Source: Micromussa lordhowensis
Taxonomy: Eukaryota > Cnidaria > Anthozoa > Scleractinia > Lobophylliidae
Length of the DNA: 64,000 nt
Direction: 5' to 3'
Assembly (NCBI GenBank): GCA_964020085.1
Contig: OZ026598.1
Coordinates: 10,331,024 to 10,395,023, forward strand
In this document: positions 1 through 64,000 of the stretch, in pieces
Numbering within the stretch: the stretch's first letter is position 1
Layout: each line of letters begins with the position of its first letter
Notes under the pieces: model-generated
Databases searched by the model: none
Told to the model about the DNA's origin: nothing
Seen by the model: only the letters and a program-made list of their open reading frames with translations
Made by a program: the position numbers and the translations under genes

Positions 1-614
1 AGTCCGCGCAAATGGACTTTTGATCAGGGTTATTGTTACAAACCACTCCTTTTTTCTCACACTTATTGTTACAAGAGCGCAACCGCAAAGTCACAAGATA
101 GCATTTAAATACCATCTAACAAGTTGATTCTTCTCACCTTTTCATTGGCACACGGTTTGTTTCTTAGTTCAAGGCGATGTACAGTACCGCCTGAAAGTAT
201 TTACCCATTAGCACGCGGTAAAACCTCGTCTCTGCCGAAGGGTTCTGCCGCGAATTCACCGCAGTGGGACGAATTCCTCAACCTCGTCTTGAACGGACGC
301 AACCGAACACCGCGGCAAGCTAGATGCGGTACACCGCGGCGAAGAAACAATAGAAGCTAATTCTTTTGTTAAAAAGTGTGTCCTTATTGACTGCTCTTAT
401 GCGTGAAATTTCCGTGCTTGTAACTTGTTTTAAACAGGGCTCGCGACAAAATATATAACTTTTCAGCTTGCTGACGCAGGGGCTAGTGACAGGTTTAATT
501 CACTAGCCAAAACAAATTTTTCACTTGCCAGATACTGTACTGTCATCGCATCCAGTCAAGTAAATCCTAGCCTGTGTAGCTAGCGGTATACTTTGAATGA
601 ACTGACACATACAA

Positions 615-1275
615 AGTTTTTGCGTCCTTGACTCTCACCGCCGTCAAAACCTCGAAACTGGCGCCGCCGAAAAACTTTTACCTATTCATGATTTTCACGA
701 ACATAAAAAATCGATGTTATAATTATAAGCGTCGCACAACAAGGAAAACCAAAGTCTTTGCCCGTGAGAAATTCTCACAGATCTTCACAGATGTCTTCAC
801 AATTACAAAGTTTTTGCGTCCTTGATTCTCAAAGAACCGCCGTCAAAACCTCGAAACTGGCGCCGCCGAAAAACCTATTCATGATTTTCACGAACATAAT
901 AATTTGTTTCGACATAACTCTATACACTGCAGACGTAGGCATCGATGATATAATTATAAGCGTCGCACAACAATGAAAACCAAAGTCTTCGCCCGTGAGA
1001 AATTCTCACAGATTTTCACAGACGTCTTCACAATTACAAAGTTTTTACGTCCTTGAAACCGCCGTCAAAACCTCGAAACTGGCGCCACCGAAAAACTTTT
1101 ACCTAGTCATGATTTTCACGAACATAATAATTCGTTCCGACATAACTCTATACACTGAAGAGGTAGGCATCGATGTTATAATTATAAGCATCGCACAACA
1201 ACGAAAACCAAAGTCTTCGCCCGTGAGAAATTCTCACAGATCTTCACAGACGTCATCACAATTACGGCCATCGCA
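615..1275. repeat. Tandem repeat, about 3 copies of ~230 bp
   Basis: The string AAAACCAAAGTCTT recurs near 745, 976 and 1204. GCCGTCAAAACCTCGAAACT recurs near 640, 839 and 1061. The copies differ by small indels and point changes; the first lacks part of the unit. The repeat lies inside the 182-2590 transposon, so it is probably internal minisatellite material of that element. Small ORFs running through it look like chance products of the repeat. Confidence 0.8.
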
Positions 1276-1454
1276 AAACATTTCCTTTCTTTCAAAATGC
1301 CGCTTCACAATTTCTCATGAACACAATAATTCGTTCCATCCTAACTTTATTTACAAATTTCAAACATAGGCATCATTCTAACTTTCGAACAACTGCGATT
1401 CTAAAAGTTATTATGGATTTGCAGTGGACGAATATTCGGCAAGCTTGTGCCGTA

Positions 1455-1793
1455 CCATAAAATCACATTGGTCTTTATCCGATTGCGTGTCACGGTCTCA
1501 AATAGACTAAATGCCCCGCAGTCAGAAATATTCACCGAATTCCGACTGAAATCCTCAACCAAACCTACATTGAAATTATTTGCTGTTTCTTTAGAAATTT
1601 CAAGCGATCCTAAATACTATTTTCGTTTTACATTCGACGAATTTACCGAACTTACATGTATGCCGGGCATTTAGCCCATTTGAGACCGTGACCGGCAGTC
1701 TCACAAATGATTGTCAATTACGCAATTTCACCGTACACACAAGCTAGGTAAATTCATCGAATTTACCGAGAATTTACCAATGTGATTTTATGG
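1455..1793. mobile_element. Nested MITE with TA target duplication
   Basis: The ends CCATAAAATCACATTGGT and ACCAATGTGATTTTATGG are perfect reverse complements, flanked by TA on both sides (1453-1454 and 1794-1795). A second inner inverted repeat pairs CACGGTCTCAAAT near 1492 with ATTTGAGACCGTG near 1679, so most of the 339 bp can fold back. It has no coding capacity. It lies wholly inside the larger 182-2590 element and is therefore the younger insertion. Confidence 0.85.
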
Positions 1794-2675
1794 TATGTTC
1801 AAGCTTTCGGAATTCGTTCGTTGATCGATGCAAACTTTCAGAAGCTTCACAATAGTATTCACATAAACAACTCTCAACGCATACCGACACAAGTGCACGT
1901 GACTACAAAAAAACGTGATTTGTCATGCAACATGAGTTCAAGCGTGTGAATTAAAAAACTTGCTTTAAACTGTAATGTGGCTTGTCGCTTAACGATTGTT
2001 TGTTTTTTTCTGGACTCTGAAGAAACTATTTATTTGGAAGAAAGTTTCATCCCTGGAAGTACTTTTGTATCAAAGATGAAATACTCAAACCAAATAGAGC
2101 GGCATTGAAGCTACATGTAAGTACAGTATTTCGCACCGCGGCGCTGACAGCGAAAGACAGCAAACTACATGTATTTATCTTGATAGCGACGTATCTTTAA
2201 CCAAAAAAAAAACGTATTTCCTTACATTTCACTTCCCATTCACCGCAAGAAAGTCATGAAATGTAGCGACATTGTAGTAATGGATTCTTGTGAAGTTAAC
2301 AACGCTTCAGCGGGGTCTTTTAGTATTATGACGAATACATGATTTGTCACACCGGAGCGTGAAGATGGCATTGTAAAGTTTAATTGAGTCAAAACAAAAG
2401 GTCTCTTGGCCTATTCAACTCTGCCGCGTCTTACTGTTTACCGCGGTATTTTATGTCGCGGCAAACCTAGGTAAAACCTCAGTAAAATTTCGGCACGCCG
2501 CGTCATTGCCGAGGCGAGAACGCGGTGTTGATCTGCGAATCGGCCGCGGCAAAACCTCGGTAAAAGGGTAAATAGTTTCAGGCGGTACTGTATAAATAGT
2601 TCGCTGGCACACTGCTACTCATTGTTTAGAATTCTACACCAGAACGTCACTTTACTGAGTAAATCAAGTTTTGAT

Positions 2676-5600
2676 ATGGCCTTCCGTAACCAAACCAAAA
2701 TTCCTAAGTTGTGCCTCGTGTACTTTCATATCGACCAAACAACATGTATTGTTGAAACTAAAAAACTTAGAAGCAAGGATAGCGGAGAACCGTTCTCCTG
2801 CGTCGGACCCAAAAGGGGAGCCGAGGTCGCTGTGAGATGTACCGGCAAACTCCTAGACGCAATGGTAATTGCATTAGATGGTAAGTCAACTATTCTGTCT
2901 GTCTTGGGTTATTTTGAGGTTAACTGAGTTCCTGACTTCGTATTTTATATCAGACAAGGCCTCACTCATTTCATTTCTTTTCAGAAAACGAAGAAAAGCT
3001 GAACCAGGAGGAAAGATCTTTCGTGGAAGATCCTGCAAACAGCCACCTATTTGATCAGCAGGAAATGGGCGAAGATGAGAGAAGCATTGTGGAAACCCAT
3101 TCAGACCAAAGTGCAAAAGGAGCAAAAGCAGCTAATGATCAATGTGAGGTAAGTTGACCTTTTAGATTTACCTTGATACAATAATTATTACAACACACAA
3201 CTGTATTCCATGATTCGGTTAGCATGACACTAACAAACAGCAAGCGAAAGACTTTTAACCGTTCAAACAGGTACTTGTGGGTGTATGTTTTAGTGCGAGA
3301 GGTCATGATAAAAAAAGAGATTTAAAAAAATTTGCAGTTGAGGATTTGATTGTTTATGAACGTTTTCCATGCAGACAAACTTTCACCCACGCCTGAAAAG
3401 CGAATAAAGAAAACAATTTACTTGCGTAACTATTATTTCTGCGGCTCGAGATTTGTATGAATCTCTCTGAGAATTAAGCGCGTCAAAAGCATGAACACTC
3501 GGCCAGTGAATTGTTGAAGCAGTTGATTAAAGGGCTCTTGGCTTGGCTGCAGAATACCCTGACACTTTGAAGCTGTACCCATTATCAGAGTGGATATGCG
3601 GATACGCAGTTAATAAGAATTAGTCATTAATTAGTTGCCTGAATATTTTTATGTGGTGATTTGTTTTTTTCTCGTTCTTTAAATGATATGCACTTTATAT
3701 GCTTCGTTCTAAAAGCGTGAAAAACGCAGACATGTCAAACAATATATAACAGTATACACTAAAACAGTTACTATGTATCCGCTTATCCACTTCCATCTAT
3801 ACTTACATATTATCGGGGGGCGGGTAAGTCTTTGCCACTGCGGATCCGCGGATCCAGGTATCCACGTCCATGTATAACACATTACGAAATTCACAGATGC
3901 ATTGTTGTCATTCGTCTGGTAGCACGTCTTCAAGTCACGCTAGCAGACGAATCAACCGAAGACAAATTTCGGTCAGTAATTCGTCTCAACACTGTATTTA
4001 TTCTCGGTTTTCATGTGACGTAATCATATTTCAAAATTAAAAAATATTACATTTCTTCCGAGGTTTTAGTTTCATCAGATAGAAGACCCTAAAGGAACTT
4101 CATGTTTCATAACGTTTTAGCTCGACTGGGTTCTTCCTTTTTTAATAGAGTTTGTGCATGTGACGTCATAAAATTCTCAAATCTAAAACTAAAGAGCCAC
4201 TGAAGGTTTTATCCTTATCAGGCATACGAAGTACTAGATTTATATCTGTTTACAGCTTTCCAACTCAATAGCGTTCTTCGTTTGCTATCCAGCGCCTTTT
4301 GAATTTCGAAGTTATGGCGGTACGTGACATAAAGCTAAGATCGCATATCTTAACTCTGGGACAACAAACGCATCTTACAGTACCGCCCAAATGTAAGTTA
4401 CCACCTCTTGTCTCGTTTCTCGCGAGACGCGTCTCGTTTCTCTCGATACGAGTCTCGTTTCTCGCGAGAGTCACTGAACCGTTTCGTATGGAATATATTA
4501 CTCGCGAGAGGTCGTTGTACTATCTATTGTATCAGAGATTTCCGTTTGCACTGTGTTGTCAAATCGGTGAAGTCGAAATTAAAACAGAAAGTTTGTTTGT
4601 TTTCAGCTTCATCGTACTGAATTTGCAACACCTCCGAACGTCGGTCTAATGTCTTCCTTGCCGTTCGAACGGCTCTTGCCGTGAGTTTGAAAAAAATTCT
4701 TGCCGTTCAAACAGCTCTTGCCGTGCGTTCAAAAAAATTGCTAGCCGTTCGGACGATTCAAAATAATTATTTTGGGGCGTTCGTAAGGTGCGTGCTCAAC
4801 TGTCTGCTGTTCGGATGGCTTGATCGAGCTATCCGTTGCAATCTTGACTCGTAAGCCCCGGCGCGCTAAACGATCAAACATTTTCATCCAACGTCATGTT
4901 TTTCAAACATAACGTGGCTAAACGGACAAACAACTTGGCTCTCCAACAACTTGAACACAACTGAAACGAACGATTCCTTGATTGCCGTGAGCTGCTGTTT
5001 ACATGCATGTTCTACAAAGTAAATGTATAGCCAAAGAAATTGATTCTCGCGCGTACCTACGAACAAACAAATTGTCGACCTTACTACGTATACGGCCACC
5101 GTTACACAAGAGGTCTTAAGTTCTAAAGTGTAAGCCATACAAATTTCTAAGCACTGTTGAAGTCATTCTTGGAGAGAGTTTTCGTTCGCGAATGAATCAT
5201 TCGGTAGATTTTATCACACTTTTGGTCACGTGCTCAAACCTGTGAATCGAGAGTCTCAAATTGAGAGAGAGATAAGGCCTTTGGCTTTTTGTTCGGTTGT
5301 AATTATTTTCATCAGTTTAGTAACGGTACATTTTTATCGGTTGGTTCTGAATTAGATACTGGGTTCGCTTTGTTTTGCTTTTTCGACATGGTGGAAATTT
5401 TATTGTTCACAATTTTTGTTACGATGTGTCCCGGAATCCCAGACCCACGGTGTGGTAGCAACGCGAAATGAGCTTATTTTCTGTCCGGAATAGCCCCTGT
5501 AGCAACGGTTATAAAAAAACATATTTACTGGGAAGTAGCTTTCTAGAATAACCCAAATTTCAAAACAAGCAAGTTTCTGAGTAGGCGAGCACACGCAGAA

Positions 5601-7680
5601 GACTATACATGCATGCATGACAAAAGCGTGACTTTTTCACGCATCAGTAAAGTATTCAAGGCGTCACAACAATTTGTAGTTGATTCGCTGCTATGTTCTA
5701 CAATCGAAAATAAGCTTTAAATCTATTTTGAAACGGCATTCTAGGAATATCTACGTACAAAGCGTGCGTGTGGTCGCTACAGCCAAACAAAAAAATCAAT
5801 GTAAACATACAGGACTGTTGGCAAGTTTCTGACATATGCAAATTACGCTTTTTACTGCCGGTCCGAAACGCAAAATTATTTGCCATCCTTTTCTTTAATA
5901 ACCATTGACGCCATGCTTTTGGATATTAAAAGAAACAAGTTTCATTCAAAACTTACTGAGGTAATGACCAGCGTTCGATAAAACAAAGAACATTTCTCAA
6001 TGTAAATGTGGCTAGACGTAGATGTGACGATGGCGCCACTCAAAAATAATTATTTATTTTCATTTATAAAATTACTTAGAACACTGAAAACGGCTTTGCG
6101 AAAGCAGCGTTGTCAATTCCTATACGTTGTCAAAGTTTCCGTTGTCAATTCCTATACACACTTGGAAAATCTCTTGGTTTGAATGGCTGATTTTTTTTTC
6201 CAACACAAATCGGAGCCGTCTAGCGTCTCTAGCGACGTTTGTCACAGAAATAGTGTTTATGTCTTTTTGCTTCTGCCTTCTGGCCGTTTGGCGTTCGAAA
6301 AAAAAATTGCATCCATTCACCCGTTCGACGTAACCATTCGAAAAATATTGCATCCGTTCACCCGTTCGACTTTACCGTTCGAAAAAATGTTGCATCCGTT
6401 CAGCCGTTCAACCGACGTTTCGAATGGCTTGTCTAGCCGTTTGTTATCCGTTCGCTTGCGTGCGTTCGGCCGTTCGAACGGATAATGCTGTTTGTACATT
6501 CACCTAAAGGCAAAGCGTTGGTACTTGCAGTGCACTCGCGAGAAACGAGAAACTTCTCGAGAGAAACGAGACTCGTCTCGAGAGAAACGAGACGCGTCTC
6601 GCGAGACGGTGGTAACTTACATTTGAGCGGTACTGTAAAAAGCTCTATAAAGTTGGCTTCACATGAAAACCGAAAATATTTAAACCGCCTGGTTTCAGAG
6701 CGTCTAAAGGCGTGAAACAGGCTAGAAACTGGGCATGAACTTGGAGCAATCAACTAAGTTTCCAAGTGCCTTTTGTGTTTCAGGAAAAGCTATTAAAATC
6801 ATTCCGAGCAGAACAGGCAGCGAGACATTCCCAATTCAAACAACATCGAGCGCGCCCGAAAGCACAGACCAGAGATGCCGGCATCCAGTGCAACGAGAAG
6901 AATCCAGTTACACTAAGGCCAACAACAGATGCCAGCACCCAATGCGATGACGAGAATGCTGCCACACGATCTCGAACATCAGATATGGGGGTTCAGACAG
7001 ATTTTGTTGATGTCATGCCCGATCTGAAGGAGCAGATACGACAGCTATCTCAGATAGTAGCCGAGCTGACTGCCCTCAAGCCACAACCACAAGAAAACGT
7101 CAATGAAGGGTCCCGCGGCTCGCTGTTGACCGAGTTACTCTCAGACTCGTTGAGCGACATAACTACGATCTGTCCTGACAGCTCTGAAAATTGCAGCACT
7201 GCTTCAGCTGATCCCTTGCCTGGTCTTCAGTCACCCCCAACCGTAATCACACCTCCTATTCTCCTCAGGGAACCGGCTTGTTCAAACAGTTCGCCAGTAA
7301 CGTTTCCCTCACGAGCACCACTGACGTTGATCCAGCAGAACAGCCAGCTGAACAGCACATCCCAAGGTCCCACAGATAACCAACGTCGAAAAATTAGCTC
7401 AATCGTTTTCATGGGATCGGAAATGTCCACTACTGCCTTAGCATGTATTGATGTCCTCTTTAGCGAAGCGGAGTTGGCAAACGGAAATACGGGAGGTAGC
7501 TTTGGCTACCAAAAACTGGACGAACATAAACTAAGTTACTTGTCCTCTGCAGTTCGTCAAAAATTTGACTCACCATCGTTTGAAATTCAATGGGAAAACG
7601 TGAAGGCAAAGATAAACTCAAAGTGCAGAGGCAAAAGGAGAACTCTGGTAAAGCGGCTAAAAAAACAAGCAAATCATTAG
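2676..7680 (+). CDS. BEN-domain-like protein, three exons, 421 aa
   Basis: The proposed exons are 2676-2880, 2985-3148 and 6784-7680. Donors are GTAAGT at 2881 and 3149; acceptors end TTTTCAG at 2984 and GTTTCAG at 6783. Phases agree at both joins (1 then 0). The start is the first in-frame ATG; upstream the frame has no other ATG. Residues 341-412 (ALACIDVLFSEAELANGNTG through NSKCRGKRR) resemble a BEN domain, a DNA/protein-interaction fold of chromatin regulators, with a basic C-terminal tail. The middle has three degenerate repeats (RDAGIQC, TDASTQC, SDMGVQT) before a short predicted coiled coil (KEQIRQLSQIVAEL). Such proteins usually act as nuclear transcriptional repressors; that role is inferred from the family. 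Intron 2 carries a 2.3-kb DNA transposon. Further small exons in that intron cannot be excluded. Confidence 0.7.
4378..6635. mobile_element. Non-autonomous DNA transposon with long TIRs, in the BEN gene intron
   Basis: The ends are CAGTACCGCCCAAATGTAAG and, reverse-complemented from the right, CAGTACCGCTCAAATGTAAG. TA flanks both sides (4376-4377 and 6636-6637). The terminal inverted repeats run about 95-100 bp and contain repeated CTCGTTTCTCGCGAG / CGAGACGCGTCTCG palindromic modules. Subterminal repeats built on CCGTTCGA follow: near 4660-4780 on the left and a three-fold ~40-bp repeat at about 6290-6420 on the right. No transposase is recognisable in the 2 kb between. The first nine bases match the ends of the 182-2590 element, suggesting mobilisation by a related transposase. 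Confidence 0.85.
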
Positions 7681-7949
7681 AACAATTCAGTCTAATTGTC
7701 GTTAGGCTTTTCAACAACTTATTTTAAAAGATGTAAACGATTATTAGTGGCTAGAAAATTTTTTTATATCAGATTTTCCCAAGTTTTGTAATTTTTTCGT
7801 TACGTTTTTAATAAAAAAACTTGTAAACTTCCAAAATGTGTCGTTTTTTTAACACAGTAGATGCCCTTCAACTTGTAACACGAGGCACTTTTCCAGTTCT
7901 TGTCTCAACCACCAGCGACTTAAAAACAAGCAAATCATTAGAACAATTC
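7661..7949 (+). repeat. 28-bp direct duplication of the BEN gene 3' end
   Basis: AAAAACAAGCAAATCATTAG followed by AACAATTC occurs at 7661-7688, spanning the stop codon of the BEN-like gene, and again at 7922-7949. The ~233 bp between hold the presumed 3' UTR. This could be a long target-type duplication or a small slippage event. Confidence 0.7.
7810..7815 (+). terminator. Candidate polyadenylation signal of the BEN-like gene
   Basis: AATAAA lies 130 bp after the stop codon in an A/T-rich stretch, followed by a T-rich segment at 7843-7851. The spacing suits an animal 3' UTR. Confidence 0.5.
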
Positions 7950-7973
7950 TAACTAACAATTAGATTATTCGCT

Positions 7974-8042
7974 CTCGATTTCTATGAGGTGATAGTTGAT
8001 GAGGCCGAAGGCCGAATCAACTATCATCTCATAGAAATCGAG
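7974..8042. repeat. Hairpin (foldback) repeat
   Basis: The left arm CTCGATTTCTATGAGGTGAT pairs with the right arm ATCATCTCATAGAAATCGAG with one mismatch. The arms extend to TAGTTGAT/ATCAACTA and are capped by a small stem GGCC-GAA-GGCC. It is followed by a duplicated GAGTAGAATTACTAAA (from about 8045 and 8064). It looks like a MITE-type foldback; no function is evident. Confidence 0.8.
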
Positions 8043-9754
8043 ATAGAGTAGAATTACTAAATCGAGTAGAATTACTAAAATTAAGTTCAAATTAATAACG
8101 GTTTCCAGTTATTTCTCGAGGTATCATGATTGAACTTTGCACCTTAGAAAGATCGCTCAGATTGAATTGTCATTCAAAATTGAAGTTGTGTACTCGCGCG
8201 TATCATTTTTCTTCAGTAATTTCACCTTTTTTTTAAATCAACAAACCGTAAATGTCCTTCGATTAGTCTTTTCTGGAATTAAATTTATCATTTTCATTAA
8301 AAGTTTCCTCTAAAACTTTGGCTAAACGAAACAAACATTGTCATTCTTTTCGCCTGGAATTGGCTTAACATAAATTTTCGCCTCTCAATTGATGTCCTTT
8401 GTATCGGGGAAGGGAACTTATGTTACCCGTCGGGGAATGACACGCTATGCCAAAACGCATTGGTAAAAAAACTGACTAGGCTTTCCACGTCTTGAAGTAC
8501 GACTGTGCGAGGACTGGAACTGAATTTGACTGTTGCTCGTGTTAGTGTTTCCTCGCCGTGATGCTAGTATTCAACAACGAAAGTAAATTTTATTCTTATT
8601 CTTTTGTTTTAGTACCTGAATTGCTCAAAGAACATTCTCCACTTTCAACTTTGTTCGAATTGCTTTTCACAGACTGGAGAAGGAATCTAAAAACACATTC
8701 GAAAGACTTGCGTCGTTGTCTAAAAAATATAAGTTTAAGCTTGAGACTTCGATCAAAACACGCACGTCAGTCCGCCGCAGAGTTTTACACCGAGTTCAGC
8801 GAGTTCAGCGAGTTCAGCTTGCTTCGAAAGATGGGCGAGTATTCATCGTGTTTCAAAATATTGCACTCCAAAAGCGATCGATGGGTACGAATATTATTAG
8901 TACACGGTGATTTCGCACCAAGACTAAGGCTAATTCAAGAAAGGTAAGTCTCAATACTCATCAATATGACTTTCCGAAACTCTTGACGCAGAACACGTTC
9001 TAGCTAAATTTTTTTGTGTGCGATCTTGCACGCTTAGAGTATGTGCATACACAGGTAGTGTGTTGTGTCATTTTGCACACTAGGCTAACACGCTTTTTTG
9101 TTCGACTACGTTGTTCGACTAGTCACGCTCTATTGTTTCAAGTGTGTCCTATAAAACAAAACAATTTGCTAATGAAGTGTGCTCCTGGACACACATTAAG
9201 CGTGCTAAAACCAGTTTCTTTTGTTGTCAAGTGGAGGTGTGTTGTGAGCGTGCTATCACCTTTAGCATCAAAGTCATATGGAGGGTCACATTTGTTTCGA
9301 CTTTCACTGAACATTCCCCTTCAAAACAGATAACAACAAATTGCATTTCCAGAGTTCGTTTACAGAAAACATTCTTTGAACGTCTTACCTTTCAAACATG
9401 ATTCTTGCTTTGTTTAACAACTCATGAATCCAGATAACTTCCATTTCAGTTTGAAAACTCTTGAATTCAGAAAAATTCCTTCACTCTGTCTCGTGATTTA
9501 AACGTTTGCGGCTCGCCATGAGACACGTACGCCATGTTGGCGAATTATTTGCGAGCACACAGTAACTTGGGCTGTGGCGTTACCATGACGGCGAAAGTTT
9601 GAATGTCATATGTTGAATAAAAAGAAAGAACAAGGAAAGAATACAAAAAAGGAATGATTAACATTATTTCAGTGCAACCGAAAAATGTATCTTTTGCAGC
9701 TGTTAATTTGAATGTCACATAACACTTTGCCACAATTGCGCATTTCATGGCGTG
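8043..9754. other. Unassigned region with one possible exon
   Basis: No known gene is recognised. A 129-codon frame at 8558-8947 (+) runs into a strong donor-like CAAGAAAG/GTAAGT at 8948; an overlapping frame around 8660-8910 is rich in Lys/Arg/Glu. Either could be an unrecognised exon, but no acceptor or partner exon can be matched. A CGAGTTCAG triplication sits near 8792-8818. The rest is A/T-rich intergenic DNA. Confidence 0.3.
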
Positions 9755-9898
9755 CTAAAATAATGGTTGCAAACAAGAGCGACAAAGCTCTTTCGTAGAG
9801 GACAAACCAGCGAGTGAGCAAGACCTTGTGAGTAGGAATAAGATCGTTTTTATTTTTTCCGATTCTCTACGGAGGGAAAGAGGGTTGCAGATTATCAC

Positions 9899-10142
9899 AT
9901 CATTGCTTTGCATTTGCTGATCTATAAAAGCGTTTGCCTCTACAGATAGCTTCCTGGGTCTTCCAGAACGTGGTAGATTAGCTACAGAGCCGGTGAGTTG
10001 AAGCTTTTTGATAATTTGTGTTACACTGGCAAAGCTGACGAGTAAGCCTTCTCCTTTCAACAATTTAAATATCAGCTGGGTGGAGACCTTGCTTGTTAAG
10101 AAGCTCGATTCTTGTTCGCATGTAATTGGAAACTTTTCGCAT
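9899..10142 (-). pseudogene. Tc1-like transposase N-terminal fragment, frameshifted
   Basis: On the - strand an ATG at 10142 opens MRKVSNYMRTRIELLNKQG and continues to HPADI. A one-base frameshift near 10065 ends that frame, and the next frame continues as KLLKGEGLLVSFASVTQIIK through LPRSGRPRKLS. This is the paired-type helix-turn-helix of Tc1/mariner transposases; TGS-x-x-NLPRSGRP is the typical turn between the two subdomains. Similarity fades after residues QQMQSND, near 9899. No DDE catalytic domain follows, so it is a dead fragment. No terminal inverted repeats were found around it. Confidence 0.75.
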
Positions 10143-10808
10143 GATTACCACAAGAGAGTTTCAACGGGAGTGATTGAGTGCCTGCACGCTAGCAGTATTC
10201 AACACAAGTGGTTGCTACGGTAATACAAAAACCAGTTTGCGCGGAGTCTAGGTTACGCAAACATGGCCGTGTCAGCGAGTGGCCCTTGTGTTCAACAAAC
10301 GTGAGCTAAGAAACCACCAAAGAACAACGGTGTAAGAGCTGCGATGCTTTCAACGTGAAGTAAACAGTAAAAGGAACCTTTGAAGCAATACAGGTGAGTC
10401 TTGTATGAACCTGTTGTATAAACGGACACAAGTTTTTTCGTAAAGCTTACACTGTGAAGTGACATCAGAAAAGAATCGTCGCGGCAAATTCGAACTGGGC
10501 AGTTTATTGTCCATAAAATGCGTGGGAATGTTTGAGCAGGGCAAACAAAGAGCGAAATTGCGCTCCAATGTTCTAAGTCATTTATCGAACACTGCAAATT
10601 TTCACCCGAAATTTTGAAACATCACCAGAAAAGTCGAATCAAAGTGGGCAGGGCTTATTTGGACCCACTGGTCCATATCAAATGAGCTGTCAGTCCTGTT
10701 ATTGTCTTAACGCGTAGCTGATTGGTTCAGCTATGAGATCGGTATGAGCCCCACAAGCAAATAACATGTGTCAAATTTTACCTTGCATAGAGTACCTGGA
10801 TTGGATAG
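10143..10808. other. No recognisable gene
   Basis: Only short unsupported frames occur on either strand. The 5' exons expected for the transposase-like gene that starts downstream are not visible here. Confidence 0.4.
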
Positions 10809-11965
10809 TTGCATCACGTCTGTGATGAACATGAGTGGGTCGAAGGCAAATGTGATCATGGGGAGCTGGAAGACCATAGCCTACCATGGTTTGATCGTAG
10901 GGACAAGGACTATGAAGCCCTTCAGAAATTTTTATGTCCGGTTCAGGTAATGGAATACACTGTATGTTACTTAGGATGAATGTACAATGTACATGTACAT
11001 AGTATGAATGTTTTAACTGGGTATACATGACAAAAGAGTGACTAAAGCTGTAATTAGGCCAGAATGTAACATAAATTTGTAATGTTGAAATGACATAAAT
11101 TAGATGGACAGGAATGACCATAGGTACATTATAGTTATAAACATCTTGGCTACCAGAGTTTTACATGTGTACTGTAAATTTATGTAATAATTAACCTTGT
11201 TCTGCTTAACATCTAGGCACATGGGAAGCCTGGAGTGTGCAAACAGTCTGTCCTTGGTTTATACCCCAAAACGATGTTCATACAGGTATGCTACATTATT
11301 TCCATATTCACATTTCTGACATGTGCAATGATATGTAGTAAAGGTAGAGTCAAAGAAATCTAAGTTTTACTACCAGCATGCAGTTTTGGAGTGAAACCAG
11401 CATTTTCCTAACCAAAAACTTTTGGTTAATTTGTTACACAAACATAATAAGCTAGACATGTCAAAATTTTTGCTTTCTGTAACAATATGGCGATTCACTG
11501 CAATGAAAATCCACAAAATGAACAAAAAAGAAAGCAATTTTTTTTATATACCTTTTGTGCTTATTCTGTAGTTATAAAGCATACAAGGCAAGGAAGCAGT
11601 TGGCTGCTATTGATTGGAACTACCACCTGAATCAACCAGCTGCCACCACAAAAGCAGGAGACCTGGTGGTGTCAAGGAGATATAACCAACGCACCAAAGA
11701 GTGGAACTCAAAGGTGGTGAAAGTAAAGAAACAGTATGAGTTCATAGTTATGCTAATGGCCAGAATCCTACGGCTCCGGAATGCGGATGTTAACAAAGTC
11801 ACCCGAAATGTGTCTCTGAATGACAGTGATCCAGCATTGTTGGCCCCAACTATTGCAGATAAACCGCCACCACCTTCAAAAGAACTCTTTCTTGCTAGGA
11901 GATCAAGATTTAAAACAACGAACACTGCTGAACTAAGTGAAAGTTGTCCCACAGATGAGCTATGA
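10809..11965 (+). pseudogene. 3' part of a transposase-like gene, three exons visible
   Basis: Exons are 10809-10946 (reading HHVCDEHEWVEGKCDHGELE and on to QKFLCPVQ, then GTAATG), 11217-11285 (HMGSLECANSLSLVYTPKRC, donor GTATGC) and 11572-11965 (YKAYKARKQLAAIDWNYHLN to the stop). The second and third exons join in phase (AG plus T makes Ser). The order H-x3-HEW, C-x-HG-x-LE, H-x-GSLE, PKR, AR-x2-LAA-x-D-x-N matches, from memory, the C-terminal part of a widespread uncharacterised animal transposase-like family; the Glu of GSLE may be its last acidic catalytic residue. The first exon ends in phase 0 but the second is read one base later, so a linking exon is missing or decayed. The upstream catalytic exons are not found, so this is probably a 5'-truncated copy. 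Confidence 0.5.
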
Positions 11966-12139
11966 AATAAGAATTCAATTTTGCTTGACCCAATGTAGGT
12001 TGAAAATTTGTGAGAGAGTTTGTAAACAGATTTGTCATTTGTCTTATCCAGGTCAGGATTTTCTTGCTAACATTGATTGCCTAAGCCCTATCCTCCTTCT
12101 GATCATCACAACTTAGTGATATGAAAATATGCGTCCACT

Positions 12140-12292
12140 CATTCTCTACTTGGACAAATCCCATAATATACCTCTTTAACCCCACCCACCCCCCCCCAAA
12201 AAAAAATTGATGAATGTCCCAAGAGAAATCTAAAACAATGCACATGGGGGTAAAAGAGGTGCATTATGGGATTTGTGCAAGTAGATAATTGT
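12140..12292. repeat. Foldback MITE
   Basis: CTCTACTTGGACAAATCCCA near 12144 pairs with TGGGATTTGTGCAAGTAGAT near 12268. The match extends inward over TAAT(A/G)(T/C)ACCTCTTT(A/T)ACCCC. The centre is a C-rich/A-rich tract (12181-12207). The arms are roughly 45 bp; it has no coding content. Confidence 0.75.
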
Positions 12293-12499
12293 TGGAAATT
12301 AGTATTCATCTGGTTGACAGGGTGTTGTCAGACAATTAAAAAAAGCACATAATTAGTGTTGGTTGATAACATTTGGTATAACATTGTACATGTAATGTAA
12401 ATACAGTTAATCTCCATGCTTGGGAAAAGACTTCAAAACTGTCGGTGGGTTTAAGACCCAAAATAAAAAACAAGCACAAGGCTTATCAGGACTTTCACA

Positions 12500-12505
12500 T
12501 TTATT
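12500..12505 (-). terminator. Candidate polyadenylation signal of the CXC-ballast gene
   Basis: AATAAA on the - strand lies 277 bp after the stop codon at 12782. It is a single hexamer with no further support. Confidence 0.35.
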
Positions 12506-12781
12506 GATGGCAAACAGACGCACTTATGTTTCAAAACAATATTTTTTTTCCCATCTTGCATATTCAATAAAGTCCATTTTGTAATGCCATGTAACTTACA
12601 CAGTACAACCGTACCACATGGCTCTACTGAACAAAACTCAACTAAACAAAACAAGAACTGTTGTTGAATTTTAGATGTTGTGTAAACTTCTGGAGTTGTG
12701 ATTACTACTCAAGATTTTTTAAACAAAGAGCAAATTGCCTGTTGATTTCCTATGCTCTGTGATTGCTGAGCTAGCTGCTCT

Positions 12782-14604
12782 TCATTCATGGCGGAATCCC
12801 ATATAAACGACTGTCTGAGATGGATAATGTTCACGAATTACTTTAACGACACACAAAGGGCACACTTTTCTGTTTCCCTTTCCTAGATAGCCATACCTAT
12901 CAAGGACATATTGTCTATAACTGGCCTTTCGGAAGGGCTGGGTACTGTTGTCCTCCCTGTCATTTCGAATGTCTCCACGATTCCTAATTGCCAGCTGAAG
13001 TACATCCGGGTCCAGGCACAATTTTTGAAATCTTGTATGATTTGTGACACATCTCCTTTGCCCACAACATTTATTTTCAATTTCCTGTGGCATCACCTGA
13101 CAGATGCCACACTTGCACCAAGGTAAAGACGTGCCAGAAGAAGGGCCAGGTTCGGGGTCAGATCCTTCTGCAGATGTCTGCACTGTTATGGGTGAAGCTG
13201 AAGCCATATCAGGAGTTGACTCTGTATCTTCATCAAGGTCGTCTTCCATTATGAGAAGAGTCTGAATGTGATCCATGCTTCCTATTCCTCTCCGTAAACT
13301 TCTAACACACAGTTTTCTGACCATTGGCTCGTCCAATGTTTGGATAAATTCCTGAAAAATACCATAAGATAGCGATCAAAAAAAAATAATAAAAATAATC
13401 ATAATACATCAACCATTGTCCAAGTACTCCCAGTGAGAACAACAAATGATTGCATTGATACATATAACCTGTATAATACCAAGTCATAGTAGAGATATTT
13501 GGGTAAAGTGCCCTGGTTCAAACAAAAACAGCACAAGCTGGTACACATCATGGGGCACTCGATGTTTGGCCTGACACTTACGGAAAGGCATACACATATT
13601 TATGTCTGGTGCCTACCAGGTAACGACAACCGGTGACAATGTCTGGGCAACAAGAATGAGGACACATTCATTCTGGGCTACTGGTAATTTCTCTCAGTCG
13701 CAATATCAATGAAACTAATAGCCCGAGACAGGAATTGTGGGCATAACCATTCATTGGGTTTTGCTAAAATCTTGTGAAAATGAGTTATTCTTTCATCTCA
13801 GGAGAAACATTAACATGGAAGGCATTATTTCTGATTTATCCAAAAAATACCAGAGGTTTGTACATGTACAGTAAGCAATGAGTTTGTTCCTGGTAGATTT
13901 CATTTGGGTCATCTTACTTGCAACACCAATTATAAGAATGTGATAGAAATTTGTTGTGAAAACACCTTGTGTAAATTTAGACTCGCTAACCTTCACATCG
14001 TTGTTCTCTTTCACCCTCTCCTCTTCTTCACTAGGCCTATCATTGGCACTACTATAAGGTTGACTGGGTCTGCTTTCTCTCTGGTTGCCCGAGGTGGGAA
14101 TACTGTCACCACACTAGATGGAAATAGAAGGAACAAAATATTCAGTGACACTTCTGCATCAGACCAAATAAAATAGCCCACTAAAATTTGACACTTGTGT
14201 TATAAAAAGAGCATGAAACAAACAAATTTTTTAAAGAATTATTAAACCAGCAAGCTAGGTACAAACCCTGCACTGGCGAAGCATGCAGAAAAAGACAACT
14301 AATGCATAAATCACACAGCAAACTCACTTTATTCTTGCAAGGCTTCACTGCAGATCCACACGTGCACTCTGGCCCACAGTGTAACCCTTCAGTCTTACAA
14401 GGGCATCCTCGATTTGAATTTCCTCTCCGTTTTGTAGAGCAAGTGCTCTTACAAGAGCAAGATACTCGATTTTCCTACAAGTTTGCCAAATGCAACGTTA
14501 GTGCATTATCCCAGGGCGAATATGAAGTCAAATCTGTCACCTACTCGGAAACTCGAAAGAAGCGAACTTACCGGCGTGGAATCTATTTGAACTTCTGAGA
14601 CCAT
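12782..14604 (-). CDS. CXC-like cysteine-rich plus P2X7-type ballast domain protein, four exons, 290 aa
   Basis: Exons (- strand) are 14604-14572 (MVSEVQIDSTP, donor GTAAGT), 14474-14328 (donor GTGAGT), 14113-13991 (donor GTTAGC) and 13351-12782 (acceptor TTTTTCAG). All three introns are phase 0, giving one 290-residue protein. Residues 17-61 hold ten cysteines (17, 19, 23, 35, 37, 44, 48, 50, 57, 61) in C-x-C pairs, like a metal-binding CXC/tesmin-type segment. An acidic linker (EEEE, and MEDDLDED near 136-143) follows. Residues 178-288 (WCKCGICQVMP, CC at 196-197, VTNH, YRQYV, IREHYPS, Y-x-GFR) match the zinc-binding C-terminal 'ballast' domain of P2X7 receptors. No P2X channel or membrane segment is present, so this is a soluble ballast protein. 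Its function is unknown; a nuclear or DNA-linked role is speculative. Confidence 0.75.
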
Positions 14605-15115
14605 AACTTCGAAAACAAGCAAACACTAGAACGTATGTTACAAATATAATAAAGGGGAACCAACCCGTCCAAGAAAAAGTGTATTTGAGGACGTATTATC
14701 GCATATTTTGGCTAAAGATTGAAGGGGCTTTCGAAATCCAAGATGGCGGACAGCTGGCAAAACCTCTGAGAATTAAAGCATTGTATTACGCATGCCCGGC
14801 CGTGACACTGCTCCTTTAACTTTATTTATACCCAATTTGTATAAAAGTTGGGAGCTTGTGGGACTGTGGTAGACATACATGGAAGCAATTACAACAAAAC
14901 CTAAAATTATTTATTGGCTATGATGAACAGTTCCTCTCAACCCACTGCTGCTGAACAGTTCAGGGGCTAACAGGTTAACAAAAGTGGCCCAACAGTTGGT
15001 TGAGGAGTGCTGTTATGCTTTACAGTTACCAAATAAAGAAATGCTTTTAATTTTATACAGAAGTGCAATGTAGTTTTAGTTATTACATGTAGATGGATGT
15101 GTCAGTGAGTATTAC
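14605..15115. other. Spacer, possible 5' region of the CXC-ballast gene
   Basis: No coding exon is seen on either strand, including the next exon expected for the gene at 15116-17255. CCAAGATGGCGGACAGC at 14737-14753 resembles the ATGGCGGAC core common near animal transcription starts (YY1-like), which would suit a promoter for the - strand gene starting at 14604. Confidence 0.35.
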
Positions 15116-17255
15116 CTGTCTTTCTTGTGAACTTTGCACCACAAACAAGCATAGGTAGAATTTGCTGCATTGATGCCCATAACCAACAGCAGAAACTGAA
15201 GAGATATAAATGTAATGTTACAATTAAGAGCTTAATTGCATGAGTTGGTGCCACCTGATGCCTTGAAATGTCAACCTTTTATGAATGCAAGATTCTGACA
15301 GTATTATGTTATTTATTGCTTACTTAAAACAAAGCTTCAAACTTTTAAGACCTTTTGGTGTATGAAATTTTAAAGTAACCTTTTATATAATATTGATTAC
15401 CTTGTAATCACCTCCAAGAAACATTTCTATATCTACTCGTTTTCCATTGACGGTTATATAGCCACTCTTAATGATGTCATTAACTTCATCAAAAATCTCC
15501 TTGAAGCTACTTTCCAAAGTTTCTCTGCTTTCAGGGGCATTCACAACAGCAATAGTGTGAGTACCTAGAGGTAAATTGTCAAACAAGTAAATCTGTAAAA
15601 TGTGATTTCAAATTTTTTGAATAGATGTGCTGTAAAAAAATACCACAAGATCTAAATGAAATAAAGTATAACATTTTATAGTTTAGTTCACATTACTTTT
15701 TATTCTTTTGTAGAGGATCAATATGGTTTTATTTGTAATGTTACCTTTTGATGATAATAGATCATCTGCACTTTGCAGAATTGAGAAGCTGAGCAATATA
15801 AAATTGCTAGCCCTGCTCATTCTGGCACCATCACCACTTAGCTTAACTTTGACCTTCTCACCTTCCTGAATTGTACTGGCATTTAGCTGCAGAAACATTA
15901 AATTTCCCATGTAAGTACTGGGAATAAATGAAAACTAAATCATTGGCTTAGGAAAAGACTCAAATTACTTAAAATACTTTTTGGCACACACATACATACA
16001 CTCAAAAAAAAAAAAAAAAAAAAAACTACAAGCAAGATTTGTACAAACCATTTGTTGCACTTGATCAGTTAGCAATTGCCTGAAAGAGTGCTGTGCTCCT
16101 GGAGCCTTGCCTGGAGTAGAGTTGATTATGCAGCTCTTGTTCAGTTCAGTTCTGGATTGTTTAAACAAGTATGACTTTGGGAACCCATCAGTTGTCATAG
16201 ACAACTCATGTACAAACTCATCTCCAACCCCAAATTTATCTATTAGGTAAAGAATGCTTTCAACTTTGGCTTTATCATCCTCGCTGAGTTTAGAATATTT
16301 GTGTTTGAGGTGAAGGCAGAGAAATGTCATTAGATGAGGTGCTTGAGGATGTATTGTCAGGTGTACAAGGAGGTGTGTCGGGTACAGTGCTACATTGTGA
16401 AGTATTTGGGGAAGAAGGGAAGATGCTGTCGCTTATATCAGAGACTTCTGATCTAATGGATGCATTGTTAAATTCAACAGTGTATGTCTTGGAGCTGTCT
16501 TGATCCTTAAACTTTAAGCAGTCAACCTCAAGCCCAAAAAGTCTACTGAAATGCAGAGCCTTTTGGGCTCTTGATTTAAGTTCTTTTAATTTCTTATTTT
16601 GGGCTTGAGTTGACTTTAGTTTTGGGATAGCTGTCCCTTTAACTTGACAGAACTGATCCTTCTCTAGCTGTCTCATATATTTTTTCATGTCGGCACACTC
16701 TTGTTGACAGGCACTATTAAGTTCTTTTTCTTCTAGCATTTCCTTGAAAAGTGCTTCTTTTGCTTTTTCAATGTCAGCATACTTTTGTTTCCATTCTTCA
16801 ATATGGGCCTCTGCTGCTTCCAATTTTTGCGCTAGGCTGCCTACTTCGGATTTCCACTCCTCCACAGTTATAATGTCATTTCTCCAAACCGCAATCTTTG
16901 TCCACTTTTCCAAAAACAGCTGTCTCTGTTTGAGGCTCCCCTTTCTGTTAGCAATTTTCCTATTATTTTCAGCATTAATGCAGATCTTGGACAACTGTGT
17001 TTCAAGCCTAACACTTTCACGATTAAGACAGAAAGCATCACCCGGTATACTTAAATTGACAAGGTCAATGTAATAGACCCCAGCTTTCAAGGAAGAAAGC
17101 AGGTCTCTTCTCCAGCTAGCAAGAGTCTCCAATTTTATCTTTAACCAAAACACGACTTCATTATCACTTTCACGTTGTTTCAAAACGTAGCTAAGGTGCG
17201 TGTTTGGACAATCCCCAAGTGAAATTATTGTTGTCCCTTTGTATATGTCCGGCAT
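15116..17255 (-). pseudogene. Coiled-coil, transposase-like gene: frameshifted and missing its 3' exons
   Basis: The - strand ATG is at 17255 (MPDIYKGTTIISLGDCPN). The first exon runs to a donor ATG/GTTTGT at 16048, but the frame changes by one base around 16300-16325: one frame ends SLPSPQTQIF-stop and the next resumes KYSKLSEDDKAKVES. Later exons splice in phase: 15886-15745 (VKVKLSGDGARMSRASNF), 15564-15401 (THTIAVVNAPESRE to FLGGDYK) and 15195-15116 ([13 protein letters not shown] to [12 protein letters not shown], donor GTAATA in phase 2). Residues ~130-205 form a long coiled coil. LSGDG and GGDYK followed by C-x2-C-x2-H recall, from memory, a recurrent invertebrate transposon-derived family in which the two Asp could be catalytic. 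The continuation expected after KKDR is absent, so the copy is probably defective. Confidence 0.5.
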
Positions 17256-18081
17256 TTCGAAAATATTACTGGAAATAGCTATAGACACGATAATTTTGGC
17301 ACATTAATTGGCGCTTTTTTTTTCGAAAAAACCCACGCGAATCTCGCAAGACCGATGGGTAATCTAGGTTTCAGTCTCCCCGGTTTTAGTAAGGCTTTGT
17401 TTTGAACGCCTGCTTGATTATTTTTAAGATGGCGCCATCGTTAGGGAACATAGTGACTTGTTTACCTCTCTTTTTCCATCAAGTATGGCTATTCCATCGC
17501 ACCAATCTATATGTCCACTATAGCCTGGTTTTAATTTTAAAAACCGAACCCAGATCACGACAAATCTACCAGATATTTCTGCAGAAAAACGGATTGATAT
17601 TGTTCCTCGCAACATGGATTGACAGTAAGGTTCGTAGCGCTAATATAGTGGTACAAAATTAAAGTATAGTTAGGGCAAATTCAGTATGTTGACTCAGTGA
17701 CATTCAATATGGCGCCAACAAATGCTACTTTACAAAATTCGAAAAACCGCACCGAAAATGACATGTTTAACGCCGTACGAAACTTCCAAAGAAACTTCAA
17801 GTTAAGACGACCTAAACAAGATCGACGGTAGCTTTGGCAGTTACAAATATTTTAATTTTCGAAGGTTTAAAAATTATTTCCCCATACATTCTCTGTAATA
17901 CGAGAGTCAAATAGGAACCTGAAAAATTCTAAGTCTGTTTACCACTGTCTGCCATTACTTATCAACAAGTCAGACTTTTTATGTCCAGGCCATACAAACC
18001 TGTCATTGTTTTTTGTGCAATTTTTTGCATATAAGATTGATGAAACAAATTGTAATGATATCAAAATGGCTGGAATAATTA
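17256..18081. other. Intergenic region
   Basis: No gene is recognised. A T-tract and C/G-richer segment just beyond the - strand ATG at 17255 (17300-17380) may hold that gene's promoter. An 86-codon + strand frame (17402-17662) resembles nothing known. ATGGCGCCA motifs occur near 17429 and 17710. Confidence 0.35.
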
Positions 18082-18190
18082 ACAATTATTCTTTGAAATC
18101 GAGGTGAATAGTGGCAGAATATTTACCGAGCCGCAAAGCGGCGAGGTAAATATTCTGCTACTATTCACCGAGATTGAGAAGAATAATTGT
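18082..18190. repeat. 109-bp foldback repeat next to the PLE array
   Basis: Arms of about 46 bp begin ACAATTATTCTT and end GCAGAATATTTACC with only a few mismatches. They are capped by a short stem CCGC-AAA-GCGG. The design (long arms, small GC-rich cap) is the same as in the 7974-8042 hairpin. It ends 90 bp before the first array unit. Confidence 0.85.
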
Positions 18191-18283
18191 TTTAGTATAT
18201 ACACAGGAAGTGATCTCAACAACATTTTCAGAAGGAAACCATTAAAAATTGATTTAATTGATCTCTCAATTCATGCGTGGATT

Positions 18284-18389
18284 GGATAAAAATTAGTGAC
18301 AGGCCTGCACGGACTCCCTGCGTGATTTAACTGTAACTGAATAGAGATAAGTGACAGGTCTTCACGGATTTCCTGCGCGATTTAACTGT
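18284..18389 (-). repeat. Duplicated 3' UTR hairpin repeat of the PLE
   Basis: Two copies, 18284-18334 and 18335-18389, share a 40-bp core with five differences (from AGTGACAGG to GATTTAACTGT on the + strand). On the RNA strand each can form a four-pair stem around a nine-base loop: CACG with CGTG in one, CGCG with CGTG (one G-U pair) in the other. The same block ends every unit, truncated or not. It is a plausible reverse transcriptase recognition site at the RNA 3' end; that role is inferred. Confidence 0.75.
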
Positions 18390-18401
18390 AAATGAATGCC
18401 T

Positions 18402-21035
18402 TCATAACTTGGCTTTGACGAGCATGTCTGTAAGAGATTTACCTCTTCTGTATGATAGGATAGGCGGATTCTTGAAGATAGTGTTCAGCAAAGGCTGATT
18501 TTGTATTAGGCCCCAGTTTTGCATGAGTATATTTTTAAGGTTGCGCACCGATGGGTGGTATGTTGTGACAAATGGCAAGATTTGTTTGCGTGCTTTTGCT
18601 TTTTGTTGGAGTGCCGACTGTCTTCCTGCGAAGCTGACTTCTGATAACGTTGTTTGTATCATTTCGTTAGGATAGCCGCGCGTGGTGAGGCGCGATTTAA
18701 AATTTGCGATACTGTCATTAAAGACTGTTTCAGAAGAGTTTGTTCTCAGAAGTCTAAGGGCTTCACCTTTAATAAAACCTTTTTTAACGCCTGGTGGGTG
18801 GCTCGAGGTAAAATGTGTGTACTGAAAGGTTTCAGTCGGCTTGTAATGTGTTCGGATGTCAAGGATCGATTCGTTTCTGAATCTTTCTCCTTTAGTTATG
18901 ATTGTGTCGAGAAATGTTATTTCCATCTCTGAGATTTCAGCCGTGAATTTGATTGTAGGGTGGAAGTTGTTAGCTTGTTTTATGAATAGGTCTATTTCCT
19001 GTCTGTTAGAGTCCCACAGTGAGAAAATGTCGTCAATATATCGTTTCCACTTTGTCGGTTTTGTTTTGCTTTGATTTATCAATTTTGTTTCTATTTCCGC
19101 CATGAAGATGTTGGCAAATGCAACTGCCATTTTCGTACCCATTGCGGTTCCATGGGTTTGGAGGTAATTTTTTCCAATAAATTGGAATGAATTTTCTTTA
19201 AGGATAAGGCAAAGCATTTCTTTGAGATAGTGGGATGGGATGGGAGGGTTGTAGTTGTGAAATTTTTCGTATGCTTTGCATACCGTTGTAATACCCTCCT
19301 CTTGCGGTATGTTTGTATACAAGCTTGTTACATCCATAGATACCAAAATAGTATTTTGAGAGACCTTTGTCTTCTCTATAAAGTTTATGAAGTGTGTTGT
19401 ATCCTTAAGATACGATCTCTGTGTCTGTGCAATCGGCTGTAGTAATTTGTCCACAAACGATGATAGTCTTTCTGTAGGGCCTTCGCAGCCCGAAATAATC
19501 GGTCTTCCGACCGGATTTGGTTTGTGGATTTTAGTAAGGGTATAGAATATAGGGATTCTTGGAGGATTGCGTGTTTGAGAAAACCATTTTTTTGTCATGT
19601 CATCAATATAGGTATTCCGGTGGAGTCGTGTGACAAGCTCATTAACTCTTTGTAATGTTTCTACCGCCATGGCGTTTTCGAGAGGTTTATAATGTTCTCT
19701 ATTGTTGAGATGAGTTTGAGCTTCTTGTATTTTGTCACACTTGTTCATTATGACGGTTGTTGTTCCTTTATCTGCCTTTTTGAAATTGATTTCAGTGTTG
19801 TCCACAAGCTCTGTAAGAGCTTTGTATTCGTTGTGTGACAGATTGTTTTTAGGTTTTGATGGTTTGATCTCTGCAAGTTGGATTTTGACACTTTCCAAGT
19901 AGCTTTCAAGGGCAACTGACTTTTGAACCGGTGGTACCCAGTCTGATTTGACGTGAAACGGGTGCGGTTCTGTATTTTTTGTGTGGAATATGTATTGTAG
20001 TCGCATTCGTCTTGCGAATTTTTCGAAGTCTTGCAAGAGTTGGCGTCTAATATTGTTCTCCTCTGTCACCGGTGTCGGGACAAATTTGAGCCCTTTCGAA
20101 ATAACGTTGACTTGGTTGTCAGTTAGTTGGAGATTGGAGAGGTTTTTAATGAATCTCTCGTTTGACTTTCTTTGTGTGGCAATCCGTTTTTGAGCATAGC
20201 ATGCTCGGCGCTGTTTGCGCCTTATGTTTGCGTTGAACCCTGTTCCTTTTTGGGGCCCCTTTACGGTGGTATGATTTTCAGGAAAGAGACTTTTGTATTT
20301 CTCAAGATCTTTATTGTTTGCAGATGTCTGCAACACATGTGTGTACAATATTTGTTTAAGCTCGTTGAAATCTTGCTGTAATTTTTCAACCTTATTTACA
20401 TCGTAATTTACAATGTTTTCTGTGTTCGCCGAATGCGACTGTTCTCGCGTCGACTTATTTACAGAATTGCTGGCAGTTTCGCTACTGTTTTTAAAGAACT
20501 TAGCCTTTTTGAATTTGCTTTCTTGGCTTTCTAGGCGCCTTTTGTGGTAGCGCGTTAGTGCGCTGACGAAGCCTTGTTCTGCTTGTTGTTTGATCTCCTT
20601 TATTTCCTTGAGAAATGTGTCGTCCGGCGGGATGTTAGCCCTTGCCGAGTATTGGAAGGATTTTGGGCAGGTCTTCTTGTTCATGTGCTCTTCAAGTTTC
20701 CTGATGGAATCCTTGGATTTTCTGATGTTAGTCTCTAAAGAGGCTATGTCCATGTATTTACGTTTCCTGCTTGGCCTTTGGTTTTCAGCAGACGTTTTAG
20801 GCTGGCTGTTCTCTCGTTTGTTATGGTAGTAGGTTTTGTGCCTTGGTTCTATTTGTGATGCTGGGGGACTCTCTTCATTTGCAGAATCCTCCAATTCGTG
20901 TTTGCTGTTGTATAGCAAATCGAGTTCATCCTTGGGAGGTATTCCCTCTGGTGTTTTGGGTATGCCAATGTCGTCGTTTACATCATCGTATCCTGGCGAT
21001 GGCGAGAGATACTTCTGTAGGATGTTGTCTGTCAT
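18402..21035 (-). CDS. Penelope-like reverse transcriptase without endonuclease, 877 aa (unit 1)
   Basis: This protein copies element RNA into DNA at a chromosomal 3' end. The start is the first ATG in frame (MTDNILQKYL); a TAG lies upstream in the same frame. Residues 1-260 are polar and lysine-rich with a likely nuclear localisation signal (RPSRKRK, ~87-93) and coiled-coil-like helices. The PLE-specific DKG motif is at ~420-424 (KADKG). RT motifs follow: RPIIS ~511-515, VSMDVTSLYTNIP with catalytic Asp ~568, HGTAMGTKMA ~628-637, YIDDIF with the catalytic Asp pair ~668-669, and FLDT ~708-711, then a thumb-like region. The protein stops at LVKAKL, exactly where endonuclease-bearing PLEs continue into a GIY-YIG domain; none is present at the N-terminus either. 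Residue 46 is His here. Confidence 0.93.
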   Translation of the reverse strand: MTDNILQKYLSPSPGYDDVNDDIGIPKTPEGIPPKDELDLLYNSKHELEDSANEESPPASQIEPRHKTYYHNKRENSQPKTSAENQRPSRKRKYMDIASLETNIRKSKDSIRKLEEHMNKKTCPKSFQYSARANIPPDDTFLKEIKEIKQQAEQGFVSALTRYHKRRLESQESKFKKAKFFKNSSETASNSVNKSTREQSHSANTENIVNYDVNKVEKLQQDFNELKQILYTHVLQTSANNKDLEKYKSLFPENHTTVKGPQKGTGFNANIRRKQRRACYAQKRIATQRKSNERFIKNLSNLQLTDNQVNVISKGLKFVPTPVTEENNIRRQLLQDFEKFARRMRLQYIFHTKNTEPHPFHVKSDWVPPVQKSVALESYLESVKIQLAEIKPSKPKNNLSHNEYKALTELVDNTEINFKKADKGTTTVIMNKCDKIQEAQTHLNNREHYKPLENAMAVETLQRVNELVTRLHRNTYIDDMTKKWFSQTRNPPRIPIFYTLTKIHKPNPVGRPIISGCEGPTERLSSFVDKLLQPIAQTQRSYLKDTTHFINFIEKTKVSQNTILVSMDVTSLYTNIPQEEGITTVCKAYEKFHNYNPPIPSHYLKEMLCLILKENSFQFIGKNYLQTHGTAMGTKMAVAFANIFMAEIETKLINQSKTKPTKWKRYIDDIFSLWDSNRQEIDLFIKQANNFHPTIKFTAEISEMEITFLDTIITKGERFRNESILDIRTHYKPTETFQYTHFTSSHPPGVKKGFIKGEALRLLRTNSSETVFNDSIANFKSRLTTRGYPNEMIQTTLSEVSFAGRQSALQQKAKARKQILPFVTTYHPSVRNLKNILMQNWGLIQNQPLLNTIFKNPPILSYRRGKSLTDMLVKAKL

Positions 21036-21064
21036 TATCAATGGTGTTTGATAATATATGTATG

Positions 21065-21125
21065 GTCTCCAGCAAGACCGGCGGTTTCGATTCTGTACGA
21101 ATCTCTTCAGTTGCTATTTACTGAC
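21065..21125 (-). ncRNA. Type I hammerhead ribozyme, PLE unit 1
   Basis: Read on the - strand, outer GUC (21125-21123) pairs with GAC at the end. Stem I AGCAA (21115-21111) pairs with UUGCU (21075-21071). The core CUGAAGA is at 21110-21104. Stem II GAUUC/GAAUC is closed by loop GUACA, then GAA (21088-21086). Stem III ACC/GGU has loop GCC, and the cleavage-site base is C at 21076. All invariant core bases are present, including G10.1-C11.1 and A15.1-U16.1; position 7 is A, which the motif tolerates. Stems II and III are closed and stem I is open with an internal loop, the short-stem-III form known from PLEs. Predicted cleavage falls between 21076 and 21075, 40 nt before the ATG. Confidence 0.9.
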
Positions 21126-21195
21126 AACAGTAATGTGTGTAGGAATAGTAGAGCAAGTTCTCAGTTCTATTCCTGCCTAAGTTGTGACGGGCGAC

Positions 21196-21299
21196 CCTTT
21201 TATATCTGCAAGAGCAATTAGTGAGGATCGAAAATTGCGTATTATCATTGGCCCATTCCCTATGGAAGGGAACCAATCACCACAGTGTATTTTCGATCC
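21196..21299 (-). promoter_or_regulatory. PLE internal promoter: CCAAT palindrome and TATA box (unit 1)
   Basis: On the - strand ATATAAAAGG (21205-21196) is a good TATA box about 70 bp before the hammerhead, placing the expected start near 21165-21175. Upstream lies a palindrome: GGATCGAAAAT (21225-21235) mirrors ATTTTCGATCC (21289-21299), and within it ATTGG (21247-21251) mirrors CCAAT (21273-21277), so a CCAAT box is presented on both strands. The same block occurs at 24477-24580, 27758-27861, 31039-31142, 37108-37211, 42068-42171, 45349-45452, 50845-50948, 56341-56444 and 59622-59725. Truncated units lack it. Confidence 0.65.
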
Positions 21300-21682
21300 G
21301 CTCTTTTTTGAAGCTCGGTTGTGTTTGTTTTGAAGGTTCTATTCGTGTAAAATTTTGATAGCAGTTTTGAAAACCTCAAGGTATACACTAAAGCATGTAC
21401 ACAATATGTTATGCATCCTAGCCTTGCAAAAATGAGGCCAAGGCGTGTTTGCGTAGTGCTCGCAATCGTGATTTTTGTGTTGTACATTTGGGAATTGTGT
21501 ACTGTATATGTTCAACTGTGTGGTTTCACACTGGGACGGGGCCTGTCTGGGATAGCTCAACATTGGATAAAAATTAGTGACAGGCCTGCACGGACTCCCT
21601 GCGTGATTTAACTGTAACTGAATAGAGATAAGTGACAGGTCTTCACGGATTTCCTGCGCGATTTAACTGTAAATGAATGCCT

Positions 21683-24316
21683 TCATAACTTGGCTTTGAC
21701 GAGCATGTCTGTAAGAGATTTACCTCTTCTGTATGATAGGATAGGCGGATTCTTGAAGATAGTGTTCAGCAAAGGCTGATTTTGTATTAGGCCCCAGTTT
21801 TGCATGAGTATATTTTTAAGGTTGCGCACCGATGGGTGGTATGTTGTGACAAATGGCAAGATTTGTTTGCGTGCTTTTGCTTTTTGTTGGAGTGCCGACT
21901 GTCTTCCTGCGAAGCTGACTTCTGATAACGTTGTTTGTATCATTTCGTTAGGATAGCCGCGCGTGGTGAGGCGCGATTTAAAATTTGCGATACTGTCATT
22001 AAAGACTGTTTCAGAAGAGTTTGTTCTCAGAAGTCTAAGGGCTTCACCTTTAATAAAACCTTTTTTAACGCCTGGTGGGTGGCTCGAGGTAAAATGTGTG
22101 TACTGAAAGGTTTCAGTCGGCTTGTAATGTGTTCGGATGTCAAGGATCGATTCGTTTCTGAATCTTTCTCCTTTAGTTATGATTGTGTCGAGAAATGTTA
22201 TTTCCATCTCTGAGATTTCAGCCGTGAATTTGATTGTAGGGTGGAAGTTGTTAGCTTGTTTTATGAATAGGTCTATTTCCTGTCTGTTAGAGTCCCACAG
22301 TGAGAAAATGTCGTCAATATATCGTTTCCACTTTGTCGGTTTTGTTTTGCTTTGATTTATCAATTTTGTTTCTATTTCCGCCATGAAGATGTTGGCAAAT
22401 GCAACTGCCATTTTCGTACCCATTGCGGTTCCATGGGTTTGGAGGTAATTTTTTCCAATAAATTGGAATGAATTTTCTTTAAGGATAAGGCAAAGCATTT
22501 CTTTGAGATAGTGGGATGGGATGGGAGGGTTGTAGTTGTGAAATTTTTCGTATGCTTTGCATACCGTTGTAATACCCTCCTCTTGCGGTATGTTTGTATA
22601 CAAGCTTGTTACATCCATAGATACCAAAATAGTATTTTGAGAGACCTTTGTCTTCTCTATAAAGTTTATGAAGTGTGTTGTATCCTTAAGATACGATCTC
22701 TGTGTCTGTGCAATCGGCTGTAGTAATTTGTCCACAAACGATGATAGTCTTTCTGTAGGGCCTTCGCAGCCCGAAATAATCGGTCTTCCGACCGGATTTG
22801 GTTTGTGGATTTTAGTAAGGGTATAGAATATAGGGATTCTTGGAGGATTGCGTGTTTGAGAAAACCATTTTTTTGTCATGTCATCAATATAGGTATTCCG
22901 GTGGAGTCGTGTGACAAGCTCATTAACTCTTTGTAATGTTTCTACCGCCATGGCGTTTTCGAGAGGTTTATAATGTTCTCTATTGTTGAGATGAGTTTGA
23001 GCTTCTTGTATTTTGTCACACTTGTTCATTATGACGGTTGTTGTTCCTTTATCTGCCTTTTTGAAATTGATTTCAGTGTTGTCCACAAGCTCTGTAAGAG
23101 CTTTGTATTCGTTGTGTGACAGATTGTTTTTAGGTTTTGATGGTTTGATCTCTGCAAGTTGGATTTTGACACTTTCCAAGTAGCTTTCAAGGGCAACTGA
23201 CTTTTGAACCGGTGGTACCCAGTCTGATTTGACGTGAAACGGGTGCGGTTCTGTATTTTTTGTGTGGAATATGTATTGTAGTCGCATTCGTCTTGCGAAT
23301 TTTTCGAAGTCTTGCAAGAGTTGGCGTCTAATATTGTTCTCCTCTGTCACCGGTGTCGGGACAAATTTGAGCCCTTTCGAAATAACGTTGACTTGGTTGT
23401 CAGTTAGTTGGAGATTGGAGAGGTTTTTAATGAATCTCTCGTTTGACTTTCTTTGTGTGGCAATCCGTTTTTGAGCATAGCATGCTCGGCGCTGTTTGCG
23501 CCTTATGTTTGCGTTGAACCCTGTTCCTTTTTGGGGCCCCTTTACGGTGGTATGATTTTCAGGAAAGAGACTTTTGTATTTCTCAAGATCTTTATTGTTT
23601 GCAGATGTCTGCAACACATGTGTGTACAATATTTGTTTAAGCTCGTTGAAATCTTGCTGTAATTTTTCAACCTTATTTACATCGTAATTTACAATGTTTT
23701 CTGTGTTCGCCGAATGCGACTGTTCTCGCGTCGACTTATTTACAGAATTGCTGGCAGTTTCGCTACTGTTTTTAAAGAACTTAGCCTTTTTGAATTTGCT
23801 TTCTTGGCTTTCTAGGCGCCTTTTGTGGTAGCGCGTTAGTGCGCTGACGAAGCCTTGTTCTGCTTGTTGTTTGATCTCCTTTATTTCCTTGAGAAATGTG
23901 TCGTCCGGCGGGATGTTAGCCCTTGCCGAGTATTGGAAGGATTTTGGGCAGGTCTTCTTGTTCATGTGCTCTTCAAGTTTCCTGATGGAATCCTTGGATT
24001 TTCTGATGTTAGTCTCTAAAGAGGCTATGTCCATGTATTTACGTTTCCTGCTTGGCCTTTGGTTTTCAGCAGACGTTTTAGGCTGGCTGTTCTCTCGTTT
24101 GTTATGGTAGTAGGTTTTGTGCCTTGGTTCTATTTGTGATGCTGGGGGACTCTCTTCATTTGCAGAATCCTCCAATTCGTGTTTGCTGTTGTATAGCAAA
24201 TCGAGTTCATCCTTGGGAGGTATTCCCTCTGGTGTTTTGGGTATGCCAATGTCGTCGTTTACATCATCGTATCCTGGCGATGGCGAGAGATACTTCTGTA
24301 GGATGTTGTCTGTCAT
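21683..24316 (-). CDS. PLE reverse transcriptase, 877 aa (unit 2)
   Basis: Intact; the translation is identical to unit 1, including His46. Confidence 0.92.
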   Translation of the reverse strand: MTDNILQKYLSPSPGYDDVNDDIGIPKTPEGIPPKDELDLLYNSKHELEDSANEESPPASQIEPRHKTYYHNKRENSQPKTSAENQRPSRKRKYMDIASLETNIRKSKDSIRKLEEHMNKKTCPKSFQYSARANIPPDDTFLKEIKEIKQQAEQGFVSALTRYHKRRLESQESKFKKAKFFKNSSETASNSVNKSTREQSHSANTENIVNYDVNKVEKLQQDFNELKQILYTHVLQTSANNKDLEKYKSLFPENHTTVKGPQKGTGFNANIRRKQRRACYAQKRIATQRKSNERFIKNLSNLQLTDNQVNVISKGLKFVPTPVTEENNIRRQLLQDFEKFARRMRLQYIFHTKNTEPHPFHVKSDWVPPVQKSVALESYLESVKIQLAEIKPSKPKNNLSHNEYKALTELVDNTEINFKKADKGTTTVIMNKCDKIQEAQTHLNNREHYKPLENAMAVETLQRVNELVTRLHRNTYIDDMTKKWFSQTRNPPRIPIFYTLTKIHKPNPVGRPIISGCEGPTERLSSFVDKLLQPIAQTQRSYLKDTTHFINFIEKTKVSQNTILVSMDVTSLYTNIPQEEGITTVCKAYEKFHNYNPPIPSHYLKEMLCLILKENSFQFIGKNYLQTHGTAMGTKMAVAFANIFMAEIETKLINQSKTKPTKWKRYIDDIFSLWDSNRQEIDLFIKQANNFHPTIKFTAEISEMEITFLDTIITKGERFRNESILDIRTHYKPTETFQYTHFTSSHPPGVKKGFIKGEALRLLRTNSSETVFNDSIANFKSRLTTRGYPNEMIQTTLSEVSFAGRQSALQQKAKARKQILPFVTTYHPSVRNLKNILMQNWGLIQNQPLLNTIFKNPPILSYRRGKSLTDMLVKAKL

Positions 24317-24345
24317 TATCAATGGTGTTTGATAATATATGTATG

Positions 24346-24406
24346 GTCTCCAGCAAGACCGGCGGTTTCGATTCTGTACGAATCTCTTCAGTTGCTATTT
24401 ACTGAC
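24346..24406 (-). ncRNA. Hammerhead ribozyme, PLE unit 2
   Basis: Core, stems and cleavage base are identical to unit 1; predicted cut between 24357 and 24356. Confidence 0.9.
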
Positions 24407-24963
24407 AACAGTAATGTGTGTAGGAATAGTAGAGCAAGTTCTCAGTTCTATTCCTGCCTAAGTTGTGACGGGCGACCCTTTTATATCTGCAAGAGCAATT
24501 AGTGAGGATCGAAAATTGCGTATTATCATTGGCCCATTCCCTATGGAAGGGAACCAATCACCACAGTGTATTTTCGATCCGCTCTTTTTTGAAGCTCGGT
24601 TGTGTTTGTTTTGAAGGTTCTATTCGTGTAAAATTTTGATAGCAGTTTTGAAAACCTCAAGGTATACACTAAAGCATGTACACAATATGTTATGCATCCT
24701 AGCCTTGCAAAAATGAGGCCAAGGCGTGTTTGCGTAGTGCTCGCAATCGTGATTTTTGTGTTGTACATTTGGGAATTGTGTACTGTATATGTTCAACTGT
24801 GTGGTTTCACACTGGGACGGGGCCTGTCTGGGATAGCTCAACATTGGATAAAAATTAGTGACAGGCCTGCACGGACTCCCTGCGTGATTTAACTGTAACT
24901 GAATAGAGATAAGTGACAGGTCTTCACGGATTTCCTGCGCGATTTAACTGTAAATGAATGCCT

Positions 24964-27597
24964 TCATAACTTGGCTTTGACGAGCATGTCTGTAAGAGAT
25001 TTACCTCTTCTGTATGATAGGATAGGCGGATTCTTGAAGATAGTGTTCAGCAAAGGCTGATTTTGTATTAGGCCCCAGTTTTGCATGAGTATATTTTTAA
25101 GGTTGCGCACCGATGGGTGGTATGTTGTGACAAATGGCAAGATTTGTTTGCGTGCTTTTGCTTTTTGTTGGAGTGCCGACTGTCTTCCTGCGAAGCTGAC
25201 TTCTGATAACGTTGTTTGTATCATTTCGTTAGGATAGCCGCGCGTGGTGAGGCGCGATTTAAAATTTGCGATACTGTCATTAAAGACTGTTTCAGAAGAG
25301 TTTGTTCTCAGAAGTCTAAGGGCTTCACCTTTAATAAAACCTTTTTTAACGCCTGGTGGGTGGCTCGAGGTAAAATGTGTGTACTGAAAGGTTTCAGTCG
25401 GCTTGTAATGTGTTCGGATGTCAAGGATCGATTCGTTTCTGAATCTTTCTCCTTTAGTTATGATTGTGTCGAGAAATGTTATTTCCATCTCTGAGATTTC
25501 AGCCGTGAATTTGATTGTAGGGTGGAAGTTGTTAGCTTGTTTTATGAATAGGTCTATTTCCTGTCTGTTAGAGTCCCACAGTGAGAAAATGTCGTCAATA
25601 TATCGTTTCCACTTTGTCGGTTTTGTTTTGCTTTGATTTATCAATTTTGTTTCTATTTCCGCCATGAAGATGTTGGCAAATGCAACTGCCATTTTCGTAC
25701 CCATTGCGGTTCCATGGGTTTGGAGGTAATTTTTTCCAATAAATTGGAATGAATTTTCTTTAAGGATAAGGCAAAGCATTTCTTTGAGATAGTGGGATGG
25801 GATGGGAGGGTTGTAGTTGTGAAATTTTTCGTATGCTTTGCATACCGTTGTAATACCCTCCTCTTGCGGTATGTTTGTATACAAGCTTGTTACATCCATA
25901 GATACCAAAATAGTATTTTGAGAGACCTTTGTCTTCTCTATAAAGTTTATGAAGTGTGTTGTATCCTTAAGATACGATCTCTGTGTCTGTGCAATCGGCT
26001 GTAGTAATTTGTCCACAAACGATGATAGTCTTTCTGTAGGGCCTTCGCAGCCCGAAATAATCGGTCTTCCGACCGGATTTGGTTTGTGGATTTTAGTAAG
26101 GGTATAGAATATAGGGATTCTTGGAGGATTGCGTGTTTGAGAAAACCATTTTTTTGTCATGTCATCAATATAGGTATTCCGGTGGAGTCGTGTGACAAGC
26201 TCATTAACTCTTTGTAATGTTTCTACCGCCATGGCGTTTTCGAGAGGTTTATAATGTTCTCTATTGTTGAGATGAGTTTGAGCTTCTTGTATTTTGTCAC
26301 ACTTGTTCATTATGACGGTTGTTGTTCCTTTATCTGCCTTTTTGAAATTGATTTCAGTGTTGTCCACAAGCTCTGTAAGAGCTTTGTATTCGTTGTGTGA
26401 CAGATTGTTTTTAGGTTTTGATGGTTTGATCTCTGCAAGTTGGATTTTGACACTTTCCAAGTAGCTTTCAAGGGCAACTGACTTTTGAACCGGTGGTACC
26501 CAGTCTGATTTGACGTGAAACGGGTGCGGTTCTGTATTTTTTGTGTGGAATATGTATTGTAGTCGCATTCGTCTTGCGAATTTTTCGAAGTCTTGCAAGA
26601 GTTGGCGTCTAATATTGTTCTCCTCTGTCACCGGTGTCGGGACAAATTTGAGCCCTTTCGAAATAACGTTGACTTGGTTGTCAGTTAGTTGGAGATTGGA
26701 GAGGTTTTTAATGAATCTCTCGTTTGACTTTCTTTGTGTGGCAATCCGTTTTTGAGCATAGCATGCTCGGCGCTGTTTGCGCCTTATGTTTGCGTTGAAC
26801 CCTGTTCCTTTTTGGGGCCCCTTTACGGTGGTATGATTTTCAGGAAAGAGACTTTTGTATTTCTCAAGATCTTTATTGTTTGCAGATGTCTGCAACACAT
26901 GTGTGTACAATATTTGTTTAAGCTCGTTGAAATCTTGCTGTAATTTTTCAACCTTATTTACATCGTAATTTACAATGTTTTCTGTGTTCGCCGAATGCGA
27001 CTGTTCTCGCGTCGACTTATTTACAGAATTGCTGGCAGTTTCGCTACTGTTTTTAAAGAACTTAGCCTTTTTGAATTTGCTTTCTTGGCTTTCTAGGCGC
27101 CTTTTGTGGTAGCGCGTTAGTGCGCTGACGAAGCCTTGTTCTGCTTGTTGTTTGATCTCCTTTATTTCCTTGAGAAATGTGTCGTCCGGCGGGATGTTAG
27201 CCCTTGCCGAGTATTGGAAGGATTTTGGGCAGGTCTTCTTGTTCATGTGCTCTTCAAGTTTCCTGATGGAATCCTTGGATTTTCTGATGTTAGTCTCTAA
27301 AGAGGCTATGTCCATGTATTTACGTTTCCTGCTTGGCCTTTGGTTTTCAGCAGACGTTTTAGGCTGGCTGTTCTCTCGTTTGTTATGGTAGTAGGTTTTG
27401 TGCCTTGGTTCTATTTGTGATGCTGGGGGACTCTCTTCATTTGCAGAATCCTCCAATTCGTGTTTGCTGTTGTATAGCAAATCGAGTTCATCCTTGGGAG
27501 GTATTCCCTCTGGTGTTTTGGGTATGCCAATGTCGTCGTTTACATCATCGTATCCTGGCGATGGCGAGAGATACTTCTGTAGGATGTTGTCTGTCAT
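24964..27597 (-). CDS. PLE reverse transcriptase, 877 aa (unit 3)
   Basis: Intact ORF, His46 variant. Confidence 0.92.
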   Translation of the reverse strand: MTDNILQKYLSPSPGYDDVNDDIGIPKTPEGIPPKDELDLLYNSKHELEDSANEESPPASQIEPRHKTYYHNKRENSQPKTSAENQRPSRKRKYMDIASLETNIRKSKDSIRKLEEHMNKKTCPKSFQYSARANIPPDDTFLKEIKEIKQQAEQGFVSALTRYHKRRLESQESKFKKAKFFKNSSETASNSVNKSTREQSHSANTENIVNYDVNKVEKLQQDFNELKQILYTHVLQTSANNKDLEKYKSLFPENHTTVKGPQKGTGFNANIRRKQRRACYAQKRIATQRKSNERFIKNLSNLQLTDNQVNVISKGLKFVPTPVTEENNIRRQLLQDFEKFARRMRLQYIFHTKNTEPHPFHVKSDWVPPVQKSVALESYLESVKIQLAEIKPSKPKNNLSHNEYKALTELVDNTEINFKKADKGTTTVIMNKCDKIQEAQTHLNNREHYKPLENAMAVETLQRVNELVTRLHRNTYIDDMTKKWFSQTRNPPRIPIFYTLTKIHKPNPVGRPIISGCEGPTERLSSFVDKLLQPIAQTQRSYLKDTTHFINFIEKTKVSQNTILVSMDVTSLYTNIPQEEGITTVCKAYEKFHNYNPPIPSHYLKEMLCLILKENSFQFIGKNYLQTHGTAMGTKMAVAFANIFMAEIETKLINQSKTKPTKWKRYIDDIFSLWDSNRQEIDLFIKQANNFHPTIKFTAEISEMEITFLDTIITKGERFRNESILDIRTHYKPTETFQYTHFTSSHPPGVKKGFIKGEALRLLRTNSSETVFNDSIANFKSRLTTRGYPNEMIQTTLSEVSFAGRQSALQQKAKARKQILPFVTTYHPSVRNLKNILMQNWGLIQNQPLLNTIFKNPPILSYRRGKSLTDMLVKAKL

Positions 27598-27626
27598 TAT
27601 CAATGGTGTTTGATAATATATGTATG

Positions 27627-27687
27627 GTCTCCAGCAAGACCGGCGGTTTCGATTCTGTACGAATCTCTTCAGTTGCTATTTACTGAC
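27627..27687 (-). ncRNA. Hammerhead ribozyme, PLE unit 3
   Basis: All core bases conserved; predicted cut between 27638 and 27637. Confidence 0.9.
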
Positions 27688-28244
27688 AACAGTAATGTGT
27701 GTAGGAATAGTAGAGCAAGTTCTCAGTTCTATTCCTGCCTAAGTTGTGACGGGCGACCCTTTTATATCTGCAAGAGCAATTAGTGAGGATCGAAAATTGC
27801 GTATTATCATTGGCCCATTCCCTATGGAAGGGAACCAATCACCACAGTGTATTTTCGATCCGCTCTTTTTTGAAGCTCGGTTGTGTTTGTTTTGAAGGTT
27901 CTATTCGTGTAAAATTTTGATAGCAGTTTTGAAAACCTCAAGGTATACACTAAAGCATGTACACAATATGTTATGCATCCTAGCCTTGCAAAAATGAGGC
28001 CAAGGCGTGTTTGCGTAGTGCTCGCAATCGTGATTTTTGTGTTGTACATTTGGGAATTGTGTACTGTATATGTTCAACTGTGTGGTTTCACACTGGGACG
28101 GGGCCTGTCTGGGATAGCTCAACATTGGATAAAAATTAGTGACAGGCCTGCACGGACTCCCTGCGTGATTTAACTGTAACTGAATAGAGATAAGTGACAG
28201 GTCTTCACGGATTTCCTGCGCGATTTAACTGTAAATGAATGCCT

Positions 28245-30878
28245 TCATAACTTGGCTTTGACGAGCATGTCTGTAAGAGATTTACCTCTTCTGTATGATA
28301 GGATAGGCGGATTCTTGAAGATAGTGTTCAGCAAAGGCTGATTTTGTATTAGGCCCCAGTTTTGCATGAGTATATTTTTAAGGTTGCGCACCGATGGGTG
28401 GTATGTTGTGACAAATGGCAAGATTTGTTTGCGTGCTTTTGCTTTTTGTTGGAGTGCCGACTGTCTTCCTGCGAAGCTGACTTCTGATAACGTTGTTTGT
28501 ATCATTTCGTTAGGATAGCCGCGCGTGGTGAGGCGCGATTTAAAATTTGCGATACTGTCATTAAAGACTGTTTCAGAAGAGTTTGTTCTCAGAAGTCTAA
28601 GGGCTTCACCTTTAATAAAACCTTTTTTAACGCCTGGTGGGTGGCTCGAGGTAAAATGTGTGTACTGAAAGGTTTCAGTCGGCTTGTAATGTGTTCGGAT
28701 GTCAAGGATCGATTCGTTTCTGAATCTTTCTCCTTTAGTTATGATTGTGTCGAGAAATGTTATTTCCATCTCTGAGATTTCAGCCGTGAATTTGATTGTA
28801 GGGTGGAAGTTGTTAGCTTGTTTTATGAATAGGTCTATTTCCTGTCTGTTAGAGTCCCACAGTGAGAAAATGTCGTCAATATATCGTTTCCACTTTGTCG
28901 GTTTTGTTTTGCTTTGATTTATCAATTTTGTTTCTATTTCCGCCATGAAGATGTTGGCAAATGCAACTGCCATTTTCGTACCCATTGCGGTTCCATGGGT
29001 TTGGAGGTAATTTTTTCCAATAAATTGGAATGAATTTTCTTTAAGGATAAGGCAAAGCATTTCTTTGAGATAGTGGGATGGGATGGGAGGGTTGTAGTTG
29101 TGAAATTTTTCGTATGCTTTGCATACCGTTGTAATACCCTCCTCTTGCGGTATGTTTGTATACAAGCTTGTTACATCCATAGATACCAAAATAGTATTTT
29201 GAGAGACCTTTGTCTTCTCTATAAAGTTTATGAAGTGTGTTGTATCCTTAAGATACGATCTCTGTGTCTGTGCAATCGGCTGTAGTAATTTGTCCACAAA
29301 CGATGATAGTCTTTCTGTAGGGCCTTCGCAGCCCGAAATAATCGGTCTTCCGACCGGATTTGGTTTGTGGATTTTAGTAAGGGTATAGAATATAGGGATT
29401 CTTGGAGGATTGCGTGTTTGAGAAAACCATTTTTTTGTCATGTCATCAATATAGGTATTCCGGTGGAGTCGTGTGACAAGCTCATTAACTCTTTGTAATG
29501 TTTCTACCGCCATGGCGTTTTCGAGAGGTTTATAATGTTCTCTATTGTTGAGATGAGTTTGAGCTTCTTGTATTTTGTCACACTTGTTCATTATGACGGT
29601 TGTTGTTCCTTTATCTGCCTTTTTGAAATTGATTTCAGTGTTGTCCACAAGCTCTGTAAGAGCTTTGTATTCGTTGTGTGACAGATTGTTTTTAGGTTTT
29701 GATGGTTTGATCTCTGCAAGTTGGATTTTGACACTTTCCAAGTAGCTTTCAAGGGCAACTGACTTTTGAACCGGTGGTACCCAGTCTGATTTGACGTGAA
29801 ACGGGTGCGGTTCTGTATTTTTTGTGTGGAATATGTATTGTAGTCGCATTCGTCTTGCGAATTTTTCGAAGTCTTGCAAGAGTTGGCGTCTAATATTGTT
29901 CTCCTCTGTCACCGGTGTCGGGACAAATTTGAGCCCTTTCGAAATAACGTTGACTTGGTTGTCAGTTAGTTGGAGATTGGAGAGGTTTTTAATGAATCTC
30001 TCGTTTGACTTTCTTTGTGTGGCAATCCGTTTTTGAGCATAGCATGCTCGGCGCTGTTTGCGCCTTATGTTTGCGTTGAACCCTGTTCCTTTTTGGGGCC
30101 CCTTTACGGTGGTATGATTTTCAGGAAAGAGACTTTTGTATTTCTCAAGATCTTTATTGTTTGCAGATGTCTGCAACACATGTGTGTACAATATTTGTTT
30201 AAGCTCGTTGAAATCTTGCTGTAATTTTTCAACCTTATTTACATCGTAATTTACAATGTTTTCTGTGTTCGCCGAATGCGACTGTTCTCGCGTCGACTTA
30301 TTTACAGAATTGCTGGCAGTTTCGCTACTGTTTTTAAAGAACTTAGCCTTTTTGAATTTGCTTTCTTGGCTTTCTAGGCGCCTTTTGTGGTAGCGCGTTA
30401 GTGCGCTGACGAAGCCTTGTTCTGCTTGTTGTTTGATCTCCTTTATTTCCTTGAGAAATGTGTCGTCCGGCGGGATGTTAGCCCTTGCCGAGTATTGGAA
30501 GGATTTTGGGCAGGTCTTCTTGTTCATGTGCTCTTCAAGTTTCCTGATGGAATCCTTGGATTTTCTGATGTTAGTCTCTAAAGAGGCTATGTCCATGTAT
30601 TTACGTTTCCTGCTTGGCCTTTGGTTTTCAGCAGACGTTTTAGGCTGGCTGTTCTCTCGTTTGTTATGGTAGTAGGTTTTGTGCCTTGGTTCTATTTGTG
30701 ATGCTGGGGGACTCTCTTCATTTGCAGAATCCTCCAATTCGTGTTTGCTGTTGTATAGCAAATCGAGTTCATCCTTGGGAGGTATTCCCTCTGGTGTTTT
30801 GGGTATGCCAATGTCGTCGTTTACATCATCGTATCCTGGCGATGGCGAGAGATACTTCTGTAGGATGTTGTCTGTCAT
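28245..30878 (-). CDS. PLE reverse transcriptase, 877 aa (unit 4)
   Basis: Intact ORF; the last unit with His46. Confidence 0.92.
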   Translation of the reverse strand: MTDNILQKYLSPSPGYDDVNDDIGIPKTPEGIPPKDELDLLYNSKHELEDSANEESPPASQIEPRHKTYYHNKRENSQPKTSAENQRPSRKRKYMDIASLETNIRKSKDSIRKLEEHMNKKTCPKSFQYSARANIPPDDTFLKEIKEIKQQAEQGFVSALTRYHKRRLESQESKFKKAKFFKNSSETASNSVNKSTREQSHSANTENIVNYDVNKVEKLQQDFNELKQILYTHVLQTSANNKDLEKYKSLFPENHTTVKGPQKGTGFNANIRRKQRRACYAQKRIATQRKSNERFIKNLSNLQLTDNQVNVISKGLKFVPTPVTEENNIRRQLLQDFEKFARRMRLQYIFHTKNTEPHPFHVKSDWVPPVQKSVALESYLESVKIQLAEIKPSKPKNNLSHNEYKALTELVDNTEINFKKADKGTTTVIMNKCDKIQEAQTHLNNREHYKPLENAMAVETLQRVNELVTRLHRNTYIDDMTKKWFSQTRNPPRIPIFYTLTKIHKPNPVGRPIISGCEGPTERLSSFVDKLLQPIAQTQRSYLKDTTHFINFIEKTKVSQNTILVSMDVTSLYTNIPQEEGITTVCKAYEKFHNYNPPIPSHYLKEMLCLILKENSFQFIGKNYLQTHGTAMGTKMAVAFANIFMAEIETKLINQSKTKPTKWKRYIDDIFSLWDSNRQEIDLFIKQANNFHPTIKFTAEISEMEITFLDTIITKGERFRNESILDIRTHYKPTETFQYTHFTSSHPPGVKKGFIKGEALRLLRTNSSETVFNDSIANFKSRLTTRGYPNEMIQTTLSEVSFAGRQSALQQKAKARKQILPFVTTYHPSVRNLKNILMQNWGLIQNQPLLNTIFKNPPILSYRRGKSLTDMLVKAKL

Positions 30879-30907
30879 TATCAATGGTGTTTGATAATAT
30901 ATGTATG

Positions 30908-30968
30908 GTCTCCAGCAAGACCGGCGGTTTCGATTCTGTACGAATCTCTTCAGTTGCTATTTACTGAC
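30908..30968 (-). ncRNA. Hammerhead ribozyme, PLE unit 4
   Basis: All core bases conserved; predicted cut between 30919 and 30918. Confidence 0.9.
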
Positions 30969-31404
30969 AACAGTAATGTGTGTAGGAATAGTAGAGCAAG
31001 TTCTCAGTTCTATTCCTGCCTAAGTTGTGACGGGCGACCCTTTTATATCTGCAAGAGCAATTAGTGAGGATCGAAAATTGCGTATTATCATTGGCCCATT
31101 CCCTATGGAAGGGAACCAATCACCACAGTGTATTTTCGATCCGCTCTTTTTTGAAGCTCGGTTGTGTTTGTTTTGAAGGTTCTATTCGTGTAAAATTTTG
31201 ATAGCAGTTTTGAAAACCTCAAGGTATACACTAAAGCATGTACACAATATGTTATGCATCCTAGCCTTGCAAAAATGAGGCCAAGGCGTGTTTGCGTAGT
31301 GCTCGCAATCGTGATTTTTGTGTTGTACATTTGGGAATTGTGTACTGTATATGTTCAACTGTGTGGTTTCACACTGGGACGGGGCCTGTCTGGGATAGCT
31401 CAAC

Positions 31405-32798
31405 ATTGGATAAAAATTAGTGACAGGCCTGCACGGACTCCCTGCGTGATTTAACTGTAACTGAATAGAGATAAGTGACAGGTCTTCACGGATTTCCTGC
31501 GCGATTTAACTGTAAATGAATGCCTTCATAACTTGGCTTTGACGAGCATGTCTGTAAGAGATTTACCTCTTCTGTATGATAGGATAGGCGGATTCTTGAA
31601 GATAGTGTTCAGCAAAGGCTGATTTTGTATTAGGCCCCAGTTTTGCATGAGTATATTTTTAAGGTTGCGCACCGATGGGTGGTATGTTGTGACAAATGGC
31701 AAGATTTGTTTGCGTGCTTTTGCTTTTTGTTGGAGTGCCGACTGTCTTCCTGCGAAGCTGACTTCTGATAACGTTGTTTGTATCATTTCGTTAGGATAGC
31801 CGCGCGTGGTGAGGCGCGATTTAAAATTTGCGATACTGTCATTAAAGACTGTTTCAGAAGAGTTTGTTCTCAGAAGTCTAAGGGCTTCACCTTTAATAAA
31901 ACCTTTTTTAACGCCTGGTGGGTGGCTCGAGGTAAAATGTGTGTACTGAAAGGTTTCAGTCGGCTTGTAATGTGTTCGGATGTCAAGGATCGATTCGTTT
32001 CTGAATCTTTCTCCTTTAGTTATGATTGTGTCGAGAAATGTTATTTCCATCTCTGAGATTTCAGCCGTGAATTTGATTGTAGGGTGGAAGTTGTTAGCTT
32101 GTTTTATGAATAGGTCTATTTCCTGTCTGTTAGAGTCCCACAGTGAGAAAATGTCGTCAATATATCGTTTCCACTTTGTCGGTTTTGTTTTGCTTTGATT
32201 TATCAATTTTGTTTCTATTTCCGCCATGAAGATGTTGGCAAATGCAACTGCCATTTTCGTACCCATTGCGGTTCCATGGGTTTGGAGGTAATTTTTTCCA
32301 ATAAATTGGAATGAATTTTCTTTAAGGATAAGGCAAAGCATTTCTTTGAGATAGTGGGATGGGATGGGAGGGTTGTAGTTGTGAAATTTTTCGTATGCTT
32401 TGCATACCGTTGTAATACCCTCCTCTTGCGGTATGTTTGTATACAAGCTTGTTACATCCATAGATACCAAAATAGTATTTTGAGAGACCTTTGTCTTCTC
32501 TATAAAGTTTATGAAGTGTGTTGTATCCTTAAGATACGATCTCTGTGTCTGTGCAATCGGCTGTAGTAATTTGTCCACAAACGATGATAGTCTTTCTGTA
32601 GGGCCTTCGCAGCCCGAAATAATCGGTCTTCCGACCGGATTTGGTTTGTGGATTTTAGTAAGGGTATAGAATATAGGGATTCTTGGAGGATTGCGTGTTT
32701 GAGAAAACCATTTTTTTGTCATGTCATCAATATAGGTATTCCGGTGGAGTCGTGTGACAAGCTCATTAACTCTTTGTAATGTTTCTACCGCCATGGCG
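31405..32798 (-). mobile_element. PLE unit 5, 5'-truncated, 1394 bp
   Basis: Truncated at CCATGGCG/TTT; the next unit joins as TTTGGATAAA, sharing Ts. Promoter, hammerhead and the N-terminal half of the ORF are gone. Confidence 0.92.
31526..32798 (-). pseudogene. Truncated PLE reverse transcriptase (unit 5)
   Basis: It begins at the junction around Asn454 and keeps all RT motifs through LVKAKL, but lacks the N-terminal domain and DKG motif. An internal ATG (MAVETLQRV) could open a 422-aa RT core if transcribed from a neighbouring promoter. Confidence 0.88.
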
Positions 32799-34192
32799 TT
32801 TGGATAAAAATTAGTGACAGGCCTGCACGGACTCCCTGCGTGATTTAACTGTAACTGAATAGAGATAAGTGACAGGTCTTCACGGATTTCCTGCGCGATT
32901 TAACTGTAAATGAATGCCTTCATAACTTGGCTTTGACGAGCATGTCTGTAAGAGATTTACCTCTTCTGTATGATAGGATAGGCGGATTCTTGAAGATAGT
33001 GTTCAGCAAAGGCTGATTTTGTATTAGGCCCCAGTTTTGCATGAGTATATTTTTAAGGTTGCGCACCGATGGGTGGTATGTTGTGACAAATGGCAAGATT
33101 TGTTTGCGTGCTTTTGCTTTTTGTTGGAGTGCCGACTGTCTTCCTGCGAAGCTGACTTCTGATAACGTTGTTTGTATCATTTCGTTAGGATAGCCGCGCG
33201 TGGTGAGGCGCGATTTAAAATTTGCGATACTGTCATTAAAGACTGTTTCAGAAGAGTTTGTTCTCAGAAGTCTAAGGGCTTCACCTTTAATAAAACCTTT
33301 TTTAACGCCTGGTGGGTGGCTCGAGGTAAAATGTGTGTACTGAAAGGTTTCAGTCGGCTTGTAATGTGTTCGGATGTCAAGGATCGATTCGTTTCTGAAT
33401 CTTTCTCCTTTAGTTATGATTGTGTCGAGAAATGTTATTTCCATCTCTGAGATTTCAGCCGTGAATTTGATTGTAGGGTGGAAGTTGTTAGCTTGTTTTA
33501 TGAATAGGTCTATTTCCTGTCTGTTAGAGTCCCACAGTGAGAAAATGTCGTCAATATATCGTTTCCACTTTGTCGGTTTTGTTTTGCTTTGATTTATCAA
33601 TTTTGTTTCTATTTCCGCCATGAAGATGTTGGCAAATGCAACTGCCATTTTCGTACCCATTGCGGTTCCATGGGTTTGGAGGTAATTTTTTCCAATAAAT
33701 TGGAATGAATTTTCTTTAAGGATAAGGCAAAGCATTTCTTTGAGATAGTGGGATGGGATGGGAGGGTTGTAGTTGTGAAATTTTTCGTATGCTTTGCATA
33801 CCGTTGTAATACCCTCCTCTTGCGGTATGTTTGTATACAAGCTTGTTACATCCATAGATACCAAAATAGTATTTTGAGAGACCTTTGTCTTCTCTATAAA
33901 GTTTATGAAGTGTGTTGTATCCTTAAGATACGATCTCTGTGTCTGTGCAATCGGCTGTAGTAATTTGTCCACAAACGATGATAGTCTTTCTGTAGGGCCT
34001 TCGCAGCCCGAAATAATCGGTCTTCCGACCGGATTTGGTTTGTGGATTTTAGTAAGGGTATAGAATATAGGGATTCTTGGAGGATTGCGTGTTTGAGAAA
34101 ACCATTTTTTTGTCATGTCATCAATATAGGTATTCCGGTGGAGTCGTGTGACAAGCTCATTAACTCTTTGTAATGTTTCTACCGCCATGGCA
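32799..34192 (-). mobile_element. PLE unit 6, 5'-truncated, 1394 bp
   Basis: Truncated at the same base as unit 5, but the junction reads CCATGGCA/TTTGG instead of CCATGGCG/TTTGG. Confidence 0.92.
32920..34192 (-). pseudogene. Truncated PLE reverse transcriptase (unit 6)
   Basis: Same retained part as unit 5, RT motifs intact; the G-to-A change at 34192 is silent in the frame. Confidence 0.88.
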
Positions 34193-34313
34193 TTTGGATA
34201 AAAATTAGTGACAGGCCTGCACGGACTCCCTGCGTGATTTAACTGTAACTGAATAGAGATAAGTGACAGGTCTTCACGGATTTCCTGCGCGATTTAACTG
34301 TAAATGAATGCCT

Positions 34314-36947
34314 TCATAACTTGGCTTTGACGAGCATGTCTGTAAGAGATTTACCTCTTCTGTATGATAGGATAGGCGGATTCTTGAAGATAGTGTTCAG
34401 CAAAGGCTGATTTTGTATTAGGCCCCAGTTTTGCATGAGTATATTTTTAAGGTTGCGCACCGATGGGTGGTATGTTGTGACAAATGGCAAGATTTGTTTG
34501 CGTGCTTTTGCTTTTTGTTGGAGTGCCGACTGTCTTCCTGCGAAGCTGACTTCTGATAACGTTGTTTGTATCATTTCGTTAGGATAGCCGCGCGTGGTGA
34601 GGCGCGATTTAAAATTTGCGATACTGTCATTAAAGACTGTTTCAGAAGAGTTTGTTCTCAGAAGTCTAAGGGCTTCACCTTTAATAAAACCTTTTTTAAC
34701 GCCTGGTGGGTGGCTCGAGGTAAAATGTGTGTACTGAAAGGTTTCAGTCGGCTTGTAATGTGTTCGGATGTCAAGGATCGATTCGTTTCTGAATCTTTCT
34801 CCTTTAGTTATGATTGTGTCGAGAAATGTTATTTCCATCTCTGAGATTTCAGCCGTGAATTTGATTGTAGGGTGGAAGTTGTTAGCTTGTTTTATGAATA
34901 GGTCTATTTCCTGTCTGTTAGAGTCCCACAGTGAGAAAATGTCGTCAATATATCGTTTCCACTTTGTCGGTTTTGTTTTGCTTTGATTTATCAATTTTGT
35001 TTCTATTTCCGCCATGAAGATGTTGGCAAATGCAACTGCCATTTTCGTACCCATTGCGGTTCCATGGGTTTGGAGGTAATTTTTTCCAATAAATTGGAAT
35101 GAATTTTCTTTAAGGATAAGGCAAAGCATTTCTTTGAGATAGTGGGATGGGATGGGAGGGTTGTAGTTGTGAAATTTTTCGTATGCTTTGCATACCGTTG
35201 TAATACCCTCCTCTTGCGGTATGTTTGTATACAAGCTTGTTACATCCATAGATACCAAAATAGTATTTTGAGAGACCTTTGTCTTCTCTATAAAGTTTAT
35301 GAAGTGTGTTGTATCCTTAAGATACGATCTCTGTGTCTGTGCAATCGGCTGTAGTAATTTGTCCACAAACGATGATAGTCTTTCTGTAGGGCCTTCGCAG
35401 CCCGAAATAATCGGTCTTCCGACCGGATTTGGTTTGTGGATTTTAGTAAGGGTATAGAATATAGGGATTCTTGGAGGATTGCGTGTTTGAGAAAACCATT
35501 TTTTTGTCATGTCATCAATATAGGTATTCCGGTGGAGTCGTGTGACAAGCTCATTAACTCTTTGTAATGTTTCTACCGCCATGGCGTTTTCGAGAGGTTT
35601 ATAATGTTCTCTATTGTTGAGATGAGTTTGAGCTTCTTGTATTTTGTCACACTTGTTCATTATGACGGTTGTTGTTCCTTTATCTGCCTTTTTGAAATTG
35701 ATTTCAGTGTTGTCCACAAGCTCTGTAAGAGCTTTGTATTCGTTGTGTGACAGATTGTTTTTAGGTTTTGATGGTTTGATCTCTGCAAGTTGGATTTTGA
35801 CACTTTCCAAGTAGCTTTCAAGGGCAACTGACTTTTGAACCGGTGGTACCCAGTCTGATTTGACGTGAAACGGGTGCGGTTCTGTATTTTTTGTGTGGAA
35901 TATGTATTGTAGTCGCATTCGTCTTGCGAATTTTTCGAAGTCTTGCAAGAGTTGGCGTCTAATATTGTTCTCCTCTGTCACCGGTGTCGGGACAAATTTG
36001 AGCCCTTTCGAAATAACGTTGACTTGGTTGTCAGTTAGTTGGAGATTGGAGAGGTTTTTAATGAATCTCTCGTTTGACTTTCTTTGTGTGGCAATCCGTT
36101 TTTGAGCATAGCATGCTCGGCGCTGTTTGCGCCTTATGTTTGCGTTGAACCCTGTTCCTTTTTGGGGCCCCTTTACGGTGGTATGATTTTCAGGAAAGAG
36201 ACTTTTGTATTTCTCAAGATCTTTATTGTTTGCAGATGTCTGCAACACATGTGTGTACAATATTTGTTTAAGCTCGTTGAAATCTTGCTGTAATTTTTCA
36301 ACCTTATTTACATCGTAATTTACAATGTTTTCTGTGTTCGCCGAATGCGACTGTTCTCGCGTCGACTTATTTACAGAATTGCTGGCAGTTTCGCTACTGT
36401 TTTTAAAGAACTTAGCCTTTTTGAATTTGCTTTCTTGGCTTTCTAGGCGCCTTTTGTGGTAGCGCGTTAGTGCGCTGACGAAGCCTTGTTCTGCTTGTTG
36501 TTTGATCTCCTTTATTTCCTTGAGAAATGTGTCGTCCGGCGGGATGTTAGCCCTTGCCGAGTATTGGAAGGATTTTGGGCAGGTCTTCTTGTTCATGTGC
36601 TCTTCAAGTTTCCTGATGGAATCCTTGGATTTTCTGATGTTAGTCTCTAAAGAGGCTATGTCCATGTATTTACGTTTCCTGCTTGGCCTTTGGTTTTCAG
36701 CAGACGTTTTAGGCTGGCTGTTCTCTCGTTTGTTATGGTAGTAGGTTTTGTGCCTTGGTTCTATTTGTGATGCTGGGGGACTCTCTTCATTTGCAGAATC
36801 CTCCAATTCGTATTTGCTGTTGTATAGCAAATCGAGTTCATCCTTGGGAGGTATTCCCTCTGGTGTTTTGGGTATGCCAATGTCGTCGTTTACATCATCG
36901 TATCCTGGCGATGGCGAGAGATACTTCTGTAGGATGTTGTCTGTCAT
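34314..36947 (-). CDS. PLE reverse transcriptase, 877 aa (unit 7)
   Basis: Intact ORF; Tyr46 replaces His46. Confidence 0.92.
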   Translation of the reverse strand: MTDNILQKYLSPSPGYDDVNDDIGIPKTPEGIPPKDELDLLYNSKYELEDSANEESPPASQIEPRHKTYYHNKRENSQPKTSAENQRPSRKRKYMDIASLETNIRKSKDSIRKLEEHMNKKTCPKSFQYSARANIPPDDTFLKEIKEIKQQAEQGFVSALTRYHKRRLESQESKFKKAKFFKNSSETASNSVNKSTREQSHSANTENIVNYDVNKVEKLQQDFNELKQILYTHVLQTSANNKDLEKYKSLFPENHTTVKGPQKGTGFNANIRRKQRRACYAQKRIATQRKSNERFIKNLSNLQLTDNQVNVISKGLKFVPTPVTEENNIRRQLLQDFEKFARRMRLQYIFHTKNTEPHPFHVKSDWVPPVQKSVALESYLESVKIQLAEIKPSKPKNNLSHNEYKALTELVDNTEINFKKADKGTTTVIMNKCDKIQEAQTHLNNREHYKPLENAMAVETLQRVNELVTRLHRNTYIDDMTKKWFSQTRNPPRIPIFYTLTKIHKPNPVGRPIISGCEGPTERLSSFVDKLLQPIAQTQRSYLKDTTHFINFIEKTKVSQNTILVSMDVTSLYTNIPQEEGITTVCKAYEKFHNYNPPIPSHYLKEMLCLILKENSFQFIGKNYLQTHGTAMGTKMAVAFANIFMAEIETKLINQSKTKPTKWKRYIDDIFSLWDSNRQEIDLFIKQANNFHPTIKFTAEISEMEITFLDTIITKGERFRNESILDIRTHYKPTETFQYTHFTSSHPPGVKKGFIKGEALRLLRTNSSETVFNDSIANFKSRLTTRGYPNEMIQTTLSEVSFAGRQSALQQKAKARKQILPFVTTYHPSVRNLKNILMQNWGLIQNQPLLNTIFKNPPILSYRRGKSLTDMLVKAKL

Positions 36948-36976
36948 TATCAATGGTGTTTGATAATATATGTATG

Positions 36977-37037
36977 GTCTCCAGCAAGACCGGCGGTTTC
37001 GATTCTGTACGAATCTCTTCAGTTGCTATTTACTGAC
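36977..37037 (-). ncRNA. Hammerhead ribozyme, PLE unit 7
   Basis: All core bases conserved; predicted cut between 36988 and 36987. Confidence 0.9.
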
Positions 37038-37473
37038 AACAGTAATGTGTGTAGGAATAGTAGAGCAAGTTCTCAGTTCTATTCCTGCCTAAGTTGTGAC
37101 GGGCGACCCTTTTATATCTGCAAGAGCAATTAGTGAGGATCGAAAATTGCGTATTATCATTGGCCCATTCCCTATGGAAGGGAACCAATCACCACAGTGT
37201 ATTTTCGATCCGCTCTTTTTTGAAGCTCGGTTGTGTTTGTTTTGAAGGTTCTATTCGTGTAAAATTTTGATAGCAGTTTTGAAAACCTCAAGGTATACAC
37301 TAAAGCATGTACACAATATGTTATGCATCCTAGCCTTGCAAAAATGAGGCCAAGGCGTGTTTGCGTAGTGCTCGCAATCGTGATTTTTGTGTTGTACATT
37401 TGGGAATTGTGTACTGTATATGTTCAACTGTGTGGTTTCACACTGGGACGGGGCCTGTCTGGGATAGCTCAAC

Positions 37474-39152
37474 ATTGGATAAAAATTAGTGACAGGCCTG
37501 CACGGACTCCCTGCGTGATTTAACTGTAACTGAATAGAGATAAGTGACAGGTCTTCACGGATTTCCTGCGCGATTTAACTGTAAATGAATGCCTTCATAA
37601 CTTGGCTTTGACGAGCATGTCTGTAAGAGATTTACCTCTTCTGTATGATAGGATAGGCGGATTCTTGAAGATAGTGTTCAGCAAAGGCTGATTTTGTATT
37701 AGGCCCCAGTTTTGCATGAGTATATTTTTAAGGTTGCGCACCGATGGGTGGTATGTTGTGACAAATGGCAAGATTTGTTTGCGTGCTTTTGCTTTTTGTT
37801 GGAGTGCCGACTGTCTTCCTGCGAAGCTGACTTCTGATAACGTTGTTTGTATCATTTCGTTAGGATAGCCGCGCGTGGTGAGGCGCGATTTAAAATTTGC
37901 GATACTGTCATTAAAGACTGTTTCAGAAGAGTTTGTTCTCAGAAGTCTAAGGGCTTCACCTTTAATAAAACCTTTTTTAACGCCTGGTGGGTGGCTCGAG
38001 GTAAAATGTGTGTACTGAAAGGTTTCAGTCGGCTTGTAATGTGTTCGGATGTCAAGGATCGATTCGTTTCTGAATCTTTCTCCTTTAGTTATGATTGTGT
38101 CGAGAAATGTTATTTCCATCTCTGAGATTTCAGCCGTGAATTTGATTGTAGGGTGGAAGTTGTTAGCTTGTTTTATGAATAGGTCTATTTCCTGTCTGTT
38201 AGAGTCCCACAGTGAGAAAATGTCGTCAATATATCGTTTCCACTTTGTCGGTTTTGTTTTGCTTTGATTTATCAATTTTGTTTCTATTTCCGCCATGAAG
38301 ATGTTGGCAAATGCAACTGCCATTTTCGTACCCATTGCGGTTCCATGGGTTTGGAGGTAATTTTTTCCAATAAATTGGAATGAATTTTCTTTAAGGATAA
38401 GGCAAAGCATTTCTTTGAGATAGTGGGATGGGATGGGAGGGTTGTAGTTGTGAAATTTTTCGTATGCTTTGCATACCGTTGTAATACCCTCCTCTTGCGG
38501 TATGTTTGTATACAAGCTTGTTACATCCATAGATACCAAAATAGTATTTTGAGAGACCTTTGTCTTCTCTATAAAGTTTATGAAGTGTGTTGTATCCTTA
38601 AGATACGATCTCTGTGTCTGTGCAATCGGCTGTAGTAATTTGTCCACAAACGATGATAGTCTTTCTGTAGGGCCTTCGCAGCCCGAAATAATCGGTCTTC
38701 CGACCGGATTTGGTTTGTGGATTTTAGTAAGGGTATAGAATATAGGGATTCTTGGAGGATTGCGTGTTTGAGAAAACCATTTTTTTGTCATGTCATCAAT
38801 ATAGGTATTCCGGTGGAGTCGTGTGACAAGCTCATTAACTCTTTGTAATGTTTCTACCGCCATGGCGTTTTCGAGAGGTTTATAATGTTCTCTATTGTTG
38901 AGATGAGTTTGAGCTTCTTGTATTTTGTCACACTTGTTCATTATGACGGTTGTTGTTCCTTTATCTGCCTTTTTGAAATTGATTTCAGTGTTGTCCACAA
39001 GCTCTGTAAGAGCTTTGTATTCGTTGTGTGACAGATTGTTTTTAGGTTTTGATGGTTTGATCTCTGCAAGTTGGATTTTGACACTTTCCAAGTAGCTTTC
39101 AAGGGCAACTGACTTTTGAACCGGTGGTACCCAGTCTGATTTGACGTGAAAC
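37474..39152 (-). mobile_element. PLE unit 8, 5'-truncated, 1679 bp
   Basis: Truncated at GTGAAAC; the next unit continues ATTGG. The unit's own sequence would read GTGAAACGGG, so AAC is shared with the CAAC-ATTGG tail. Confidence 0.92.
37595..39152 (-). pseudogene. Truncated PLE reverse transcriptase (unit 8)
   Basis: Starts at FHVKSDWVPP (~residue 359), so it keeps DKG and the entire RT domain but loses the N-terminal domain. By chance the junction supplies an ATG (MFHVK), giving a 519-aa frame. Confidence 0.88.
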
Positions 39153-39273
39153 ATTGGATAAAAATTAGTGACAGGCCTGCACGGACTCCCTGCGTGATTT
39201 AACTGTAACTGAATAGAGATAAGTGACAGGTCTTCACGGATTTCCTGCGCGATTTAACTGTAAATGAATGCCT

Positions 39274-41907
39274 TCATAACTTGGCTTTGACGAGCATGTC
39301 TGTAAGAGATTTACCTCTTCTGTATGATAGGATAGGCGGATTCTTGAAGATAGTGTTCAGCAAAGGCTGATTTTGTATTAGGCCCCAGTTTTGCATGAGT
39401 ATATTTTTAAGGTTGCGCACCGATGGGTGGTATGTTGTGACAAATGGCAAGATTTGTTTGCGTGCTTTTGCTTTTTGTTGGAGTGCCGACTGTCTTCCTG
39501 CGAAGCTGACTTCTGATAACGTTGTTTGTATCATTTCGTTAGGATAGCCGCGCGTGGTGAGGCGCGATTTAAAATTTGCGATACTGTCATTAAAGACTGT
39601 TTCAGAAGAGTTTGTTCTCAGAAGTCTAAGGGCTTCACCTTTAATAAAACCTTTTTTAACGCCTGGTGGGTGGCTCGAGGTAAAATGTGTGTACTGAAAG
39701 GTTTCAGTCGGCTTGTAATGTGTTCGGATGTCAAGGATCGATTCGTTTCTGAATCTTTCTCCTTTAGTTATGATTGTGTCGAGAAATGTTATTTCCATCT
39801 CTGAGATTTCAGCCGTGAATTTGATTGTAGGGTGGAAGTTGTTAGCTTGTTTTATGAATAGGTCTATTTCCTGTCTGTTAGAGTCCCACAGTGAGAAAAT
39901 GTCGTCAATATATCGTTTCCACTTTGTCGGTTTTGTTTTGCTTTGATTTATCAATTTTGTTTCTATTTCCGCCATGAAGATGTTGGCAAATGCAACTGCC
40001 ATTTTCGTACCCATTGCGGTTCCATGGGTTTGGAGGTAATTTTTTCCAATAAATTGGAATGAATTTTCTTTAAGGATAAGGCAAAGCATTTCTTTGAGAT
40101 AGTGGGATGGGATGGGAGGGTTGTAGTTGTGAAATTTTTCGTATGCTTTGCATACCGTTGTAATACCCTCCTCTTGCGGTATGTTTGTATACAAGCTTGT
40201 TACATCCATAGATACCAAAATAGTATTTTGAGAGACCTTTGTCTTCTCTATAAAGTTTATGAAGTGTGTTGTATCCTTAAGATACGATCTCTGTGTCTGT
40301 GCAATCGGCTGTAGTAATTTGTCCACAAACGATGATAGTCTTTCTGTAGGGCCTTCGCAGCCCGAAATAATCGGTCTTCCGACCGGATTTGGTTTGTGGA
40401 TTTTAGTAAGGGTATAGAATATAGGGATTCTTGGAGGATTGCGTGTTTGAGAAAACCATTTTTTTGTCATGTCATCAATATAGGTATTCCGGTGGAGTCG
40501 TGTGACAAGCTCATTAACTCTTTGTAATGTTTCTACCGCCATGGCGTTTTCGAGAGGTTTATAATGTTCTCTATTGTTGAGATGAGTTTGAGCTTCTTGT
40601 ATTTTGTCACACTTGTTCATTATGACGGTTGTTGTTCCTTTATCTGCCTTTTTGAAATTGATTTCAGTGTTGTCCACAAGCTCTGTAAGAGCTTTGTATT
40701 CGTTGTGTGACAGATTGTTTTTAGGTTTTGATGGTTTGATCTCTGCAAGTTGGATTTTGACACTTTCCAAGTAGCTTTCAAGGGCAACTGACTTTTGAAC
40801 CGGTGGTACCCAGTCTGATTTGACGTGAAACGGGTGCGGTTCTGTATTTTTTGTGTGGAATATGTATTGTAGTCGCATTCGTCTTGCGAATTTTTCGAAG
40901 TCTTGCAAGAGTTGGCGTCTAATATTGTTCTCCTCTGTCACCGGTGTCGGGACAAATTTGAGCCCTTTCGAAATAACGTTGACTTGGTTGTCAGTTAGTT
41001 GGAGATTGGAGAGGTTTTTAATGAATCTCTCGTTTGACTTTCTTTGTGTGGCAATCCGTTTTTGAGCATAGCATGCTCGGCGCTGTTTGCGCCTTATGTT
41101 TGCGTTGAACCCTGTTCCTTTTTGGGGCCCCTTTACGGTGGTATGATTTTCAGGAAAGAGACTTTTGTATTTCTCAAGATCTTTATTGTTTGCAGATGTC
41201 TGCAACACATGTGTGTACAATATTTGTTTAAGCTCGTTGAAATCTTGCTGTAATTTTTCAACCTTATTTACATCGTAATTTACAATGTTTTCTGTGTTCG
41301 CCGAATGCGACTGTTCTCGCGTCGACTTATTTACAGAATTGCTGGCAGTTTCGCTACTGTTTTTAAAGAACTTAGCCTTTTTGAATTTGCTTTCTTGGCT
41401 TTCTAGGCGCCTTTTGTGGTAGCGCGTTAGTGCGCTGACGAAGCCTTGTTCTGCTTGTTGTTTGATCTCCTTTATTTCCTTGAGAAATGTGTCGTCCGGC
41501 GGGATGTTAGCCCTTGCCGAGTATTGGAAGGATTTTGGGCAGGTCTTCTTGTTCATGTGCTCTTCAAGTTTCCTGATGGAATCCTTGGATTTTCTGATGT
41601 TAGTCTCTAAAGAGGCTATGTCCATGTATTTACGTTTCCTGCTTGGCCTTTGGTTTTCAGCAGACGTTTTAGGCTGGCTGTTCTCTCGTTTGTTATGGTA
41701 GTAGGTTTTGTGCCTTGGTTCTATTTGTGATGCTGGGGGACTCTCTTCATTTGCAGAATCCTCCAATTCGTATTTGCTGTTGTATAGCAAATCGAGTTCA
41801 TCCTTGGGAGGTATTCCCTCTGGTGTTTTGGGTATGCCAATGTCGTCGTTTACATCATCGTATCCTGGCGATGGCGAGAGATACTTCTGTAGGATGTTGT
41901 CTGTCAT
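39274..41907 (-). CDS. PLE reverse transcriptase, 877 aa (unit 9)
   Basis: Intact ORF, Tyr46. Confidence 0.92.
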   Translation of the reverse strand: MTDNILQKYLSPSPGYDDVNDDIGIPKTPEGIPPKDELDLLYNSKYELEDSANEESPPASQIEPRHKTYYHNKRENSQPKTSAENQRPSRKRKYMDIASLETNIRKSKDSIRKLEEHMNKKTCPKSFQYSARANIPPDDTFLKEIKEIKQQAEQGFVSALTRYHKRRLESQESKFKKAKFFKNSSETASNSVNKSTREQSHSANTENIVNYDVNKVEKLQQDFNELKQILYTHVLQTSANNKDLEKYKSLFPENHTTVKGPQKGTGFNANIRRKQRRACYAQKRIATQRKSNERFIKNLSNLQLTDNQVNVISKGLKFVPTPVTEENNIRRQLLQDFEKFARRMRLQYIFHTKNTEPHPFHVKSDWVPPVQKSVALESYLESVKIQLAEIKPSKPKNNLSHNEYKALTELVDNTEINFKKADKGTTTVIMNKCDKIQEAQTHLNNREHYKPLENAMAVETLQRVNELVTRLHRNTYIDDMTKKWFSQTRNPPRIPIFYTLTKIHKPNPVGRPIISGCEGPTERLSSFVDKLLQPIAQTQRSYLKDTTHFINFIEKTKVSQNTILVSMDVTSLYTNIPQEEGITTVCKAYEKFHNYNPPIPSHYLKEMLCLILKENSFQFIGKNYLQTHGTAMGTKMAVAFANIFMAEIETKLINQSKTKPTKWKRYIDDIFSLWDSNRQEIDLFIKQANNFHPTIKFTAEISEMEITFLDTIITKGERFRNESILDIRTHYKPTETFQYTHFTSSHPPGVKKGFIKGEALRLLRTNSSETVFNDSIANFKSRLTTRGYPNEMIQTTLSEVSFAGRQSALQQKAKARKQILPFVTTYHPSVRNLKNILMQNWGLIQNQPLLNTIFKNPPILSYRRGKSLTDMLVKAKL

Positions 41908-41936
41908 TATCAATGGTGTTTGATAATATATGTATG

Positions 41937-41997
41937 GTCTCCAGCAAGACCGGCGGTTTCGATTCTGTACGAATCTCTTCAGTTGCTATTTACTGAC
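41937..41997 (-). ncRNA. Hammerhead ribozyme, PLE unit 9
   Basis: All core bases conserved; predicted cut between 41948 and 41947. Confidence 0.9.
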
Positions 41998-42554
41998 AAC
42001 AGTAATGTGTGTAGGAATAGTAGAGCAAGTTCTCAGTTCTATTCCTGTCTAAGTTGTGACGGGCGACCCTTTTATATCTGCAAGAGCAATTAGTGAGGAT
42101 CGAAAATTGCGTATTATCATTGGCCCATTCCCTATGGAAGGGAACCAATCACCACAGTGTATTTTCGATCCGCTCTTTTTTGAAGCTCGGTTGTGTTTGT
42201 TTTGAAGGTTCTATTCGTGTAAAATTTTGATAGCAGTTTTGAAAACCTCAAGGTATACACTAAAGCATGTACACAATATGTTATGCATCCTAGCCTTGCA
42301 AAAATGAGGCCAAGGCGTGTTTGCGTAGTGCTCGCAATCGTGATTTTTGTGTTGTACATTTGGGAATTGTGTACTGTATATGTTCAACTGTGTGGTTTCA
42401 CACTGGGACGGGGCCTGTCTGGGATAGCTCAACATTGGATAAAAATTAGTGACAGGCCTGCACGGACTCCCTGCGTGATTTAACTGTAACTGAATAGAGA
42501 TAAGTGACAGGTCTTCACGGATTTCCTGCGCGATTTAACTGTAAATGAATGCCT

Positions 42555-45188
42555 TCATAACTTGGCTTTGACGAGCATGTCTGTAAGAGATTTACCTCTT
42601 CTGTATGATAGGATAGGCGGATTCTTGAAGATAGTGTTCAGCAAAGGCTGATTTTGTATTAGGCCCCAGTTTTGCATGAGTATATTTTTAAGGTTGCGCA
42701 CCGATGGGTGGTATGTTGTGACAAATGGCAAGATTTGTTTGCGTGCTTTTGCTTTTTGTTGGAGTGCCGACTGTCTTCCTGCGAAGCTGACTTCTGATAA
42801 CGTTGTTTGTATCATTTCGTTAGGATAGCCGCGCGTGGTGAGGCGCGATTTAAAATTTGCGATACTGTCATTAAAGACTGTTTCAGAAGAGTTTGTTCTC
42901 AGAAGTCTAAGGGCTTCACCTTTAATAAAACCTTTTTTAACGCCTGGTGGGTGGCTCGAGGTAAAATGTGTGTACTGAAAGGTTTCAGTCGGCTTGTAAT
43001 GTGTTCGGATGTCAAGGATCGATTCGTTTCTGAATCTTTCTCCTTTAGTTATGATTGTGTCGAGAAATGTTATTTCCATCTCTGAGATTTCAGCCGTGAA
43101 TTTGATTGTAGGGTGGAAGTTGTTAGCTTGTTTTATGAATAGGTCTATTTCCTGTCTGTTAGAGTCCCACAGTGAGAAAATGTCGTCAATATATCGTTTC
43201 CACTTTGTCGGTTTTGTTTTGCTTTGATTTATCAATTTTGTTTCTATTTCCGCCATGAAGATGTTGGCAAATGCAACTGCCATTTTCGTACCCATTGCGG
43301 TTCCATGGGTTTGGAGGTAATTTTTTCCAATAAATTGGAATGAATTTTCTTTAAGGATAAGGCAAAGCATTTCTTTGAGATAGTGGGATGGGATGGGAGG
43401 GTTGTAGTTGTGAAATTTTTCGTATGCTTTGCATACCGTTGTAATACCCTCCTCTTGCGGTATGTTTGTATACAAGCTTGTTACATCCATAGATACCAAA
43501 ATAGTATTTTGAGAGACCTTTGTCTTCTCTATAAAGTTTATGAAGTGTGTTGTATCCTTAAGATACGATCTCTGTGTCTGTGCAATCGGCTGTAGTAATT
43601 TGTCCACAAACGATGATAGTCTTTCTGTAGGGCCTTCGCAGCCCGAAATAATCGGTCTTCCGACCGGATTTGGTTTGTGGATTTTAGTAAGGGTATAGAA
43701 TATAGGGATTCTTGGAGGATTGCGTGTTTGAGAAAACCATTTTTTTGTCATGTCATCAATATAGGTATTCCGGTGGAGTCGTGTGACAAGCTCATTAACT
43801 CTTTGTAATGTTTCTACCGCCATGGCGTTTTCGAGAGGTTTATAATGTTCTCTATTGTTGAGATGAGTTTGAGCTTCTTGTATTTTGTCACACTTGTTCA
43901 TTATGACGGTTGTTGTTCCTTTATCTGCCTTTTTGAAATTGATTTCAGTGTTGTCCACAAGCTCTGTAAGAGCTTTGTATTCGTTGTGTGACAGATTGTT
44001 TTTAGGTTTTGATGGTTTGATCTCTGCAAGTTGGATTTTGACACTTTCCAAGTAGCTTTCAAGGGCAACTGACTTTTGAACCGGTGGTACCCAGTCTGAT
44101 TTGACGTGAAACGGGTGCGGTTCTGTATTTTTTGTGTGGAATATGTATTGTAGTCGCATTCGTCTTGCGAATTTTTCGAAGTCTTGCAAGAGTTGGCGTC
44201 TAATATTGTTCTCCTCTGTCACCGGTGTCGGGACAAATTTGAGCCCTTTCGAAATAACGTTGACTTGGTTGTCAGTTAGTTGGAGATTGGAGAGGTTTTT
44301 AATGAATCTCTCGTTTGACTTTCTTTGTGTGGCAATCCGTTTTTGAGCATAGCATGCTCGGCGCTGTTTGCGCCTTATGTTTGCGTTGAACCCTGTTCCT
44401 TTTTGGGGCCCCTTTACGGTGGTATGATTTTCAGGAAAGAGACTTTTGTATTTCTCAAGATCTTTATTGTTTGCAGATGTCTGCAACACATGTGTGTACA
44501 ATATTTGTTTAAGCTCGTTGAAATCTTGCTGTAATTTTTCAACCTTATTTACATCGTAATTTACAATGTTTTCTGTGTTCGCCGAATGCGACTGTTCTCG
44601 CGTCGACTTATTTACAGAATTGCTGGCAGTTTCGCTACTGTTTTTAAAGAACTTAGCCTTTTTGAATTTGCTTTCTTGGCTTTCTAGGCGCCTTTTGTGG
44701 TAGCGCGTTAGTGCGCTGACGAAGCCTTGTTCTGCTTGTTGTTTGATCTCCTTTATTTCCTTGAGAAATGTGTCGTCCGGCGGGATGTTAGCCCTTGCCG
44801 AGTATTGGAAGGATTTTGGGCAGGTCTTCTTGTTCATGTGCTCTTCAAGTTTCCTGATGGAATCCTTGGATTTTCTGATGTTAGTCTCTAAAGAGGCTAT
44901 GTCCATGTATTTACGTTTCCTGCTTGGCCTTTGGTTTTCAGCAGACGTTTTAGGCTGGCTGTTCTCTCGTTTGTTATGGTAGTAGGTTTTGTGCCTTGGT
45001 TCTATTTGTGATGCTGGGGGACTCTCTTCATTTGCAGAATCCTCCAATTCGTATTTGCTGTTGTATAGCAAATCGAGTTCATCCTTGGGAGGTATTCCCT
45101 CTGGTGTTTTGGGTATGCCAATGTCGTCGTTTACATCATCGTATCCTGGCGATGGCGAGAGATACTTCTGTAGGATGTTGTCTGTCAT
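42555..45188 (-). CDS. PLE reverse transcriptase, 877 aa (unit 10)
   Basis: Intact ORF, Tyr46. Confidence 0.92.
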   Translation of the reverse strand: MTDNILQKYLSPSPGYDDVNDDIGIPKTPEGIPPKDELDLLYNSKYELEDSANEESPPASQIEPRHKTYYHNKRENSQPKTSAENQRPSRKRKYMDIASLETNIRKSKDSIRKLEEHMNKKTCPKSFQYSARANIPPDDTFLKEIKEIKQQAEQGFVSALTRYHKRRLESQESKFKKAKFFKNSSETASNSVNKSTREQSHSANTENIVNYDVNKVEKLQQDFNELKQILYTHVLQTSANNKDLEKYKSLFPENHTTVKGPQKGTGFNANIRRKQRRACYAQKRIATQRKSNERFIKNLSNLQLTDNQVNVISKGLKFVPTPVTEENNIRRQLLQDFEKFARRMRLQYIFHTKNTEPHPFHVKSDWVPPVQKSVALESYLESVKIQLAEIKPSKPKNNLSHNEYKALTELVDNTEINFKKADKGTTTVIMNKCDKIQEAQTHLNNREHYKPLENAMAVETLQRVNELVTRLHRNTYIDDMTKKWFSQTRNPPRIPIFYTLTKIHKPNPVGRPIISGCEGPTERLSSFVDKLLQPIAQTQRSYLKDTTHFINFIEKTKVSQNTILVSMDVTSLYTNIPQEEGITTVCKAYEKFHNYNPPIPSHYLKEMLCLILKENSFQFIGKNYLQTHGTAMGTKMAVAFANIFMAEIETKLINQSKTKPTKWKRYIDDIFSLWDSNRQEIDLFIKQANNFHPTIKFTAEISEMEITFLDTIITKGERFRNESILDIRTHYKPTETFQYTHFTSSHPPGVKKGFIKGEALRLLRTNSSETVFNDSIANFKSRLTTRGYPNEMIQTTLSEVSFAGRQSALQQKAKARKQILPFVTTYHPSVRNLKNILMQNWGLIQNQPLLNTIFKNPPILSYRRGKSLTDMLVKAKL

Positions 45189-45217
45189 TATCAATGGTGT
45201 TTGATAATATATGTATG

Positions 45218-45278
45218 GTCTCCAGCAAGACCGGCGGTTTCGATTCTGTACGAATCTCTTCAGTTGCTATTTACTGAC
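45218..45278 (-). ncRNA. Hammerhead ribozyme, PLE unit 10
   Basis: All core bases conserved; predicted cut between 45229 and 45228. Confidence 0.9.
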
Positions 45279-45714
45279 AACAGTAATGTGTGTAGGAATA
45301 GTAGAGCAAGTTCTCAGTTCTATTCCTGTCTAAGTTGTGACGGGCGACCCTTTTATATCTGCAAGAGCAATTAGTGAGGATCGAAAATTGCGTATTATCA
45401 TTGGCCCATTCCCTATGGAAGGGAACCAATCACCACAGTGTATTTTCGATCCGCTCTTTTTTGAAGCTCGGTTGTGTTTGTTTTGAAGGTTCTATTCGTG
45501 TAAAATTTTGATAGCAGTTTTGAAAACCTCAAGGTATACACTAAAGCATGTACACAATATGTTATGCATCCTAGCCTTGCAAAAATGAGGCCAAGGCGTG
45601 TTTGCGTAGTGCTCGCAATCGTGATTTTTGTGTTGTACATTTGGGAATTGTGTACTGTATATGTTCAACTGTGTGGTTTCACACTGGGACGGGGCCTGTC
45701 TGGGATAGCTCAAC

Positions 45715-47929
45715 ATTGGATAAAAATTAGTGACAGGCCTGCACGGACTCCCTGCGTGATTTAACTGTAACTGAATAGAGATAAGTGACAGGTCTTCACG
45801 GATTTCCTGCGCGATTTAACTGTAAATGAATGCCTTCATAACTTGGCTTTGACGAGCATGTCTGTAAGAGATTTACCTCTTCTGTATGATAGGATAGGCG
45901 GATTCTTGAAGATAGTGTTCAGCAAAGGCTGATTTTGTATTAGGCCCCAGTTTTGCATGAGTATATTTTTAAGGTTGCGCACCGATGGGTGGTATGTTGT
46001 GACAAATGGCAAGATTTGTTTGCGTGCTTTTGCTTTTTGTTGGAGTGCCGACTGTCTTCCTGCGAAGCTGACTTCTGATAACGTTGTTTGTATCATTTCG
46101 TTAGGATAGCCGCGCGTGGTGAGGCGCGATTTAAAATTTGCGATACTGTCATTAAAGACTGTTTCAGAAGAGTTTGTTCTCAGAAGTCTAAGGGCTTCAC
46201 CTTTAATAAAACCTTTTTTAACGCCTGGTGGGTGGCTCGAGGTAAAATGTGTGTACTGAAAGGTTTCAGTCGGCTTGTAATGTGTTCGGATGTCAAGGAT
46301 CGATTCGTTTCTGAATCTTTCTCCTTTAGTTATGATTGTGTCGAGAAATGTTATTTCCATCTCTGAGATTTCAGCCGTGAATTTGATTGTAGGGTGGAAG
46401 TTGTTAGCTTGTTTTATGAATAGGTCTATTTCCTGTCTGTTAGAGTCCCACAGTGAGAAAATGTCGTCAATATATCGTTTCCACTTTGTCGGTTTTGTTT
46501 TGCTTTGATTTATCAATTTTGTTTCTATTTCCGCCATGAAGATGTTGGCAAATGCAACTGCCATTTTCGTACCCATTGCGGTTCCATGGGTTTGGAGGTA
46601 ATTTTTTCCAATAAATTGGAATGAATTTTCTTTAAGGATAAGGCAAAGCATTTCTTTGAGATAGTGGGATGGGATGGGAGGGTTGTAGTTGTGAAATTTT
46701 TCGTATGCTTTGCATACCGTTGTAATACCCTCCTCTTGCGGTATGTTTGTATACAAGCTTGTTACATCCATAGATACCAAAATAGTATTTTGAGAGACCT
46801 TTGTCTTCTCTATAAAGTTTATGAAGTGTGTTGTATCCTTAAGATACGATCTCTGTGTCTGTGCAATCGGCTGTAGTAATTTGTCCACAAACGATGATAG
46901 TCTTTCTGTAGGGCCTTCGCAGCCCGAAATAATCGGTCTTCCGACCGGATTTGGTTTGTGGATTTTAGTAAGGGTATAGAATATAGGGATTCTTGGAGGA
47001 TTGCGTGTTTGAGAAAACCATTTTTTTGTCATGTCATCAATATAGGTATTCCGGTGGAGTCGTGTGACAAGCTCATTAACTCTTTGTAATGTTTCTACCG
47101 CCATGGCATTTTCGAGAGGTTTATAATGTTCTCTATTGTTGAGATGAGTTTGAGCTTCTTGTATTTTGTCACACTTGTTCATTATGACGGTTGTTGTTCC
47201 TTTATCTGCCTTTTTGAAATTGATTTCAGTGTTGTCCACAAGCTCTGTAAGAGCTTTGTATTCGTTGTGTGACAGATTGTTTTTAGGTTTTGATGGTTTG
47301 ATCTCTGCAAGTTGGATTTTGACACTTTCCAAGTAGCTTTCAAGGGCAACTGACTTTTGAACCGGTGGTACCCAGTCTGATTTGACGTGAAACGGGTGCG
47401 GTTCTGTATTTTTTGTGTGGAATATGTATTGTAGTCGCATTCGTCTTGCGAATTTTTCGAAGTCTTGCAAGAGTTGGCGTCTAATATTGTTCTCCTCTGT
47501 CACCGGTGTCGGGACAAATTTGAGCCCTTTCGAAATAACGTTGACTTGGTTGTCAGTTAGTTGGAGATTGGAGAGGTTTTTAATGAATCTCTCGTTTGAC
47601 TTTCTTTGTGTGGCAATCCGTTTTTGAGCATAGCATGCTCGGCGCTGTTTGCGCCTTATGTTTGCGTTGAACCCTGTTCCTTTTTGGGGCCCCTTTACGG
47701 TGGTATGATTTTCAGGAAAGAGACTTTTGTATTTCTCAAGATCTTTATTGTTTGCAGATGTCTGCAACACATGTGTGTACAATATTTGTTTAAGCTCGTT
47801 GAAATCTTGCTGTAATTTTTCAACCTTATTTACATCGTAATTTACAATGTTTTCTGTGTTCGCCGAATGCGACTGTTCTCGCGTCGACTTATTTACAGAA
47901 TTGCTGGCAGTTTCGCTACTGTTTTTAAC
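45715..47929 (-). mobile_element. PLE unit 11, 5'-truncated, 2215 bp
   Basis: Truncated at CTGTTTTTAA, joined to CATTGG of unit 12. It carries A at 47108, the variant also seen at the end of unit 6. Confidence 0.92.
45836..47929 (-). pseudogene. Truncated PLE reverse transcriptase (unit 11)
   Basis: The frame is open from the junction (~residue 182) to the normal stop, missing the NLS-containing N-terminus. No in-frame ATG lies near the junction. Confidence 0.88.
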
Positions 47930-48050
47930 ATTGGATAAAAATTAGTGACAGGCCTGCACGGACTCCCTGCGTGATTTAACTGTAACTGAATAGAGATAAG
48001 TGACAGGTCTTCACGGATTTCCTGCGCGATTTAACTGTAAATGAATGCCT

Positions 48051-50684
48051 TCATAACTTGGCTTTGACGAGCATGTCTGTAAGAGATTTACCTCTTCTGT
48101 ATGATAGGATAGGCGGATTCTTGAAGATAGTGTTCAGCAAAGGCTGATTTTGTATTAGGCCCCAGTTTTGCATGAGTATATTTTTAAGGTTGCGCACCGA
48201 TGGGTGGTATGTTGTGACAAATGGCAAGATTTGTTTGCGTGCTTTTGCTTTTTGTTGGAGTGCCGACTGTCTTCCTGCGAAGCTGACTTCTGATAACGTT
48301 GTTTGTATCATTTCGTTAGGATAGCCGCGCGTGGTGAGGCGCGATTTAAAATTTGCGATACTGTCATTAAAGACTGTTTCAGAAGAGTTTGTTCTCAGAA
48401 GTCTAAGGGCTTCACCTTTAATAAAACCTTTTTTAACGCCTGGTGGGTGGCTCGAGGTAAAATGTGTGTACTGAAAGGTTTCAGTCGGCTTGTAATGTGT
48501 TCGGATGTCAAGGATCGATTCGTTTCTGAATCTTTCTCCTTTAGTTATGATTGTGTCGAGAAATGTTATTTCCATCTCTGAGATTTCAGCCGTGAATTTG
48601 ATTGTAGGGTGGAAGTTGTTAGCTTGTTTTATGAATAGGTCTATTTCCTGTCTGTTAGAGTCCCACAGTGAGAAAATGTCGTCAATATATCGTTTCCACT
48701 TTGTCGGTTTTGTTTTGCTTTGATTTATCAATTTTGTTTCTATTTCCGCCATGAAGATGTTGGCAAATGCAACTGCCATTTTCGTACCCATTGCGGTTCC
48801 ATGGGTTTGGAGGTAATTTTTTCCAATAAATTGGAATGAATTTTCTTTAAGGATAAGGCAAAGCATTTCTTTGAGATAGTGGGATGGGATGGGAGGGTTG
48901 TAGTTGTGAAATTTTTCGTATGCTTTGCATACCGTTGTAATACCCTCCTCTTGCGGTATGTTTGTATACAAGCTTGTTACATCCATAGATACCAAAATAG
49001 TATTTTGAGAGACCTTTGTCTTCTCTATAAAGTTTATGAAGTGTGTTGTATCCTTAAGATACGATCTCTGTGTCTGTGCAATCGGCTGTAGTAATTTGTC
49101 CACAAACGATGATAGTCTTTCTGTAGGGCCTTCGCAGCCCGAAATAATCGGTCTTCCGACCGGATTTGGTTTGTGGATTTTAGTAAGGGTATAGAATATA
49201 GGGATTCTTGGAGGATTGCGTGTTTGAGAAAACCATTTTTTTGTCATGTCATCAATATAGGTATTCCGGTGGAGTCGTGTGACAAGCTCATTAACTCTTT
49301 GTAATGTTTCTACCGCCATGGCGTTTTCGAGAGGTTTATAATGTTCTCTATTGTTGAGATGAGTTTGAGCTTCTTGTATTTTGTCACACTTGTTCATTAT
49401 GACGGTTGTTGTTCCTTTATCTGCCTTTTTGAAATTGATTTCAGTGTTGTCCACAAGCTCTGTAAGAGCTTTGTATTCGTTGTGTGACAGATTGTTTTTA
49501 GGTTTTGATGGTTTGATCTCTGCAAGTTGGATTTTGACACTTTCCAAGTAGCTTTCAAGGGCAACTGACTTTTGAACCGGTGGTACCCAGTCTGATTTGA
49601 CGTGAAACGGGTGCGGTTCTGTATTTTTTGTGTGGAATATGTATTGTAGTCGCATTCGTCTTGCGAATTTTTCGAAGTCTTGCAAGAGTTGGCGTCTAAT
49701 ATTGTTCTCCTCTGTCACCGGTGTCGGGACAAATTTGAGCCCTTTCGAAATAACGTTGACTTGGTTGTCAGTTAGTTGGAGATTGGAGAGGTTTTTAATG
49801 AATCTCTCGTTTGACTTTCTTTGTGTGGCAATCCGTTTTTGAGCATAGCATGCTCGGCGCTGTTTGCGCCTTATGTTTGCGTTGAACCCTGTTCCTTTTT
49901 GGGGCCCCTTTACGGTGGTATGATTTTCAGGAAAGAGACTTTTGTATTTCTCAAGATCTTTATTGTTTGCAGATGTCTGCAACACATGTGTGTACAATAT
50001 TTGTTTAAGCTCGTTGAAATCTTGCTGTAATTTTTCAACCTTATTTACATCGTAATTTACAATGTTTTCTGTGTTCGCCGAATGCGACTGTTCTCGCGTC
50101 GACTTATTTACAGAATTGCTGGCAGTTTCGCTACTGTTTTTAAAGAACTTAGCCTTTTTGAATTTGCTTTCTTGGCTTTCTAGGCGCCTTTTGTGGTAGC
50201 GCGTTAGTGCGCTGACGAAGCCTTGTTCTGCTTGTTGTTTGATCTCCTTTATTTCCTTGAGAAATGTGTCGTCCGGCGGGATGTTAGCCCTTGCCGAGTA
50301 TTGGAAGGATTTTGGGCAGGTCTTCTTGTTCATGTGCTCTTCAAGTTTCCTGATGGAATCCTTGGATTTTCTGATGTTAGTCTCTAAAGAGGCTATGTCC
50401 ATGTATTTACGTTTCCTGCTTGGCCTTTGGTTTTCAGCAGACGTTTTAGGCTGGCTGTTCTCTCGTTTGTTATGGTAGTAGGTTTTGTGCCTTGGTTCTA
50501 TTTGTGATGCTGGGGGACTCTCTTCATTTGCAGAATCCTCCAATTCGTATTTGCTGTTGTATAGCAAATCGAGTTCATCCTTGGGAGGTATTCCCTCTGG
50601 TGTTTTGGGTATGCCAATGTCGTCGTTTACATCATCGTATCCTGGCGATGGCGAGAGATACTTCTGTAGGATGTTGTCTGTCAT
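48051..50684 (-). CDS. PLE reverse transcriptase, 877 aa (unit 12)
   Basis: Intact ORF, Tyr46. Confidence 0.92.
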   Translation of the reverse strand: MTDNILQKYLSPSPGYDDVNDDIGIPKTPEGIPPKDELDLLYNSKYELEDSANEESPPASQIEPRHKTYYHNKRENSQPKTSAENQRPSRKRKYMDIASLETNIRKSKDSIRKLEEHMNKKTCPKSFQYSARANIPPDDTFLKEIKEIKQQAEQGFVSALTRYHKRRLESQESKFKKAKFFKNSSETASNSVNKSTREQSHSANTENIVNYDVNKVEKLQQDFNELKQILYTHVLQTSANNKDLEKYKSLFPENHTTVKGPQKGTGFNANIRRKQRRACYAQKRIATQRKSNERFIKNLSNLQLTDNQVNVISKGLKFVPTPVTEENNIRRQLLQDFEKFARRMRLQYIFHTKNTEPHPFHVKSDWVPPVQKSVALESYLESVKIQLAEIKPSKPKNNLSHNEYKALTELVDNTEINFKKADKGTTTVIMNKCDKIQEAQTHLNNREHYKPLENAMAVETLQRVNELVTRLHRNTYIDDMTKKWFSQTRNPPRIPIFYTLTKIHKPNPVGRPIISGCEGPTERLSSFVDKLLQPIAQTQRSYLKDTTHFINFIEKTKVSQNTILVSMDVTSLYTNIPQEEGITTVCKAYEKFHNYNPPIPSHYLKEMLCLILKENSFQFIGKNYLQTHGTAMGTKMAVAFANIFMAEIETKLINQSKTKPTKWKRYIDDIFSLWDSNRQEIDLFIKQANNFHPTIKFTAEISEMEITFLDTIITKGERFRNESILDIRTHYKPTETFQYTHFTSSHPPGVKKGFIKGEALRLLRTNSSETVFNDSIANFKSRLTTRGYPNEMIQTTLSEVSFAGRQSALQQKAKARKQILPFVTTYHPSVRNLKNILMQNWGLIQNQPLLNTIFKNPPILSYRRGKSLTDMLVKAKL

Positions 50685-50713
50685 TATCAATGGTGTTTGA
50701 TAATATATGTATG

Positions 50714-50774
50714 GTCTCCAGCAAGACCGGCGGTTTCGATTCTGTACGAATCTCTTCAGTTGCTATTTACTGAC
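50714..50774 (-). ncRNA. Hammerhead ribozyme, PLE unit 12
   Basis: All core bases conserved; predicted cut between 50725 and 50724. Confidence 0.9.
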
Positions 50775-51210
50775 AACAGTAATGTGTGTAGGAATAGTAG
50801 AGCAAGTTCTCAGTTCTATTCCTGTCTAAGTTGTGACGGGCGACCCTTTTATATCTGCAAGAGCAATTAGTGAGGATCGAAAATTGCGTATTATCATTGG
50901 CCCATTCCCTATGGAAGGGAACCAATCACCACAGTGTATTTTCGATCCGCTCTTTTTTGAAGCTCGGTTGTGTTTGTTTTGAAGGTTCTATTCGTGTAAA
51001 ATTTTGATAGCAGTTTTGAAAACCTCAAGGTATACACTAAAGCATGTACACAATATGTTATGCATCCTAGCCTTGCAAAAATGAGGCCAAGGCGTGTTTG
51101 CGTAGTGCTCGCAATCGTGATTTTTGTGTTGTACATTTGGGAATTGTGTACTGTATATGTTCAACTGTGTGGTTTCACACTGGGACGGGGCCTGTCTGGG
51201 ATAGCTCAAC

Positions 51211-53425
51211 ATTGGATAAAAATTAGTGACAGGCCTGCACGGACTCCCTGCGTGATTTAACTGTAACTGAATAGAGATAAGTGACAGGTCTTCACGGATT
51301 TCCTGCGCGATTTAACTGTAAATGAATGCCTTCATAACTTGGCTTTGACGAGCATGTCTGTAAGAGATTTACCTCTTCTGTATGATAGGATAGGCGGATT
51401 CTTGAAGATAGTGTTCAGCAAAGGCTGATTTTGTATTAGGCCCCAGTTTTGCATGAGTATATTTTTAAGGTTGCGCACCGATGGGTGGTATGTTGTGACA
51501 AATGGCAAGATTTGTTTGCGTGCTTTTGCTTTTTGTTGGAGTGCCGACTGTCTTCCTGCGAAGCTGACTTCTGATAACGTTGTTTGTATCATTTCGTTAG
51601 GATAGCCGCGCGTGGTGAGGCGCGATTTAAAATTTGCGATACTGTCATTAAAGACTGTTTCAGAAGAGTTTGTTCTCAGAAGTCTAAGGGCTTCACCTTT
51701 AATAAAACCTTTTTTAACGCCTGGTGGGTGGCTCGAGGTAAAATGTGTGTACTGAAAGGTTTCAGTCGGCTTGTAATGTGTTCGGATGTCAAGGATCGAT
51801 TCGTTTCTGAATCTTTCTCCTTTAGTTATGATTGTGTCGAGAAATGTTATTTCCATCTCTGAGATTTCAGCCGTGAATTTGATTGTAGGGTGGAAGTTGT
51901 TAGCTTGTTTTATGAATAGGTCTATTTCCTGTCTGTTAGAGTCCCACAGTGAGAAAATGTCGTCAATATATCGTTTCCACTTTGTCGGTTTTGTTTTGCT
52001 TTGATTTATCAATTTTGTTTCTATTTCCGCCATGAAGATGTTGGCAAATGCAACTGCCATTTTCGTACCCATTGCGGTTCCATGGGTTTGGAGGTAATTT
52101 TTTCCAATAAATTGGAATGAATTTTCTTTAAGGATAAGGCAAAGCATTTCTTTGAGATAGTGGGATGGGATGGGAGGGTTGTAGTTGTGAAATTTTTCGT
52201 ATGCTTTGCATACCGTTGTAATACCCTCCTCTTGCGGTATGTTTGTATACAAGCTTGTTACATCCATAGATACCAAAATAGTATTTTGAGAGACCTTTGT
52301 CTTCTCTATAAAGTTTATGAAGTGTGTTGTATCCTTAAGATACGATCTCTGTGTCTGTGCAATCGGCTGTAGTAATTTGTCCACAAACGATGATAGTCTT
52401 TCTGTAGGGCCTTCGCAGCCCGAAATAATCGGTCTTCCGACCGGATTTGGTTTGTGGATTTTAGTAAGGGTATAGAATATAGGGATTCTTGGAGGATTGC
52501 GTGTTTGAGAAAACCATTTTTTTGTCATGTCATCAATATAGGTATTCCGGTGGAGTCGTGTGACAAGCTCATTAACTCTTTGTAATGTTTCTACCGCCAT
52601 GGCGTTTTCGAGAGGTTTATAATGTTCTCTATTGTTGAGATGAGTTTGAGCTTCTTGTATTTTGTCACACTTGTTCATTATGACGGTTGTTGTTCCTTTA
52701 TCTGCCTTTTTGAAATTGATTTCAGTGTTGTCCACAAGCTCTGTAAGAGCTTTGTATTCGTTGTGTGACAGATTGTTTTTAGGTTTTGATGGTTTGATCT
52801 CTGCAAGTTGGATTTTGACACTTTCCAAGTAGCTTTCAAGGGCAACTGACTTTTGAACCGGTGGTACCCAGTCTGATTTGACGTGAAACGGGTGCGGTTC
52901 TGTATTTTTTGTGTGGAATATGTATTGTAGTCGCATTCGTCTTGCGAATTTTTCGAAGTCTTGCAAGAGTTGGCGTCTAATATTGTTCTCCTCTGTCACC
53001 GGTGTCGGGACAAATTTGAGCCCTTTCGAAATAACGTTGACTTGGTTGTCAGTTAGTTGGAGATTGGAGAGGTTTTTAATGAATCTCTCGTTTGACTTTC
53101 TTTGTGTGGCAATCCGTTTTTGAGCATAGCATGCTCGGCGCTGTTTGCGCCTTATGTTTGCGTTGAACCCTGTTCCTTTTTGGGGCCCCTTTACGGTGGT
53201 ATGATTTTCAGGAAAGAGACTTTTGTATTTCTCAAGATCTTTATTGTTTGCAGATGTCTGCAACACATGTGTGTACAATATTTGTTTAAGCTCGTTGAAA
53301 TCTTGCTGTAATTTTTCAACCTTATTTACATCGTAATTTACAATGTTTTCTGTGTTCGCCGAATGCGACTGTTCTCGCGTCGACTTATTTACAGAATTGC
53401 TGGCAGTTTCGCTACTGTTTTTAAC
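51211..53425 (-). mobile_element. PLE unit 13, 5'-truncated, 2215 bp
   Basis: Same truncation and junction as unit 11, but with G at the position where unit 11 has A (47108). Confidence 0.92.
51332..53425 (-). pseudogene. Truncated PLE reverse transcriptase (unit 13)
   Basis: Same retained residues as unit 11 (~182 to the stop); DKG and RT motifs intact. Confidence 0.88.
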
Positions 53426-53546
53426 ATTGGATAAAAATTAGTGACAGGCCTGCACGGACTCCCTGCGTGATTTAACTGTAACTGAATAGAGATAAGTGAC
53501 AGGTCTTCACGGATTTCCTGCGCGATTTAACTGTAAATGAATGCCT

Positions 53547-56180
53547 TCATAACTTGGCTTTGACGAGCATGTCTGTAAGAGATTTACCTCTTCTGTATGA
53601 TAGGATAGGCGGATTCTTGAAGATAGTGTTCAGCAAAGGCTGATTTTGTATTAGGCCCCAGTTTTGCATGAGTATATTTTTAAGGTTGCGCACCGATGGG
53701 TGGTATGTTGTGACAAATGGCAAGATTTGTTTGCGTGCTTTTGCTTTTTGTTGGAGTGCCGACTGTCTTCCTGCGAAGCTGACTTCTGATAACGTTGTTT
53801 GTATCATTTCGTTAGGATAGCCGCGCGTGGTGAGGCGCGATTTAAAATTTGCGATACTGTCATTAAAGACTGTTTCAGAAGAGTTTGTTCTCAGAAGTCT
53901 AAGGGCTTCACCTTTAATAAAACCTTTTTTAACGCCTGGTGGGTGGCTCGAGGTAAAATGTGTGTACTGAAAGGTTTCAGTCGGCTTGTAATGTGTTCGG
54001 ATGTCAAGGATCGATTCGTTTCTGAATCTTTCTCCTTTAGTTATGATTGTGTCGAGAAATGTTATTTCCATCTCTGAGATTTCAGCCGTGAATTTGATTG
54101 TAGGGTGGAAGTTGTTAGCTTGTTTTATGAATAGGTCTATTTCCTGTCTGTTAGAGTCCCACAGTGAGAAAATGTCGTCAATATATCGTTTCCACTTTGT
54201 CGGTTTTGTTTTGCTTTGATTTATCAATTTTGTTTCTATTTCCGCCATGAAGATGTTGGCAAATGCAACTGCCATTTTCGTACCCATTGCGGTTCCATGG
54301 GTTTGGAGGTAATTTTTTCCAATAAATTGGAATGAATTTTCTTTAAGGATAAGGCAAAGCATTTCTTTGAGATAGTGGGATGGGATGGGAGGGTTGTAGT
54401 TGTGAAATTTTTCGTATGCTTTGCATACCGTTGTAATACCCTCCTCTTGCGGTATGTTTGTATACAAGCTTGTTACATCCATAGATACCAAAATAGTATT
54501 TTGAGAGACCTTTGTCTTCTCTATAAAGTTTATGAAGTGTGTTGTATCCTTAAGATACGATCTCTGTGTCTGTGCAATCGGCTGTAGTAATTTGTCCACA
54601 AACGATGATAGTCTTTCTGTAGGGCCTTCGCAGCCCGAAATAATCGGTCTTCCGACCGGATTTGGTTTGTGGATTTTAGTAAGGGTATAGAATATAGGGA
54701 TTCTTGGAGGATTGCGTGTTTGAGAAAACCATTTTTTTGTCATGTCATCAATATAGGTATTCCGGTGGAGTCGTGTGACAAGCTCATTAACTCTTTGTAA
54801 TGTTTCTACCGCCATGGCGTTTTCGAGAGGTTTATAATGTTCTCTATTGTTGAGATGAGTTTGAGCTTCTTGTATTTTGTCACACTTGTTCATTATGACG
54901 GTTGTTGTTCCTTTATCTGCCTTTTTGAAATTGATTTCAGTGTTGTCCACAAGCTCTGTAAGAGCTTTGTATTCGTTGTGTGACAGATTGTTTTTAGGTT
55001 TTGATGGTTTGATCTCTGCAAGTTGGATTTTGACACTTTCCAAGTAGCTTTCAAGGGCAACTGACTTTTGAACCGGTGGTACCCAGTCTGATTTGACGTG
55101 AAACGGGTGCGGTTCTGTATTTTTTGTGTGGAATATGTATTGTAGTCGCATTCGTCTTGCGAATTTTTCGAAGTCTTGCAAGAGTTGGCGTCTAATATTG
55201 TTCTCCTCTGTCACCGGTGTCGGGACAAATTTGAGCCCTTTCGAAATAACGTTGACTTGGTTGTCAGTTAGTTGGAGATTGGAGAGGTTTTTAATGAATC
55301 TCTCGTTTGACTTTCTTTGTGTGGCAATCCGTTTTTGAGCATAGCATGCTCGGCGCTGTTTGCGCCTTATGTTTGCGTTGAACCCTGTTCCTTTTTGGGG
55401 CCCCTTTACGGTGGTATGATTTTCAGGAAAGAGACTTTTGTATTTCTCAAGATCTTTATTGTTTGCAGATGTCTGCAACACATGTGTGTACAATATTTGT
55501 TTAAGCTCGTTGAAATCTTGCTGTAATTTTTCAACCTTATTTACATCGTAATTTACAATGTTTTCTGTGTTCGCCGAATGCGACTGTTCTCGCGTCGACT
55601 TATTTACAGAATTGCTGGCAGTTTCGCTACTGTTTTTAAAGAACTTAGCCTTTTTGAATTTGCTTTCTTGGCTTTCTAGGCGCCTTTTGTGGTAGCGCGT
55701 TAGTGCGCTGACGAAGCCTTGTTCTGCTTGTTGTTTGATCTCCTTTATTTCCTTGAGAAATGTGTCGTCCGGCGGGATGTTAGCCCTTGCCGAGTATTGG
55801 AAGGATTTTGGGCAGGTCTTCTTGTTCATGTGCTCTTCAAGTTTCCTGATGGAATCCTTGGATTTTCTGATGTTAGTCTCTAAAGAGGCTATGTCCATGT
55901 ATTTACGTTTCCTGCTTGGCCTTTGGTTTTCAGCAGACGTTTTAGGCTGGCTGTTCTCTCGTTTGTTATGGTAGTAGGTTTTGTGCCTTGGTTCTATTTG
56001 TGATGCTGGGGGACTCTCTTCATTTGCAGAATCCTCCAATTCGTATTTGCTGTTGTATAGCAAATCGAGTTCATCCTTGGGAGGTATTCCCTCTGGTGTT
56101 TTGGGTATGCCAATGTCGTCGTTTACATCATCGTATCCTGGCGATGGCGAGAGATACTTCTGTAGGATGTTGTCTGTCAT
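53547..56180 (-). CDS. PLE reverse transcriptase, 877 aa (unit 14)
   Basis: Intact ORF, Tyr46. Confidence 0.92.
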   Translation of the reverse strand: MTDNILQKYLSPSPGYDDVNDDIGIPKTPEGIPPKDELDLLYNSKYELEDSANEESPPASQIEPRHKTYYHNKRENSQPKTSAENQRPSRKRKYMDIASLETNIRKSKDSIRKLEEHMNKKTCPKSFQYSARANIPPDDTFLKEIKEIKQQAEQGFVSALTRYHKRRLESQESKFKKAKFFKNSSETASNSVNKSTREQSHSANTENIVNYDVNKVEKLQQDFNELKQILYTHVLQTSANNKDLEKYKSLFPENHTTVKGPQKGTGFNANIRRKQRRACYAQKRIATQRKSNERFIKNLSNLQLTDNQVNVISKGLKFVPTPVTEENNIRRQLLQDFEKFARRMRLQYIFHTKNTEPHPFHVKSDWVPPVQKSVALESYLESVKIQLAEIKPSKPKNNLSHNEYKALTELVDNTEINFKKADKGTTTVIMNKCDKIQEAQTHLNNREHYKPLENAMAVETLQRVNELVTRLHRNTYIDDMTKKWFSQTRNPPRIPIFYTLTKIHKPNPVGRPIISGCEGPTERLSSFVDKLLQPIAQTQRSYLKDTTHFINFIEKTKVSQNTILVSMDVTSLYTNIPQEEGITTVCKAYEKFHNYNPPIPSHYLKEMLCLILKENSFQFIGKNYLQTHGTAMGTKMAVAFANIFMAEIETKLINQSKTKPTKWKRYIDDIFSLWDSNRQEIDLFIKQANNFHPTIKFTAEISEMEITFLDTIITKGERFRNESILDIRTHYKPTETFQYTHFTSSHPPGVKKGFIKGEALRLLRTNSSETVFNDSIANFKSRLTTRGYPNEMIQTTLSEVSFAGRQSALQQKAKARKQILPFVTTYHPSVRNLKNILMQNWGLIQNQPLLNTIFKNPPILSYRRGKSLTDMLVKAKL

Positions 56181-56209
56181 TATCAATGGTGTTTGATAAT
56201 ATATGTATG

Positions 56210-56270
56210 GTCTCCAGCAAGACCGGCGGTTTCGATTCTGTACGAATCTCTTCAGTTGCTATTTACTGAC
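56210..56270 (-). ncRNA. Hammerhead ribozyme, PLE unit 14
   Basis: All core bases conserved; predicted cut between 56221 and 56220. Confidence 0.9.
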
Positions 56271-56827
56271 AACAGTAATGTGTGTAGGAATAGTAGAGCA
56301 AGTTCTCAGTTCTATTCCTGCCTAAGTTGTGACGGGCGACCCTTTTATATCTGCAAGAGCAATTAGTGAGGATCGAAAATTGCGTATTATCATTGGCCCA
56401 TTCCCTATGGAAGGGAACCAATCACCACAGTGTATTTTCGATCCGCTCTTTTTTGAAGCTCGGTTGTGTTTGTTTTGAAGGTTCTATTCGTGTAAAATTT
56501 TGATAGCAGTTTTGAAAACCTCAAGGTATACACTAAAGCATGTACACAATATGTTATGCATCCTAGCCTTGCAAAAATGAGGCCAAGGCGTGTTTGCGTA
56601 GTGCTCGCAATCGTGATTTTTGTGTTGTACATTTGGGAATTGTGTACTGTATATGTTCAACTGTGTGGTTTCACACTGGGACGGGGCCTGTCTGGGATAG
56701 CTCAACATTGGATAAAAATTAGTGACAGGCCTGCACGGACTCCCTGCGTGATTTAACTGTAACTGAATAGAGATAAGTGACAGGTCTTCACGGATTTCCT
56801 GCGCGATTTAACTGTAAATGAATGCCT

Positions 56828-59461
56828 TCATAACTTGGCTTTGACGAGCATGTCTGTAAGAGATTTACCTCTTCTGTATGATAGGATAGGCGGATTCTTG
56901 AAGATAGTGTTCAGCAAAGGCTGATTTTGTATTAGGCCCCAGTTTTGCATGAGTATATTTTTAAGGTTGCGCACCGATGGGTGGTATGTTGTGACAAATG
57001 GCAAGATTTGTTTGCGTGCTTTTGCTTTTTGTTGGAGTGCCGACTGTCTTCCTGCGAAGCTGACTTCTGATAACGTTGTTTGTATCATTTCGTTAGGATA
57101 GCCGCGCGTGGTGAGGCGCGATTTAAAATTTGCGATACTGTCATTAAAGACTGTTTCAGAAGAGTTTGTTCTCAGAAGTCTAAGGGCTTCACCTTTAATA
57201 AAACCTTTTTTAACGCCTGGTGGGTGGCTCGAGGTAAAATGTGTGTACTGAAAGGTTTCAGTCGGCTTGTAATGTGTTCGGATGTCAAGGATCGATTCGT
57301 TTCTGAATCTTTCTCCTTTAGTTATGATTGTGTCGAGAAATGTTATTTCCATCTCTGAGATTTCAGCCGTGAATTTGATTGTAGGGTGGAAGTTGTTAGC
57401 TTGTTTTATGAATAGGTCTATTTCCTGTCTGTTAGAGTCCCACAGTGAGAAAATGTCGTCAATATATCGTTTCCACTTTGTCGGTTTTGTTTTGCTTTGA
57501 TTTATCAATTTTGTTTCTATTTCCGCCATGAAGATGTTGGCAAATGCAACTGCCATTTTCGTACCCATTGCGGTTCCATGGGTTTGGAGGTAATTTTTTC
57601 CAATAAATTGGAATGAATTTTCTTTAAGGATAAGGCAAAGCATTTCTTTGAGATAGTGGGATGGGATGGGAGGGTTGTAGTTGTGAAATTTTTCGTATGC
57701 TTTGCATACCGTTGTAATACCCTCCTCTTGCGGTATGTTTGTATACAAGCTTGTTACATCCATAGATACCAAAATAGTATTTTGAGAGACCTTTGTCTTC
57801 TCTATAAAGTTTATGAAGTGTGTTGTATCCTTAAGATACGATCTCTGTGTCTGTGCAATCGGCTGTAGTAATTTGTCCACAAACGATGATAGTCTTTCTG
57901 TAGGGCCTTCGCAGCCCGAAATAATCGGTCTTCCGACCGGATTTGGTTTGTGGATTTTAGTAAGGGTATAGAATATAGGGATTCTTGGAGGATTGCGTGT
58001 TTGAGAAAACCATTTTTTTGTCATGTCATCAATATAGGTATTCCGGTGGAGTCGTGTGACAAGCTCATTAACTCTTTGTAATGTTTCTACCGCCATGGCG
58101 TTTTCGAGAGGTTTATAATGTTCTCTATTGTTGAGATGAGTTTGAGCTTCTTGTATTTTGTCACACTTGTTCATTATGACGGTTGTTGTTCCTTTATCTG
58201 CCTTTTTGAAATTGATTTCAGTGTTGTCCACAAGCTCTGTAAGAGCTTTGTATTCGTTGTGTGACAGATTGTTTTTAGGTTTTGATGGTTTGATCTCTGC
58301 AAGTTGGATTTTGACACTTTCCAAGTAGCTTTCAAGGGCAACTGACTTTTGAACCGGTGGTACCCAGTCTGATTTGACGTGAAACGGGTGCGGTTCTGTA
58401 TTTTTTGTGTGGAATATGTATTGTAGTCGCATTCGTCTTGCGAATTTTTCGAAGTCTTGCAAGAGTTGGCGTCTAATATTGTTCTCCTCTGTCACCGGTG
58501 TCGGGACAAATTTGAGCCCTTTCGAAATAACGTTGACTTGGTTGTCAGTTAGTTGGAGATTGGAGAGGTTTTTAATGAATCTCTCGTTTGACTTTCTTTG
58601 TGTGGCAATCCGTTTTTGAGCATAGCATGCTCGGCGCTGTTTGCGCCTTATGTTTGCGTTGAACCCTGTTCCTTTTTGGGGCCCCTTTACGGTGGTATGA
58701 TTTTCAGGAAAGAGACTTTTGTATTTCTCAAGATCTTTATTGTTTGCAGATGTCTGCAACACATGTGTGTACAATATTTGTTTAAGCTCGTTGAAATCTT
58801 GCTGTAATTTTTCAACCTTATTTACATCGTAATTTACAATGTTTTCTGTGTTCGCCGAATGCGACTGTTCTCGCGTCGACTTATTTACAGAATTGCTGGC
58901 AGTTTCGCTACTGTTTTTAAAGAACTTAGCCTTTTTGAATTTGCTTTCTTGGCTTTCTAGGCGCCTTTTGTGGTAGCGCGTTAGTGCGCTGACGAAGCCT
59001 TGTTCTGCTTGTTGTTTGATCTCCTTTATTTCCTTGAGAAATGTGTCGTCCGGCGGGATGTTAGCCCTTGCCGAGTATTGGAAGGATTTTGGGCAGGTCT
59101 TCTTGTTCATGTGCTCTTCAAGTTTCCTGATGGAATCCTTGGATTTTCTGATGTTAGTCTCTAAAGAGGCTATGTCCATGTATTTACGTTTCCTGCTTGG
59201 CCTTTGGTTTTCAGCAGACGTTTTAGGCTGGCTGTTCTCTCGTTTGTTATGGTAGTAGGTTTTGTGCCTTGGTTCTATTTGTGATGCTGGGGGACTCTCT
59301 TCATTTGCAGAATCCTCCAATTCGTATTTGCTGTTGTATAGCAAATCGAGTTCATCCTTGGGAGGTATTCCCTCTGGTGTTTTGGGTATGCCAATGTCGT
59401 CGTTTACATCATCGTATCCTGGCGATGGCGAGAGATACTTCTGTAGGATGTTGTCTGTCAT
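56828..59461 (-). CDS. PLE reverse transcriptase, 877 aa (unit 15)
   Basis: Intact ORF, Tyr46. Confidence 0.92.
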   Translation of the reverse strand: MTDNILQKYLSPSPGYDDVNDDIGIPKTPEGIPPKDELDLLYNSKYELEDSANEESPPASQIEPRHKTYYHNKRENSQPKTSAENQRPSRKRKYMDIASLETNIRKSKDSIRKLEEHMNKKTCPKSFQYSARANIPPDDTFLKEIKEIKQQAEQGFVSALTRYHKRRLESQESKFKKAKFFKNSSETASNSVNKSTREQSHSANTENIVNYDVNKVEKLQQDFNELKQILYTHVLQTSANNKDLEKYKSLFPENHTTVKGPQKGTGFNANIRRKQRRACYAQKRIATQRKSNERFIKNLSNLQLTDNQVNVISKGLKFVPTPVTEENNIRRQLLQDFEKFARRMRLQYIFHTKNTEPHPFHVKSDWVPPVQKSVALESYLESVKIQLAEIKPSKPKNNLSHNEYKALTELVDNTEINFKKADKGTTTVIMNKCDKIQEAQTHLNNREHYKPLENAMAVETLQRVNELVTRLHRNTYIDDMTKKWFSQTRNPPRIPIFYTLTKIHKPNPVGRPIISGCEGPTERLSSFVDKLLQPIAQTQRSYLKDTTHFINFIEKTKVSQNTILVSMDVTSLYTNIPQEEGITTVCKAYEKFHNYNPPIPSHYLKEMLCLILKENSFQFIGKNYLQTHGTAMGTKMAVAFANIFMAEIETKLINQSKTKPTKWKRYIDDIFSLWDSNRQEIDLFIKQANNFHPTIKFTAEISEMEITFLDTIITKGERFRNESILDIRTHYKPTETFQYTHFTSSHPPGVKKGFIKGEALRLLRTNSSETVFNDSIANFKSRLTTRGYPNEMIQTTLSEVSFAGRQSALQQKAKARKQILPFVTTYHPSVRNLKNILMQNWGLIQNQPLLNTIFKNPPILSYRRGKSLTDMLVKAKL

Positions 59462-59490
59462 TATCAATGGTGTTTGATAATATATGTATG

Positions 59491-59551
59491 GTCTCCAGCA
59501 AGACCGGCGGTTTCGATTCTGTACGAATCTCTTCAGTTGCTATTTACTGAC
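59491..59551 (-). ncRNA. Hammerhead ribozyme, PLE unit 15
   Basis: All core bases conserved; predicted cut between 59502 and 59501. Confidence 0.9.
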
Positions 59552-59987
59552 AACAGTAATGTGTGTAGGAATAGTAGAGCAAGTTCTCAGTTCTATTCCT
59601 GCCTAAGTTGTGACGGGCGACCCTTTTATATCTGCAAGAGCAATTAGTGAGGATCGAAAATTGCGTATTATCATTGGCCCATTCCCTATGGAAGGGAACC
59701 AATCACCACAGTGTATTTTCGATCCGCTCTTTTTTGAAGCTCGGTTGTGTTTGTTTTGAAGGTTCTATTCGTGTAAAATTTTGATAGCAGTTTTGAAAAC
59801 CTCAAGGTATACACTAAAGCATGTACACAATATGTTATGCATCCTAGCCTTGCAAAAATGAGGCCAAGGCGTGTTTGCGTAGTGCTCGCAATCGTGATTT
59901 TTGTGTTGTACATTTGGGAATTGTGTACTGTATATGTTCAACTGTGTGGTTTCACACTGGGACGGGGCCTGTCTGGGATAGCTCAAC

Positions 59988-62161
59988 ATTGGATAAAAAT
60001 TAGTGACAGGCCTGCACGGACTCCCTGCGTGATTTAACTGTAACTGAATAGAGATAAGTGACAGGTCTTCACGGATTTCCTGCGCGATTTAACTGTAAAT
60101 GAATGCCTTCATAACTTGGCTTTGACGAGCATGTCTGTAAGAGATTTACCTCTTCTGTATGATAGGATAGGCGGATTCTTGAAGATAGTGTTCAGCAAAG
60201 GCTGATTTTGTATTAGGCCCCAGTTTTGCATGAGTATATTTTTAAGGTTGCGCACCGATGGGTGGTATGTTGTGACAAATGGCAAGATTTGTTTGCGTGC
60301 TTTTGCTTTTTGTTGGAGTGCCGACTGTCTTCCTGCGAAGCTGACTTCTGATAACGTTGTTTGTATCATTTCGTTAGGATAGCCGCGCGTGGTGAGGCGC
60401 GATTTAAAATTTGCGATACTGTCATTAAAGACTGTTTCAGAAGAGTTTGTTCTCAGAAGTCTAAGGGCTTCACCTTTAATAAAACCTTTTTTAACGCCTG
60501 GTGGGTGGCTCGAGGTAAAATGTGTGTACTGAAAGGTTTCAGTCGGCTTGTAATGTGTTCGGATGTCAAGGATCGATTCGTTTCTGAATCTTTCTCCTTT
60601 AGTTATGATTGTGTCGAGAAATGTTATTTCCATCTCTGAGATTTCAGCCGTGAATTTGATTGTAGGGTGGAAGTTGTTAGCTTGTTTTATGAATAGGTCT
60701 ATTTCCTGTCTGTTAGAGTCCCACAGTGAGAAAATGTCGTCAATATATCGTTTCCACTTTGTCGGTTTTGTTTTGCTTTGATTTATCAATTTTGTTTCTA
60801 TTTCCGCCATGAAGATGTTGGCAAATGCAACTGCCATTTTCGTACCCATTGCGGTTCCATGGGTTTGGAGGTAATTTTTTCCAATAAATTGGAATGAATT
60901 TTCTTTAAGGATAAGGCAAAGCATTTCTTTGAGATAGTGGGATGGGATGGGAGGGTTGTAGTTGTGAAATTTTTCGTATGCTTTGCATACCGTTGTAATA
61001 CCCTCCTCTTGCGGTATGTTTGTATACAAGCTTGTTACATCCATAGATACCAAAATAGTATTTTGAGAGACCTTTGTCTTCTCTATAAAGTTTATGAAGT
61101 GTGTTGTATCCTTAAGATACGATCTCTGTGTCTGTGCAATCGGCTGTAGTAATTTGTCCACAAACGATGATAGTCTTTCTGTAGGGCCTTCGCAGCCCGA
61201 AATAATCGGTCTTCCGACCGGATTTGGTTTGTGGATTTTAGTAAGGGTATAGAATATAGGGATTCTTGGAGGATTGCGTGTTTGAGAAAACCATTTTTTT
61301 GTCATGTCATCAATATAGGTATTCCGGTGGAGTCGTGTGACAAGCTCATTAACTCTTTGTAATGTTTCTACCGCCATGGCGTTTTCGAGAGGTTTATAAT
61401 GTTCTCTATTGTTGAGATGAGTTTGAGCTTCTTGTATTTTGTCACACTTGTTCATTATGACGGTTGTTGTTCCTTTATCTGCCTTTTTGAAATTGATTTC
61501 AGTGTTGTCCACAAGCTCTGTAAGAGCTTTGTATTCGTTGTGTGACAGATTGTTTTTAGGTTTTGATGGTTTGATCTCTGCAAGTTGGATTTTGACACTT
61601 TCCAAGTAGCTTTCAAGGGCAACTGACTTTTGAACCGGTGGTACCCAGTCTGATTTGACGTGAAACGGGTGCGGTTCTGTATTTTTTGTGTGGAATATGT
61701 ATTGTAGTCGCATTCGTCTTGCGAATTTTTCGAAGTCTTGCAAGAGTTGGCGTCTAATATTGTTCTCCTCTGTCACCGGTGTCGGGACAAATTTGAGCCC
61801 TTTCGAAATAACGTTGACTTGGTTGTCAGTTAGTTGGAGATTGGAGAGGTTTTTAATGAATCTCTCGTTTGACTTTCTTTGTGTGGCAATCCGTTTTTGA
61901 GCATAGCATGCTCGGCGCTGTTTGCGCCTTATGTTTGCGTTGAACCCTGTTCCTTTTTGGGGCCCCTTTACGGTGGTATGATTTTCAGGAAAGAGACTTT
62001 TGTATTTCTCAAGATCTTTATTGTTTGCAGATGTCTGCAACACATGTGTGTACAATATTTGTTTAAGCTCGTTGAAATCTTGCTGTAATTTTTCAACCTT
62101 ATTTACATCGTAATTTACAATGTTTTCTGTGTTCGCCGAATGCGACTGTTCTCGCGTCGAC
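59988..62161 (-). mobile_element. PLE unit 16, 5'-truncated, 2174 bp
   Basis: Truncated at GCGTCGACTTA; unit 17 joins as GGATAAAA, without the usual ATT, so unit 17 has the shortest 3' end in the array. The exact junction lies within 62161-62165. Confidence 0.9.
60109..62161 (-). pseudogene. Truncated PLE reverse transcriptase (unit 16)
   Basis: Open from about residue 194 (KSTREQ) to the normal stop; N-terminus missing, DKG and RT motifs present. Confidence 0.88.
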
Positions 62162-64000
62162 TTAGGATAAAAATTAGTGACAGGCCTGCACGGACTCCCT
62201 GCGTGATTTAACTGTAACTGAATAGAGATAAGTGACAGGTCTTCACGGATTTCCTGCGCGATTTAACTGTAAATGAATGCCTTCATAACTTGGCTTTGAC
62301 GAGCATGTCTGTAAGAGATTTACCTCTTCTGTATGATAGGATAGGCGGATTCTTGAAGATAGTGTTCAGCAAAGGCTGATTTTGTATTAGGCCCCAGTTT
62401 TGCATGAGTATATTTTTAAGGTTGCGCACCGATGGGTGGTATGTTGTGACAAATGGCAAGATTTGTTTGCGTGCTTTTGCTTTTTGTTGGAGTGCCGACT
62501 GTCTTCCTGCGAAGCTGACTTCTGATAACGTTGTTTGTATCATTTCGTTAGGATAGCCGCGCGTGGTGAGGCGCGATTTAAAATTTGCGATACTGTCATT
62601 AAAGACTGTTTCAGAAGAGTTTGTTCTCAGAAGTCTAAGGGCTTCACCTTTAATAAAACCTTTTTTAACGCCTGGTGGGTGGCTCGAGGTAAAATGTGTG
62701 TACTGAAAGGTTTCAGTCGGCTTGTAATGTGTTCGGATGTCAAGGATCGATTCGTTTCTGAATCTTTCTCCTTTAGTTATGATTGTGTCGAGAAATGTTA
62801 TTTCCATCTCTGAGATTTCAGCCGTGAATTTGATTGTAGGGTGGAAGTTGTTAGCTTGTTTTATGAATAGGTCTATTTCCTGTCTGTTAGAGTCCCACAG
62901 TGAGAAAATGTCGTCAATATATCGTTTCCACTTTGTCGGTTTTGTTTTGCTTTGATTTATCAATTTTGTTTCTATTTCCGCCATGAAGATGTTGGCAAAT
63001 GCAACTGCCATTTTCGTACCCATTGCGGTTCCATGGGTTTGGAGGTAATTTTTTCCAATAAATTGGAATGAATTTTCTTTAAGGATAAGGCAAAGCATTT
63101 CTTTGAGATAGTGGGATGGGATGGGAGGGTTGTAGTTGTGAAATTTTTCGTATGCTTTGCATACCGTTGTAATACCCTCCTCTTGCGGTATGTTTGTATA
63201 CAAGCTTGTTACATCCATAGATACCAAAATAGTATTTTGAGAGACCTTTGTCTTCTCTATAAAGTTTATGAAGTGTGTTGTATCCTTAAGATACGATCTC
63301 TGTGTCTGTGCAATCGGCTGTAGTAATTTGTCCACAAACGATGATAGTCTTTCTGTAGGGCCTTCGCAGCCCGAAATAATCGGTCTTCCGACCGGATTTG
63401 GTTTGTGGATTTTAGTAAGGGTATAGAATATAGGGATTCTTGGAGGATTGCGTGTTTGAGAAAACCATTTTTTTGTCATGTCATCAATATAGGTATTCCG
63501 GTGGAGTCGTGTGACAAGCTCATTAACTCTTTGTAATGTTTCTACCGCCATGGCGTTTTCGAGAGGTTTATAATGTTCTCTATTGTTGAGATGAGTTTGA
63601 GCTTCTTGTATTTTGTCACACTTGTTCATTATGACGGTTGTTGTTCCTTTATCTGCCTTTTTGAAATTGATTTCAGTGTTGTCCACAAGCTCTGTAAGAG
63701 CTTTGTATTCGTTGTGTGACAGATTGTTTTTAGGTTTTGATGGTTTGATCTCTGCAAGTTGGATTTTGACACTTTCCAAGTAGCTTTCAAGGGCAACTGA
63801 CTTTTGAACCGGTGGTACCCAGTCTGATTTGACGTGAAACGGGTGCGGTTCTGTATTTTTTGTGTGGAATATGTATTGTAGTCGCATTCGTCTTGCGAAT
63901 TTTTCGAAGTCTTGCAAGAGTTGGCGTCTAATATTGTTCTCCTCTGTCACCGGTGTCGGGACAAATTTGAGCCCTTTCGAAATAACGTTGACTTGGTTGT
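62162..64000 (-). mobile_element. PLE unit 17, cut by the window edge
   Basis: The 3' end is present; the unit is still matching the full-length element at position 64000, so its 5' end cannot be judged. Confidence 0.9.
62283..64000 (-). CDS. PLE reverse transcriptase, partial at window edge (unit 17)
   Basis: The frame is open to the edge and includes DKG, all RT motifs and the normal stop. It may be complete or truncated beyond the window. Confidence 0.85.
   Translation of the reverse strand, partial: NQVNVISKGLKFVPTPVTEENNIRRQLLQDFEKFARRMRLQYIFHTKNTEPHPFHVKSDWVPPVQKSVALESYLESVKIQLAEIKPSKPKNNLSHNEYKALTELVDNTEINFKKADKGTTTVIMNKCDKIQEAQTHLNNREHYKPLENAMAVETLQRVNELVTRLHRNTYIDDMTKKWFSQTRNPPRIPIFYTLTKIHKPNPVGRPIISGCEGPTERLSSFVDKLLQPIAQTQRSYLKDTTHFINFIEKTKVSQNTILVSMDVTSLYTNIPQEEGITTVCKAYEKFHNYNPPIPSHYLKEMLCLILKENSFQFIGKNYLQTHGTAMGTKMAVAFANIFMAEIETKLINQSKTKPTKWKRYIDDIFSLWDSNRQEIDLFIKQANNFHPTIKFTAEISEMEITFLDTIITKGERFRNESILDIRTHYKPTETFQYTHFTSSHPPGVKKGFIKGEALRLLRTNSSETVFNDSIANFKSRLTTRGYPNEMIQTTLSEVSFAGRQSALQQKAKARKQILPFVTTYHPSVRNLKNILMQNWGLIQNQPLLNTIFKNPPILSYRRGKSLTDMLVKAKL

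Follow-up and report, generated by a model that had tools for sequence, protein, structure and literature searches.

Array organisation and extent

The window, meaning the entire 64,000-nucleotide stretch of DNA analysed here, lies at 10.33-10.40 Mb of a 39.88-Mb scaffold (C4) and is largely occupied by a tandem array of a probable Penelope-like retroelement (PLE) that appears to lack an endonuclease (EN). Seventeen units start within it in a single orientation, without spacers, and the array takes up 71% of the window, confirming the head-to-tail array of more than 70% proposed in a preliminary description. The array also runs past the window end, as had been anticipated, continuing for 3,899 bp to C4:10398922, where a final unit, truncated to 274 bp, gives way to flanking DNA. 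In total it measures 49,618 bp and comprises 19 units, of which 11 reach the full length of 3,281 bp, each carrying an intact reverse transcriptase (RT) open reading frame (ORF). The window contains six complete 5'-truncated units (1394 bp twice, 1679 bp, 2215 bp twice and 2174 bp). The preliminary description spoke of nearly identical copies, and only three variable sites were found across the whole array. N bases are absent from the window start to the end of the right flanking-repeat copy. The analysis covers one genome assembly and its sequence only. The main features are as follows.

18282..64000, minus strand, tandem array of endonuclease-less PLE, on to C4:10398922; 3' ends face left
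18282..21562, minus strand, unit 1, full length, 3281 bp
21563..24843, minus strand, unit 2, full length
24844..28124, minus strand, unit 3, full length
28125..31405, minus strand, unit 4, full length
31406..32799, minus strand, unit 5, 5'-truncated, 1394 bp, class a
32800..34193, minus strand, unit 6, 5'-truncated, class a; junction as in unit 5 except for one SNP
34194..37474, minus strand, unit 7, full length
37475..39153, minus strand, unit 8, 5'-truncated, 1679 bp, class b
39154..42434, minus strand, unit 9, full length
42435..45715, minus strand, unit 10, full length
45716..47930, minus strand, unit 11, 5'-truncated, 2215 bp, class c
47931..51211, minus strand, unit 12, full length
51212..53426, minus strand, unit 13, 5'-truncated, second of class c
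53427..56707, minus strand, unit 14, full length
56708..59988, minus strand, unit 15, full length
59989..62162, minus strand, unit 16, 5'-truncated, 2174 bp, class d
62163..64000, minus strand, unit 17, class d, 2174 bp on the scaffold, cut by the window end
18402..21035, minus strand, RT ORF of unit 1 (877 codons from ATG plus stop), repeated in units 2, 3, 4, 7, 9, 10, 12, 14 and 15
24478..24485, minus strand, putative TATA-box-like TATAAAAG, 169 nt 5' of the ATG, unit 2 as example

Three further arrays occur in the genome: C507, belonging to the C4 family, C2, diverged by 8% in DNA, and C8, with 57% protein identity. The pLTR-type organisation of tandem or partial-tandem units was found in the four arrays and at one solitary junction.

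Reverse transcriptase ORF and relatives

All ten full-length ORFs in the window are open, spanning 879 codons from TTG or 877 from ATG, in agreement with the ten intact 877-codon frames first described. The unit has no second long ORF, the next stop-to-stop frames reaching 107 codons. Pfam detected RVT_1 above cut-off in the ORFs of two truncated units (36.6 and 36.0 against 29.6 bits); the full ORF yielded neither a Pfam family at 0.001 nor an RT family at E<=1. Searches for GIY-YIG in the ORF at these two thresholds were also negative, supporting the earlier reading of an element without endonuclease. The RT motifs are probably of PLE type. Hammerhead ribozymes were likewise sought: in the window, no Rfam family passed its gathering score; when the cut-off was relaxed to E<=5 for 20900-24950, two weak matches appeared, both to families of another kind (SNORD14 and Yar_3); and the core CTGA[T/G]GA is absent from both strands of one unit.

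The ORF aligns across its RT part with P0121, a protein with RT and GIY-YIG, which is the only one among the matches listed to carry GIY-YIG, as confirmed by domain search. The C-terminus of the query is reached by 87 of the 137 homologues listed (from the best 120 of 132 and the best 120 of 244), and 71 stop at the identical residue, in line with loss of the endonuclease. Named RT relatives among the matches listed come from Montipora, Acropora, Pocillopora, Oculina and the anemone Nematostella. An RT tree was built from 35 chosen out of 138 proteins, plus the ORF of the C2 array. Viral and GTDB scans returned 13 and 61 pattern-matching stretches, respectively, none encoding a relative. The dN/dS ratio between the C4 and C2 families was low, at 0.23, and 0.16 for the RT part, which points to constraint on the ORF. 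To judge from its sequence, the element is probably an autonomous PLE.

Chromosomal position and flanking repeat

The array is interstitial, not terminal, contrary to the hint of a terminal location in the preliminary description. It is located at 10.35 Mb of the 39.88-Mb scaffold, with both flanks present, and the window has no TTAGGG or CCCTAA tandem repeats. A direct repeat of approximately 1,033 bp, 100% identical, lies on both sides, with edges that coincide exactly with the array ends; a genome search with 1,000 of its bases returned only two full-length matches, namely these copies.

17244..18281, no strand assigned, left copy of the flanking direct repeat: 1,033 bp plus 5 nt (TATGT) common to the truncated last unit
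C4:10398918-10399955, right copy of the flanking direct repeat

The repeat probably represents a giant target-site duplication, and its presence around the array indicates that the array entered an interstitial site. Orientation and 5' truncation with intact 3' ends look alike in arrays grown by telomeric end addition, as in Athena/Terminon PLEs or fly HeT-A, but such an origin is scarcely credible here given the missing telomere-type repeats, and for C4, barring a misjoined scaffold, it is refuted by the position of the array, by the presence of both flanks and by the repeat around it.

An assembly artefact was also weighed, in which the assembly would contain too many or too few units or the 1-kb repeat would be an unmerged contig overlap. 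Extended runs of near-identical units are difficult for assemblers, and C507 stands as a contig of its own, exactly 54,000 bp long. Positions along the array are nevertheless marked by SNPs and by distinct truncation classes, the repeat edges correspond to both array ends, the join carries 5-nt microhomology, unlike an overlap, and C2 and C8 provide independent examples of arrays, making an artefact very improbable.

Target outcomes elsewhere include a 13-bp duplication at the single C15 insertion and a possible 6-bp duplication at the single C13 insertion; no duplication was found at the target of the C2 array. The short duplications at C15 and C13 are of the kind that staggered nicking would leave, and nicking may therefore play some part. 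At the C6 and C3 insertions, sequences that looked like inverted copies of the flanks were discounted, being probably dispersed or simple repeats.

Truncated units and their joins

Eleven internal truncation classes were recognised among 18 units of C4 and C507, with one unit measured per class. All are missing 5' sequence, while their 3' ends are preserved to within 9 nt, retaining 9-18 nt of common 3' context, with 5' breakpoints scattered over offsets 327-2776. Because the 3' end is kept and the 5' end lost, these units point to reverse transcription, and random deletion was rejected as their source. Microhomology at truncated joins totalled 17 nt against 8.5 nt simulated (P 0.015), the simulation using approximate 3' offsets and counting class 661 (script score -6, SNP) as 0.

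De novo joins vary, whereas junctions following full-length units are constant within a family, being identical in 11 of 11 cases in C4, 9 of 9 in C507 and 11 of 11 in C2. Six more full-length junctions were recovered in C8 by the exact core pattern, a count covering pattern matches only. This constancy suggests that the tandem arrangement is the ancestral state.

Constant junctions could also be copies of one ancestral junction if reverse transcription made only a seed, a dimer or short tandem plus scattered truncated joins, and nearly all the length came from unequal crossing-over, slippage or gene conversion. Signs of exchange do exist: identical truncations recur in clusters (a, a; c, full length, c, full length; d, d; 2196 twice; a 10,077-bp block present twice in C507), neighbouring units share SNPs, and the unit at the edge of C2 carries SNPs private to it. 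Exchange does not, however, produce the 11 truncation classes with a kept 3' end, a separate RT start being needed for each, and a seed-only contribution is considered unlikely, albeit with an appreciable chance of being correct.

Cross-junction hairpin

21526..21606, minus strand, cross-junction hairpin, example of units 2/1: 3' arm at the end of unit 2, loop, 5' arm at the start of unit 1
21561..21566, minus strand, hairpin-loop stretch in or beside which cDNA starts (sense TTATCC^AATG)

The hairpin arms are split, one closing a unit and the other opening the next, with cDNA starting within or beside the loop. The same architecture is present at C4, C2, C8 and C14 junctions, a comparison of four junction families in one genome, with C4 and C2 close and C14 represented by one junction. 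Outer-arm pairing reached -12.6 kcal/mol for C4, -11.9 for C8 and -14.0 for C14, with 3, 17 and 3 of 2000 shuffles, respectively, pairing as well. Combinations of C14 and C4 arms pair only at -1.2 and -4.6 kcal/mol, and C8 3' arms pair as well with C4 5' arms as with their own (-12.3 vs -11.9). Single-sequence folding z-scores are modest (-1.87, -1.98 and -1.43), and once the downstream arm is left out, folding of the 3' UTR does not surpass that of shuffled sequences. A genome search for the core junction pattern gave 38 matches, of which 37 lie inside the four arrays, against 0 for the reversed control.

With its arms on adjacent units, the apparent template signal would exist only in tandem RNA. 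The dedicated mode of growth suspected earlier gains support from RT-made junctions and from a hairpin that only tandem units complete. It is possible, though we advance this tentatively, that the element is obligately tandem: an EN-less retroelement whose RT-recognised RNA signal is divided between a unit's end and the next unit's start, so that only arrays make templates. Such an element would exploit DNA breaks anywhere along ordinary chromosomes and might lay down several units at once, in a single event.

The hairpin loop always adjoins new joins, as would be expected if target-primed reverse transcription inserted copies exactly into existing unit junctions nicked by a trans or host endonuclease. 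The 13-bp duplication at C15 is compatible with such self-targeting, and a canonical PLE protein is described in the cited text as cutting and extending its own ORF-pLTR junction DNA in vitro (PMC11167929). Given an ORF without endonuclease domain and invariant joins after full-length units, both of which count against it, self-targeting appears improbable.

Proposed mechanism

On balance, and with some reserve, we favour an account in which an EN-less Penelope-like lineage uses free DNA ends at interstitial sites to prime the copying of transcripts that span several units, with unequal exchange then amplifying and homogenising the product. Transcripts would run through the unit junctions, and the RT would recognise the junction hairpin and start internally in the loop, primed by the free 3'-OH of a break or gap, not by its own nick. 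Copying upstream over one or more whole units before an early stop would generate [full-length]n + [truncated]. The cDNA end could then restart on another hairpin by template jumping, giving a truncated|loop junction, or join the target via microhomology, here with about 1 kb duplicated. Later unequal exchange or slippage would duplicate blocks and homogenise the array. As a lone copy has no downstream arm, only tandem copies would be good templates, and the element is proposed to stay tandem for this reason.

Array junctions record both the start and the stop of cDNA, and the cross-junction hairpin offers a testable reason for PLEs being tandem at all. PLE RTs and telomerase are described as sharing ancestry in the cited accounts (PMC3846280, PMC6431247), and an internal loop start from a free DNA end would in that light bear on nuclease-less, telomerase-like synthesis.

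Comparison with known systems

Poseidon of Anolis carolinensis, a canonical EN+ Penelope/Poseidon PLE, resembles the coral element, as far as the cited text describes it, in an RT that in the coral is probably of PLE type, in its tandem or partial-tandem units and a slightly variable cDNA start internal to the template 3' end, which in Poseidon falls in an AC-rich stem-loop (PMC11167929). Relative to canonical EN+ PLEs, the coral element differs in having no GIY-YIG, no hammerhead match and long arrays, with target outcomes of a 13-bp or ~1-kb duplication, or none found. R2 RT is reported in the cited passages to jump between templates, and continuous cDNA over successive templates would yield head-to-tail copies (PMC11371274, PMC8857657); R2, however, belongs to the non-LTR elements, inserts site-specifically and brings an endonuclease of its own, and jumping in the coral element is inferred from junctions only. 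The HeT-A/TART arrays of Drosophila telomeres are similarly head-to-tail with 3' ends in the same direction, but are described as terminal, non-LTR and ending 3' in poly-A (PMC10088271).

The rotifer EN-deficient PLEs Athena/Terminons share with the coral element, according to the cited descriptions, an RT ORF without endonuclease, 5' truncation, long head-to-tail arrays and free DNA ends as likely primers; they are telomeric, with reverse-complement telomeric repeats beside a 3' hammerhead and two ORFs (PMC3846280, PMC6431247), whereas the coral element has one ORF and is interstitial, in a window without telomeric repeats. EN-deficient PLEs are characterised in one cited source as largely confined to chromosome ends (PMC3846280). 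Long arrays of such elements are known at telomeres, and the coral arrays would place a lineage of this kind inside chromosomes.

Extent and coding capacity of the array

A whole-genome search of the assembly (580.8 Mb, 1,383 contigs) placed the window at G000:C4:10331024-10395023, on a contig of 39,880,871 bp, and the analysis is based on the sequence of this single assembly. The array had been described as seventeen head-to-tail units in one orientation that continue past the window, ten of them with an intact RT ORF, and this description holds. Its parts are as follows:

Window 18,282 to window end, minus strand (RT ORFs): 17 units, 10 of them full length at 3,281 bp each
Window 18282-18402: 3' UTR, which in the window family contains a pair of ~53-nt repeats
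Beyond the window to C4:10398922: remainder of the array, ending in a 274-bp 3' remnant of a unit that abuts flanking DNA

The whole array spans 49,618 bp and comprises 19 units, 11 of them full length, with only three variable sites across its entire extent and the RT ORF open in all 11 full-length units.

Further arrays occur in the genome. A separate 54,000-bp contig, C507, carries 21 units of the window family in an array running off the contig, with open ORFs in 10 of 10, one of them within a 5'-truncated unit retaining the entire ORF; its left flank showed no match to that of the C4 array. C2:34790440-34827090 holds 11 full-length units of 3,228 bp and ends in a truncated one; its identity to the window family is ~92%, and 9 of 11 ORFs are open. 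Relative to the window unit, the C2 unit lacks 53 bp, which fits one copy of the 3'-UTR repeat there. From C8:28704024 onward, units of 3,216-3,217 bp represent a family 57% identical in protein. The core junction pattern, derived from these same families and missing divergent ones such as C14, occurs 38 times genome-wide (C2 11, the C4 array 11, C8 6, C507 9, solitary 1), with 0 occurrences in the genome for its reversed control. The solitary junction (G000:C4:26564402-26564454), the sole exact core outside the four arrays, lies in the opposite orientation and has C2-subfamily sequence.

RT protein and its relatives

The homologue set comprised 137 proteins, drawn from the best 120 of 132 and the best 120 of 244 matches, with Montipora, Acropora, Pocillopora, Oculina and Nematostella among the named sources. 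The C-terminus of the query is reached by 87 of the 137, including Montipora P0050, Oculina P0057 and Acropora P0069, while 50 fall short; 71 end at exactly its last residue, and three (P0064, P0076 and P0121) extend more than 10 residues past it. Among the homologues listed, the GIY-YIG endonuclease domain is found only in P0121, which is 33-36% identical. A tree was built from 35 proteins selected among 138 and from the C2 array ORF; 32 of its 36 rows group together (99/98), and the other four, on the outside, are long and of uncertain placement, with no GIY-YIG in the records of three. Comparing the C4 with the C2 family gives a dN/dS of 0.23, with 0.16 in the RT part and 0.41 in the N-terminal part; comparing C2 with a broken C8 single copy gives 0.68.

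Unit junctions and truncations

In the C4 and C507 arrays, 7 and 11 internal units are truncated; these 18 sort into 11 classes, every one having lost its 5' end. In the one unit measured per class, 9-18 nt of a shared 3' context remain, and the 5' breakpoints spread from 327 to 2,776. Such a constant 3' context combined with scattered 5' breakpoints is not expected from random deletions, which are thereby ruled out as the origin of the truncated units. Microhomology at the truncation joins sums to 17 nt, compared with 8.5 simulated (P 0.015), the simulation using approximate 3' offsets and class 661 being entered as 0, where the script scored -6 owing to a SNP. Single insertions likewise start within or beside the same stretch as the array units.

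Junctions following full-length units are identical within each array (C4 11/11, C507 9/9, C2 11/11) and thus appear to have been copied from an old junction rather than newly joined. As read from the sequence, unequal exchange is visible in recurring truncated neighbours, in a 10,077-bp block present twice in C507, and in SNPs common to neighbouring units. At G000:C3:212060-217872, a broken copy lies head-to-head with an inverted copy, joined at their 5' ends and interrupted by other DNA, as if both ends of one break had been extended.

Predicted cross-junction hairpin

The RNA fold predicted across the full-length junction is alike in four families (C4, C2, C8 and C14), comprising an outer helix, an internal loop with GAGTC..GTG opposite CCCCGTCC, an inner helix GGCCTGTC/GACAGGCC, and a loop of ~30 nt containing the cDNA start sites. 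Its arms are split between units, with the 3' arms in one and the 5' arms in the next. In the C14 tandem junction (G000:C14:19618481-19618820), the inner helix has an extra A.

Outer arms pair within C4, C8 and C14 at -12.6, -11.9 and -14.0 kcal/mol, levels reached by 3, 17 and 3 of 2,000 shuffled arms, and the C14 helix pairs although its letters are quite different. Arms of C14 and C4 pair poorly with each other (-1.2, -4.6 kcal/mol), and those of C8 and C4 pair well (-12.3, -8.5 kcal/mol). The comparison covers four junctions of one genome, with single-sequence folding z-scores of only -1.4 to -2.0. Additionally, the protein P0064, from another contig record, extends past the usual stop with residues matching the translation across a C8-type junction, so a tandem junction is present in a second record, which may be from the same species.

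Flanking direct repeat and other insertion sites

The C4 array is bordered on its left by 1,033 bp (window 17,249-18,281) that recur on its right with 100% identity, both repeat edges matching both array ends and 5 nt more (TATGT) being common with the truncated last unit. When 1,000 bases of this repeat were searched (40 scored of 806 candidates), the two copies were the only full-length matches in the genome. Query bases 1-654 (window 17281-17934) match a dispersed repeat found, among the matches listed, at 14 other places at 98% (one at 97%) and at a fifteenth in split form, one piece at 99%; bases ~790-1000 recur at 23 other places among those matches (95-98%). Our reading of the ~1-kb repeat is a putative giant duplication of the target site; the assembly yielded no empty allele.

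Elsewhere, the C15 insertion has a 13-bp duplication and C13 a possible 6-bp one (TTTATA). No convincing target duplication was detected for insertions C8, C2b, C6 and C8b within the limited flank searched (in C6 because of Ns), nor for the C2 array within 9.9 kb, where the first 1,000 bases of the right flank matched nowhere near the left flank. Other features of the left flank are:

Window 710-1265, 4410-4469 and 6535-6606: short tandem repeats, with periods of 228 bp and 21 bp
Window 16290-17303: coiled-coil ORF of 332 aa, which overlaps the 1-kb duplication at its edge
Window 18081-18191: imperfect 111-bp MITE-like palindrome (23 other places among the matches listed, 95-98%), ~90 bp from the insertion point and a possible fragile site

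Proposed mechanism

In the best-supported scheme, a multi-unit RNA would serve as template, with reverse transcription beginning in the junction-hairpin loop, primed by a free DNA 3' end, and copying upstream through whole units until 5' truncation. The cDNA end would then be joined by microhomology or jump to another template, with unequal exchange following. Breaks separated by ~1 kb could account for the ~1-kb duplication, as could replication that re-enters by microhomology ~1 kb behind the break.

Comparison with known systems

No interstitial array of endonuclease-less Penelope-like elements (PLEs) in corals was found in the titles and abstract openings listed by searches of the open-access literature. 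Endonuclease-deficient PLEs are described as mostly restricted to the ends of chromosomes (PMC3846280), and rotifer Terminons as forming long head-to-tail arrays there (PMC6431247). PLEs are characterized as tandem or partial-tandem in PMC11167929, which also places the internal cDNA start of an Anolis PLE at two adjacent sites, mostly in an AC-rich stem-loop.
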